DNA from: Phaseolus vulgaris | Taxonomy: Eukaryota > Streptophyta > Magnoliopsida > Fabales > Fabaceae | DNA length: 64,000 bases | Assembly: GCF_000499845.2 (NCBI RefSeq) | Contig: NC_023751.2 | Location: 37,623,309 to 37,687,308, forward strand | Reading direction: 5' to 3' | In this document: positions 1-64,000 of the stretch, one piece after another | Layout: each line of letters begins with the position of its first letter | Numbering within the stretch: position 1 is the first letter of the stretch | The notes under the pieces: generated by a model | Seen by the model: the letters and a program-made list of their open reading frames with translations, nothing else | The model's database searches: none | What the model was told of the DNA's origin: nothing | Position numbers and translations under genes: made by a program

Positions 1-429
1 TGTAAAACCGGGCTTCAGAGAGCTAAGATACGCCCTCTAAAGGGTATTAGATCCAGAGAGAATGAGCACATCACCTTAGCATGTCCCTCAACTGGTTCTG
101 CACATTATAATTTAACATTACACCACACCATATGTTTCATTACCTATGTTCTATGCCTTCACGCAGTGTACAAGCAAAACTGAAATTAACGCAAAATTTG
201 AGAGAAAAGTGAAACGGCAGATAAATTAATACAAGAAAAATTAGTTTTAAAAATTAATTTATTAATCTCTAAAATATAATATTGGTTATTAGTGGGTATC
301 ACTGGGTAAGGAGATGAAAATCTTGGTTATACGGTTAGTTCGAGATATGGTTAGTTAGGCATATAGATGTTTAAAGACAAAAGATAGAAGGGGATTTTAA
401 GTTGTTATAGGAGTCATGGAACATCAAGG
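1..429. other. No recognisable feature
   Basis: AT-rich sequence with no coding frame of substance and no repeat I could match elsewhere in the window. It may be the edge of something lying to the left. Confidence 0.4.
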
Positions 430-760
430 CTTTATCATCATCAATGACTACTACATGAAGAGTTCTGGCTAACAAACAGACTTCCAACAAGAGTCAATTT
501 GGAGGAAAGAGGATTAATCTATACGTGGGGAAGAAGAGGAAACAAGGAACCATGTTTTCTTCAAATGCAAAGTAGCCTGGAGGGTTTGGTGTTTATGTTG
601 TGAGAGGGTGGTGAGAAAAGAGGGTTTTTGTTGAATGTAATGCAGGAAAAGGAAGAAGGAAGTTGAGAATCTAGAATGGGAATCTAGATTGTGCAATTCT
701 AATACAGATTTTTGCTCCTTTGTGGCAACAAAAGTTTTGTTCCAAGGGTCTAATTATTAG
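430..760 (+). mobile_element. Degenerate LINE relic (C-terminal zinc-binding region)
   Basis: Read across frames, this stretch gives a pattern of the type LANRLPTRVNLERRG followed by FFKCKVAWRVW. That is the signature of the zinc-binding region at the C-terminus of plant LINE reverse transcriptases; the same pattern is clear at 4615-4968 and 18221-18643. Frames are broken and the flanks are not delimited. It is an old fragment, called by family resemblance only. Confidence 0.5.
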
Positions 761-2304
761 TTCTTATCAACATTTGAATCTAGTGCAAAATCATGCAGAG
801 GTGCAACAAGCAGGATAAGGCTAACACAAGTTTAGGAATAAAGTTAATATGTAATTATGCAGGATTTGTTGCATAATGTTGTTAATGATAGCTGAACTTG
901 TGGACTTGCCATAATTTGTTCTTAACCAATTTGATAGTTGTTCTGTAATTCTGGAATAATTAGCGAAGTGTTTTTTTTAATTCATTTATTATTTACTGAG
1001 AAAAAATTAATTTAAAATAGATAAGTAATTAGATATCAATTTATAAACTATCTTATAATTTTTTATTAATAATAAAAATTACTTTAAATATCAATAATTT
1101 TTAATTTGTAAAATAACTTTTAATTTAATTAATATAATAACTAATTAGTTTTTATCTTTAAATTATTTCATAAATAATAAATAATCGTACCCAAAAACCT
1201 ATTCCAACATTTAAGAGGAAACAAATGGAAAGAAGGGTGTTCTCCAACGCATACTTAATCATGTACACTTATTTATGCCGGTTTAACATGTAAAACTGAT
1301 ATAAGGTTATTACAACTGAAATTTTACATTCCCCTGTTTATTTATTCATTTTATTCTTTAATGATAAAGAAAAAACTGAATTTTTCTAATATTTTAAATT
1401 TTAAAACACTAATTTTTAGTTTCATAACTCTTTACATTTTAATCAATATATTATTTTTAGATAAATTAGAAAAGAGTATGTCTGTTTATTAAAATATAAA
1501 AGGATGTAAATAGTTTTTATTAAAATCTTTTTAAAACTTAAAAATATAAATATTATTTGATTAAAAACATTAAAAAAAAGTAAATGTTTATTTTAAAATT
1601 GTAAGCGACTTCTAAAACCGAAAAGGTAAATGCAATTTCTTCGCATCTATAATTTAATGCATATATCACTTGGTGATAAAAAAAAATTGGTAAGCTTAGA
1701 TAAGTTGATGATGCAATGTGCTTGTGCGTCACCATATCCGCAAAGATTAATATTCATCACTTCATACAAATTAATGCATATATCACTTTATTTATTTTAT
1801 TCTTTCCTATATAAAAAAATGGTAAGGAATTGATGTGCACTGATAATACAGAATAAAAGTAACTATTGTGATCACTCTATTCGCATTGTAAATAAGCCAC
1901 AAAACATGGAATAACATTCTCCATTTCAATCTCACCACTTTTCTTTATATTCTTTTTCTTAGGTGTTTGTTTTTCAAAGAATGTCAAAATACATATTTTT
2001 TTTTTCTTTCTTTCTACCACTAATAAATTATATTGGGTTAGTTGCTTGGTTAACTAGTAAAAAAAATTGCAGATTTCTCTTACTCTAATTGGTCTTTGAA
2101 ATTACTCTGATTGATGTTTGAAACTTCTAGTATGAATGAAAACCGTAAATTAATTTTGTTCATTTTCCTTTGGTTTGATTCTTTAACTCCTTTTAAGAAT
2201 GAAGGAGTTGTGTGTTTTGCAGGTTGGTCTTAAATTTCGCTTGAAGGTTCTATCTTGGTTTTTGGATTAAGTAACTCTTAAGAAGAGCTAAAAAATTCTG
2301 TTTG
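761..2304. other. AT-rich intergenic DNA, no gene seen
   Basis: Long runs of A/T with only short chance reading frames (for example 1553-1735 and 1630-1833, overlapping on opposite strands and of no recognisable composition). No repeat boundary was found. Confidence 0.45.
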
Positions 2305-2362
2305 TTAAAGGGTTGAGATACCCTAAAGTGTCTCCTATAATTTTTTTTATTTTTTGCTGATC
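2305..2362 (+). mobile_element. LINE 3' tail fragment
   Basis: The block reads 'gggttgagatacc', a short spacer, then 'ttttttgctgat' and an A-rich end. This matches the 3' terminal signature of the LINEs at 20325-20402 (+) and 19148-19220 (-). No coding LINE sequence was recognised immediately upstream, so it is either strongly 5' truncated or eroded. Confidence 0.5.
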
Positions 2363-3139
2363 AAATTAAAAAATAAAACTTTTAGGACTAGCTTTTGTGT
2401 TGGGAAATAATTCTCTTTGGTTTTGTTAATGTGTTAGTTGTAAAGAGGAGTTTGTTAAGTTCTTTAAGTTATTCTATTTGTTGGAGATTTGTGTTTGTGG
2501 TTTGCTTTTGGTTTTGTTCTTTTGGATTTTGATGTGTTGATATACTCTAACGGTTGTCAAGGATGATTTTCTGTGTAAGCGATATTCTTGAGTTTTTGGT
2601 TACTCAATAACTTTTGTTAAGAAATTATTTTAGGTTGAAACGTAAAAGTTTATCATTTTTTTCTTTTTATTTTATATAAGGATTGAGTCATTAATATTTA
2701 TTTATTTATTATATTTTTTTTTGATAAAAAAAGTTAGAATAACTAGTGTTTGGGATTTGCTTGAATGATTTGTTTCCGGTAAATACTTTAAAAAAGTCAA
2801 ATAAATTTAAATTATATATATAAATTAACATGGAAATTTTTCTATTAAAAATATCATAATTAACATGAAAGCTTATGAATATTTATTTTCATCTTCCTAA
2901 TTCCGAAAATGGAAAAAAAAAAAGAAAAAAAGTAACATGAATCCTGTAGGAAAAGTAGTTATGTATTCAAAAGCAACAATTGCGGAAGGTGAACGCTTCC
3001 TTCCAAGGACAATGATTATTTGTTCTCTTGAAGTGTGTCCTATAAGAAAACATGCTACGCTGCTCATAGCATTCTGATTATTTTGTAAGTGAATCCATCA
3101 CAGCACAAATCGAGTGTAGATAGATGCAAAGGTTCCATC
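2363..3139. other. Upstream region of the first family gene; weak LINE-like tail
   Basis: AT-rich DNA. At about 2683-2745 there is 'ataaggattgagtc' followed by T-rich sequence and 'gataaaaaaag', a second, poorer match to the LINE 3' tail signature. No obvious promoter shared with the two close paralogues (22519 and 33941) was seen upstream of 3140. Confidence 0.35.
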
Positions 3140-4012
3140 ATGGGAAACATTCACAGTACCAACAGTTACTCTGATCGGTTTCCTCTAGACAATTATTCAG
3201 AGGTTGTCTTCCTCAAAACCAAGAACCGCAAAGGGCGTGAAGTTGTGGACACTTGGAGAGCAGAATACCACTCGTTTGGAAGGACAACCTGCGAACTCCA
3301 ACTCACCAAAACCACATGCAGTAATCACGAAGAAGAACTACGCATCTCAGTCCATGACCACGCAGCAAGCCATGCAAACGACGACTTTGATTTTCAGATG
3401 AACATGAGCGTCGAAGACGGTCTTCTGCTGGCAAACGTTTCTCTGCACGGACCAAGATGCATGCAGCAACTTCCCGAGAGGAAAATCCCTGTGGCGCAAG
3501 GTGGGGTTCTGAAGTCCTCCTCCTTCTTATACGGACGCGACACTGACCGAAAGGGTCTTGTTATCATTTTAAGGGAAAAGAGATGCGATGATGATGAAGA
3601 GCTTCCTCACATGATCACTGTGAAGCACTGGTTTGTGGCTGCGCGTTGTTCGCAAGGTGTCTCTGTTGTGGCAAAGGTTCGCAGTAATGATGGGGGTTTG
3701 AGTGTTGAGATTGAAAAGCCTTCAAAGCATTCGAAAGGTGAGTTGTTGAAGATGTTTGATGATGTCAAAGAAAAAGGGTGGTGCCCTGGAACTACAAGTT
3801 GTGACGGTGGAATGGAGTTTTCGAACCAAAACAATGGTAATGTTCTTCCAGTGATGAACATGAGCGGCCACCAAAACATCTCTTCCCTTTTAAGCTCAGC
3901 TGGATACAATGATGGCAATTACAACGGTTCTGTCATATTTCGTGGATGTAAAATTTTGTTTGACAGTGCCTTTTTTCATCCGAGGAATTGGTCAAATATG
4001 GGGAGCAAGTGA
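3140..4012 (+). CDS. Uncharacterised protein, divergent member of a local three-gene family
   Basis: Single-exon ORF of 290 aa from the ATG at 3140; an in-frame ATG at 3089 would add 17 residues. I prefer 3140 because the protein then begins MGNIHS, a good N-myristoylation consensus (G2, S6), and because the paralogues at 22519 and 33941 also begin near this point (MAGNK). Family resemblance is visible in a P-L near the N-terminus, the LPER(K/E)(I/V) motif in the middle, a VK-HWF / VT-HDF block, a GL-VE(I/V) strand and a closing region ending in -W. About 75 C-terminal residues after that W are unique to this copy. No domain is recognised and no signal peptide or membrane segment is seen; acidic, charged and probably soluble. 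An AATAAA lies at 4041-4046. Function is unknown. The long intact frame supports it as a real gene, but expression is unproven. Confidence 0.6.
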   Translation: MGNIHSTNSYSDRFPLDNYSEVVFLKTKNRKGREVVDTWRAEYHSFGRTTCELQLTKTTCSNHEEELRISVHDHAASHANDDFDFQMNMSVEDGLLLANVSLHGPRCMQQLPERKIPVAQGGVLKSSSFLYGRDTDRKGLVIILREKRCDDDEELPHMITVKHWFVAARCSQGVSVVAKVRSNDGGLSVEIEKPSKHSKGELLKMFDDVKEKGWCPGTTSCDGGMEFSNQNNGNVLPVMNMSGHQNISSLLSSAGYNDGNYNGSVIFRGCKILFDSAFFHPRNWSNMGSK

Positions 4013-4292
4013 AATAGTGTGATATATCTGATAATCAGAAAATAAATAGCAGATGTTTAAGGAATGTGTTGGTATATAAAATCTTTGTTAACGTTTTGTT
4101 TTTTCATTTTTATCAGCTATAAAGATTAAATAAATAATAACTATTTCACCGGTGGTACAATGGTTATACAAAACTATAACTATAACTCATCATTGGAGTA
4201 CAAAACAAAGATCAAAGCTAACCTAGCTAAATAATTAAGATAAATTCAATACTAAAATCAACATTAAATCATATATACATATTAAATCATAT

Positions 4293-5510
4293 TTTTTTTT
4301 ATCAGCAATAAACTATTAAATTAAATCGGTTCACTTAAGGGGTGATCCAACCCTTGTACATATAACAAAAGATAAAAGTTCATTTCCACCATCGTATCTA
4401 AAATTCACAGATTAATCCTCTACTTCCTTTCCAATACTAATAGCTATAACTGAAGAAAAAAACAAATAACACACCAGTATTAAATCGAGTACATACATAC
4501 CAAATGTTCAAGACACCATTCAGAGAATGAGAAACTCACTGAAGGTATCTCTGAGTTGATCCAAGACCAAACATTGACCTGTGCCAAAGAAAATACTTCA
4601 GTATGATCAACCACTCATCCTTTAAACAAACAATTATTCTTGTATCTCCAAATCTCACTGACCAAAGCTATCCAGATATTACCCATAGTAAGATTAACTG
4701 AATGAGGTGCATCAAAAATTTTGAAGTGTTCAAAATGTGACCAGGGAATGATAAGATCAACCGAATTCATTCCAAACCAGTCATAACATAGGTTCCAAAT
4801 TTGCCAAGCTACCCTGCAATCAAAGAATAAATGATTTGTTGACTCCTCTGATAACCTGCATAAGCTGCAAAGATTACACTCAATTTGTATCCCTCGTTTC
4901 ACCAGATTTACCTTGGAAGCTACCTTGTTTTCAATCACCCTCCAAGTTGTGACATGAGCTGAAGGCAACGCTTTAATCCTCCAGAAAGATTTGTAAAACC
5001 TTGAATTTTCCTCATCTCCTTCTCCCTTTAAAAGCCCATAAGCAGACTTGACTGAAAACGCTCTTGTCTCACTATCCTTCCAGACCCATTTATCCCCTAT
5101 CTCTGACTCAATCCTCTATTAGAAATTGTTTCTAAGAGCTGGCTTACTTGATTCTCCTCCCAAGTGAATAAACCCCTTCTCCACCTTAAATTCCACTCCC
5201 ATACCCCATTAGCCTTTGATCCACATTCTCTTATGTTTGCTTCCTTAAGAACAGATAAAGAGAATAACCTTGGGAATCTACTTTTCAAATCTCCAGATGT
5301 TACCCAATTATCTGACCAGAACAAAATGTCTTTCCCATTTTCAACTTCCCAATTAACACAATCTTCAAACTTTCTTCCCCACTTCTCTGAACTTCATACC
5401 TTCATCAAATCTCTCCACCACAAAGAAACTTTGTTACTATCATTATGAAGTTCCTTTAGGCCTCTCCATCCACCGTACTTAGAATTTATTACCTCCCTCC
5501 ATAACCCTCC
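4293..5510 (-). mobile_element. 5'-truncated LINE with 17-bp target-site duplication
   Basis: On the - strand the element ends in 'gctgat' plus a run of A, seen on + as T-run then 'atcagcaataaa' at 4293-4310. It encodes the C-terminal LINE zinc-binding region at 4615-4968 ([15 protein letters not shown]-x2-C, NHLFF-C-VAW) and older coding sequence at 5097-5324. The 17-bp sequence 'tacatattaaatcatat' occurs immediately outside both ends, at 4276-4292 and 5511-5527, a textbook target-primed insertion scar. The copy is 1.2 kb, strongly 5' truncated, with internal frame breaks. It is closely similar to the + strand copy at 18213-18860 and to the inner LINE at 32085-33712. Confidence 0.88.
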
Positions 5511-5527
5511 TACATATTAAATCATAT

Positions 5528-6660
5528 ATACATGTAATTTAGAGAATCAAGACACTACTCAAAATAAGAAAAATAAATTAAGAATACTACCCACAATCAA
5601 ATCTTTAATTAAATAATAGCAAACCCCTGGGTGAATCATCCTCTCCAAAATCTTTGTTAACGTGGAACTTTGGTGCTTTTTATAATACTTACAACAATTG
5701 GTGGTTGTTGTATAATCCCTTTTTTCGAGTCTCTGAACAAAATTTCAGTGAATACTCCTTCCATTGCTCAAAATGTCAAGAGAAGTTCACATTATCATCA
5801 TTCAACTGTCAATGTATTAGGTTTTTATGATATTCTTTTAGTAGATAATCATACATTAATGATCTCAAATTTTCATATAATTTAAATATAAATTTATCTT
5901 TTATGTGTATTTATTTCTAAACTCATCACATCAAACATTATATATAACTCGGAAACTTCAAACTATCATTTTTCTCTTTTAATATTTGCACATTTTAATT
6001 CATTCTTTCTCTATCTTAGCTTTTGACACAAAACAAACTTCTTATTCATACAAACATATATATACGAGAGAAACTTTATCCATAAATAATTATTATGAGT
6101 TTTTGCAATTGTTTTCAGCACGTTTCGTTTCTTCATTTCGACATCTGTTTATATCTTTCCTAAGTGATAAAAATTATTTACTCTTTACAAACTGAATAAC
6201 ATTTCAGTCTTTCAAAGTTCAGATCTAGGCTTTGGACAAAATAATATCTAAAAGTTATGAATAGTTTTTTGCCGATAAAAAAAAAAAAGAAGAAGTTATG
6301 AATAGTAAGATACACTGTCAGTCACATATAAATAATTCTATAATATTACATTAGTTCACACATTTACATTTATAATAAGATATATAAGTGTTTATCTTTA
6401 ACGTCAGAAATAATACTAGTAATTAATAATATGTTAATTTTGCTCCCTCTCTGGTGCCAGTAGCAGTGTGACTGACAATAACAAACCCTTAATTGATTTG
6501 ATTTTATGTTTAATGCTTAATAAGTTAAGTGAGAAATCACTATTAATGTGAATAGAAAATGAATGATAATGAAAAATATTTTCATTTTCTAAAGTAAATC
6601 AAATTATTCAAAGACTACACTTAGGTACAGAGTTGTAGTAGTTGGCTTTGTTTAATGCAG
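5528..6660. repeat. Duplicated promoter-side segment of the family array
   Basis: No gene is seen. The stretch 6200-6440 (the 'aggctttggacaaaa', 'agttatgaatagt' and 'cagtcacatataaataatt' blocks) is repeated at 21255-21470, upstream of the gene at 22519. A second part, about 5870-6010 ('tttatttctaaactcatcacatca'-like), recurs at 9340-9480. These are leftovers of the duplications that made the gene family. The region probably marks a lost or never-completed family copy. Confidence 0.6.
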
Positions 6661-6909
6661 AAATGATTATAACTCAAATAGCAGAATTGCTGAATGGAAT
6701 TGCCGAGAAATTTGATTGGGATAAAATAATGGAAGGTGATAAAATTATTGGACTCAAACAGGTGAGTTAAAATTTGAATGAACAAGGATGTGAGGCATTT
6801 CTTTTACAATTACAATTTAATTCATTTGTTTAAATTGCATTGTTATTGATAAAGATTTGAAGTTTTTTTGCACTTTATGTGAACCAGGGGAAGCAGAGCA
6901 TATCATTGG
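6661..6909 (+). pseudogene. Glutamate-cysteine ligase (GSH1) gene fragment
   Basis: Behind an acceptor-like 'tgcag', 6661-6761 translates to a stretch containing [20 protein letters not shown] and KIIGLKQ, followed by a GTGAGT donor. After 126 bp a second acceptor ('accag') precedes GKQSISL at 6888-6909, where similarity stops. KIIGLKQ joined to GKQSISL is, from memory, the continuous sequence of plant plastid glutamate-cysteine ligase, the first enzyme of glutathione synthesis. Only about 40 residues of an enzyme of roughly 500 remain, so this is a non-functional fragment. The retained intron means it was copied as DNA, not retroposed. Confidence 0.75.
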
Positions 6910-7131
6910 ATAAAATATATTATGCAAATTCATCTTTTCTTTTTTACTTCTCTTCTACACAACTGGTAACTGACTATGATTGACATTTTTATTTTTTTTA
7001 GTTAATAGCTATCTTTTAAGAATTTTGTTATATATCTATAGTAATTTTACCTACTTTAGATATTTAATATAATATGCATATACGATAATGCTATAAAGAA
7101 AAGTTAAGGATGTTTTTGGCCATGGTAAATA

Positions 7132-7532
7132 CACTACAAGAAAATCATGAAATAGAAACTAATTTTTAGAGACCAAAATAATTAGTTACAATAGGAACTA
7201 AAATAGAGATCATTTTAGAAACTAAAAAAAAAATTGGTTTCTAAATTAGTTTCTATTATTTTCTATTATTGTTAAATAGTTTCTAAATTGGTATCTAATT
7301 AGCAACTAAGATTTTAACTACCAATTATTTAGTTTCTAAATTTGGTAGCAAAAACCTTGGTTGCTAATTAGATACCAATTTAGAAACTATTTAACAATAA
7401 TAAAAAATAATAGAAACTAGTTTAGAAACCATTTATTTTTAGTTTCTAAAATGGTCTCTAATTTAGTTACTATTACAACTAACTATTTTGATTTCTACAA
7501 ATTGGTTTCTATTTGGTGATTTTCTTGTAGTG
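7132..7532. mobile_element. CACTA-type MITE, copy 1 (401 bp)
   Basis: It begins 'cactacaagaaaatcatgaa' and ends with the inverse '...gattttcttgtagtg'. The arms are complementary over most of the length, so the whole element can fold. It is flanked on both sides by the 3-bp duplication 'ata' (7129-7131 and 7533-7535). CACTA ends with a 3-bp duplication place it with the CACTA (En/Spm) superfamily as a non-autonomous miniature. Related copies lie at 9523-9904 and 44193-44531. Confidence 0.85.
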
Positions 7533-7991
7533 ATAGTTAACGTGCTGCCAGAAAAAAAGTGTACTAGACCTTTCATTTGAAAGTTGTTATATTATAAATT
7601 GTTAGTTAATTATGATAAAAAAAAAAAGTAATGCACAAAAGTTACACATAAGATTTTAAGCTTAGTTTTCGACAAGGATGCAACAAAATGGCTACCCAAA
7701 TTTATATCTAATGCATTTATGAGACTTTGTTGGAGTAGTAAAGATGCATTTGTGGTTAAGTCAGTTGAACCTTTTCAGTGCAACTGCCAGTAGGACTGCA
7801 TTTATTAACTTGCTTTATTATTTATTAATCATTTTCTATAAATTTTCTTCTTTCAATTACAATTTTATGTTTGATTATATTTTGAGTTTTGGGACAAATC
7901 AAAGTGAACTCTTATTTAAAAAACTAGAATATAATTTTCAGATTTGTTGGGTATTACTATATATCTGTGACAATCCAGTGCAAGGAGTGTT

Positions 7992-8400
7992 GTGAAGGTG
8001 TGTCTAATGTCTTGGGCTATCATATATTGGGGTGCAGCTTATGGAATTGATATGATAGGCATGTCTCTATTCAATGCTATTCGTCCTGCTGCTGCAGGTG
8101 GTACAATGTAAGTTTTCTTATGATTTCTTCACTTTTGTTTGGCTTACCTGTCAGTTCAAAAAATATGAATGTAGATCCCTATTTGGGATTAACATCTCAA
8201 ATGATATTTGCCATAAGACCTGCCTGTAAATATTGAGATTTAAAAAAAAATTAAATAACTTTTTTATTTTTTAGATTATAATTTTTTTTAATTATGATAC
8301 ATGTTTATATTGCAGGTTTCTGATCGAAGAAGTGTGTCAACTAATAGAACAAACTCTGGACATCAAGAGAAGCATAGTTGAAGAATATAATATAATGTGA
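7992..8400 (+). pseudogene. Unrecognised two-exon gene fragment
   Basis: From 7992 a frame reads VKVCLMSWAIIYWGAAYGID and then MIGMSLFNAIRPAAAGGT, running into a GTAAGT donor after 8107. A 'ttgcag' acceptor precedes 8316, and the frame continues in phase with FLIEEVCQLIEQTLDIKRS to a TGA at 8398-8400. Protein-like composition, a canonical intron and phase continuity suggest the 3' end of a real gene. No start or upstream exons were identified and I do not recognise the protein. It lies between the GSH1 fragment and a CACTA-type terminus, so it may be a second captured fragment. Confidence 0.45.
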
Positions 8401-8740
8401 AAATGATTTGTCTTACTTTTGTTTTGTAAACAATATGATACATTTTCATTTGTAGTACTTCATACCAATATTCTTTTTTTATTGCTTTTTTCCTAATTCT
8501 TTTAACTCATATTTTATGTTTGAGTTTTAATTTCAGTGTGTATACTTCATATACTTTGATATAAATTTAAATTTAGTTTTATATGCATAAATTTTCAATT
8601 GATGAGTGTTATATCCATTTATTTGTTTTCTTTTATTGAAAAATTACTTTAACAAACATAGATAAATAAATACAATAGATGTAAATAATTGTGGTTGAAA
8701 AAGCACATGAATGCTTAAATGATAAACAAGTAAAAAAAAA

Positions 8741-8934
8741 TGGTATTTTACGGAGGTTTAGAAACCTATGGTAATTTATGGAGGTTTCGAAACCTATGGT
8801 ATTTTATGGAGATTTTGAAACCTATGATATTTTATGGAGGTTTTGAAACCCATGGTATTTTATGAAGGTCCTAAAACCTATGGTATTTTACGGAGGTTCT
8901 TAAACCCATGGTATTTAATGGAGGTTTTGAAAGA
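8741..8934 (+). repeat. 28-bp tandem repeat, seven units
   Basis: Units of the form 'tggtattttatggaggtttt' plus 'gaaaccta' start at 8741, 8769, 8797, 8825, 8853, 8881 and 8909, all exactly 28 bp apart, with the last cut short. Divergence between units is a few bases each. The array sits just inside the CACTA-like terminus at 9087, where such elements carry subterminal repeats that bind their transposase. Confidence 0.88.
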
Positions 8935-9087
8935 CTTTTCCTTGGGTTTAAAAAAACCCCGGATAACACATTTCCCAGGGATGATTTAGCGGGGGAAATT
9001 GTAACACTGGGTAAATGACTTAGCGGAGGTTTTAACCCTTGGTAATGTAAAAATAAACTCTCGTTAAAATCATTTTTTCTTATAGTG
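8935..9087. mobile_element. Right end of a CACTA-like element
   Basis: The segment ends '...tcattttttcttatagtg' at 9087, i.e. 'cactataagaaaaa' read inward from the end. It also holds further copies of a '(c)ttagcggaggttttaaccc' motif (near 8974 and 9022). Together with the 28-bp array this looks like a CACTA subterminal region. I could not find the matching left end, so the element is either truncated or its left terminus has diverged. Confidence 0.5.
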
Positions 9088-9522
9088 TACTATGGTTTGC
9101 TTTCTAGATAACTAAGATTAAAGAATTAAATTGATTTGACTTTGATTTTAAAGAATAAAGGACTTGTAGTGTACTGCATATATAGTCATTGGGTGCAGAT
9201 TGGTTTCAGAGTTTATTCAATCCCAATCCACATTATATTTAAAAATCAATACCTTCACGGCTACTTTTTATCATTATTCAAAAAGGACAATTCCATTTTT
9301 TATACAACCACATTACAACTTTTAATATTATTATTTTAATACTTTTTTATATCATTTAATTACAAATTTATCCTTTACTATATATATTTATTTCTAACCA
9401 TATCACATCAAGGTTGTATAGAACTCTTTCAGTTCTCACACTATCATTTTCCTTATTCAAATGTGTTGTGCATTTCATTTCATATATTTCTTATGATTGT
9501 CATGTTATACACCATGTTTTAT
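9088..9522. other. Gene-free stretch with a duplicated promoter-like block
   Basis: No gene. 9340-9480 resembles 5870-6010, and 9290-9340 resembles 21620-21680 ('ttttaatattattattttaata'). This is another remnant of the duplicated upstream sequence of the gene family. Confidence 0.45.
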
Positions 9523-9904
9523 CACTACAAGAAAATCATGAAATAGAAACTAATTTTTAGAAACCAAAATAATTAGTTGTAATAGTAAATAAATTAGAGA
9601 CCATTTTAGAAACTTAAAAAAAATTGGTTTCTAAATTAGTTTCTATTATTGTTAAATAGTTTCTAAATTGGTATCTAATTAGCAACCAAGATTTTTGCTA
9701 CCAAATTTAGAAACTAAATAATTGGTAGTTAAAACCTTAGTTACTAATTAGATACTAATTTAAAAACTATTTAACTATAATAGAAACTAATTTAGAAACC
9801 AATATTTTTTTTAGTTTCTAAAATAGTCTCTAATTTAGTTACTATTGCAACTAATTATTTTGATCTCTAAAACTTAGTTTCTATTTCATGATTTTGTTGT
9901 AATA
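9523..9904. mobile_element. CACTA-type MITE, copy 2 (about 382 bp)
   Basis: Starts 'cactacaagaaaatcatgaa' and is collinear with the copy at 7132-7532. The right terminus has decayed to '...gattttgttgtaata'. The flanking triplets (tat before, taa after) no longer match perfectly, so this copy appears older than copy 1. Confidence 0.78.
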
Positions 9905-10107
9905 TAAAAGAAGTTACACCTGCTAAAACTCTACTTTGAAGACGTGGCTACTCTACAATTTTAAGTATACACGGGACTCTGCTACCCTGCCATACAATTA
10001 TGCAGGTAGCATTGGTTATCAAGTGTTATGGTTTTACGGTTTTGGATGCAGTGTTTAATGTTTATTGATTTTGAAAGCAACATGTAGAAGCTTTAGGGCA
10101 CTTGTAT

Positions 10108-10426
10108 TGTTGATTTTGGCTTAATCCCAAGTCCCACATTGGTGGGTTCATTGTTTGGGAAGGAGGTTTGAGGGTTATAAATTAACATTTCCTCCTTCAC
10201 TGTAATATATCCTAATTTGTAATATATTCTCCCATAATAATAAAAGCGGGTTGTTTCAGCTGTGCTCGGAGATTAGGCTAAATTGGCCGAATTCCGTTAA
10301 CAATTTTCTGGTGTGTTTTTCCCTCTTTATCTCTTTTATTATTCCGCTCTGTTTATTCAATATTATTTGTCGGGTAGCTCTGTTAATGTTCTGTTTTAGT
10401 GGGGAAATTACCCGTTTTTCCCAACA
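10108..10426 (+). repeat. 5' LTR of a Ty1/copia element (319 bp)
   Basis: Runs from 'tgttgattttggc' to '...tttttcccaaca', i.e. TG...CA, and is followed two bases later by a tRNA-iMet primer-binding site at 10429-10440. The partner 3' LTR is absent from this window. The left boundary is inferred from the TG/CA rule and could be off by a few bases. Confidence 0.7.
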
Positions 10427-10428
10427 AG

Positions 10429-10440
10429 TGGTATCAGAGC
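10429..10440 (+). promoter_or_regulatory. Primer-binding site of the + strand copia
   Basis: 'tggtatcagagc' is the usual plant retrotransposon sequence complementary to the 3' end of initiator methionine tRNA. It sits two bases after the LTR end, where reverse transcription is primed. Confidence 0.9.
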
Positions 10441-10505
10441 CGAAGGTTCGCCCTTGGGTTGTTTGAAATTATTTGTAATATTGAATACTATATTTTGAGT
10501 TTGTA

Positions 10506-13500
10506 ATGGCAAATCAAGAAGAAAAAGCGAAGGATGTATCCAGAGTGTCGGGCTCCTCGTCATCATGGTCGAGGTTCTCGGTGTCCACTTTGAAATTGGC
10601 GGTGGAAATATTTGATGGCACTGGACATTTTGGCATGTGGCAAGGAGAGGTCTTGGACTCTCTTTTTTAGCAGGGTCTTGATATTGCTATTGAAGGAGAG
10701 AAACCAGAAGAGGTAAAGGAGAAAGACTAGAGCATCATCAACCGGTTAGCATGCGGAACTATTTGATCCTGCCTGTCCAGAGAGCAGAAGTATGCTGTAA
10801 AAAACGAGACTTCTGCACACAAACTGTGGAAGGCATTGGAGGACAAGTTTCTGAAGAAGAGTGGTCAGAACAAGCTCCTGATGAAGAAAAGGTTGTTCCG
10901 ATTTGACTACCAGCAAGGTACTACTATGAATGCACACATCACTATGTTTAATCAGTTAGTAACAAACCTGTTGAATTTAGATGTGAAGTTTGAGGATGAG
11001 GATTTGGCTTTGATGTTGTTATCATCTCTTCCTGATGAATTTGAACATTTGGAGACTACGCTCCTTCACGGGAAGGAGAATGTGTCGTTAGATGTTGTTT
11101 GTTCTGCTTTATATAGTCATGAATTGAGAAAGCAGGATAAGATGAAAACCAAATCAACGACATCAGAAGAAGCATTGGTGGCAAGAGGTCGTCAACAAAG
11201 CCAGACAAAGGGGAGAAGAGGGAGGTCTAAGTCTAAAGGTCGAGTCGTTGCCAAATATGAGTGTGTTTTCCATCATGAGAAAGGACACTGGAAGAAAGAC
11301 TGTCCAAAACTGCAAAAGAAAGGGAAGGCTCCGCAAGATGCAAATGTTGCAGAATGCAAAAGTGATGTGGAATCAGATATCTCTTTAATTGTCTCGCTTT
11401 CAGCATCATCGTATCCAGATGAGTGGATATTGGATTCAGGTTGTACCTATCATATGTGTCCCATTCGGGAATGGTTCTTTGAATTTCAAGAACTTGATGG
11501 CGGTGTTGTTTACATGGGTAATGATAATCCTGGGATATGTTCAATCAAGCTGCGAAATCATGATGGATCCACCAGAATTTTCCGGGATGTACGGTACGTG
11601 CCAAAGTTGAAGAAGAATCTCATCTCATTGGGGGCTTTAGAATCTAAAGGCCTAGTTGTTTTTTTTTTATCAGCAATAACAAATATATATATAAAAGAAC
11701 GAACCATTTCAGGGGTGGAACAACCCGTATACAAGGAAAAACATAATCTAATCAACTATCAGACCCTCCAAACCCATCTAGCAAAAGCACCAACCACTCT
11801 AAAAACCTAAATAACATTAAATAACCAAACACATACATTCCAAAGGTTCCAAACACCAGTTGGAAAAGGAGATCGAATTAGTGCTAGATTTTGCATAAAT
11901 CCAAGACCAAACCTTTGCTTGCATCAAAGTACAGACTTTAGACATGTCAACCACTCCCCTATTAAAAATAATAGAGTTTCTGTGAATCCAGATTTCCCCC
12001 ACGACCCCAACCCAAATAGTATTCCACACTTCATTAATCGAAGCAGAGGATGTGTTCATCCTGAATTGGGCAAAATTTGACATAGGGTCATTGTGAGATA
12101 CGAATGACACTCCCAGCCACTTATAACAGAAACACCATACTCGTCAAGCAAAAGTGTAGTCGAAAAACAGGTAGGACTCTTCCTCCTTTCTACACAAACA
12201 TCACAATGAACTTTCAACCAACACCCCTCTTCTATACAAATTAACCCTAGTAGCGATCTTATTTTGCATCACCCTTCAAGTTGTAAATAAAGCTGAAGGT
12301 ACCACTTTACAACTCCATAACTTACTAAAAACCGGAGAAGGATCTGCCTCACAATCCCTCCTAACCAAAGAATAAGCAGAGTTAACTGAAAACCTCTGAT
12401 CACCCCCTCCCTTCCACACCCATTTGTCTACCTCCCCCAAAACCAGTCTCGCCTCAAGTAAAGCCTGACTCAATTGATCCACCATAGACTTCTCCCAATT
12501 GAAAAAAGGTCTGGGCCAGGCTAAATTCCACACCCAAACTCCTTCGGACCGAGACCCGAGCTCAGCCACCCTAGCATTTTTGGCCGAACAAATAGAAAAC
12601 AATATCGGGAATACTCTCTTCAGCGCACCACAACTGAGCCACCTGTCCTCCCAAAAAGAAATATCCTTTCCATCTCCAACTTTCCACTTGAACCCATCGA
12701 TGTGAGATGAAATTCTTAAAGCAACTTCAGGAGCACTGGTGATGTTGAAAGGTGTGAGGAAGAACAATTTGTATTACTATCAAGGTAGTATAGTGGTGGG
12801 GATAGTAGCGACATCAATTTCTAGCACTAAGAAGGATGACAAGGCAACGAAGTTGTGGCATATGAGGTTGGGACATGCTGGAGAGAAATCCTTGTAAATT
12901 CTTACCAAGCAGGGATTGTTGAAAGGTACGAAGGCTTGCAAACTTGAATTTTGTGAGCATTGTGTTCTGGGAAAGGCACTGCAATTCACAATACCAAGGC
13001 TATTATGGATTATGTGCATTCAGATGTGTGGGGACCTGCCAAGACTCCGTCAATCAGAGGTAGGCATTATTTTGTCTCTTTTGTGGATGATTTTTCTAGG
13101 AGAGTTTCGGTGTTTACTATGAAGAACAAAAATGGTGTGCTTGAAATTTTCCTTAAGTGAAAAGCTCAAGTTGAAAACCAAACAGGAAGGAAGATTAAGG
13201 TTCTCCGAACAGACAATGGAGGAGAATACAAGAGTGATCCGTTCTTGAAGGTATGCCAATATTGTGGCATAGTTCGGCACTTCACTGTTAGAAAAACACC
13301 ACAGCAGAATGGGGTGTCGGAGCGTATGAACAAGACACTTGTGGAGAAAGTTCATTGTATGTTGTCTAATGCTGAATTAGGCTGAGAGTTTTGGGCTGAG
13401 GCTGTGACATACGCTCAACATCTCGTCAATCGTTTGCCATCGTCTACTATAGATGGCAAAACCCCGTTAGAGGTATGGTCTGGAGAACCTACAACTGATT

Positions 13501-14422
13501 ATGATTTTTTGCATGTTTTTGGTTCTATTGCATATTATCATGTGATTGAATCAAAGTTGGATCCACGGGCAAAGAAGGCTCTTTTCATGGACTTTAGTCC
13601 TGCAGTGAAGGGATACCGTTTGTGGTGTCTAGAGGCAAAGAAGACGATTATCAACAAGGATGTTACCTTTGATGAATCTGCCATGTTAAAGAAGGTAAAT
13701 CCAGAAGGAGCTGATAGTACTCCGCAATAGGTGGAGTGTGCCCGGAAGCAGGTGGAGTTTGAGCAGACAGTGGTGATCCCAACACGAAATACCACAAGTG
13801 ACTCTCCTATGGCAGAAGAAGAGTCAGATGAGGAAGAGGTTCCTACCCAAGAATCTCAACAGCAATCAGCGCCAATTGCAGTTAGAAGACAGAGACGAGA
13901 TATTCAGAAGCCTGCTCGTTCCATGGATATGGTTGCCTATGCACTTCCAGTTGTTGATGACATTCCATACACTTACCCAGAAGTCATTCTGAGTTCAGAG
14001 AGTGGTAATTGGGCAGGTGTGATAGAAGAGGAGATGTAGTCTTTGAAGAAGAACAAGACGTGGAAGTTGGCACAATTACCAAAAGGTAAGAAGGCAATTG
14101 GGTGCAAATGGGTATTTACAAAGAAAGAATGATTTCCTAATAAAGAAGATGTTCACTACAAGGCAAGGTTGGTTGCTAAAGGCTTTGCTCAGAGGGAGGG
14201 AATTGATTATAATGAGGCATTTTCTCCAGTTGTTAAACATTCCTCCATTCGAATTTTGTTGGCCTTGGTAGCACAGTTGAATTTAGAGCTAGCTCAACTT
14301 GATGTAAAGATCGTGTTCCTACACAATGATTTGAAAGAGGAAATCTATATGACTCAACCAGAAGGATACAAGGTTGCTGGTAAAGAAGATTGGGTTTGTA
14401 AACTTAGCAAATCGTTGTACGG
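10506..14422 (+). pseudogene. Ty1/copia gag-pol, decayed and truncated
   Basis: The frame starts at ATG 10506 (MANQEEKAKD) with stops from 10668 on. In order it shows: gag (10836-11280); a damaged zinc knuckle (C-x3-HHEKGH-x4-C, second cysteine missing); protease around 11430 (WILDSGCTYHMC); an interruption by a LINE at 11659-12706; GAG-pre-integrase (LWHMRLGH near 12850); integrase (DVWGPA, TDNGGEY, QNGVSERMN, about 13020-13330); and the N-terminal half of reverse transcriptase (ARLVAKGFAQREGIDYNEAFSP, about 14160-14420). The sequence stops inside the RT domain at KLSKSLYG. The catalytic YVDD, RNase H and 3' LTR are missing. At least six stops make it non-functional. Confidence 0.88.
11659..12706 (-). 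mobile_element. 5'-truncated LINE inserted in the + copia
   Basis: On + it opens with a T-run and 'atcagcaataac' at 11659-11680, the reversed LINE tail. Coding remnants on - are at 11817-12110 (GVVGEIWIHRNSIIFNRGVV) and 12276-12700 (WKVGDGKDISFWEDRWL, SVNSAYSLV), both typical of the ORF2 C-terminal region. It splits the copia protease/pre-integrase frame: the host frame reads SLGALESKGLVV before and ILKATSGALVMLKG after. I found no clear target-site duplication, so the insertion may have come with a small deletion. Confidence 0.82.
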
Positions 14423-17400
14423 ACATATTGAAGAGCACCCACTGTGGATCTGAATAAAGAGGGATCAGAAAAGGTTGCAGAAGCATTTTGTGGAAGCTTT
14501 AAGTTGGTAATCATAGGTGTAGGTTGTGGATGGGACTCAAGCATTTGCGTTCGTTGAAGAAGACTTTGAACATAGTGACGCTGTGATAAGTGCAAAGATC
14601 CATCTTGGAGAGTGGAGACATCAATACCAAGGAAGTGATGTAGAGGGCCCAAGTCCTTTAGAGCAAAAACAAAACTAAGAGTGGAAATAAGAGAAATAAT
14701 ATCAGTAGGTACAGATCCAGTAATAATTATATCATCTACATAGATGAGAACAAACAAAGAAGAAGAATGAGTAAACCTAACAAACAATGATGGATCACTA
14801 GTAGTGGAATTAAAGCCAAGACTTTGAAGAGTGATACTTAGCTTTGTATACCATGAACGAGGTGCTTGTTTGAGACCGTAAATAGCTTTGTTAAGCTTAC
14901 ACACTAGCTGTGAATTGTTAGAGATAAAACATGGTGGTTGTTGCATGTAGACATCCTCATACAGATCACCATTTAAAAAGGCATTGTTGATGTCGATTTG
15001 ATGAATGTTCCAATGAGCAGACACAGCATGAGCAAGCACCACTCTGATATTAGTATGTTTGATTACAGGACTGAAAGTCTCTGAATAATCAAGACCTTCA
15101 GTTTGACTATATCCCTTGGCCACAAGACGTGCTTTGTGTCGCTGAAACGTGCCATTTGCATTATACTTATTCGTGAAGATCCATTTACAGCCAAGCTCCT
15201 GATGGTAGAGGAGTCAAAGTCCAGGTTCTATTGGCAATCAGAGCACGGTATTCATCTTGCATGACTTGATTCCATTGAGGAGATTGGAGTGCAGCTTTGA
15301 AATTGACAGGTTCAGAAGGCACAGATACAAGAGATGCAGTATATATTTTGGGCTTGGAAATACCAGACTTAGCCCGAGTAGTCATAGAATGAACATTTTG
15401 GTTAGATAAAAGGAACCAAACACTCATTAGTGGTGACAGCAGGTGACAATGTGTGATTGTGTAAAGGTGTTGTGGGCAGAGTAATGGAATCAGAAATAGG
15501 GATGGAAGAGGGAGAGGAAGAGATCACAATTAAAACAGGAGGAGTAATTTGAGACACAGGGGCAACATCAGTGTTAGGTAAAAAACCATATTTTGAAATA
15601 GAATATGGAAAAATATCTTCATAAAAAACTACATGCCTTGAGATATATATTCTACCATCAGGTGAACGACAGATGTAGCCTTTATTACATTGACTATAGC
15701 CAAGAAATAAACAACAAGTAGACCTGAAATTTAATTTGTTAAGATTGTAGGGACGAAGGAGAGGATAACAGGCACAACCAAAACTTTTAAAAATAGTATA
15801 ATTAGGTTTCTTGTGAAAAAGAAGTTCATGAGGAGTCTTACCCTGTATGACAGAAGATGGAAGAACATTGATAATCTGACTAGCAATGAGAAAAGCTTCA
15901 CCCAAAAAATTTATAGGAAGAGAAGCTGCGGAGAGCATAGATAGGCCCATGTCAACTATATGACTATGCTTCCTTTCAATAGCACCATTTTGCTCGTGTG
16001 TATGTGGACAAGTGAAGCGGTGTTGTATACCAGATTCATTAATAAAAGATTTAAAACAATGAAATTCTTTCGCATTATCAGTCTAAATAGTTTTAATTGT
16101 AAGACCAGTTTGATTTTCAGCCAATAATTTGAAGGTTTTGAAGGCAACAAGCGTTTGTGATTTAGAGTGTAACAAATACAACCAAGTGAATTTGGAATAA
16201 GCATCTAAAAACGAAATATAATATTTTTCACCACTTGTAGCATGCATAGAAGCAGGACCCCATATATCAATGTATATCAATTGTAAAGGAAGAGTATAAA
16301 CAGTTGTAGAAGAGGAAAAAGGAAGTTTATGAGCTTTCCCTTGAACACACGCATCACAGAAACCAGATTTAGAAGTACAAGCAATATTACATTGATTTAA
16401 AATGTTTTTGACTACATTAAAATTGCAATGACCAAGTCTGTTGTGCCACAACTGCAGAGCAGGTTTTTCAGATTTAAAGGATGTGTAATTAGCAGAGTAA
16501 GCAGTGGATCTTAGAGCAGGAAAAACGTATAGACCATCTTTAATGATTCCTTGAAACAGAATTTGCTTGGTTACCTGATGTTTAACATAACAGGAATCAG
16601 AGTAGAACTCAAAGAAAACATTATTATCTTTGGCAAATTTGGAAACGCTTAACAAATTTTTATTGAGAGTAGGAACATGTAAAAGGTTTTGTAAAGAAAG
16701 AACAGTGTTAGTAACAGGAGAAACACAAGATGCAGAACCAATATGAGAGATAGACATACCTGCACCATTACCAAGTTTAACATTTGCAGAGCCTTGATAT
16801 TCTTGATTATCAGTAAACAGAGTTGAGTCGTGTGTCATATGGTGAGAAGCCCCACTGTCCGGATACCATAGCGGATCTTCGATAATGGAAGGTGTGCCAA
16901 GAATCGATGGTTCACCATCATCAAGAGATAGAGAAGAAAACGGGGATGTGTTGGCAGTGACCTTGGAAGAAGATGATTTACCAGTCCAATGCCAACATTG
17001 AAACGCATGATGACCAATTTTTGAACACAATTGACAGCGAACCCGATTAGGTTTGCAGGATCCAGAAGGAGAGGGGGTCCAAGAATCACGGTGAAAAGAG
17101 CGAGGTCCATTAGATCGAGAATACCCGCTTGAGGGTTTATGCGGAAAACGACCACCACGGGAGTATTGATTGAACGATGGACGAAAGGATGGGATTTGAT
17201 GATACTGAGAATGAACAAAAGTAGCATTAGCTTGAAAAGAAGAGTGAGCAAGCTTATACCTCTGAAATCGTTCTTCTTGAGCAAGTAAAAGGGATTCAAT
17301 CTCATTGATTGAGTAAGGATCTGTGTGTGACGTAACAGCAACAATAAATGCATTGTATTCTTCTGGTAACCCTTCAAGAATACTTTCAATATGATCTTCA

Positions 17401-17940
17401 GTAGTAATTGGGGAGCCGATTGCAGCAAGCATGTTGACAGCCTTTTTAATGTCATGAAGGTAAACAGAAATTGTTTTGTCATTCTTGGGAGTCTTGAGCA
17501 GCAACTTCATCTTCTGAATTTGAGCACGCGTATGAGAGGCAAACTGTTCTTGAAGACATTTCCAAATTTGCGCCGAAGAATCCAAGCCCACGACTTTTGT
17601 AAGAATCGGTGTAGTCATTGAAGCAAGAAGCCAGGCGATGATAAGCTGATCTTGTTGTTGATATTGAAGAACTTCCTCTGATGGTGAAGAGGGAGAAGAT
17701 GAAGGGGACGAAGAAGGAACCTGATTTCCTTCAAGAAACTTCAAGAGTTTGAGACCACGTATAGTGGCAAGAACTTGATGACGCCAGAGAACAAAATTGT
17801 CTTCATCAAGTTTGAGGTTTATGGGAGTGGTGAATTGCTGAACAGAGGCCATCGGAGAAGAAGATGAAAGGAAAACAGAAGAGGAAGAAGAGGCAGTTGG
17901 GGATGAAGACATGTGTAAAAAAAAAAGGCTCATGATACCA
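14423..17940 (-). pseudogene. Second Ty1/copia gag-pol, opposite strand, truncated in RT
   Basis: Read on -, gag most plausibly starts at the ATG at 17912 (MSSSPTASSSS); the upstream in-frame ATG at 17933 lies inside the primer-binding site. One 600-aa frame (17933-16083) carries gag, a CCHC knuckle (CQLCSKIGHHAFQC), protease (WYPDSGASHHM), GAG-pre-integrase (LWHNRLGHCN) and the start of integrase (YYISFLDAYSKF). After a stop, integrase continues to 15402 (HEQNGAIERKHS, LNKLNFRSTCCLFLGYS). RT follows at 15123-14423 with [22 protein letters not shown] and the catalytic [11 protein letters not shown]. It ends at GALQYV; the rest of RT, RNase H and the far LTR are gone. It has few stops and is better preserved than its + strand neighbour. 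Confidence 0.9.
17927..17940 (-). promoter_or_regulatory. Primer-binding site of the - strand copia
   Basis: On - it reads 'tggtatcatgagcc', a variant of the initiator-Met tRNA binding site. It abuts the LTR end 'ttaaca' and precedes gag. Confidence 0.8.
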
Positions 17941-18178
17941 TGTTAATAGGAGAGAGAATGAGTGGAGGCATAGAGAAATAAAAGAGTAAAATATTCATAT
18001 ATTCACTTCAATGTAAACTGATACAGAGTTATGAAATATATAGGCAAAGATACACTTGGAGACTAACTGAACCTAACTTAAGTAATCTGCTTAACTTAGC
18101 TTGGAGCAAGTGCCATATTGGCAGTATCTCTTGCAGTCTGCAAAGCTGGTGCCAGCGTTCTGAAAATTCCTCTTTACA
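17941..18178 (-). repeat. LTR of the - strand copia
   Basis: On + it begins 'tgttaataggagagag' next to the primer-binding site. The outer end is uncertain; I place it at '...cctctttaca' (18178), giving TG/CA ends and about 238 bp. No second LTR is available for comparison because the far half of the element is missing. Confidence 0.5.
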
Positions 18179-18212
18179 AGGTAATTATTCGTGAACTGTG
18201 GCATTTGATTAG

Positions 18213-18860
18213 CTTGGAGGGTGATTGAAAACAAGGTAGCCTCCAAGGTAAATCTGGTGAGACGAGGGATACAGATTGAGTGTAATCTTTGCAGCTTATG
18301 CAGGTTATCAGAGAAGTCAACAAATCATTTATTCTTTGATTACAGGGTAGCTTGTCAAATTTGGAACCTATGTTATGACTGGTTAGGAATTAATTCGGTT
18401 GATCTTATCATTCCCGGGTTACATTTTGAACACTTCAAAATTTTGGATGCACCTCATTCAGTTAATCTTACTATGGGTAATATCTGGATAGCTTTGGTCA
18501 GTGAGATTTGGAGACACAAGAATAATTGTTTGTTTAAAGGAGGAGTGGTTGATCGTACTGAAGTATTTTCTCTGGCACAGGTCAAGGTTTGGTCTTGGAT
18601 AAACTCAAAGATACCGTCAGTGAGTTTCTCATTCTCTGAATAGTGTCTTGAACCTTTGGTATGTATGTACTCGATTTAATACTGGTGTGTTATTTGTTTT
18701 TTTCTTCAGTTATAGCTATTAGTATTGGAAAGGAAGTAGATGATTAATATGTGAATTTTAGATACGATGGTGGAAATGAACTTTTATCTTTTGTTATATG
18801 TACAAGGGTTGGATCACCCCTTAAGTGAACCGATTTAATTTAATAGTTTATTGTCGATAA
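18213..18860 (+). mobile_element. Short 5'-truncated LINE
   Basis: It starts at 'cttggagggtgattg' and carries the zinc-binding region as an open frame (18221-18643; [34 protein letters not shown]). It ends 'tttattgtcgat' plus an A-run. It is nearly identical along its length to the reverse complement of 4293-4960. A short repeat 'ttgatta' is present just before (18205-18211) and just after (18873-18879), a possible but weak 7-bp target duplication. It landed directly beside the copia LTR. Confidence 0.85.
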
Positions 18861-18879
18861 AAAAAATAAAAATTGATTA

Positions 18880-19147
18880 TATATCTTTGATGTAACTGGT
18901 CCTTCAGATCCGTTGTGTAACTGAAGCTGTCCTGAAAGTTTGTATAAATACGTGATATGTCTAAAGACAATAAAAATATTTGCTACTTTGATGTTTTCTT
19001 TACAATCCACCTAAATTTTATGAAACCCGGTCTTAAAGATTAACAAGATAGCTAGGTTTTATTTTACCATCACATTGTGTACAACTGTTCTCTTACAAAG
19101 ATAGAATGTTTATTTGAATGTGGTTTTCTGTTGTTTTCATATTTTAT
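18880..19147. other. No recognisable feature
   Basis: Between a LINE tail and the next LINE tail; no coding or repeat signal seen. Confidence 0.4.
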
Positions 19148-19220
19148 TTTTTTTATCAGCAATGAATAAAATTAATAAAATGAGATACTTTAGGGATATC
19201 CCAACCCGTATACAAAACAC
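19148..19220 (-). mobile_element. LINE 3' tail, reversed
   Basis: 'ttttttttatcagcaatga' then 'gatactttagggatatccca' and 'acccgtatac' is the reverse complement of the LINE terminal signature seen on + at 20325-20402. It faces that tail across the enolase fragment. No LINE coding frame was recognised between the two. Confidence 0.65.
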
Positions 19221-19512
19221 ATAGTTACTTCTTCTTATGGCTTATAACTACACGCTTGCAAGAGGAGCTAAGCATGTAGCTAGAGCCACTTGGAACAGCA
19301 TCCCAAGGTTGCACCAACATCACAGAAAGCCTAAAAAATTTACGGTAACTACTTTATCAAATAGCACATTATCTAACCAAACTTCACACCACAAATTTTC
19401 CAGGTCAATCCCTTGCCAGAGCCATCAATTTGTGTTATGGTAAAACTAAGCCTTAAGCTCTTTATCTTGTAGTTTTCATATATCGACATGGCATTCCATT
19501 CTTTTGGTGCAG

Positions 19513-20086
19513 CACATTGCAAATCTTCTTGGTAACAAAAAGTTGGTTTTGCCTGTTCCTGCTTTCAATGTCATTAATGGTGGATCACATGCTGGAAACA
19601 AACTTGCTATGCAGGCATGATTTTAAACACTTTTTTCTGTCTGTGAGAGGTGAAGCAAGACATGTGTTTCTAATATTTATGTAATACTATGAATATGCAG
19701 GAGTTTATGGTTCTTCCTGTGGGAGCCTCCTCTTTCAAGGAACCCGTGAAGAGGGGCGTAGAAGTATATCACAATTTGAAGGTTAGTTTGCATGTTGCAT
19801 CCATTTAGTTTTTCCCACATGTATTTTTAAAATTTTTCCAAATTAGGATATCATTTAATGTAATAGATAACGTTTTAAAGTTCTCATTGCTTCTTAGGCC
19901 TGGTGCTTATCTATGAATGCTTTCATGCTGTGATGGCTTGTCAACTTGATTGTAGATATGTACTACTGTGTCTTAGTTATTAACGAAAGGCTATGCTCAT
20001 TTTATTTCAGTTTGTGATTAAGAAGAAAAGTGGCCAAGATGCAGTAAAAATGTTGGTGACGAAGGTGGCTTTGCTCCTAACATTCA
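19513..20086 (+). pseudogene. Enolase gene fragment, three exons with introns
   Basis: Exon A 19513-19614 reads [20 protein letters not shown] then GNKLAMQ; exon B 19701-19781 reads [20 protein letters not shown]; exon C 20011-20086 begins VIKKKSGQDAV. These are unmistakable stretches of glycolytic enolase (2-phosphoglycerate to phosphoenolpyruvate). Acceptors are 'tgcag', 'tgcag' and 'ttcag'. Donors are 'gcatga' (GC instead of GT), 'gttagt' and 'gtcaat'. Exon C has two extra A after QDAV, which shift the frame before the expected VGDEGGFAPNIQ segment. Only about 85 of roughly 445 residues are present. Retained introns show it was copied from genomic DNA. Confidence 0.88.
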
Positions 20087-20324
20087 GGTCAATGATGATT
20101 TTTAACTCGTTTCTTTTTATGCAACTCTGGTACTTTGTCACTCATTTGCAACGGATCGTTATCTTGAATAAATTGATTCTTTCCTCGTTATCCATGTGTG
20201 CAAATTTATCCTCTAACCCACATCCGTTTTTCAGTGTGTAGACCTTAGTAGCAAAACAAGTATTTTGCTCTGAAGGTGTTAGTTGGTACTCAAGAGCCAC
20301 AATTCATCTTGTTTAGGAGCACTT

Positions 20325-20402
20325 ATATCTCATGTATACGGGTTGAGACATCTTTGAAGTGTCCCATTTTATATTTATTCATTTTTTGCTGATAAAAAAA
20401 AA
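20325..20402 (+). mobile_element. LINE 3' tail, direct
   Basis: 'catgtatacgggttgagaca' then 'tctttgaagtgtccc' and 'attttttgctgat' plus A-run. It has the same signature as at 2305-2362 and, inverted, 19148-19220. It closes the segment holding the enolase fragment. Confidence 0.65.
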
Positions 20403-20618
20403 TAATCAAATTCATATTTTAAAAATTAAGATTTTTTTTACAGCAAGCAATTAAAAATAAATAATTGAGATATTGAATTGAAACTTTTAATAATATATGA
20501 ACTACATTTGATAAATTTCAATACATGGATCAAAGAAGTAATAAAGCCTATTATTTATTATCAAATATAGTTTTCAAATTAGTTACTTTAAAAATAAGAT
20601 TATAAAGATAATTAAATT

Positions 20619-21700
20619 GTCAAGTTGTCAGCCACAGAAAAAGAATAAACGCAATAAGAAAAAGAAATATAAGAATTATACTCCTACTATGATTATTCTA
20701 TTAAGATAATAAAGGATAGATGTTCCTTTCAAATGTAGCATAAACTATCATTTCTATCTTTATAATGATAATATATATAGGATAAACCCTAAATCCTTTA
20801 ATCTACCACTCGGATTGAGAACTTAAAATCACAAGACATGGAAACTCCACGTTTACCTATACGCAAATAATAATAAAAATATTGAAATGTCAAGTTGTCA
20901 ACTACCAGAAAAAGAATAAACGCAATAAGAAGAAAAGAAATATAAGAATTATACCACCACTGTGATTATTCTATTAAGATAATAAAGAATATGATTAAAA
21001 AAAGATAATAAAGGATAGATGCTCCTTTCAAATGTAGCATAAACTGTCATTTCTATCTTTATACTATAATGATAATATAGGATCGATCCTTTTTTTATTG
21101 GATACATATTGTTTTTAATTTATAAAGGAATATGAATTTCTATCTATGATTATATTAATAAAAAATAATATTTGAAGTCCCTTTCGTCATTCAAATTAAA
21201 ACTTAAAACACCACCACTCCATTCAAGATAAGGAAGAGAAAATGAATAATACTTCAGTCTTTTCAAAGATCAGATATTGATTTAGGCTTTGGACAAAACA
21301 ATATTAAAAGTTATGAATAGTGAGATGCTCAAAACCTCATTACTATCAGTCACATATAAATAATTCTATATAATTACACTCTTTCACATTTAAATTTAAA
21401 TTTATAATAAGATATATAACTGACTATCTTTAACGTAAAAAAAATACTAGTAATTAATAATATGGTACCTTCTGATTAAAAAAAATATGATAAATTTTCT
21501 AAATACATCCAAATATGGGACCATAAAAAGATGCTGGATAACATTTTATAGTTCTACGAAATAAAGATGGTCTTCGTGGCTCTTTTATAATGATACACTG
21601 AAAACTCCAATCTTATCTTTTATATCAAATTATAATTTTTAATATTATTATTTTAATATATTTTTTCATATCATTACAAATGTATATATACAAACTATTA
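20619..21700. repeat. Duplicated upstream region of the 22519 gene
   Basis: No gene. A block of about 150-190 bp containing 'aataaacgcaataagaa', 'gattattctattaagat' and 'aaaggatagatgctcctttc' occurs at 20619-20770, again at 20887-21072, and a third time at about 30950-31075 upstream of the 33941 gene. 21255-21470 matches 6200-6440. 21485-21595 matches 33713-33790 ('ctaaatacatcca', 'cttcgtggctctttta'). These align the two gene copies and show local tandem duplication inside the promoter region of the first. Confidence 0.78.
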
Positions 21701-21707
21701 TTGATTC

Positions 21708-22313
21708 GGATATTGATGACTCGTGGGTTTGGAAGGATGGTATGCATACTAATTTTTCGATTAAATCGGCTCTGTCGATTAAATCGGCTCTGTCGATTAA
21801 ATCGGCTTTGCCTGCGGTTCAGATTCTAGCATGGAGGGTGTTGGAAAACAAGATTGTTACTAAAGTCAACTTGGCACGATGAGGGGTGAAGACTGACGTT
21901 TTAGTTTGCTGTTTTTGCAGGTTGAAGGAGGAATCTACACTCTTTGACGGTAGAATTGTCTGGCTCGTTTGGGATCAATGTTCCGCGTGGTTAGGAGTGT
22001 CGTCGGCAGCTTCCATTGATCATTTGGTGTCATAGGAACAAGGTTATTTTTAAAGGAGGTGTGGTGGATCATTATGAAATCTTCACTTTGACTCCAATTG
22101 AAGGCTTGGTCATAAGTAAAATATCTGTTTCTCCTTTTCTGACTGGTGTCTTGCTCCTTTATTTCATATTATATAAGTATGTATAAGGGTTGAACTACCC
22201 CTTGTTGGTTTGGAAGACCTTCATATTATATAGGTATGTATAGGGTTAAACTACCTTAAGTGCCCTTAAGTGGTTCCTGTTATTCAATCCTTCTTGCTGA
22301 TAAAAAAAAATTA
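21708..22313 (+). mobile_element. LINE C-terminal/3' fragment with in-frame 18-bp triplication
   Basis: It opens 'gattcggatattgatgactc', identical in type to 30103 onward in the full-length LINE. It continues through FSIKSAL, VQILAWRVLENKIVTKVNLA and a damaged zinc-binding region, and ends 'ctgataaaaaaaaa'. 'tcgattaaatcggctctg' is repeated three times head to tail (21757-21774, 21775-21792, 21793-21810), adding SIKSAL units in frame. It is inserted in the promoter region of the 22519 gene. No clear target duplication was found. Confidence 0.78.
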
Positions 22314-22364
22314 TTATTTTTCTTTTTAACATATATTCTTTGCCTTCTTTTAGGGCTTGGAATC

Positions 22365-22416
22365 TGTGCGTAGGTTCAGTTTTTGCTTGTGCGTAGGTTC
22401 AGTTTTTGCTATAAAT
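22365..22416 (+). promoter_or_regulatory. Core promoter of the 22519 gene with duplicated 23-bp box
   Basis: A 23-bp unit 'tgtgcgtaggttcagttttt' plus 'gct' is present twice without a gap (22365-22387, 22388-22410) and runs straight into a TATA-like 'tataaat' at 22410-22416. The paralogue at 33941 has one copy of the box (about 33829-33848) before 'ctataaagg'. The position about 100 bp before the ATG suits a plant core promoter. Confidence 0.6.
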
Positions 22417-22518
22417 GAAGATGCAGCAACACCGGATTAGAGTGAGAGCTGAGAAAAGAAGAAAAAAGGATTAGAGTGAGAGCAGACGTTAAAAACAGTG
22501 ATAAACATTTGAGCGACA

Positions 22519-23286
22519 ATGGCAGGAAATAAGAAGGTTGTGAGGCTCATGTCTAGCTGTTATCCGTTGGAAGTGAACACCAAAATGCCGAAATTGGAAG
22601 ATGAAGATGTAACCACCGAGTTCACATACTCCCTCGGTAACACCCGCGTAACTATGAAGATAACCGAAGTGATTTCCTCCTCCGGTGGTGTAAAACAAGT
22701 GTACATCGACTTCTGCGAGAACAGTGGCAAGGGTTCTTTGGCTAAGCTGAACCTGCGACTCTCGGAAAACAAGAGGTACGGCATTTTATGCAATTTCATG
22801 AACACTTCATTCGAGGGGTCCTATAATTCGAAGAAGAATCATTACTACGCGCCACCTTTACCTGAGAGAGAAGTGCTTACTTACTATAGTCTTGAGAGTG
22901 GTTGCGGAGGGTGTTTCACTCTGGAGAAGAAGAAGAAGGACGAGTATGGTGTGGTGGTGACGGTGAAGGTCACGCACGATTTCATCGTCGGCGAAGAGAC
23001 CATGCACGTGAAAGTGAAAATAGGGTATGCTGATGGTGGAGGAGAAAAAGGGTTGAAAGTTGAAGTGGATGGACCAGTGAAGCTTACGATGGAGTATGTG
23101 AAACATGTCGTTTCCAGATCGGAGAGGAAGATGTGGACTGCGATTGAGAAGGCAAGTACCGATGGAGACGGCGGCGCCGTTGACTCCGGCCGCAAGAGAA
23201 TACAAATGGACGCCCTAACAAATTTGGAAATAGAACCACACACTGTTGTCCCTTGTAATAAATATGCTCCGTACATTAAAGAGTAG
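22519..23286 (+). CDS. Uncharacterised protein, family copy A (255 aa)
   Basis: Intact single-exon ORF from MAGNKKVVRLMSS to a TAG at 23284-23286. Visible features are an N-terminal YPLEVNTKMPKLEDEDV segment, a central LRLSENKRYGILCNFMN block, YYAPPLPERE, a cysteine/glycine cluster ESGCGGCFTLEKKK, then VTHDFIVGEETMHVKVKIGY and a C-terminal SRSERKMW. It is lysine/glutamate-rich with alternating hydrophobic residues, suggesting a beta-rich soluble domain. No signal peptide, membrane helix or known motif was recognised. It is very similar to the 33941 copy except for the C-terminal 40 residues, and distantly related to the 3140 gene. It has a promoter with TATA-like box just upstream. Function is unknown; the strict frame conservation between copies argues that it is, or recently was, under selection. 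Confidence 0.72.
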   Translation: MAGNKKVVRLMSSCYPLEVNTKMPKLEDEDVTTEFTYSLGNTRVTMKITEVISSSGGVKQVYIDFCENSGKGSLAKLNLRLSENKRYGILCNFMNTSFEGSYNSKKNHYYAPPLPEREVLTYYSLESGCGGCFTLEKKKKDEYGVVVTVKVTHDFIVGEETMHVKVKIGYADGGGEKGLKVEVDGPVKLTMEYVKHVVSRSERKMWTAIEKASTDGDGGAVDSGRKRIQMDALTNLEIEPHTVVPCNKYAPYIKE

Positions 23287-24779
23287 GGAGTGGAAATCTT
23301 TTATAAAATAATTAAACTAAATATATTTGAATTTTAAATTATTAAGTAAAAAAAATGTAATTTAAATATTATTATTTTGAGTCGTGTGTATTTTTTTATT
23401 ATGTATGTCAAAATATAATCACTAAACATCTCAGGATTACTTTTAGTGAGTTTAGATATATGTAAATGGAATGGATTACCCTGTATTCCTAATAACAAAA
23501 AATACCTTAAGGGAGTGAATAATATCTTTGTTACAAAATTTATTGAAGATTCAATGTGTATATTTTGCATGTATAACTATTAAAGTATTATAGAATTCCA
23601 CTAGTTTATTTGTTATTTATAAAATGTATTCTCAATCAAAAGAAAACAAATAATAGAAAAAGAGATCACTTCAATTCTAAAATTATTTTTTTATAAAATG
23701 TTTGATATAAAAAATATCACCCTATGAAATATAACCAACAAAGTAGTGTTGGGGTTAGGTTCTTACAACAAGTTTAAAATTAAAATGGAAAACTATGAAC
23801 ACAAGTACTTCAACATCTAACAACATATTTTAATAGTTCTTCTCTCCGTTTCATTCATCTTCTCGATCACTGTATGAAGTCTTTTGGTTTTTTATAAGGT
23901 TTTTTTTTTTCACTTAAACCAATCCCTTCTTTATTTTAAGCACAAATTCACTTATTTGCATTCAGCATGAATATTATCTACGAATTTGGATTCTGAATTA
24001 CTAATGATATCAATGCATGGGTATTACTCATGATATTAATCAATGGGTATTATCTGTAGATATACATCCACCCATATATATAGATCCATGGATATTACTC
24101 CAAAGATAAAGATCCAAGGATATGGATTTATGTAGATAAATTTATGTACGAATCTAGTTGTATGTAAATTTATTCATGGACCTATATGCATGACTAATAT
24201 TAATAATATTTTTTATTAATTTATTAATTATTAATAAATGTTATTTTTATCATTAATATTAATCTTTTTATTAATATTGTTAGTATTGTAATTAATGTTA
24301 ACTAATATTTTAAATATCTTTATGTCATTATTTTTCAATGTTATTAATATTATTATTAGTGTTATTATTAATAATAATAATATCAACATTATTATTGGTA
24401 TTGTTATAACTCTTGAAGAAATAGTATTCCTCCCTTTACAAAATATCTCTCTATAATAATATATATTAGAATTTTAAATTAAAAAAATATATATTATTTT
24501 AAGTTATCAAATGTGTATTTTCTGTATAATGAATCAAAATATCACAACTAAAACATCTCTGAACCTTACTACAGCTTTAATAATATAATAATACATATTA
24601 AAATTTTAAATTAAAAAATAAAATAAATATAATTAAAATATTATGATTTGCAGTTGTCAAATGTGTATATGATGAATGTAAAAATATAACAACTCAAACA
24701 TCTCCGAGATGAGGTCTGATGATACTGAATAATGTCTTTTATTACAAAAAGTTTATTAAAGATTCAATGTGTATACAAG
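23287..24779. repeat. 3' flank of copy A, part of the segmental duplication
   Basis: AT-rich and gene-free. 23290-23460 matches 34681-34790 downstream of copy B, 23770-23860 matches 35240-35310, 24110-24380 matches 37350-37680, and 24440-24779 matches 37860-38195. The region between 23860 and 24110 is where copy B instead carries the foldback element. 'Dinucleotide-like' runs of 'attaatatt' fill 24200-24400. Confidence 0.75.
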
Positions 24780-24861
24780 GGGTTTGACTTTGCTACACTA
24801 ATAGGTTTTCAAGTGGGAGAGGGAAAGGTAAGGAAAGGTAAGGAAAGGTAAGGTTGTCTTC

Positions 24862-27065
24862 ATGGCTGATACTTCGTTTTTCTTCACTAATATTCTGCCT
24901 GGTCATGAAGAAAAGGAGCTTTGGAATATTTTTTAAAGACGGGGTAGAGTTTTGGATGTTTTCATACCCAAAAAACTTAATTATAGAAAACAACGCTTCG
25001 GGTTTGTGAGGTTCCAAGGGGTGAGGGATGTTTGTGAGTTAGAAAGAAGGTTGGATGCTATTTGGATTGGGTTATGGAAATTACGTGTGAACATAGCCAG
25101 ATACCGTAAGAAAGAACCGCCAAAGGAAGCGCGTAATCAGAACCGGAGGGTGGAGGGCTCTAAAAAAGTTTGGAGCCAGAAGGAGATGCACCGTTCATTC
25201 ACAAAAGTGGTTATGTCTGGGAGTGCGAGTTTGCCTCAGGGAAAAAAGAGTGATGGTGAACAAAAGGAGCTCGAATTTGATTTGCCTTGTTTTAAGGTGG
25301 ACGTGGAGCCATCATTGTTGCTCGAGAGTTGTTTTATTGGGAGGTTCTTGGAACTGTCTAATTTTCAGGCAGTTAAGGAGAGTGTTGTGGTGGGTGGTTA
25401 TGGTTCGTTAAGTCTTAGCTATCTTGGAGAGAATTTTATGCTGCTAGCTGGTGATGGTGAGATTTCTGTCGCGAAGGTCATTGATGATAACAAAGAGTGG
25501 TTAAGGGATATCTTTGATTCTCTTGTCCCATGGGATAATTCTTTCTCCGTCTCTGGTAAAAGTTGCTTGGGTTCGAATTAGGGGTTTACCATTGATGTTT
25601 TGGAATAGACAATGCTTTGAACTCATTGGGGAGTTAGTAGGAAAGTTTATTGAGGTGGATGAGGCGACGGAGGCACGAGAGATTATTGAGTTTGCTAGAT
25701 TACGGATCAAGATTCCAGCGGGCGGGAATGCAAATGTGGTAAAAAGTATTATTATAAATGATTATCGGTGTCGGATAACCTTTGAAGAAGATACGTGTCA
25801 TCGTTTTTCTCAGCTTGGTTGCAGTAAGTGCATGGAATGGGGGCAACTGTCTGAGGGGAGTTCGGAGGCACGCTACTTAGTCACTGATGATGAAGATGTG
25901 GTTGAGTCCGTGTTTTTGGACATTGGAGGAGAAGATGATGGAGCTAAGGGCAACTTAGTTTTATTAGAAGATCCAGAGTTCATAGATTTTTCTTCTAAAG
26001 TTGGTGTAGACCTAAAAGAGGGAGTAATGACTGTTTTGGGAAGCCAAAACAATGAGTGGGAAAGGTTGGGAAGCCAAAACCGTGCATGGGAAAGAATGGA
26101 GATGGGCGGCGCATTTAAGGGGGTCCAAAACCATGTGTCAAGTGGTGTAAATGAGAGTAGTTCTGGAAAAGAAGGGGGGTGGTCTGATGAGTTTTTCTGT
26201 GTTGGGCCTACTTTGGCCCAAGTACACGTGGTTGGTGGGGCGGAGCAGCCATTGGTTTCAGACCCATTTGCAGACGTGGCAGACCATGTAGGTTTCCTTG
26301 CAACATGCGACTTTGGGGTGGGCGGAGAAGTGTATCCAAGCGGCGTTGCCCTTGGTGGTACGCCAGCCAGCGACGACGCGGTGGCTCTGACAATGTCAAA
26401 TACTCTACCTACGAAGGGGTGGTCGAATAAAGCGGAGATGAAGGTTGACGGCGACACCGTTAGTTACGTCAACGATAATAGTGACGACGCCTCTTGGGCA
26501 CCTACTGGGTGCGTCGCCGTGTGACGAGGTGGCAGCGGCACCCGTTTATAGAGACAAAGGGCTCGAGGTCACCGGCGGAAGAGGTCTAGGTTACGACGAG
26601 CATTTGGGTGGTTCGCCGGCGGTGGAGGGTTTGTCTGCAACGGCGGACGGAGGAGAAGTTGACGGTGCTAATAGGAGTGTCGGGAAGGAGTCAGTAGGGG
26701 CGGTTGAGATGGTGTTTTCGACGGAGGCAGCAGGTGGAAAAAGACTTGGCAACACTTTATCTAAAACCAGCCTTAAGAATATGAGAAAGAAAGTCGCTCT
26801 GTCCTCGCTGGCGGGTAAAAGGTTAGAAACTACTGTCTCTTCTATTTCTGACAATGATGTAAGGAACTGTAATAATCGTTATTGGCTGGAAAATAAGGAA
26901 TCGAAAGCCCAAAAAATTTGGAACATGGGAAAAGTTTTGGGGTTTTCGTTTGCTGGGAAGGAAGAAGTGGTAGTTAAAAATTTGCAAGCCTTGGAAGCTC
27001 GGGACAGAGATAACATGTTGCTCAAAAGGAAGGAGAGTGTAGTTTCTGATGATGAAAATAATTAG
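24862..27065 (+). pseudogene. LINE ORF1 (RNA-binding protein), frame-broken
   Basis: ATG at 24862 (MADTSFFFTN). A TAA interrupts after ELWNIF, then RRGRVLDVFIPKKL and the RNP-like RFGFVRF show an RRM-type fold at the N-terminus. A frameshift near 25565 moves the reading frame to VRIRGLPLMFWNRQCFELIG (the plant LINE gag-like domain), which runs to 26524. A second shift near 26460-26520 leads into a basic region ending at 27065. In a working LINE this protein coats the RNA for target-primed reverse transcription. Confidence 0.82.
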
Positions 27066-30000
27066 TTTGAATGTGAAGGGGTTAGGAGGAAGTAACAAAA
27101 GAAGATATCTAAAGGAGTTGATTTTCAAAGAACAGGTAGGAATGGTGTGTATTCAAGAGACTAAGTGTTCTGAGTTCGGAGAAGAGAATTGCTTCAATAT
27201 GTGGGGTTCTAATGAAATAGACTGGATTGAAATTGGGTCTATCAATAATGTTGGTGGGATTATTACTTTATGGAGGAGGAGTTGTTTCCATTTATTAAGC
27301 TCTGTTAATGGGAATAATTTCTCGATTATTGAAGGGGTATGGAAGGTTGGTGACGGAGTAAGAGTAACTATTGTGAATGTTTATAGCTCAGGTTCTCTGA
27401 AGGAAAAGAAAGCGAGTTGGGATGAAATTAATGCTCATAGAGCGTGTCAGTTAAACAGGATCTGGTGTGTAGTAGGGGACTTCAACTCAATCAGAACAAA
27501 GGAGAAGAGGAAAAGTTTGGCTATGGGCTTGAATTATAATAGAGAAATGCGGGATTTTAATGAGTTTATTGGAAAGGCTGAATTAATAGACATTCCGATG
27601 GTTGGTCAGAAATTCACTTGGTATAAACCGAATGGTACTGCTAAAAGTAGAATTGATAGAGTCCTTGTCTCTAAGGAATGGATGGAGGAGTGGTCGAACA
27701 GTAAGTAGTTCGTACTTAGTATATCTATTTCAGATCATTGTGCTTTGGTAATTAAAGATTCCTGTCCAGATTGGGGTCCGAAACCTTTTTGCAGTCTGGA
27801 TGTCTGGCAAAAAGACAACAAGTTCCGAGAGTTTGTTCGAAGTAAATGGCTTAGTTATGAAGTTTACGGTAGGGGTTTGTTTGTCTTCAAAGAAAAATTG
27901 AAGAAGCTAAAATATGATTTAAAAGTATGGAACAGAGACGTGTTCGGAGATGTTAATCTGAAAGGGGAGATTTTAAAAAAGAAAATTGAGGATTTTGATG
28001 CTCGAGATGATGCTGGTGTCTTAGATGAGGAAGGCAGAGTGGAGAGGAGGTATTTGCTAGCAGAACAAAATGAAAATGCTTTTAGACAAGAAACAATTAT
28101 TCATCAGAAAGCTCGCCTTAAGTGGTTAAAAAATTGTGACCTTAATTCAAAGTTTTTTCATTCGACTGTTAAATGGAGGAGGGCAAGAAACGGAATTAAT
28201 TGACTAGTAGTTGATGGTTGTGGAGTGAAGATAAGGAGGTGGTTAAAGGTAAGGTTAGGGACTTCTTCAATGCCAGATTTGAAAGTGTTGATGGGCTTCA
28301 AGTCAGGTTGGATAATGTGCCTTTCAATTCTATCTCTGCTGCTAATAATGAGATGTTGGTCAGTACTTTCTCCGAAGAGGAAGTCAAGGAGACTGTTTGG
28401 GATTGTGAAAGCTCGAAAAGTCCTGGTCCGGATGGATTTAACTTTGGGCTCATCAAGTTTTGTTGGGAGTTTATTAGGGAGGATATCCTGCTGGTCGTAA
28501 ACGATTTTGCTATAGTCGGAAAATGGCCTAGGGGGACAAATGCGTCGTTCGTGTGTCTGGTCCCTAAGCTGGAGAATCCACAAAGTTTATGTGATTTTAG
28601 ACCTATTTCTCTGGTTGGATGTCTATATAAGATCATACCGAAGTTGCTATCTCTGAGGCTTAAAAAGGTGATGAGTAAAATCATTGACTCGAGACAGTCT
28701 ACGTTTCTAGCTGGTAGGGAATTTTGGATAGTGTGTTGGTGGCCAATGAAGTCTTAGAGGAGGCAAAAAGGAGGAAGAAGAACTGCTTATTTTTCAAAGT
28801 GGATTATGAGAAGGCTTATGATTCGGTAAGGTGGGATTTCATCAGTTATATGCTTGAAAGATTAGGTTTTTGTGAACAATAGATTGCTTGGATTAAATCT
28901 TATCTGGAGTCTGCAACGGTATCTGTGTTGGTTAATGGCAGTCTGACTAAGGAATTCGTTCCTTCAAAGGGTTTGAGACAGGGTGATCCTTTGGCTCCGT
29001 TTCTTTTCCTTGTTGTAGCTGAAGGTTTAGCAGGAGTGGTAAGGAATGTTGTCTTGTTTGACTGGGTGGAGAGTGTGGAGGTTGGGAGGAATAAGGTTAA
29101 GGTTAATATGCTTCAGTATGCAGATGATACCTTGTTCTTCTGCAAAGCAACAACCAAAAGTGTTTTCTGTTTAAAATCTATTCTGACTTGCTTTGAGCTG
29201 GCTTCAGGTCTAAGTGAACTTTCTGAAGAGTAGTATTGGAGGTGTGGGGTTGATACTTTCACGATCAGTTGTTTCGCAAAAATGCTTAACTGTGAAGTGA
29301 TGAATTATCCTTTCAAGTATCTTGGGTTTCCTGTTGGGGGATGTCACAAAAAGGAAGCGTTTTAGGATGGGGTGGTTGAGAAGATAAAGGAAAGACTGGG
29401 AAGATGGAAAGGCAGATTTATCTCGATGGCAAGAAGAATTTGTCTGATTAAATCTATTCTCTCTGCTATCCCCTTGTTCTATACGTCTTTGTTTAAAATC
29501 TCTGCTATTGCTAGGAAGAAGATTGTGAAAATTCAAAGAAACTTCCTATGGGGTTGGAGGTCAGGTGGGCGAAAGATTGCGTGGGCTTCTTGGGAGAAGG
29601 TGTGCGAACCCCGTGGAAATGGTGGTCTCGGGGTTATTAATATTAAATTTTTCAACATTGCTTTGTTGGGGAAATGGATTTAGAGGTTGGGTTTTTCCAA
29701 AGGTGGTCTGTGGGAGGAGGTGGTAGAATCTAAGTACGGGGGTTGGAGAAAGTTGAAAGGGCCAAGTTCAAAAACGATGGGGTCCCTTTGGTGGCGGGAG
29801 CTAAAGGCGATTTGGTCGATGGAGGAATGGGGGAGAGAGTTCGACGACCGTTTCAATTGAAAAGTCGGTAATGAGAAGGAAATTAGGTTTTAGGAAGATA
29901 AATGGGTGGGCGATTTGGAGTTGAAAAACAAATTCCCAAGGTTATACTCTCTTTGTAGGGATGAAGATGAGTTGTTGGAATGTTGTGGGGTCTGGGAAGA

Positions 30001-30124
30001 AGGAGAGTGGAACTGGAAGTTTGGGTGGAGAAGAAATTTATTTGATTGGGAGAAGTCTCAGGTAGACCAACTTTTTGAAGAAATTAGAGGTTTGAGTATT
30101 GATTCGGATATTAATGACTCGTGG
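27049..30124 (+). pseudogene. LINE ORF2 (endonuclease-reverse transcriptase), frame-broken
   Basis: Starts at ATG 27049/27052, overlapping the end of ORF1. Endonuclease: ISLNVKGLGG, GMVCIQETKC, VVGDFNSIR, SRIDRVLVS, and SDHCALVI after a TAG at 27706. Reverse transcriptase: SPGPDGFNFGLIKFCW, PISLVGCLYKI, FKVDYEKAYDSV (catalytic Asp), SKGLRQGDPLAPFLF, and QYADDTLFF at about 29113-29139 (catalytic Asp pair), then RGNGGLGVINIKFFNIALLG. Catalytic residues are preserved, but stops at 27706, 28201, 28879 and later, plus frameshifts, disable it. Confidence 0.9.
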
Positions 30125-30383
30125 GTTGTTGTTCTTTTTGCCCCTTGTTTTGGTTGCAGTAAGTTTGTATTGGGTTTGTTTTGAGTTTGTATGGGTTTGT
30201 TTTGAGTTTGTACGGGTTTGTACGGGTTTTTTAGTGGTAGATTTTTTTGTCTCTCTCATTTTGTTGGTTTAGGAGACCTGAAATTTGATTCATATTATAT
30301 AGGTACGTATAAGGGTTGACTCACCCCTTAAATGGTTCCTGTTATTCAATTCTTATTGCTAATAAAAAAAATGTGTATACAAG

Positions 30384-31272
30384 ACTTATTTAGTGGTATT
30401 ACTTTTTTACATTTTTAACTATTAAAGCATTCTTAAATAATTCTAAAAGTTATTTGCTATCTATTAAATATGTTCTAAATTAAAATAATAATAAAATAAT
30501 AGAAAGAAAGATCACTTCCATCCTAAAATTATTTTTCTTTGATTTTAAATTTGATATACAAAATATTGCACCTATGAAATATAAACAACAAAGTAGTAAT
30601 GAAGAGTTTTATAAACTGATTTTATTAGGTCGAGTTAGTCTTAAAATTCAGTTCTTAATAAAAGTTTTTTCTAACATAAAAATCGTAGTAAGTATTTTCA
30701 AATAAAAAATCATTAAATAGAAATCAATTTTATATGAAAAAATAATTAATTATTATATTAACTAAATTAGTTTTTATTATTGATAAATAATTTCTAAATT
30801 AATTTATATTTAAATGATTTTCCTGTAATAATATTTTATTTTATGTCGTTATGGAAAATCTAAGTCCATGAATGCACGTTTCTCTTTAATTGGAAAACAA
30901 AAAATAATTCAGTTTTCTTCCTTTTAATTTTCCGAAATTAAAATATTAAATATCAAGTTCTCATCTAGCCAGAAAGAGAATAAACGCAATAAGAAGAAAA
31001 GAAATATAAGAATTATACTCCCACTGTGATTATTCTATTAAGATCATAAAGGATAGATGCTCCTTTCTAGCATGATATTGATAATTATAATGTATTATTC
31101 TATATTGATAATATAGGATCGATTCTCTTTTTTTATTGGATACAATATATTATTTTCAATTTAGAAAAAAAATATTTTGATAACTTTCTACCTATCTTAA
31201 TTTGACTATTTTAAATATATATATATATAAGTAAATTTTAAAACACCATCACTTTGTTCAAGATAAGAAAAA
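30384..31272. repeat. Flank shared by the two gene copies, with a decayed MITE
   Basis: No gene. 30384-30600 continues the copy A 3' flank and matches 38195-38420. About 30697-30832 ('aaaaatcattaaatagaaatc' ... 'aatgattttcctgtaata') is a decayed relative of the CACTA-type MITEs. 30950-31270 is the third copy of the promoter-side repeat described at 20619-21072 and leads toward copy B. Confidence 0.65.
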
Positions 31273-32084
31273 AAAAATAATTATTTTTTATCAGTAAAAA
31301 ATAAATAAATAATAAAGATATTTCAAGGATACTTCAATCCTTATACAAGTAAGTCATCATGTGATTCCAAACATAAAACATATCAAAGACAGAATTCCAA
31401 ATCAGATTAGAGTAGCACAATCATAACAACCTAAGACTTCTAACATCCAAAAATAAAATCAACACAAAAACTAATCCAAACTAACTACATATATCTATCA
31501 ACATACCTTGCAATTCATCTAAACCCATCTTTTGTTTGTTCAACCACCTAAAGCTTTATGATAGATTTCATGCATATCAGCGGCTTAAGGCACCAGTTAG
31601 AATACGATAAGCTTGCAAGACGAACCTTGAAAGTCACCCATGACCAAACCTTCAATTGTGTCATTATGAAAGTCTCAATATGGTCTATCCTACCATTTTT
31701 AAAAATGATATTGTTCCTATGCTTCCACAATTCGTCTACCACTGTTATCCACACACATTATCAAATCTGATTACCAATTTTATTGAGTCCACTCAACTTA
31801 AAATTTATAAAATGCCTTTTTGGTTCCCAATGATTTGTCGACGCTAACCCTATCCACTCATAGCACATAGACCACATGAGTCAAGCAACTCTACAAGTGC
31901 AAAAAACATGGGACATTGTTTCCTCTTCCTCCCCACACAAACTGCAAATGTTACTTACTATACTGATCCTTATTCTCTCCAAAATCGCTTTAGTCGCTAA
32001 CTTATCTTCCATGACCCTCCATGTTGTGAAGTGAGATGAAGGTTACCTTTATCCCCAAAAAACTCTAATACATGGTCACTTCTT
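31273..32084 (-). mobile_element. LINE 3' fragment (outer element of a nest)
   Basis: On + it begins 'attattttttatcagtaaaa', a reversed LINE tail, followed by the 'caatccttatacaag' signature. On - it has a coding remnant (31548-31754; VDELWKHRNNIIFKNGRIDH). Another LINE tail starts at about 32085, so this piece is either interrupted by, or adjacent to, that element. It replaced the paralogous promoter sequence found at 21250-21485 in copy A. Confidence 0.72.
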
Positions 32085-33712
32085 CTTTTATCGGCAAGAA
32101 GCAATACAATTAAATAGACCCACTTCATGGGTGGTCTAACCCTTATACAGAATACAAGAGTTCAAAGAGTACTTTTCCATATACATATCAAACCAAAATG
32201 TAACCTCCTACTGTCTGCCTCAACACTACCAACTAAAGTAGAATTAGAAATATCAAGGATCAACCCTTATAAAGACATTAAATCAAATGCATACATACCA
32301 AGGGTTCTAGGCACCCGTCAGAGAACGAGAAGCTCGCTGACAGTATCTTTGAATAGATCTAGGACCAAACCTTAACCTGTGCTAGGGAAAAAACTTCAGT
32401 ATGATCAACCACTCCACACCTTTAAATAAACAATTATTCATGTGTCTCCAAATCTCACTAACCAATGCAATCCAGACATTGTCCATAATAAAATTAACTG
32501 AAGTAGACGCATCTAGAATCTTGAAATGGTCAAAATGAGACCCAGGATCAATAAGGTCGACCGAACGCACCCCTAACCTGTTATAACAATTATTCCAAAT
32601 TAGCCAAGCAACTCTACATCCGAAGAACAAATGGTTTGTTGACTCCTCTGGTATCCTGCACAAGCAACAAAGATTGCTTTCGACCCCTATACCTCGTCTC
32701 TTCAGATTTACCATACAAGCAACCTTGTTTTCAATAACTCTCCAAGTTGTGACTAGGGATGACAAAGCGAGGCGGGCCGTGCAGGCCGGCCCGCAGCCCG
32801 CTGGTAAAAAACGCGAGGCGGCTTAACCTTTTCAACCCGCTAACCCGCAAGAAAAAAAATGGATGAAAGTTCTTCTAAGACGGCATCCAATGTTATTGAA
32901 ATGGAAGAATGTCAATAATGTTTATGTTTAATGTTTTTGAATTAATGTTTATGTTTAATGTTTTGGAATTAGGTATTTTTAATGTTTTGGAAGTGGAAGA
33001 ATAGTGATATTTGATATTTATCTTAATGTTTAATGTTTTGATGTTTGACTATGTTTGAAAAGGAAGAAAAAAAATTTATGTTTGATAGTAACAAATATAT
33101 AGGTTTAATTTGATAATTTCTTAAGAACAAAATGTAAACAAAAAAATTATAAAAAAAAAAAACGCAGGCTGGCCCGCAAACCCGCGGGCCAACTCTTATG
33201 CGGGGCGGGTCGAGAATTCTAGCCCCTAGTTGAGACGTGAGCTAAAGGAAACACCTTAATCCTCCTGAAAAACTTGTACCTTCTCGAGTCTTCCTCGCAT
33301 CCCTCTCCCCTTAAAAATCCATAAGCAAACCTAACTAAAAACTATGCTGACTCACTATTCTTCCAAAACTCATTTGTCTGCTTTTTCCAACTCAAGCCTC
33401 TGGTTGGAAATCATCTCTAAAAGTTGGCTTGCTTGATCCTCCTCCCAAGCAAAAAAACCATTTCTCCACCTTAAATTCCACTCTCAGCATTAACCCATAT
33501 TTTGAGAATCACATAGATTTGCCTCGATAAGAAAAATAACATCTACTTTTGAAGTCTTTTACATCTACTTTTGAAGTCTTTTTGAGAATGCCCATGCCCA
33601 ATTATCTGACCCCAAAACTGAACATCTTTCCCGTTTCCAACCTTCTAATTCCGACAATCTTCAAACTTCCCTCCTCAAACCTCCAAACTTTCATTAAATA
33701 TCTCCATAAAAA
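32085..33712 (-). mobile_element. LINE (inner), split by a hAT-like element
   Basis: The tail at 32085-32110 ('cttcttttatcggcaag') is followed by the 'gggtggtctaacccttatac' signature. The zinc-binding region is at 32382-32750 ([28 protein letters not shown]). After a 475-bp interruption, homology to the LINE at 4970-5460 resumes from 33237 to about 33712. 5' truncated and decayed. Confidence 0.8.
32754..33228. mobile_element. hAT-like non-autonomous element (475 bp) with 8-bp duplication
   Basis: Starts 'tagggatgacaaagcg' and ends '...attctagccccta', giving imperfect inverted ends TAGGG(A/G). Its termini are strikingly GC-rich ('ggcgggcc', 'cccgcgggcc') around an AT-rich core. The host LINE sequence is split at 'gttgtgac' (32746-32753), which is repeated as 'gttgagac' (33229-33236), 7 of 8 bases. 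An 8-bp duplication and these ends are typical of plant hAT MITEs. No coding capacity. Confidence 0.8.
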
Positions 33713-33940
33713 AATATAACTTTGCTAAATACATCCAATGGATAAGATTTTCTAGGTCTACGATTAGAGATGCTCTTCGTGGTTCTTTTAACATATAATT
33801 CTTTGCCTTCTTTTAACACTTGGAATCTGTGTGTAGGTTCAGTTTTACCTATAAAGGAACATGCATGCAGGAAGACCGGATTAGAGTCAGAGAGCTGAGA
33901 GAAAGAAAAAAGGTTAGAGTGAGAGCAGACGTTAAAGACA
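33713..33940 (+). promoter_or_regulatory. Promoter region of family copy B
   Basis: Collinear with 21485-21595 and 22330-22518 upstream of copy A, but without the LINE fragment that splits copy A's promoter. It contains 'tgtgtgtaggttcagtttt' once (about 33829) and a TATA-like 'tataaag' near 33850, about 90 bp before the ATG. Confidence 0.6.
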
Positions 33941-34681
33941 ATGGCAGGAAATAAGAGCGTTGTGAGGTTCATGTCTAGCGGTTATCCGTTGGAAGTGAAC
34001 ACCAAAATGCAGAAATTGGAAGATGAAGATGGAACCACCGAGTTCACATACTCCCTCGGTAACACCCACGTAACTATGAAGATAACCGAAAAGATTTGCT
34101 CCTCCGGTGGTGTAAAACAAGTCTACATCGACCTCTTCGAGAACAGTGGCAAGGGTTCTTTCGCTAATCTGAACCTGCGACTCTCGGAAAACAAGAGGTA
34201 CGGCATTTTATGCAATTTCATGAACACTACGTTCGGGGGGTCCTATAATTCGATTAAGAATCATTACTACGCGCCACCTTTACCTGAGAGAGAAGTGGTT
34301 CGTTACTATAGTCTTGAGAGTGGTTGCGGAGGGTGTTTCACTCTGGAGAAGAAGAAGCACGAGTATGGTGTGGTGGTGAGGGTGAAGGCCACGCACGATT
34401 TCATCGTGGGCGAAGAGACCATGCACGTGAAAGTGAAAATAGGGTATGATGATGGTGGAAGAGAAAAAGGGTTGAATGTTGAAGTGGATGGACCAGTGAA
34501 GCTTACGACGGAGTATGTGAACTACGTCGTTTCGAGATCGGAGAGGAAGATGTGGACTGCGATTGAGGCAAGTAACGACGCCGTTGAGACCGGGCGCAAG
34601 GGTATAACAATGGCAGTTCGAAACCCAACCCTAAAACAAAAGGAAAACTCAATCGCCTTACAAAATGATATTACATATTAG
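33941..34681 (+). CDS. Uncharacterised protein, family copy B (246 aa)
   Basis: Intact single-exon ORF beginning MAGNKSVVRFMSSGYPLEVN. It follows the 22519 protein closely through the LRLSENKRYGILCNFMN, YYAPPLPERE, ESGCGGCFTLEKKK and THDFIVGEETMHVKVKIGY blocks. It is one lysine shorter in the KKK run and differs at scattered sites. After SRSERKMWTAIEASNDAVE the C-termini part: this copy ends NPTLKQKENSIALQNDITY. The changed tail suggests a deletion or frameshift in one copy. Domain and function are not recognised; see the 22519 entry for shared traits. Confidence 0.72.
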   Translation: MAGNKSVVRFMSSGYPLEVNTKMQKLEDEDGTTEFTYSLGNTHVTMKITEKICSSGGVKQVYIDLFENSGKGSFANLNLRLSENKRYGILCNFMNTTFGGSYNSIKNHYYAPPLPEREVVRYYSLESGCGGCFTLEKKKHEYGVVVRVKATHDFIVGEETMHVKVKIGYDDGGREKGLNVEVDGPVKLTTEYVNYVVSRSERKMWTAIEASNDAVETGRKGITMAVRNPTLKQKENSIALQNDITY

Positions 34682-35327
34682 AATTTTAAATTAAAAAGTA
34701 AAATAAATGCAATATTTTCAATATTATTATTTTGAGTTGTGTGTATTTTATGTATGTCAAAATATATGATCACTCAAACATCTCCAGTTAAGCTCTCATG
34801 CTATATACAACTTCATACATTTATTTATTTATATATATATATAATAAAAGATAAATTTATAATTAAATAGTATAGAAAAATATTAAAATAATAGTATTAA
34901 TAATTGTAACATGATTGTATAAAAAATATAGTTTGTAAATATATTATTATCTAATTTAAGTGAATAATGTATTGGTTAATTGTAAAGTTTATTGAAATTT
35001 TCAGGTGTATGTATTAATAGTACTTTTTTGCATTTCTAATATTAAAGTATTAAAGGATTCTACGAGTTAGTTGTTATCTAACGAATATATTCTAAATCAA
35101 AAGGAAAAAAATAATAGAAAAAGAAATCAATTCAATCTTAAAATTATTTTTCTTTTAAATTGTAAATTTGATATAGAAAATATCACCCTATGAAATATAA
35201 CGAACAAAGTAGTATGGGAGGTAGGTTCTCACAACAACTGCAATATTAAAATGGAGAACTATAAATCCAACTACTTCAACGTCAAACAACATATTTTAAT
35301 AATTCATCTCTCACTTTTATCCCTAAA
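34682..35327. repeat. 3' flank of copy B
   Basis: Gene-free, AT-rich. 34681-34790 and 35240-35310 match the flank of copy A (23290-23460 and 23770-23860). It is cut at 35327 by the foldback element. Confidence 0.65.
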
Positions 35328-37343
35328 TCAATTTCCTATCTAGCACCATCTACATCTTTATTTCCCTATCTAGCACTCTTTTGTTTTTATTTCCCTATCT
35401 AGCACCCTTTTGTTTTTATTTCCCTATCTAGCACTTTTTTATTTTTTATTTCCCTATCTAGCACCATTTTAAAAATAAATAAATAAATAATAAATTATTA
35501 TTTTTTTATAATTTTAATTTTGAATGCATTAAAAAATAAATATTTTTAATGTTTAAAATAATTAAAAATATAATTAATGAATAAATAAATGAGTTTTTAC
35601 AAAATAAAAATAAAAAAGTAATAAATTAAAAATGTTTAGTTTAAAATTATTTTTTTTTAAAATGAAGAAAATAAAAAATTAAACTCTACAACAACGTAAA
35701 AGTTGAATCTATAAACATAAATTAGTATTTATTTTTATTATTATTGATTATATAATCATGTTAATTTCAAGTAAAAAATACAGGACATATTTATAAAAAA
35801 AACCAAAGTCAATTAGTATTAATTAATAGTGGACACATAAATAATATTGAAGTGTTTACTGCAAAATTCTAAAAAAAACTAATACAAACGTTACCCTTAA
35901 TGCTTAAAAATGAGAAGAAAAAATGCAAAAATAAATAAGTCTAAAAAATAAAAACAACAACAATAAAATAAAAACAAAAACCATAAATAAATAAAGATTG
36001 ACAAAAAAAATAATAATAACTAAAAACATAAAAGGTATAAAATAAAGGAAAAACAAAATAAGATAAAGATAAAAGATATAAAAAAAATCAAATAAATCAA
36101 AACAAGATAAATATAAGAGATATAAGGCACTAAATAAGTATATGTGGATCATAAAAAGGAAAATAGATGAGAGATGATCATTCATTTAATATGTTTTTCA
36201 ATGGTACATTAAATAGTTTGTGGGAAATGAAACATAATTAATGACGAAAAGTAGATGGTGTAGTAATGTTGGGACACGTTCTTCTTGTGTGTCCTGGTGT
36301 TTGACAATATTATTATTTTTTCTGCCATTCTTTATTTATTTCTATTTATGTTTTTATTCAGTAATTATATTTCTAACTATTTTAAATACTAAAAATATAT
36401 TTTTTTTAATGCATTCAAAATTAAAATTATAAAAAAAATTACTGGATTGTGCAATTCTCGTCATTAATTATGTTTCATTTTGCACAAACTATTTAATGTA
36501 CCACTGAAGAAAATATCAAATGAATGATCATCTTTTATTTATTTTCCTTTTTATAATCAACATATACTTATTTAATATCGCCTTATATCTTTTATCTTTA
36601 TCTTGTTTGAATTTTTTTTATATCTTTTATCTTTATCTTATTTTGTTTTGCCTTTATTTTATATTTTTTATGTTTTTAGTTGTTTTTTTTTTTTTGTCAT
36701 TCTTTATTTATATTTATTTTTTGTTTTTATTTTATTGCTGCTGTTTTTATTTTCTATACTTCTTTAGTTTTGCATTTTTTTGGTCTCATTTTTAAGCATT
36801 AAGTGTAGCATTTGTATTAGCTTTTTTTTTAGAATTTTGCATTTAGGGTAGACACTTCAATATTATTTATGTGTTCACTATTAATTAATACTAATTGACT
36901 TTGGTTTATTTATAATTATGTCCTGTATTTTTTACTTGAAATTAACATGATTATATCATCAATAATAATAAAAATAAATGTTAATTTATGTTTATAGATT
37001 TAACTTTTATGTTGTTGTATAGTTTAATTTTTTATTTTCTTCATTTTTAAAAAAAATAACTTTAAACTAAACATTTTTAATTTATTACTTTTTTATTTTT
37101 ATTTTGTAAAAACTCATTTATTTATTCATTAATTATATTTCTAATTATTTTAAACATTAAAAATAATTATTTTTTAATGCATTCAAAATTAAAATTATAA
37201 AAAAAATTATTATTTATTTATTTATTTTTAAAATGGTGTTAGATAGGGAAATAAAAAATAAAAGAGTGCTAGATAGGGAAATAAAAACAAAAGGGTGCTA
37301 GATAGGGAAATAAAGATGTAAATGGTGCTAGATAGGGAATTGA
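35328..37343. mobile_element. 2.0-kb foldback (inverted-repeat) element
   Basis: Arm 1 (35328-36247) is the approximate reverse complement of arm 2 (36458-37343), around a 210-bp loop. Each outer end carries five direct units beginning 'tttccctatctagcac' at about 29-bp spacing (arm 1: 35332, 35361, 35390, 35419, 35449), and arm 2 has the mirror set. Part of the loop (36352-36438) repeats arm 2 sequence (37122-37208). It interrupts otherwise collinear paralogous flank, so it moved in after the duplication. Long inverted arms with terminal subrepeats resemble foldback/MULE-type elements. No transposase; the mirror-image hydrophobic ORFs in the arms are a by-product of T-rich DNA. Confidence 0.82.
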
Positions 37344-38440
37344 GCCTACATATTTATCCACATATAGATATTTACCTACAAATACATCTACATATAAATT
37401 TACACATGGATCTATATGCATGATTAATATTAATAATATTATTTTTATTAAAAAAATTATTAATTTATTAATTATATTATTAAGAAATATTATTATTATC
37501 ATTAATATTAATCTTTTTATTAATATTACTAGTATTGTAATTAATATTAATAATATTTTCAATATATAATGTTATTATTAATATTGTTTTCGATGTTATT
37601 CATATTATTAGTGTTATTATTATTAATATTAATTTTATTATTAATCATATTATTAGTATTATCATTAATATTATTATTGTTATTATTGTAACTCCTCGAA
37701 AAACATTCCTTCCAGCAAAATATATTTTTCTCCCAGATTTTGTTTACATACTTCACCAATGATGAAAATAAGATATAATTGTGGTGGAATAGAAAAAAAA
37801 AGATAAACATCTCCAAAATTAAAACTTTTTTCAAAAAGAAAAATATACTCACCTTAGAACCAACTTTAATAATGTAATTATACATATTAGAATTTTTAAA
37901 TTAAAAAAAATATAAATAAAATATCATTATTTTGAGATATCAAATGTGTATTTTATGTAAGATGGATGTAAAAATATCACAACCTTACAATTAATTTTTA
38001 ATAATATAATAATTCATATTATAATTTTAAATTAAAAATAAAATAAATATAATTAAAATATTATTATTTGGAGTAGTCATGTATTTTGTATGATGAATGT
38101 CAAAATATCACAACTCAAACATATCCTAGATGAGGCCCCACGAGTACTCTAAGTGAATAATGTCTTTAATTACAAAGTTTATTAAAGATTCAATGAATAC
38201 TTAGTGGTATTACTTTTTAAATTTTTAACTATTAAAGCATTTTTATAGAACTCTAAAAGTTATTTGGTATCTATAAATTATATTCCAAATCAAAATAATA
38301 ATAAAATAATAATAGAAAGAGAGATCACTTCAATCTTAAAATTATTTTTCTTTTATTTTAAATTGATATACAAAATATTGCACCTATGAAATATAACCAA
38401 CAAATAGTAAGGGAGCTATTTTGTTACAACAACAAAAGGA
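37344..38440. repeat. Distal 3' flank of copy B (segmental duplication)
   Basis: Matches 24110-24779 and then 30384-30600, i.e. the copy A flank with the full-length LINE removed. At about 38186-38205 it preserves the near-empty LINE target ('gattcaatgaatacttagtg'). No gene. Confidence 0.75.
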
Positions 38441-38702
38441 ATTTATTTTTATGAATAGTGACAATTAAAGTATCTATTTTATAGAAAAATAATGTTTTGA
38501 TATAAATTTGTAATTAAATAGTATAAAAAAAATATTAAAATAATAATATTGATAATTGTAATATGATTATATAAAAATTGTGTATTTTCAATCTATGATT
38601 ACTCTATTTTATAAGAGGGAGAAAAGCGTGGGAGGGAAAGAAGAAAGAGCAGACACAAAAGGAGCGAAGAAGGATTCCTACTCCCTTATCATCGTTGCCA
38701 AG

Positions 38703-40737
38703 ATGAGTACTATGAAATTTTGCCGTGAATGGTTGGTCCCCTCTTCATTTTCCTCTTCAATTTTCCCTCTTTCAAATTCATTTTCTTCATCCATTGCTTT
38801 TGCTTCAGTAACAACATTCTCTACCCTAAGGAAGACAGGGATCAGAAGATTCTTCTCTACGCTTGCCGCAACTGCGACCATCAGGTTCTTCTCCTTTTCT
38901 TTTACCTCTTTTCGTGTACCCTTTACTCCTAATTTTTGTTTTCAAGTGTAAAACTGTGACGGGCTGAAAATTCTCTTCATGCTTTTGCCACGTCAAGTGC
39001 CAGTTTGCATTGGTTTATTTTGGGACCAAAAAAGTTTGATTTTTTAGTAGAAAATAGCGATTATTTTCTGGATTTAAGCTGTACCCAATCATGGGTCAAA
39101 TGTTGGTTGTGTTTGTTTTGCAGAAAGTGTTGAGAGGGGTTCTTTGCATTTCTGATATTAGTAATTTTGATGGGACATGCTTGTTTGAGTAGTTGTTTGT
39201 TGTTAATGTTGTTGTTTTTGTTGTTGTTGCTCAGGAGGTTGCGGATAACTTCTGTGTTTATAGGAATGAGATACATCACTCTGTTGGAGAGCGCACTCAA
39301 GTGTTACAGGATGTAGCTGCAGATCCAACTCTTCCTCGAACCAAGTCTGTTCGCTGCACTCAATGCAATCATGGTGAAGCTGTCTTTTTCCAGGTAAAGT
39401 CCCTGTTCTATGTTTGAAACAGAGAAATTGTTTTGTTATTTTTGCAGTTTGCTATCTTGGTATTAGAATTTAGGTTGTACAATGTTCCTTGCCAAGGTTG
39501 GGACATATTGCAAGATTCTGATTTGGTTCCACGTTGGATGAGTATCCCCTTCTTCCTTGTGTACATGGAGCGATGTGGAGGTAGAACTGTGAGGATTTGA
39601 GGATAAATATTTATAAGTTTATTATTTTTTGCATATAGCACAATTTTCAGTGTTGAACACTATGCTGCTCTTTCTACTCTCACCCCCCTTTATTTAGAAG
39701 AAGTGGATTGCACAAGGAGAGCAACTAATAAAGAGATTTGAGCCTTAACATTTCGGTAATGTGTATAGCTGTGCAGATATTATGCTGTGCTGCTTAAGTT
39801 ATCAAATCCAAGTGAGTCTGTTTAGGGTTGTGAAAGTATATTGACTATTGCATAGATAGGAGACATGAGATATAGGTTATAAGTAGATTGTGAACCTTCT
39901 CTTGTCTTTACATTGATATAGTATGATAACATTCTTAGTTGGAATGTTATGCAGCTTAACCTTAGAATGATTAAAACTTGAACTAGTTTGACTTTTTATT
40001 CAGCATGGCTTGTGATGCTACCATATTGTCCATCATTGTAGTATTCATGGTTCTGGGCAGATTTTTGCAGTGAATAAATTTCGACTTTTCTTTTTCTGGG
40101 AAAACATTGATGATATTTAGTACTGGGTGATTTTTTTTGTCCCTGCAGTCTTTTGTCAAATAAGAAACAAAGGGTGTTTTTCTTTGCTCAATAGTCATTG
40201 TTTTAGTGATATATGAAACTTAATGTAACGAGCTGATTGGTTGACTTGAAAAGGCTAATATCTTCATATTTCAAATGTTTCTTTTTCAATCATTGATCAT
40301 GGTAAGATTTGATTCATGGTTTGGAAAGTAGGTCTTCCAATTCTATTTGCTTCTTACTTCAAATTCTAAATTGATTTCTTCTCTGAACACTACACACTAG
40401 TTTGACACACCTTGATGAGGAACCCACGATCGGCTGCAAATGTCTATGCTATTATGCTACACTTTAAACTCTAAAATCATGTCTATCTGTCATTATAAAT
40501 GATGCAGTTATATTGAATAGAAGAAAGCATAATTCAGTATAACCTTTTGAATTTGAAATGTTGTGCATTATAACCCTTATGAATGCACTTTTGGCAAAAA
40601 TTTCAAACTGCATTTTAATTACTCATGAAACATCGAAATTTTTTTTATGTATTCAGGCAACAGCAAGAGGGGAAGAAGGAATGACACTTTTCTTCGTTTG
40701 CTGCAATCCAAACTGTGGATACAGATGGAGAGACTGA
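38703..40737 (+). CDS. RPB9: RNA polymerase II subunit RPB9
   Basis: Four exons: 38703-38731, 38809-38884, 39235-39393, 40657-40737, all with GT-AG introns, giving 345 bp and 114 aa. That is the usual length of plant RPB9. The protein starts [19 protein letters not shown]. Zinc ribbon 1 uses C7, C10, C29, C32. Zinc ribbon 2 uses C76, C79, C103 and C108 ([14 protein letters not shown] ... [15 protein letters not shown]). RPB9 is a small subunit at the jaw of RNA polymerase II and supports start-site choice, fidelity and elongation. The gene is complete and undisturbed. Its 3' end converges with the WD40-bromodomain gene on the other strand, about 3 kb away. Confidence 0.95.
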
Positions 40738-43432
40738 TATTTGAGCTTCTTCAGAGGAAGGTTCAATACTGAGGAGATCCAATATTTGTTTTAGCTTATT
40801 TTGAAAAGTTAATTGTTTTCTTTTTCTTGTCAAGTTTCTGAAAAACTTTTGGAAAACAAAAATTACTTCTCAAAATTTAAGCTAAAACAAAATGGGGTCT
40901 ATTGTCTACTGTGTGACAGCGGAGAGAATTTGTTATCTGAAAAACTTAATTGAAGAGGAGAAAATGATACTGAAGTTGTGTTTTAACTGCAGTTTCTGAT
41001 CTAATGATTAAAATAGTTCAATGTACAAACTGTTGCTGGTCAAAGTTGATAAATTTTATGGATAGGCCTAAAACAAAGTGCCATGTTTTTTTAAATTATA
41101 CTCAACACTTTTTTAAATCTAAAAACGAGGTGTCATTTTTCCTGATACCAAAATTGTGTTAGGAAAATACTTCACATATATTTACTTACACTTCTATTTT
41201 ATTTCTACATTGTTTTCTTTCTATTTCTCTTCTATTATATTTAATAGTTTCTCGACTTTTTTCTCCTTTTTCTTATTTATTTCGAACCAACACAAAGTTA
41301 TATATTTATCATTAGGAAAACCTTGGTACCATGAAAAAAAAAATTCATATCCAGAAATAATGGATTTTATTATTCTTAAAGATGACTAAAATTTATTTGG
41401 TGGATGAATTATTTTAAAAATATTTATATAAATTTCCTAAAAGTTAAATAGTAACGTAGTGTTTTCACCAAAAATTAATTAGTTGTCATATTAAATTATT
41501 CAATAAGACAAACATGATGTATTTATAACATAAAGATTAATTCAAAAAAGTTATTTCCACCTTTCCAATAGGGGAATTTTTTCACCAAAAAGTTAACTAA
41601 AATGTATTCTTGGAAACATGATTCCCTATTTTCTAAAATACAAACCCGAATATGAATAAAATTAAAAATTTGAACTTCAGATATTCAAAAACACTAAAAT
41701 GTCCTACGGGGAGAAATGAGTTACTTTTAATTATATTAATGGAGTAACATGCTCATTTTACAAGAAAATTGTTCACGGGTTTATAAAAAGATGTATTTGA
41801 TACAATGGTTCTTAAATGCAGTTTAGTGTTTAGATACATTTTTTTGGGTCGAATATTAGTCCCTGTGATAAGGTCAATTTGAGGTTGACATACCTTATTG
41901 ACACAAGTTTTATTACTGTATTATATAGGTGATACTACTTTAAAAATTAATTCATATTAAAACCACAAGTTTTAGTTAATATTCTACCTTTAATACACAA
42001 TTACTGTAATGAACACTTTCTTAGGTTTAGCTTAATGTGCTTTTCCTATTTATTTTGTTTTTGTCTCTAAACAACTTACCCATCATCGGTTAACAAAGAT
42101 GTAAAGAATTAAAAGTTTTTGTTGTAGAATATGTAAAATAATTTCATTGTTTTGCATGAGATCTATCAAAAATGGGAAAAGTTAGAAGAGGAAAGTTGGG
42201 ATGAACATGATTTTTTAAGGGTAGAGGTGATGTTTTTTTTGTATCTTTAGATATGGGTAAACATAGTGGTGTTTGTGCTACGCAGTCTTCTTCAAGCCTC
42301 CAAAACGAGTGGAGTATGTCTTTATTTTTTTATAAGAGTTGAGATATTTCTAAAATACTTCTATTTTTTTTTCATAAAAAAACATAAAATAATGTCATAT
42401 AGATGAAAATATATATCGTGATAAAGTTGACTCACAATGTTAAAAGTTTAAATTTGAGGATTTAATTTTCAAACAAATTAGCCTCACAAGTCTCTGCTTT
42501 TAAGATAGTTTTCACAGATATATTTTGTACACAGAACCTTAGACAATGGTAAGGATGTGCTTAGTTGTCACTTAGATCAGTTGAAAATAAAAGCACGTTA
42601 TTTTAGAATGAGACATAATCTTTTAATTCCTTTAATACATGTTTTCATTTTGTTCAATTTTGATTACACATCATTTAATCCCTGCGTTGGTTGAAGATAG
42701 ATATTAAGAATGTTCATGCTTAGAATAACCACAAATTCAAATTAATCTAACCTAATTCAAACACTTTGAATCGATGTGTTATATATTTTAATTAAATTAA
42801 TTAAACCTATTATTCTTTACATTAACTATTAGGTTTTAATGTTGAAACTACAAATCCAACCCACGTTTTAAAATAATAATATAATTTTAATTTATAAGTT
42901 GTATGTTAAAAAAAGGAGACATCTTTCATCTTTTCTTGTCCCAACCTGTCACTGCATTAATTTAGTTTTTAAAATTCTTATTGATTTAACTTATTTATTC
43001 ATAAAAAAAAATTAAAAAGTTATATCAAAATGCATCGGTAAAACAATAATGTTTAAAATTATAAAAATAAATTTAGTTTTTGAAATACTCCATCCAGCCT
43101 AGCCCATTAATTTTTTTAAGGAAACCTAACCTATTAACAATTAAGTTGGTTGGATTCAAATTTAGTAGATGAATATCACAAACCAATGGAATTCAATTCA
43201 AACTATTTTAATCAAGTCAAGTAAAAAATTAATGAAACTTAATAAAATGCTATCCATGAACACACCTAATAAAACTTATAAGAGATACTATTTCTTAAAT
43301 AAAAATATTCCAATTACAAAACAATGTATAAGAATTGAAGTAGTAAACACCAAAATAAAGTACAAAAGAATATTAGACTAAATGAAGAAAAAGTTAAGAC
43401 TAAAAATTAAACTTATGTCTTGTCTTGGTACT
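40738..43432. other. Intergenic region between convergent genes
   Basis: RPB9 3' end, then AT-rich DNA without coding frames of note. Short hydrophobic frames at 41156-41389 and elsewhere look like chance. At 42330-42385 'gttgagatatttctaaaata' followed by T- and A-runs faintly resembles a decayed LINE tail. Confidence 0.5.
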
Positions 43433-43480
43433 ACAATTATCAAAATTGTTTTTTTTTTATCAGCACAATTATCAAAATTG
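43433..43480 (-). mobile_element. Minimal LINE insertion: 16 nt of tail in a 16-bp duplication
   Basis: 'acaattatcaaaattg' occurs at 43433-43448 and again at 43465-43480. Between them lie only 16 bases, ten T followed by 'atcagc', which on - reads 'gctgat' plus an A-run. That is exactly the terminal sequence of the LINEs elsewhere in this window. The likely event is target-primed reverse transcription aborted after copying the tail. It lies about 320 bp past the stop codon of the minus-strand gene, possibly in its 3' UTR. Confidence 0.85.
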
Positions 43481-43797
43481 TATAGTATCGGTAGCAAATA
43501 CCTCAACCTTACCAGAAGACAGGGTCCACAAATTCTAAATGCGAATTATGCATTTGCTATCAATGTGTTGTCTCTGTACAAACAATGAATGTAGCTGCAG
43601 AAATTTTCCACAGCATAATGCTACTTTATCCCGATATTCCTATGTCTATCCTCAGAAGCTAATTCAGAGAGTAAGAAAAAAGTAATCCAAAGTACAATTA
43701 AAAAATATATATCTACAAAAAATATGTGGGGGAAAATAACCAGCTGGGATGCTTTGGGCTTAATGCTGGCCAGTGGCCCCAGAAAGAAAAGCAGGAG

Positions 43798-46700
43798 CTA
43801 TAGAGATGATAATGTTCGTGTGAACCATTCTGATAGACGTTTGATTTTTACTGACATATCTGCATCTTTTTCAAAAAAGGAAGTGGAATTAGCCAGTAAA
43901 TTTGTCACATCGTGCTGCAGAGCTTCCATACTACGGTAGTAATTGTTCTTCAACCTTGACTGCACCAATTCAAGTGATATAGGAACAGGAAACCTGCAAA
44001 TTAAATAGAAATATTTAATATGTGTTTGATTGGAGGAAAATGAAAGAAAGGGGGAGGGGATAAAAATTTTAATTTTCTTGTTTGATTCAAAATTTTGGAC
44101 TGGAGGGGAAATTGAGGGAGCTAAAATCCTTGCTATTTTTGTCTCCCATCCAACAACGGGAGGACATTTTACTAGTTTAACTAAAAAAGAGACACTACTA
44201 AAAAATTATTAAATAGAAACTAATTATTTTTAGTTCTCATATTGACTAAATTAGATACTATTTTAAAGACTAAAAAAATTATTGATTTCTAAATTAGTAT
44301 ATAATTAACTACCAAAGTTTTAACTACTAATTATTTATATTATAAATTTGGGAACAAAAGCCTTGGTAGCTAATTAGATACTAATTTAAAAATTATTTAT
44401 CATTAATAAAAACTAATTTAGAAACTAATAATATTTTTAGTCTTTAAAATAATATCTAATTTAGTTAATATAACAACTAGTTATTTTTTTGTCTTTTAAA
44501 ATTAATTTTTATTTAATGATTTTTTGTAGTGAGAATGTTATTCATACATTTCATAGTTTCGTGCAAAAAGGATATAGATGGAATACCTGTTTATAAATTT
44601 GGACTTGCTTGAAATTTTCTTCAGTTCATGCACTCCATAACGATCCTGGATATTAATAACCAAGAAGTGAGTATTTACGTTTACCTGCACACAAATTCAA
44701 CATTCTATGGGAATGTTTGCACAGATACCTGGACTGTGTTGCCTGACTGCAGTAATTTGGTGAGAGCAGATTGCAGTTTATTTTTCATGCTATCATCAAT
44801 GTGAGGCTGTTCCCATACAGTGTCAGCATCAAAAAGCTCCCAAGGACTATGCAAATGCGTTTCAGTTAGGTCATTCTTGTACCGAACAGTACAACTCTCC
44901 CATGGACTGTCTGAAAATTCAGAAGACTTGGTTTTCACGCACAAAATTCGACCATCCCACCAATTACCAGAGGAATTATCCTCATTTCTCCACCAAACCC
45001 TGCATTTATCCCTGCGTGTCCAATTTCTTTGCATAGCAGCATCAAACCTAGTTCTTTCAACAAGAAAATCTGGGAAACTAGTCACTTCAGGTAGGGTTAA
45101 CTTAAAAGATTTTCCAACAACACTTGAATTAGGATCTACAAACTGAAGGGTCATTTTGCAGCAGCTATCACCAGACCCTGCAAGATGGGAATACTCTAGG
45201 CTTTGAACTCTACAATATTCTACAGCTCGTATATGTCCCTTAAGTGATACCCAAGGCCCTGAATCACTTTTACGACAATAATCTATATACTCCCGGTGCC
45301 CCTGAAACACATATTTTTGTAGGTTAAAACAACAAAAATATCACATATGTAAAAGTTTTAAAAATATACTATCAGATAAATATTACGTGTAAGCTATGAT
45401 TAACCTGTCTCAAATATACAACTTCATCTCCCTGTTGTGGAATATATCTGCATCCTTCTTCATGGGTTGATAACAACAACCATGATACTTTCACAGTCGA
45501 TTGTAGTGATTTCCTTTTATTTACAGGACTGGTCTCACGAATATTATAACTAGACCTCCGACTCCTAGTGGACCTCAAACCAACAGTCAATTTTGAACTA
45601 GAACCCCTTTCTTCTTCTGTGAGTTGTCCTCCACTTGTAGAAACATTCTGTGGACTTTTAATCATAGAATCTCCATGTCCTTGCAGCACTTTGCAATTAT
45701 TCTGCTCATAGTTTGGGTCACAACTAATTGGTTCCAACTCTATGGATCCATTGGTATGATTAGCCTCATTTGTGCCATTACTGAAGTCTGCTGTTGTGTT
45801 GAAATTACTGTTGCTCCCATTTGAAGTAGATTCACCCTGGCCACCACTGTCAGCTAAATTAGTCACAGCCCTATGTGATCTTGATCTTCTATAAACCGCT
45901 TTATACATTTTATCTCTTTGTGTTTGTGGTTCTAGCAAATCCTGAGAAGTACTATTTTCTCTAATCTGAGGATCTATTTCTTGAGATCCATTCTCTCCCA
46001 GATTAGATTTATCTCTAGTGTTGTTGCTATCCACAAGCACACGCTGTTCATTGTTCAAAGGAGCATTATCATTAGAGCTGCACGCACTATTCTTTAGAAT
46101 GGAAGATTTTGCTTCATGCTTGGATGGACTTTCAGGATCCCTTGCACCCCTTTTCGACCTTAGTTTCGTTGAAACAGAACAAAAACCAATATTTGGTTCA
46201 GGTAGTTGGTCAACCTCACTATAGCTGATTGAAGCAGGAACAGTATCCTGGGGAATCACATATGTAGGAATCAGTGATTCATCTTTGTCCCTGCAATTGC
46301 TGGAACCTGTGATCTGTCCTCCATTAACAGTGGGATTAAAAGGCTGTGAGGTGATAGTACCAGCACAAATTTCATTAATCTCTATCAAACCATCTCCCAG
46401 ATTGCCATCATTTTGGGTTTCAAACTCAGGAGTTGGTGCACTAAAGTTCTTCTCCTCTTTCTCATTCCCACTACTTACATTCTCTTTTTCATCAAGATGA
46501 TTAGGACATTTTCCAGAGTAAGGATTTTCCTCTGATGGTACAGGTTCTTCCACTCTCAACGGTTTAGATGATCGTGCCCTAACCACTCCCCATTTAATTT
46601 TCCCCAGCAAGTCTACATGGTCTTTCACCTGGCCAGGTTTTGCTTGATCTGTTCTTTCAACTGCAGGGTAACTTGTACTGCCAGAATAGTACCCTGAATC

Positions 46701-49700
46701 CTTAAAACTTGGTCCGTTCCCATTAAAATCAGTAACTTCTGGTATAGTTTTTGATGATGAGCCAGCCAACTCAGCCTGGTAATCAAACTCATTTGTGGAC
46801 TTAGATATATCACGAATTGGCAACTTCAGAACCAACCTCCTCTTGTTCATTGAATTCACATGAGTTTCAGTTAACTCATGAGATTTTGTGTCCTCTGATT
46901 CATAATAGGATACTTCTTTTCCCTTGGAATAATTCAATTGATCATTCTGTAAAGTTCCATCAGATTCATCACTGTCAATATTAGACTCTTGCAATGTTGA
47001 TTCACTATCTGAAAAATCACCAATCAGACTATCGTCATCTCCATCTGTTGGTGTACCAGTAATTTTGGAAAATAGATGCAGAGCATTGCGTGCAGCAGCC
47101 CTTTGAGGCCGGGAAGATTTAGATTTCGAAAATTTCCTTCTTGATGTTTTTTGGCCACTTTTTCCCTTCCTACTTCGGCTACTGCCAATGGTATTGCCAT
47201 CACACTCATCAAAGTTCCTCCTTTTCACACGTCTCCCAGAAGAAGTCATGATCTCAGTCTGTACAAAACAAATATAGAAACCGGAATGACTTAAAGTTGT
47301 TACAAAATTAACAAGCAGTGTTCACTTTATATTTTCAAATCTGTACTTACCTCAGTCTTCTGTTTTTTCCTCTTCGATCTACGAATGCTTTCCATGCGAG
47401 TGTCTTCCCCTTCGCTGTTGTCTGTGCTGCACCCTGAATCACCAGAAGCATTGGAGCTTGAACATCCTTTCTCACCCTTAGAAGAGCAATCTTCAGTGGC
47501 GTTATATTCTGAATCTGCATCATCACTAAACACCTCAACTTCAGGTTCCCATTCCATAGCATCTATAAACTCAGGCAGTGGTTCTGTAACCAAATCCAAG
47601 TCTGCCAATGGAAGCATGTGATAATCAGGGTCCAGACTGAAATCAGGACCAACAGCAAGCCTTAGCGATGATGGACGCCACTCAAGGCCTAATGCTCCTA
47701 ATCTTCTTTGCTGAAATTCACTCTGATATGGCTCTGGGTATGGTATCATTGCTGAAAGTTTGGCAGCATAGATAACCAACAATTAATAAGATTACATGAG
47801 GAATAAAGAAATGGCTAAGAAATACCAGAAGGAAAAAGGTGTATGTAAACAGATCCAAGAAAACAAGTAACCTGAATCACAAAGCAAATCTTGCACATTC
47901 CGTCGATACGGAACAATTTGAGTTTCCTGAGTCAAATTTCAGTAGTACTTCAAATTAGAAAACACATGTATACGATAGTAGATAAAGCATACATTCAAAA
48001 CTAAACCCACAATATCAAATAAAGCCATTTTAAACAAAAGGGCTCACCCATCAAAATCACTTCTTATGTAGTATACCTCTAAATATGTATCACAAGTAGA
48101 GCCAGTGAATGCATAAGTTAATATGTGCCAGTGTGAAAATTAAATACTTGACTACACGTTAACAACAGCTTTACATAAGGCTTTTATATTTTAAGACTAC
48201 AATTTTTCCCCTTCCGAATAGATGTCATTTTGAACCCAAATACTCCTTTTTACCTTCAGAGTTCAGCTCCTCTTAACTAACACTGAGGGAATCACTTTAG
48301 AGGGAAAAATGAGGAGTTATAACCATAACTTGAAAAATTAACAGTCCATATTCAAACAACGACACCGTATATATATTTACAAGCATTTCAACAAAATTCC
48401 ATCCAATGTATTTTTAATCAATTTCATCCGATATATAACTTCCCAATTTTCCCAAATGACAAAAATACATAGGTACACAACCAACCTAAAACAGATGTTC
48501 TAACCTAATAAATACTAACACTACACTACTAAATAGTAGCTGTGTTATGCCTTGGCTGTATCAGATTCAGATGCATGTTGGATTCTACATGAACAATTCA
48601 AATAAGTTTTATTGTATTTTTATAATTTTTACATTTTCATCCCAATACTGACCTTAATACTACAATAGTTAGATTAGATATCTTTTTGTATTGTGTTTAG
48701 AATGACTTATGATCATTTTTTAAACATGATTTCTCTTGTGATTTAAAATTTTTATTTTGTTAATTTTAGATTAATTTTATATATTATATTATAGCTGTGT
48801 ATCCTATAATTTTAAAATTTACCATATTTTTGCCAATGTCATTTTATCTGTGACTCATGTTGTATCTGTACATCTTAGGATCTAACATCTAACAGTTTCA
48901 TAAATGAAAAGAAAGAGTAGAAAACAAGTAATCAACTAACCTGGTCTAGTACATTACCATGGGTGTCTTGAATCAGAGGTCGATAATCACCGAGAAAGAA
49001 CTGCAGAAATTTTGCAGACCACATCAGTAACAAAGCAGTAGCAAAGAGAAGAGAAAATCATAATAGCAGGTAATATATGTACCTGATCGTATTTGGCATC
49101 TTTCTGGGACTCGCCTTGACCTGTGCTTAATATATATAGTTGACCAACATCATCCGAAAGTATAATTGATGTTCCATCTCTAGGTGATAATAAAATAGAT
49201 TTCAACAAATAACAAAGTTTAGCTGATGTAGGCAGTATACAATGAATTGGTGAAACACCTCACAGCAATACAAAAAGGCTATAGAACAATCCACGTAACA
49301 TAGCTACATCTAATGAGTGTTTATAAATCAGAAAAGTAGAAGATTGAGTCCAACAAATCATGATGTATTCACCCGTCAATGTCATTTAATTTATTAGAAA
49401 ACAGCATTCAAAGCCAGAGGGTGATCTAGCACCATATTGCAAATTGCAACCTGTACTGAGTACAGCAATGATTTCAAATTCAACAGGCACTGATTTAAGT
49501 GGGAAAGGCATTGGAAATTCAACAAGTCAATTTTATTAGTGTCAAAAAAGGATTCTAATAAATGATATCCAAATATAGGGACAAAAATTTTAATTTACCC
49601 TATAATAAATATGTATTTATGGAGTGATCCAAAAAAGATCACTCAAAAGCCACATTCTCAGAAAAATACCTAACTTATATTTCATCTCTAAAGTAATTTA

Positions 49701-52700
49701 AATTTAATATTTTGAGGGATTAGAAATGATTTTGAAAGTCACATAATAAATTGTTGTAAACAATAATAAATACACAATTCTGTCCATGAGTATCTGAAAA
49801 TAACAACTGTAAATGATTGTGATTTGAGAACTTTTGAGAAAAAAATAAAAAAATATCCAAAAAAATTTAAGCAAAAAAATATTATGAGCCTAGTTCATTC
49901 ATTGTGTACTTACGGAGAAAATTTTCCATCCACCAACTTGAAACGTGATATCTCATATATCCGGATAGGCATGCCCTCCCATATCTAAAGTCAGAAAACG
50001 TTAAGTTATTTAAAATATAGAGGAAAGCCGACAGAAAAGTGAGATAAAGGTGTAATTGAAGACTCACATCCCAAACAATAGTTCTTCCATCATATCCAGC
50101 ACTCATAGCTATCCGGGGATTGAAAGGATGAACATCCAGAACATATGTCTAAAGTGAAAAGAACCAAAGCAAATTTAACCAGATAGACCCAAGAAAAAAA
50201 GTTAACTATGCATTTAAAATTATGAAGTTTCCTCCTCCAGCACTTGTCGTAGGACTAAAAGAAAAAACTTGGCATGTCATCAGAGAAAAAAGCGGTAAAC
50301 TAAGCAACAGAAAAGTGGCAAGAAAGCAGAGGCTAATCAAAGACTGACACTGAAACTCGAGTTATAAAAGCTCACTTTGATCAAATTCGAGTTATAATAT
50401 TAAAAAATTTGTCAACCGTGTTTTAACATGTTTGATCCTTGTTACCCTTGCTAACTGATATTTTTCCCTTGAAATAGAGTACAGCTTCAGTATACTCTAA
50501 TTATTTCAAGTCCATTGTAGACATATGTGAGTGTTGTATTAAGTTTGTAATAGGCATTTTATCAGCTGTTCTATTACAGCTTTGTTTCTTTTCTTTCTGT
50601 ATACAAAGAGAACCCTTGTTATTCTGTATGCCACTAATCATCAATACATATTACCTTTTCAGTTTCTCTTTTCTTTTGTTCTCTCTCTCTCACTCTCCCC
50701 TGAACTCTAATATGGTGTCAAGAGCTTAGTGATCCATGGCTTCAGAAAATAATCCCCCTCCTCCATCTCCACCTTTGTAAAGATTTCTGAAAAACTTGAT
50801 GATTCAAACTTCTTTTGCGTCAACAAGTAGAACCATGCATAAAATCGCATCTCCAACATTTTGTGGTAAACCCTTCTATTCCTCTTCGATTTCTCAATGA
50901 AACTGATCGGTAATGTGGAAAAATTAATCCAGCATATATTTCATGGGAACAACAAGACCAAATGTTGTTCACATGATTACAATCCACTCTATCAAGATCC
51001 TTTCTTTCATGCATTCTTGGATGTATTCATTTTTACTACGTGAGGGATACAGTGCATGATTATTTTCAAAAACAAACAAGAGCAAGAGTGCAGCAGCTTT
51101 GCACTGAACTTCATTCCATGACTCTTCATGATAGTTCAATGGGTGATTTTCTTCTTAATAAAAAGCTTTGGTTGATTGTCTTGCTTCTGGTGGAGATTTG
51201 GGTTCTCTTTAGTAACACATTGATGTTATTGCTTAAGGGCTTCCTTCAAGACTGTTATTAAAAGTAAGTCTGAACCCCTTCCTATTTAAGAAGTTGAAGT
51301 TCTTCTTCTTGCATGAGTCTCGTCTTCCAAAGTATCACAAGAAAAATGTTCTTAATTCAGCTTCTTTTAATCTAACTCATGCACCTTTGTCCCCTTTGCT
51401 CTAAACTGACCGTTTGTCTCTTCCTTCAATTATGTGTCTATTACTAAATTTACAAGTGAAGCCATGGCTGGCCACAAATGACACCAGGCAATGCTGGCCA
51501 AGATGATCGATTTGGATGGCCAACATATGGGAGCTTGTTCCCTTGCTATCCAACAAAACCACTATTGGGTGTCATTACGAAGATCGCACTCGATGGTACA
51601 ATTGATCTTTAAAAAGCTCATTTAGTGACTAAGGGTTATTATACTTGTCTCTCTTTTTCTTCTTTGGCCAAAATCACCTTTGTCTTGCCATTTTCTTTCC
51701 ATGGTTTTCATCCGCCATTGGCCTCTTCACCAATTAGACAAAATAAAAGGTCTTTTTGCATGGTGAATTGCAAGAAGTGTAAATGGATCAACCATTTGGT
51801 TTTACAATCTCTAGTGACTCATGTCTTGTTTGTAGGCTTTGTCATTCAATCTACAGCTCGAAGCAATCACATTGTGCCTAGTTAACCTTATATGTCCGAC
51901 TTTGCTTGAGTTTAGTATTATAACTCATTGGGAAGCCGATTACCCAATTTTTTCACTTCATTCTACGTCCGGCATGTGCATCTATATTGTTGTATATGTT
52001 GATGATATTGTCGTTGTTAAATGTATTTCAACATATGGCTTAGGCCTGTCTCCTTATAATATATTTGTACAATCTATATATAACATCTTCCTTAATTGTA
52101 CTCAAACACACAAGGATTCATCCACATGAATATCCATCTTGTATTCACCAGGGTATCTAGAACCTAGCGAATCCTTTCCCTCTTGGTGAACCTATTGTTC
52201 ATCGATGCAATTTTTTTCCGAAAAATGTGTTTCTCACTTATTTCTAGTCTTCTCCTCTTGCCACCAATTAATTTCTCGAGTCTTTGGATCTACGATTTGT
52301 GTTCACAATCTTAGTATTGAACTTCATAAATTGTGAACACAATCTCACAAGTGTCTTTTTAGGCTTCCCTATCTCAAAAAAGGTATAAATGTTTCTTACC
52401 CTCCATTTGTCGCTATTTGATCTTAGTTGATATCACCTTCTTTGATTCACTACTTTGGGTCCAATTCTTACCTATTGAGACTATCTCAACCACCACCACC
52501 ACCCCTCTTGTCTCTTATACCACCCACATCTTTGGTGTGCCATCGGGCCCACCACCTTCATTGGGCTCAATATTGACTCTATTTCGATGCCACCTCCTTC
52601 ATTCCTACGACCCCTCCTCTTCTATTTGGTCTTATTGTACTTTGTAAAGGCACACACTCTACTCATAATCGTTTTCATCATTATAAAGTTATCACAAGTT

Positions 52701-55700
52701 GTCTCCATCCCCATTATACTTGTCTCTCTTCCCTTTCCTTTCAATTCCTAAAACTACAATTGATGTCTTAGTCCACCTTGGATGGAGAAAGACTATGCTT
52801 GATGAACTGTGTGCTCTTTAGAATAGGAGTACTTGGGAATTTGTTCCCCCACCTTTTGGGAAATCTATTGTTGGTTGCCGATGAGTTTCACCATCAAAGT
52901 TGGCTTTGATAGTACCATCAATCAGCCCAAAGCACGTTTGGTTGCCAAAGGTTATACTCAAATCTTTGGGTAGACTATGGCGCCACCTTCTCTCTAGTGT
53001 CCAAGAAGATTGCTCCTCAATGTTGGCCCCTCTATTAGTTGAATGTCAAAAAAGCCTTTCTACACGGTGATTTGTTGGAGGAAATTTATATGGAACAACC
53101 TCCTGGCTTTACTGCTCAAAGGGATTCTTCCCACTTGGTATGTCGTCTACTCATTATATGATCTTAAACAATCTCTCGAAACATAGTTTGGTAGATCTGG
53201 TTGGGAAACTAAACTGCCTCACATTCACTTGCCCTGACATATTTTGTGTGGGTAATGTGGTAAGTCAGTTTTTGACTTCTCCATCTCGTATGATGTAATT
53301 CACATTCTAAAGTACATCTTATACTTTTGAGGGAGAGTGTTAGATGTAATGTACTTAGACCATACGTTTTGTATTTTTCTTATATAAATACATAACCCTA
53401 TGCATTCATTATACACAAGGGATTAATCCTATACCTCTTTTTACTTTATTTTCACAATACACATCCTTCGATACATCAAGAATGCACCAGATCATAGATT
53501 AATATATTTGAATGAAGGAAATTCCAAGATTGTTTGTTATTTTGATGTTGATTGCGTACGATCACGGTTAGATAGGAGGTCTCAGTTCTAGATATTGTCT
53601 TCTCATTGGTGGGAACTTGATTTCTTGCAGGAGCAAGACCTAGAAAGTAATCGGTAGATCTAGTGTTGAAGTCGCAACAAGCGAGATTACATGACTTAAG
53701 CAACTTCTCCATCAATTAAAATATGGAGATACACAATATACTCCACTAATGTGACAATGATGTTGTCCTTCGCATTGCATCAAAACCAATCTTCCATGAG
53801 AAGGCTAAACACAGAAATTGATTGTCATTTTGTGAGAGAAGATGCTCTTTGTTGAGCTCCAATGACCAACTTGAAAACATGCTCACTAAATCCCTGAAGA
53901 GCTCTTGTAATGATCACATTTGTAATAAGCTTGGTTGATATGACATATATGCTTCAACTTGAAGATAAGTGTAAAAGATATAATTTGATCTTAGTAATAA
54001 GGGAAATATGTACAACTAAGAGTTATGGATGTTCCCCATTGTTAGCCATTATTAGGCTTTGCCTACTTACATTATACTTTGAATGATTATAAATGAAGGA
54101 CTTACATGTGTGACTAAACACACAATTCACAACAATAGAGAAACCCTTTAGGAAATATAATGAACTCTAGAAACCACTCTTAAGAGATCATCCAACATAG
54201 TAAAAGATAAGTTTAAAGGTAAAATGAAGATATTATAAAGACATTTCCTAGATGTTCTAACAGACCTTACATTCATTTCCTAAAGCTTGCAATGAATACT
54301 TAAAACTTGGTTTGAAGAGGCTGGATAAACATAGAGTTCAGAAAATACATCAATAAATCTCTTCCGGTGGTGCACACATCGTAACCGTGCAAAAGAAGTT
54401 TATGTTTGTATCCAAACTAGTAGAAAACAAATACTTATATAGGGAAATCATAAATAAAAAAGACAAATAATTTAAAACATTAATCAAATTAAACTCTAAA
54501 TCCTAAGCAACGTCTGAAACAAAATCTGAGAAACACAACACTCAGCATCAGATGTCAGGCTTGAGTTAACTATTACATAAAAAGCCAGAGTTATCATACA
54601 TGATCTACAAAAGGGTAAAAATGATATCAAACCAAAGTAAGAAAATAAACCAAAACCAAAAAATTAAACACTTACAGATTCAGTATGCCCAGTCAATGAG
54701 TGTACTAAGCTGCCGTCAGATGCATTCCAAACACAAATTCTGCAATCTGCAAGAATATCATGCAATCAGATAAAATAATAGTCTTCTAGCTTCAAAACCA
54801 TGAAAGAAGATTACAATGGCTACAGCATTATCTTGACACTTGCACAAGAGTGGTATGATAACAAGAACAAGTAATTAAGGGTTTGTTTAGTAAAGAAAAT
54901 GATTTTACATTTTAATCACCTGTCCTATTACAGATTACAAAAGAGGCTAATTGTTTTCAAATATTTGTGCATTAAAGGATGAAAACACCAAAAGGTTGTT
55001 TTCATTATTTCCTATTTAAATCAAATATCTAAAAACAAAAATAACTTGAAAACAATGTGATGGTTTTGAAATCTTTTAATGAAAATATAAAATAAAAACA
55101 AAATGATTTCAGATATTGTTATCATATTTATAGCTAAAGGCATATAAAACATAATCCTTCCTTGAAGATCCTCATGATTTAAGATCCTTACCCACTCTAT
55201 TCCAATAATTACCATGGATCCTTTATCCTCCTCACCCTTTCTTGATTCAAATCATGTTTGGCCTATTGCTCTTAGCAAAAGGTATACAATCTTCTAGTTA
55301 TCCATTTCCTGTTTATAATATATCAAGTTATAATCAAATTGTATTCTTTGCATTCTTCTTTTGTTTTCTTCTTTTCCACCACTACTATTCCTAACAATGT
55401 TACTGAGATTCTTGGTCACGTTGGATGGTGACAAGCCATGATTGATGAAATACATGAACTTGAACATTTGGGAGCTTGTCCGATAGGAAGCTTTGGGTTG
55501 TAGATGGGTCTATGTTACTAAGGTTGGTCTTATTGGTGAATTAGAACGTCTCAAAGCTCACTTACTATCTAAGGGATACACTAAGATTTATGGTCTTTGA
55601 CTACTATGATACTTTTTCTCCTATGGTTAAGATCAGCATTATTCGTCTTTTCCTTGCTATAGTTGCCATTCACCACTGGCCTCTTCACCCTTCATGGTGA

Positions 55701-58700
55701 CCTGGTGAAGGATATTTAAATGTAGCAACCACCTGAATTTGTTTTTCATAGGTAGTTTGTAAATTGCATTGGTCTCTCTCTCTATGGCCTAAAGCAATCA
55801 CCCCGAGCTTGGTTTGGTAAATTTAGTAATATTGTGCAGATTTTTAGACTAAATCGGAGCGAGGCAGATCATTCAATGTTTTATTGTCATACTTCTCTAG
55901 GGGAGTGTGTTTATCTTATGGTCTATGTTGATGATAGTTATTACAAGAAATTATATCACTAGATTTGCTTAATTAAAAAAGCATTTATTCAGCCAATTTC
56001 TGACCAAAGATTTGGGCTATCTAAAATATTTTCTTGGCGTTGAAGTGGCTCAATCAAAAGAAGGTATTATTATCATTTCACAAAGAAAATATGTTTTTGA
56101 AATTTTGTAGGAAGCAAGCCTCAAAAATTGCAAGCCCATTGATAGTCCCGTGAACTCAAATCTAAAGTTTCTCGAACCCTAAGAGATATAGGAGGTTGAT
56201 GGGAAAACTCATTGATCTCACTATTGCAGTGGATGAACACTATGGTGAACAGTGCAGTGGCAGAGGATGATGAATGGCAGCAGACAGCTCCAGAAACTCA
56301 ACCAAAATAGGAGACAAGCAAAATGGGGTTGAACCCACTACCACACTTATAATCATTCAGATTGAATTACATTTAAGAGCAAAAATTAGACAATGTAACT
56401 AAAATGGATATGATAAGCCACAATACATAAATTTTCCTTTTAGCTATCCTAAATATTAATTCCCTAGGAGTAGAAACAAAACCAACTTACCCATAATAGC
56501 TGCAAGAACAAAGCGGTTGTCATGGCTCCAAACAATCATATTTACACCACGTGGAGTTGGTAGAATTCTCTGACGAGGACCACCTCTTTGAGGTTGAGGA
56601 GGCATAGGTGGAGGTGGAACTCTTAGATGATATGCACGTGTCCAGCGACCACTTTTTCCCTAAATGGAATAATTTTAACAAATTGAAATATAAAGTATCA
56701 CTCTTTATCCAATAACCATTAGCTTTTGCAATTTGAATAACAAAGTAGGCTACCAATTCTCACTTTCTGTTAAAGAGAAAGATAACATAAGTAGAAGCAA
56801 ATTGTATTGGATGAAGACTTACATGTGATCTACGTGATCTAGGAATCCATATTATAGCACTCCCATCACGAGAGCAGGTAACTATGTTGTCATGATTCAA
56901 CCTGGAATAAAATATAGTCATTTAGATATTAGATCATAGAAAAGGCCCAGAGAATTAAGAATATAACATTTCTTGTTGTGAAAAGTAAAGAAGGGTGCCA
57001 ACAATTAGATCATTTAAGAAGCTACTTCTAATTGACAAACACACCAAGAATTTTTAAATTTGGGAATATTTTCCTCCTTCCAAGTTTCTGTTGAGGAAAA
57101 CCGAGATGGGACTGCACATCCACTGCAAAATAAGGAGTGGCAGACATCAGCATGCAAAAATTTCACTTATCAATTATCACAACCTACTAGTGCAACATAA
57201 TAACCTGAATTGCACATAATTCACATCATTCTCATGCCCAGATAGCACGTCTATCTCATGATTTGGTTGGTCACTGTCATCCATGCTAAGTTTACAAGCA
57301 TTCCAGACCTGCAAAACCTTTTAGGTTAGCTTAAAAAATTGTGAAGATGGATATCTTCTCAAAGAAATTTATGTATGGTTTTCATCATTTTACACTCACC
57401 ATAGATGCATTTAGATGTCATCAATATGTTTGATAACAGATGGATAAATATTACATGCCAAGAAGGTTCAAACACCTCAAACTATTTTCAGGGTAAATTT
57501 CAGGTCCAAAACAAGTAAACATTAACCAACCGGATGTATTGTTAGCACTAAAGAAAATGGCCAGTAACCATCTCTAGGTGGCCAGAAATGGTTAAAGGCT
57601 AGGCTAGAAGGTCATCACTAACAGACAGGCCTTACCAAATGATTGAAAAAGTGGGACCAGGGATCAAGTAGCACTAATCAACATGCAGTGATGCTTATTG
57701 GAAATGGACATTAAAAGCTTGAACAGGGATAAAAAGAGACTTTTACTTATATAAAAGGAAAGATTAAAGAACAAAAGTGTAAGAAATAAATACAGATTAT
57801 TAGTTTCTACAAAGCAAATAGAACCAACAGTTACCTTTAACAGTAATATTAAATAGTTATTAACGCATGTCTTCTAACTACAGATAAGTGCTTACAAACA
57901 CAAACACGCAAACACACATACCCTAGCAAGATTGTCAGAGCTACCAGTTACAAAGACAGTTCCATTAGCATTAAATGCACAGCAAAAAATCTGATGGCTC
58001 TGTGGTAAAGTACTTGAAGATGGGCCATTGCTCTTCCCTAAAGCCAATAAGGTATTCCAAATTAGTTATTTTCACCAATAAATCAATCAATAGTTCACAA
58101 AAGAATCAACTAACCAATAACAGAATCCGAAGGCCTCGGAATGTATAATCTTGGACTTGACTGGGTATACCTTGCATCCCATATCCTACAACTTCCATCA
58201 TCAGAGGAACTGCAAAGTAAACAAAATATCACCATGTTAATTTATAAAAGAAAACCGGGAATACCCAAGGGTGAGGATCATTCACATAAATCATGCAAGA
58301 ATACTGAATGCATACAAAAACATGTAGCCTGAAGCTGAAAGGGAAAATTTCAGTGTCATAATCACACAGCATAGCATCAGCAGTTCAAGGCATCATTAGA
58401 AGAAATCAAGGAATCATTATAATCAATTGGTAGATCAATCCAACTTACACGGATCATCTCTCAGTAAACAATTATTAACACCTAAAATAAAAGGAAAAAT
58501 AGGAGAGCATTCATCAAGAATTTGATACAAACAAATAGATACAGTTACGAACTTCACTGTATGCAATAATAGCAGGGTGATATACAGTTCACATTTGCAT
58601 GTCTACTGCACTGAGAAAGCTTGCATGTTATTTCAAGAAATTGTAGTTAAATTAAATATACATCATGACTGAATTGGGACTTTCAATGTTACTGACATGA

Positions 58701-61700
58701 CATAGCCTTCACATTGCTGGGAATAAGATTATATTATCAACTCTTTTTTTCTCTATGCAGAAGACTTACGATAAAAGCTGGTATACAGCATTTGGTCTGG
58801 GACTAAATGCTATTGCTGTAACAGCTCCAGTATGTCCCCGCAAAACTGATATTGGCAACCCATCCGGCAAGCGCCACTATGAAAATGAAATTGTCAAACA
58901 TAATGTAGCCAAAAAAAGCCTGGGGAGTTGGGATAAAAGACAAAAACAAGAAACTTGCTTAGTAACATGAAATCTTACAACTCGAATGACACAGTCATTT
59001 GATGAGGATGCAACTAAAGCATTGTTTGAACTCACAGCCAAGTCAGTGATGTCACCCTATTAAATATAGAATGTAGTTCAATCTAACGGCTAACGAACAT
59101 TAAGGCATATATCTACACAGACTGAAGGATACATATTTATAGTACAAAAACAGACTCACATCATGTCCACGGCAACTGGCCAAACAATATGCAGTTTCCA
59201 TTGACCAAACCTTTACAAGGCGGTCATCTGAACCAGTAATCACATGCCTTCCAGATCGATCAAATATAGCTGTAGAATACATGTTAAGCTAAACTCAGTT
59301 GACAAGAAGCAGCATGCCTCCAAAAACAAAGAAAAAATCAAATGGAATACCCACAGTAAGATAGGGCAGTATGAAATTTATCCAATCTTGGAAAGGTACA
59401 GTAATTGAGTTCATTCAAAATATCCGACATATTTGGAAGGAGGGGAAACAAGAATCGCCAGTGTTATTTTAGAGCAGTTTATTGTTCATTTTAAGTGTTC
59501 TGGTGAAAACAGAAGGGCACAATTTTGTGGCACTGCAAAGTTTACTCAGTTTTCCTATGTATTTCTTGCTGGTGGAGAACTGCACAGTTTTGGGTCTCTA
59601 CAAAGGTTTTCTTAAAAAGAAATAAATTCAGAAATCAAGATGGAATCACAGAATAGGTCTAACAAAATACTTAACAAAAGGAGTGTGCAGATGCGTAACC
59701 AACAATCCCTGCACGTTTGCTACAACTTATCTCACAATACCACAACATTTTAATTACAAATCATTGACACTTGATTGCACCATAGTTTACCCTAATAACC
59801 AATTCTTGTTAATTCTTTTCAATGACAAATTGTTCATTTGGAAGTTGTTTGGTTAAATGTGAATTATCTACAGTACAACTATACAACCATAGCAATGTAA
59901 AAAAACAAAGACATTCTAGAAATTGATTCAAGGAGAATATGTTCAAGATCGTCCATCTGAACAATTGCATACAAGTCGTCTGCTAGTACATATGCATCAA
60001 CTCTTTGAGAGTCGCCTATTGAAAGCTTCTAGTAACCTACATGAAGAGTGTCTCATAAAGAGCATCTTTGTCTACTCATCTAGTAAGGAGCGTCTAGTCT
60101 ACTTGTCCTGTAGTAGTGCCTCGTCTACTAGTGAAAAGCATCTCGTCTACCTGTCTAATGGTGGAAGGTCATCTTTTAAGCCGAACTCCATCTGCTGCCA
60201 TATAGTGCATCTAATGTGTTTCATCATTGCGTCTAAGTGTGAAACACATTTTGCACATGTCACAACTTTTGATATGTGATACACAGCATGACTCTTAGGG
60301 GAGTTTGTTACATTCATATAGTATAAATAGATGTCTTATGTAAGTCATGACAAGAGGTTGAAGCTGTTAGTTGTCAAAGTAAAAATGTGTTACATTGTAA
60401 GCAAATCATTCACTGTTTGATAGAGTAATGATTGAATTGTAATCTCTATAGTTCTTTCTATAACTTGTTTATTTTCCTTTGATTATAAATAAAGATTGAA
60501 TGTGTGTTGTAACAATCACAAACTCCTGTAAGCCCATCTTTTACATATATATTCCACCAAATCTTAATAAAAGCCCTAAAATACTGCAGATAATTTAAAT
60601 CACCTTTATTGCTTTTATGAGATTGTTGTTTTGCTTAATTTTTCTCCCTGGTTTAGTTTCTTTACTTTCATGATGGAGCTTTAATTAATCTTAACCAATA
60701 GATGTGTCTACTATAATCACTAAAGGGAAAGGAAAGGAAACAAGAATAATTATCATTTCAACAAGTGTACTACCAAGTTACACAAATAGGTCTAAATATA
60801 AGCTCAAGTGTTTACTACTCTGTAAAATAGCCTACCACAATAAACAGCATTGCGGTGTCCTCTTAACCTCTTGATATTTTGCATCTTTTGCACCATGGTA
60901 GAAGGTTTTGCAATGGCATAGCATGCAGAACGTATAGATGGTGCACGGTGATGTCTTGGGAAACCACCCCCTATTTCCCTCAAATTAAGCCCATGAACCT
61001 GATTGGCTTTCATATGAGGCCAGCGCATGTGAGGAGGTGGCCGTTTGACTTCTTTCATTTTATCCCTATCATCTGTAGTAGAGAAGCAATATAATCAACA
61101 AAGAATTTATTAAGAAATGATAGATACAAATGCAAAAGGAAGAGAAATTCTCATAAGCTAAACCAAGAATGAAAAGGGAGGGGGAAAACAACACAACACA
61201 TGTAATGCAGCAGCCAGAGCCAAACCCTATACCAAAGACACCCCATAAAAAATACCCATAAGCAGAAGATAAAGAAGCCAAAAAGAAAAAGAACACAACA
61301 CATGTAATGCAGCAGACAAAGTCAATCTCTCTATAGATCTAACAAACAGACCCCACATTAAAAGACCAATAGTAGAACACCACGAAGAAGATAAGAGAAA
61401 TAATCACAAATGAACTAAAGCAATACTCAGTCAATTACATTTATAAAATCATTTACAACCATATGCACCAAACAAAAGCATATCAAGAACAACCCCAAAG
61501 CCTTTTGGCATCTATTGGTGCCAAAATCTCTAAATTAACATGCAGTTACTTTAGGAGATCCTTAGGGCAAACCCAATTTTCACCAAAAGCACCAAGCAAT
61601 TTACTACACGGAAGGAAACTTTCATTTTTTTCATAATTAACTATCAATAAATTCACAATTCAGAGTGACGATTTGAAACCAACCTAAAGTGTTAAAAGTT

Positions 61701-62372
61701 GATCATGATTTAAAGAAGAAAAAAAAATTGAAGAACACATACAGCTCAGCAGTGAAAATGAACCACTTCCTAAAAGTGTAGGGACATCAGCTGCATTTGG
61801 GGCATTTCCAAGATTCATACCCAGTGATGGGGTGGCTGTATTTAATAACAATTGCTTTAAAAGCTTTACCAGGTGATCCTTTTCAATATGTGGATACCTG
61901 TATAATAATTAATTACAACATCAAAGAAGATATTATAAAGAGTGGAGCATAAAAGGACCAGTATAATAATTAATAATTAATTATAAATCACCAAAAAATC
62001 ATAAAGGAGATGGGATGCATAAAAATACCTCTCCAGTAACATATTGTAATTTAAAGGGAATGATAGACCATCATCATCTTTGTCTCCACTACATGCTCCA
62101 GTCTTTGAATACCACGCATGATACCTTCTAGGCAAAAGTTCATGCTCAAGAAGCTCATTCCAAAATTGTAAATAAGTTTTATGACATGGCCCAGCTGAAA
62201 GAAAGTGCATAATGAGAAAATAAACTTCCCTAAGGTCAATATCCACATCCATGTTATGATTCTGATTTGCCTTGTCATGCTCAGCTTTCTTAGGCATCTT
62301 ACTGGAAAAGGTCAAATGTTTCATATTAATGGAAGGTGCATGGCCAGAAGGAGCATACTTCTGCAAAGCCAT
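43798..62372 (-). CDS. WD40-repeat and bromodomain protein (BRWD/PHIP type)
   Basis: Coding exons (- strand order): 62372-62029, 61897-61743, 61072-60836, 59269-59160, 59056-58979, 58876-58770, 58209-58115, 58037-57922, 57308-57205, 57122-57045, 56901-56823, 56659-56491, 54746-54676, 50148-50068, 49984-49914, 49179-49083, 49000-48941, 47926-47872, 47751-47351, 47258-45405, 45301-44729, 44645-44587, 43993-43798. They total 5190 bp (1729 aa), in phase throughout. The N-terminus (DVDIDLREVYFLIMHFLSAG, LLPRRYHAWY) is the conserved head of the family. WD40 repeats occupy about aa 235-630 (LRGHRNAVYC, GSDDRLVKVW, GHENDVNYVQF). A long charged, serine-rich, basic stretch follows (exons 19-20). A divergent single bromodomain ends the protein (about aa 1640-1729; FINRFPVPISLELVQSRLKN, RTLSSL). 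The family consists of nuclear chromatin-reader scaffolds; the exact plant role is inferred. An acceptor just before the ATG ('ctttacag' on -) implies a 5' UTR intron. Confidence 0.93.
44193..44531. mobile_element. CACTA-type MITE in an intron (339 bp)
   Basis: Ends 'cactactaaaaaattatt' and '...tgattttttgtagtg', with the 3-bp duplication 'aga' on both sides (44190-44192, 44532-44534). It is a shortened relative of the copies at 7132 and 9523. It lies in the penultimate intron position (43994-44586) of the WD40-bromodomain gene, without touching its splice sites. Confidence 0.82.
50480..54200 (+). mobile_element. Decayed Ty1/copia DNA in a large intron, antisense to the host gene
   Basis: This fills most of the 4.5-kb intron 50149-54675. 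At 50710 'atggtgtcaagagc' is a damaged primer-binding site after LTR-like sequence, followed by ATGGCTTCAGAAAAT. RT remnants lie at about 52800-53250 ([11 protein letters not shown]). At 53338 a purine tract 'gagggagagtg' precedes an LTR-like 'tgttagatgtaatgtactta'. RNase H remnants follow at 53560-53960 (DRRS, NPIFHE-like and FVREKM), ending near another LTR-like tail. Order and divergence suggest more than one element. No intact frame. Confidence 0.72.
55280..56180 (+). mobile_element. Copia reverse-transcriptase relic in an intron
   Basis: Across broken frames the RT pattern can be followed: KGYTKI near 55570, a YGLKQ-like segment near 55790, a damaged YVDD region near 55925, and FLTKDLGYLKYFLGVEVAQS followed by GIIIISQRKYVFEIL near 56000-56110. 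It lies in intron 54747-56490 of the minus-strand gene, antisense to it. No LTRs were recognised. Confidence 0.72.
59923..60514 (+). mobile_element. LTR-retrotransposon 3' fragment with LTR
   Basis: An LTR-like block 60306-60514 (209 bp) has perfect 6-bp inverted ends TGTTAC/GTAACA and a TATA-like 'tataaata' near 60320. It is preceded by a purine tract 'ttaggggagt'. The internal part (59923-60295) contains repeated 'cgtctactag'-like phrases and no recognisable protein. It lies in intron 59270-60835 of the minus-strand gene. No second LTR was found. Confidence 0.55.
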
Positions 62373-63476
62373 ATTCCTGTAAAGCACCAGAGGAACAAAT
62401 AAAACACTAATTCTATAAATTGTGTACCTATAGTTGAGAAAAGTAGTGATAATAAAATTAAAGACAATAACGGAGAAAAAAATTAAACAAAAGATAACAA
62501 ACAAAGAATGGCCAATATTCTAATTTTGAATTCATTTATAAAGAAAGAATATAGGATAAAACATTAGTAACACTTTCTTTTGCCTGCTTGTTTCCCATGA
62601 TTCCACTGTCCCAAGAAAAAATAATGATAATTATCACCTTCCATCGTATCATACCTTCACCCCCAAACATATACAAATTTTAATTTTATCTCAAAATTAA
62701 GCAGTGAAGCAAGAGACATGACTAAATAACAACTAAAACCACCAGCCCTGTCTAATACTAACATCCTTAACAACACAGTTGTAACAATCACACAAGGGCT
62801 TCCCAATGCACAAGGCTCCCAAGGGCAGATGAATGCCACCTCACTCCCACAAGCAAAATCCATGAAGTCCAAGTCACAAAGAAAAAAACTTGCAATTGCA
62901 CAAAGGCTTAACCACAATATAGGAATAACATCAGAAAAAAAAAACCGTTTAAATGAAAATATAGCTTATTTATCCTCATCCCCAAGACAGATAACAATGC
63001 CATTCAGAGGAAGGGTTCTGTTGCAGAAGAGAGTAATCTCCATCAGAGACAAAGATTGCCTTTCTGGAAGTGACAAGAGAACAAATAAAATGAAATGCCA
63101 CAAATAAAAATCAAGATCATCACAAAGCACGTAAAGTATGATCCAAATATAAACCAAGTAATCATCTGCTCACAAATTTGTTGATCTGTTAATTGTTACA
63201 AGTTGGGAGGTGTAATGAAATGAGAGAACAGTGAGAATGAGACCACACTACCCTTACAAACATAGAACAGGAGGAAAAAAGATGAAAGTAGGGCAGAGTT
63301 TGAAAGTTTTGACCAAGTCAACAGTAACCACCCCAATACTTTAGTGCTGGTCTAAAAATAATTGGTTGTGCCTGCTTTGCTAAAATTGTCAAAACATCCT
63401 TCACAGTACGTGATCTAGCTATCAAAAAATTATCATTAAGAAATCAACCTCCTTTGAAAGTCAGCACTTTCAATGA
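62373..63476 (-). other. Upstream / 5' UTR region of the WD40-bromodomain gene
   Basis: On - an acceptor lies directly before the ATG at 62372, so untranslated sequence must continue upstream across an intron. Its donor and first exon were not fixed; they could lie near 63000 or beyond the window. No other gene is seen, and the small frames here (62657-63157) are chance or UTR. Confidence 0.45.
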
Positions 63477-63481
63477 AATTG

Positions 63482-63828
63482 TGTTAAAAATCTCACATTA
63501 ACTAAAGGTAAGGCTTAATTACAGTATGTAAGTGGGGTCACCTTACAAGTCAGTTTTGTGAGATTGAGTTAGACTTAAACCTAATTCCAAATATGATATC
63601 AGAGTCTATCCTAGCAAAGTTTGTTAGGCCTATCATGTCACCCGATATCGAACCACCAACAAATATCTTGTCCCACACTCGAGATGTTTAATCCTTAGTG
63701 TGAGAGGTGTGTTAGAAATCTCACATCCACTAAATATAAGGTCAAACTATAATATATAAGTGGAAGCAAACCTTACCTTACAAGTCAATTTTGTAAAATT
63801 GAATTAGGCTTAAATCTACTTCTTAATA
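63482..63828 (+). mobile_element. TRIM element (347 bp) with perfect 5-bp duplication
   Basis: Two direct LTRs, 63482-63593 and 63710-63828, start 'tgtta(a/g)aaatctcacat' and share 'aagtggg'/'aagtgga', 'ccttacaagtca' and 'ttttgt(g/a)a(g/a)attga' blocks. Between them lie a primer-binding site 'tgatatcagagtc' at 63594 and a purine tract 'gtgtgagagg' at 63699-63708. 'aattg' flanks both sides (63477-63481, 63829-63833). With no coding space, this is a terminal-repeat retrotransposon in miniature. The CA end has decayed to TA. Confidence 0.92.
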
Positions 63829-63833
63829 AATTG

Positions 63834-64000
63834 CAGGTGCACTTTTGTAAAAGCCATAAGTAACTCAACAACAGTACAAAGAAGATATTCAAATTCTATA
63901 ATCTTTTTTACTTTCAAAGAGATGAACCAACAAGCACATTCTTCCAATTTGATACTCTGAGCATTCTGGCCATTTTCCACTCCATATCCCTCTTCCTTGC
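63834..64000. other. No recognisable feature
   Basis: Window edge; AT-rich sequence, possibly upstream of the minus-strand gene. Confidence 0.35.

What the first reader, a model, noticed from the sequence alone, without database searches (positions are those of the whole stretch)
3140..34681. Tandem family of unrecognised proteins with one divergent, possibly myristoylated member
Three intact single-exon genes (3140-4012, 22519-23286, 33941-34681) share a motif order: PL near the start, LPER, a (H)WF/(H)DF strand, GL-VE and a terminal W. I recognise no domain. Two copies are near identical, with a different C-terminal tail. The third has an MGNIHS start that fits N-myristoylation. Open frames survive in a region where nearly everything else is wrecked, which suggests selection. 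This is my best candidate for something undescribed.
Basis: partly seen in the sequence, partly recalled or inferred. Interest (0 to 1): 0.75.

Follow-up and report, generated by a model that had tools for sequence, protein, structure and literature searches.

The report
Bean-tribe barrel proteins, function unknown
Three neighbouring bean genes belong to a real, still unstudied protein family found so far only in the bean tribe; one branch probably carries a fatty-acid membrane anchor, but what the proteins do is not known.

Summary
Three single-frame genes (3140-4012, 22519-23286, 33941-34681) form two related subfamilies in a Phaseolus vulgaris array: type A (3140) and type B (the other two, 84% identical). 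Cross-HMM tests against decoys support A-B homology. Every named relative is a bean-tribe (Phaseoleae) legume, except one fragment filed under a phytoplasma MAG, probably host DNA. Ten of 16 distinct type-B contig lengths also carry type A; six of the ten are chromosome-sized, four small (20 to 210 kb). Type A already bears Pfam PF26678 (24 of 25 rows), so the family is catalogued though uncharacterised; type B mostly is not (1 of 21). The start is ATG 3140; the Gly-2 myristoylation motif is in 22 of 25 type-A and 1 of 22 type-B rows. Averaged dN/dS of the B pair is near or above 1 (1.46, bootstrap 0.69-5.0), but 1 of 30 amino-acid differences falls on 70 conserved positions (9.9 expected), so the core is constrained. 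Middling-confidence models show a beta-barrel with a C-terminal helix for both types; both give MoaF as solitary moderate match. Best reading: cytosolic binding barrels, type A membrane-tethered. Mechanism is inference; transcripts were not examined.

The parts
3140..4012 (+). Type A gene (P0001, 290 aa), MGN start; Pfam PF26678 precomputed
3140..3160 (+). N-myristoylation-type start: Gly-2 and small residue at position 6
   Evidence: pattern (recalled PROSITE PS00008 form) met in 22 of 25 type-A and 1 of 22 type-B rows
3167..3775 (+). Predicted beta-barrel plus C-terminal helix, residues 10-212 of P0001
   Evidence: AlphaFold model
3788..4009 (+). Low-confidence, Gly/Asn-rich C-terminal tail, residues 217-290
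   Evidence: pLDDT under 50; partly conserved among type A
22519..23286 (+). Type B gene, copy 1 (P0002, 255 aa), faster-evolving copy with two of four outgroups
33941..34681 (+). Type B gene, copy 2 (P0003, 246 aa)
33995..34579 (+). Predicted beta-barrel plus C-terminal helix, residues 19-213 of P0003
   Evidence: AlphaFold model
3041..3046 (+). TATAAG, TATA-like, 99 nt before the type A ATG
   Evidence: match to a motif only
22410..22415 (+). TATAAA, 109 nt before the ATG, within upstream sequence shared with copy 2
33850..33855 (+). TATAAA, 91 nt before the ATG, within upstream sequence shared with copy 1
37868..38433 (+). CDS-less copies of the type B 3' flank, both modules in order: possible relic of a lost gene copy
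   Evidence: blastn
24575..24775 (+). Second CDS-less copy of type B 3' flank
   Evidence: blastn
30397..30598 (+). CDS-less copy of the second 3' flank module only
   Evidence: blastn

Best explanation
The three genes are members of a two-branch protein family seen so far only in the bean tribe, kept as a tandem A+B array. Each protein is one antiparallel beta-barrel of about 12 strands with a C-terminal helix, followed by a variable tail. Type A (3140) is probably N-myristoylated at Gly-2 and sits on the cytosolic face of a membrane; two relatives add a nearby Cys that could be S-acylated. Type B (22519, 33941) lacks the anchor and is probably soluble. The most likely working mode is that the barrel binds a small hydrophobic ligand or a partner protein, with type A presenting it at the membrane and type B acting in the cytosol, perhaps on the same ligand or partner because the two are kept side by side. 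Shown here: family, two branches, co-location, start codon, motif conservation, constraint on conserved residues. Predicted: the fold. Inferred: lipidation, location, ligand or partner binding, and cooperation of A with B.
Against: Model confidence is middling (pLDDT 64.9 and 67.8, pTM 0.65 and 0.60); Foldseek has no PDB match at E<=0.001 for either (0 of 957 and 0 of 891 matches). No Pfam MoaF match in 19 members at E<=10. A versus B hhalign probability is only 18% (E 0.0013-0.0014), and the first halves are less secure than the second (73 of 3400 decoys reach the best B first half under the A first-half profile). dN/dS 0.94 over all codons, 1.73 over codons 1-200, 1.46 over 1-215 (bootstrap 0.69-5.0). 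No transcript, protein or localisation data. 3 of 25 type-A rows lack Gly-2. Six of the ten shared contigs are chromosome-sized, where sharing alone says little.
Confidence: 0.5

Rival explanations
1. The genes are a fast-evolving defence or symbiosis family whose variable positions and tails diversify against pathogens or microbes, with the conserved barrel as scaffold.
For: Tandem array with lineage-specific copies, CDS-less relics of 3' flanks, variable tails with repeats by eye in P0031, P0034 and P0037, one B copy evolving faster (22 against 5 specific changes, P=0.0015, and 16 against 1, P=0.0003), high pN at variable codons (36.3 in 335.5 sites against 7.7 in 135.5 synonymous sites).
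Against: The excess at variable codons is not significant (P=0.12); the rate asymmetry is not significant with two of four outgroups (P=0.06 and 0.42); no expression or association data; tandem arrays are common in plants for many functions.
Confidence: 0.22
2. The frames are dying or neutral duplicates that happen still to be open.
For: Averaged dN/dS of the B pair is not below 1; transposon pieces and CDS-less relics lie around them.
Against: Changes avoid conserved positions (1 of 30, P=4e-5); P0002 and P0003 keep 67 and 66 of 70 conserved residues; the type A gene keeps 82 of 87; full-length relatives occur in several genera.
Confidence: 0.07
3. Types A and B are two unrelated families that merely lie side by side, and the shared motifs are chance.
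For: Pairwise BLAST E only 0.003 and 0.039; hhalign probability 18%; Pfam PF26678 is precomputed on only 1 of 21 rows of the type B search.
Against: No decoy of 3400 or 4200 reaches the best cross-profile scores; both models share an all-beta meander, a C-terminal helix and the same single best structural match.
Confidence: 0.1
4. The genes are a domesticated transposon product.
For: Copia and LINE-type pieces lie between them. Some copies are on other contigs: V. mungo P0025, and soybean P0015 and P0027 on two contigs.
Against: No transposon domain in Pfam at E<=10 for any of the three or for 19 members; copies are few and mostly share a contig with other members.
Confidence: 0.02

Closest known systems
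Pfam PF26678 (uncharacterised family; its name was shown by no call)
   Same: Precomputed on 24 of 25 rows of the search with the 3140 protein, that protein included
   Different: Called on only 1 of 21 rows of the type B search, so type B is a sister branch mostly outside it; the Pfam copy in hand does not return it
MoaF (molybdenum cofactor biosynthesis protein F, PDB 4q51)
   Same: Best and solitary structural match of both models, covering most of the barrel
   Different: No sequence match; 11% and 7% identity in the structural alignments; rmsd 4.5 and 4.8; no link to molybdenum was seen
N-myristoylated plant peripheral membrane proteins (as a class, recalled)
   Same: Met-Gly-Asn start with small residue at position 6, conserved in type A
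   Different: No Pfam domain above cut-off in the three window proteins; weak matches only in 19 members

Membership tests
Pfam PF26678 | Profile match above the curated cut-off | not testable with these tools
   Accession is precomputed on P0001 but the local Pfam copy does not list it, so it was not rerun; P0003 and P0028, the near twin of P0002, carry no such mark
MoaF / calycin-like barrels | Same barrel fold | tested here: inconclusive
MoaF / calycin-like barrels | Sequence match to the MoaF profiles | tested here: not met
   No MoaF family among the 10 families listed for 19 members at E<=10; a profile-profile test was not possible
N-myristoylated proteins | Gly at position 2 in a permissive context, from the true start codon | tested here: met
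   Type A. Type B: not met (1 of 22)
N-myristoylated proteins | Myristate found on the protein | not testable with these tools
   needs mass spectrometry or metabolic labelling
Tubby / LURP-one-like barrels | 12-strand barrel around a C-terminal helix (recalled) | tested here: inconclusive
   Strand count and C-terminal helix roughly agree, but none appears among the 50 rows shown in each, which does not exclude it

The most novel reading that the evidence does not exclude
A bean-tribe-specific pair of barrel proteins, one lipid-anchored and one soluble, derived from a calycin- or MoaF-like ancestor otherwise unknown in this role in plants, that binds the same ligand at the membrane and in the cytosol, with rapid change at exposed positions driven by interaction with microbes.
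Probability: 0.12. Interest if true: 0.65.

Novelty: new member of a known kind. Interest (0 to 1): 0.35.

Why it matters
If right, it gives a small family seen in major food legumes (common bean, cowpea and mung relatives, pigeonpea, soybean) a fold, a likely membrane anchor and a paired architecture, which turns an anonymous Pfam entry into testable biology. It also shows that the second branch is mostly missed by the current family annotation. Unstudied lineage-specific tandem families are common in plants, so the general kind is ordinary.

Tried and rejected
Internal duplication of the barrel: by eye the two halves look alike, but half-against-half profile searches within A and within B did not beat decoys (118 of 4200, 67 of 4200, 65 of 3400 and 20 of 3400 decoys reached the best score); dropped. 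Gene conversion between the two B copies: a first count of flank divergence (41 of 204) suggested it, but the aligner had been misled by a tandem repeat in the flank; realigned blocks give 16 of 208 against about 5 of 128 synonymous sites, P=0.25; dropped. MoaF profile-profile comparison: intended, not done, because the genome search did not complete. Tubby/LURP fold: my first guess from the strand pattern; absent from the rows shown, which excludes nothing. Viral structure library (type A model only): no match at E<=0.001. Solved-structure sequence searches: no match for P0002; only insignificant ones for P0001 and the joint profile. Papers: no paper in the held library contains PF26678, any of 12 locus names or the prefix Phvul.009G255. 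Topic searches gave listings of 18, 20 of 65, 3 and 1 papers; no title or abstract start shown concerns this family. No paper was opened.

Full report
WHAT IS THERE. The three frames are intact at the stated places and code for 290, 255 and 246 residues. Searching the window with the 49 family proteins in hand finds only these three places.

THE START OF THE 3140 GENE. The frame upstream of ATG 3140 runs back 17 codons to a TAA at 3086, with a GTG at 3089 and no ATG. Since plants as a rule start at ATG (established knowledge), the protein starts at 3140 and Gly-2 stands. The context of this ATG has A at -3 and G at +4. An out-of-frame ATG lies 16 bases upstream at 3124.

TWO BRANCHES OF ONE FAMILY. 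Pairwise similarity between the 3140 protein and the other two is marginal (E 0.003 and 0.039). With profiles it is clear: the A profile puts its best B protein above all of 3400 shuffled decoys and the B profile its best A protein above all of 4200. The signal is strongest in the second half; for the first half the A profile did not beat decoys but the B profile did. hhalign gives E 0.0014 but a probability of only 18%. A tree of 41 of the 49 proteins (a fusion model, alternative models and fragments were left out: P0015, P0025-P0027, P0043, P0044, P0048, P0049) splits A from B with support 1.0. Type A has three subgroups (support 0.99, 1.0, 0.94) that each contain Phaseolus and Sphenostylis, with named Vigna proteins in two; the 22519 and 33941 genes group together (0.92) with P. 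coccineus VNO80_20396 as nearest relative (0.99).

DISTRIBUTION AND CO-LOCATION. Three searches gave 25, 21 and 45 rows at E<=10. Named sources are Phaseolus, Vigna, Sphenostylis, Cajanus, Glycine, Mucuna, Canavalia and Clitoria; one species of each was looked up and all eight fall in tribe Phaseoleae. The search method needs shared five-residue words, so remoter relatives are not excluded. Of 16 distinct longest-contig lengths among type B rows, 10 also occur among type A rows. Six of these are chromosome-sized; four are 20,046, 73,666, 93,336 and 210,148 bp. Annotation numbers are neighbours in Cajanus (LOC109791098 and 099), P. coccineus (20388, 20391, 20396), V. mungo (007170, 007177) and P. 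vulgaris (020361, 020365, 020370; 255500, 255600). Against a strict single locus: V. mungo P0025 and the soybean proteins P0015 and P0027 lie on other or different contigs. A soybean gene model runs from a type A protein into the last part of a type B protein.

SELECTION. Between the two B copies dN/dS is 0.94 over 244 codons, 1.73 over codons 1-200, 0.52 over the rest, and 1.46 over codons 1-215 (bootstrap 0.69-5.0; 82% of replicates at or above 1). Taken alone this would fit no constraint. But the 30 amino-acid differences in the 212 aligned core positions avoid the 70 positions that are at least 90% conserved among other type B proteins: 1 falls there, 9.9 expected, P=4e-5; at an 80% threshold 4 against 14.6 expected, at 70% 12 against 19.5. 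At conserved codons there is 1 change in 165 nonsynonymous sites against 24 in 344 synonymous plus flank sites, P=0.0008 (that call's codon alignment gives 7.7 synonymous changes in 135.5 sites, one search gave 6 in 136 for codons 1-215). At variable codons the nonsynonymous excess is not significant (P=0.12). So the core is constrained and the rest drifts or diversifies. With P. coccineus P0029 as outgroup the 22519 copy has 22 specific changes and the 33941 copy 5 (P=0.0015); with P0030 16 and 1 (P=0.0003); with P0035 14 and 5 (P=0.06); with P0034 9 and 5 (P=0.42). The different C-terminal tails come from divergence and indels after about codon 210.

ANCHOR. The myristoylation-type start is present in 22 of 25 type A rows and 1 of 22 type B rows; the fragments P0048 and P0049 were left out of that count, and two pairs of type A rows look like alternative models of one gene. 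The three type A exceptions (P0023, P0025, P0027) begin with unrelated sequence; P0049, a relative of P0027, has an internal MGNIHSS after a longer start, which suggests wrong gene models. P0006 and P0011 have a Cys at position 4, a possible S-acylation site (inference).

THE ARRAY. The two B copies share about 110 bases of upstream sequence (8 mismatches in 106 aligned bases) with a TATAAA at 109 and 91 bases before the ATG. Copies of their 3' flank without any coding sequence lie at 24.58, 30.40 and 37.87-38.43 kb, which fits lost gene copies, or else a local repeat. Between the genes are Copia and LINE-type pieces.

HOW IT PROBABLY WORKS. A barrel with a C-terminal helix, one branch lipid-anchored and one not, kept side by side, fits proteins that bind a small ligand or a partner at a membrane and in the cytosol. 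The anchor motif is well supported by conservation; ligand or partner binding is inferred from the fold type alone; cooperation of A and B is inferred from co-location.

NOVELTY. Type A already carries PF26678; no paper in the held library names that accession or the loci searched. The type B branch is mostly not covered by the accession. The family is thus catalogued but, as far as these searches go, unstudied.

Noticed in passing
39235-40737 (+): Exons at 39235-39393 and 40660-40737 read as parts of a small zinc-ribbon RNA polymerase subunit (RPB9-like, recalled), an ordinary conserved gene next to the array.
   Followed up: partly
45372-47249 (-): A long reverse-strand frame (625 aa, no Pfam match at E<=0.001) looks like part of a bromodomain/WD-repeat type gene (recalled resemblance).
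   Followed up: no
10881-17933: Two Copia-type element pieces on opposite strands (gag, Pol beta-barrel and reverse transcriptase domains).
   Followed up: partly
25595-27708 (+): LINE-type element pieces: DUF4283 and an endonuclease domain (LINE is my reading).
   Followed up: partly
4264-4700 (+) and 18459-18895 (-): A 437-base stretch after the type A gene has a 94.5% identical inverted copy 14 kb away and a 73% copy at 32083-32500, probably a transposon remnant.
   Followed up: no
P0048: A 790-base contig filed as a sweet potato little leaf phytoplasma MAG encodes a type A fragment: probably plant host DNA in a bacterial bin.
   Followed up: partly
22365-22412: The 22519 upstream region carries a tandem duplication of about 23 bases that the 33941 region lacks; it misled a first flank alignment.
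   Followed up: yes
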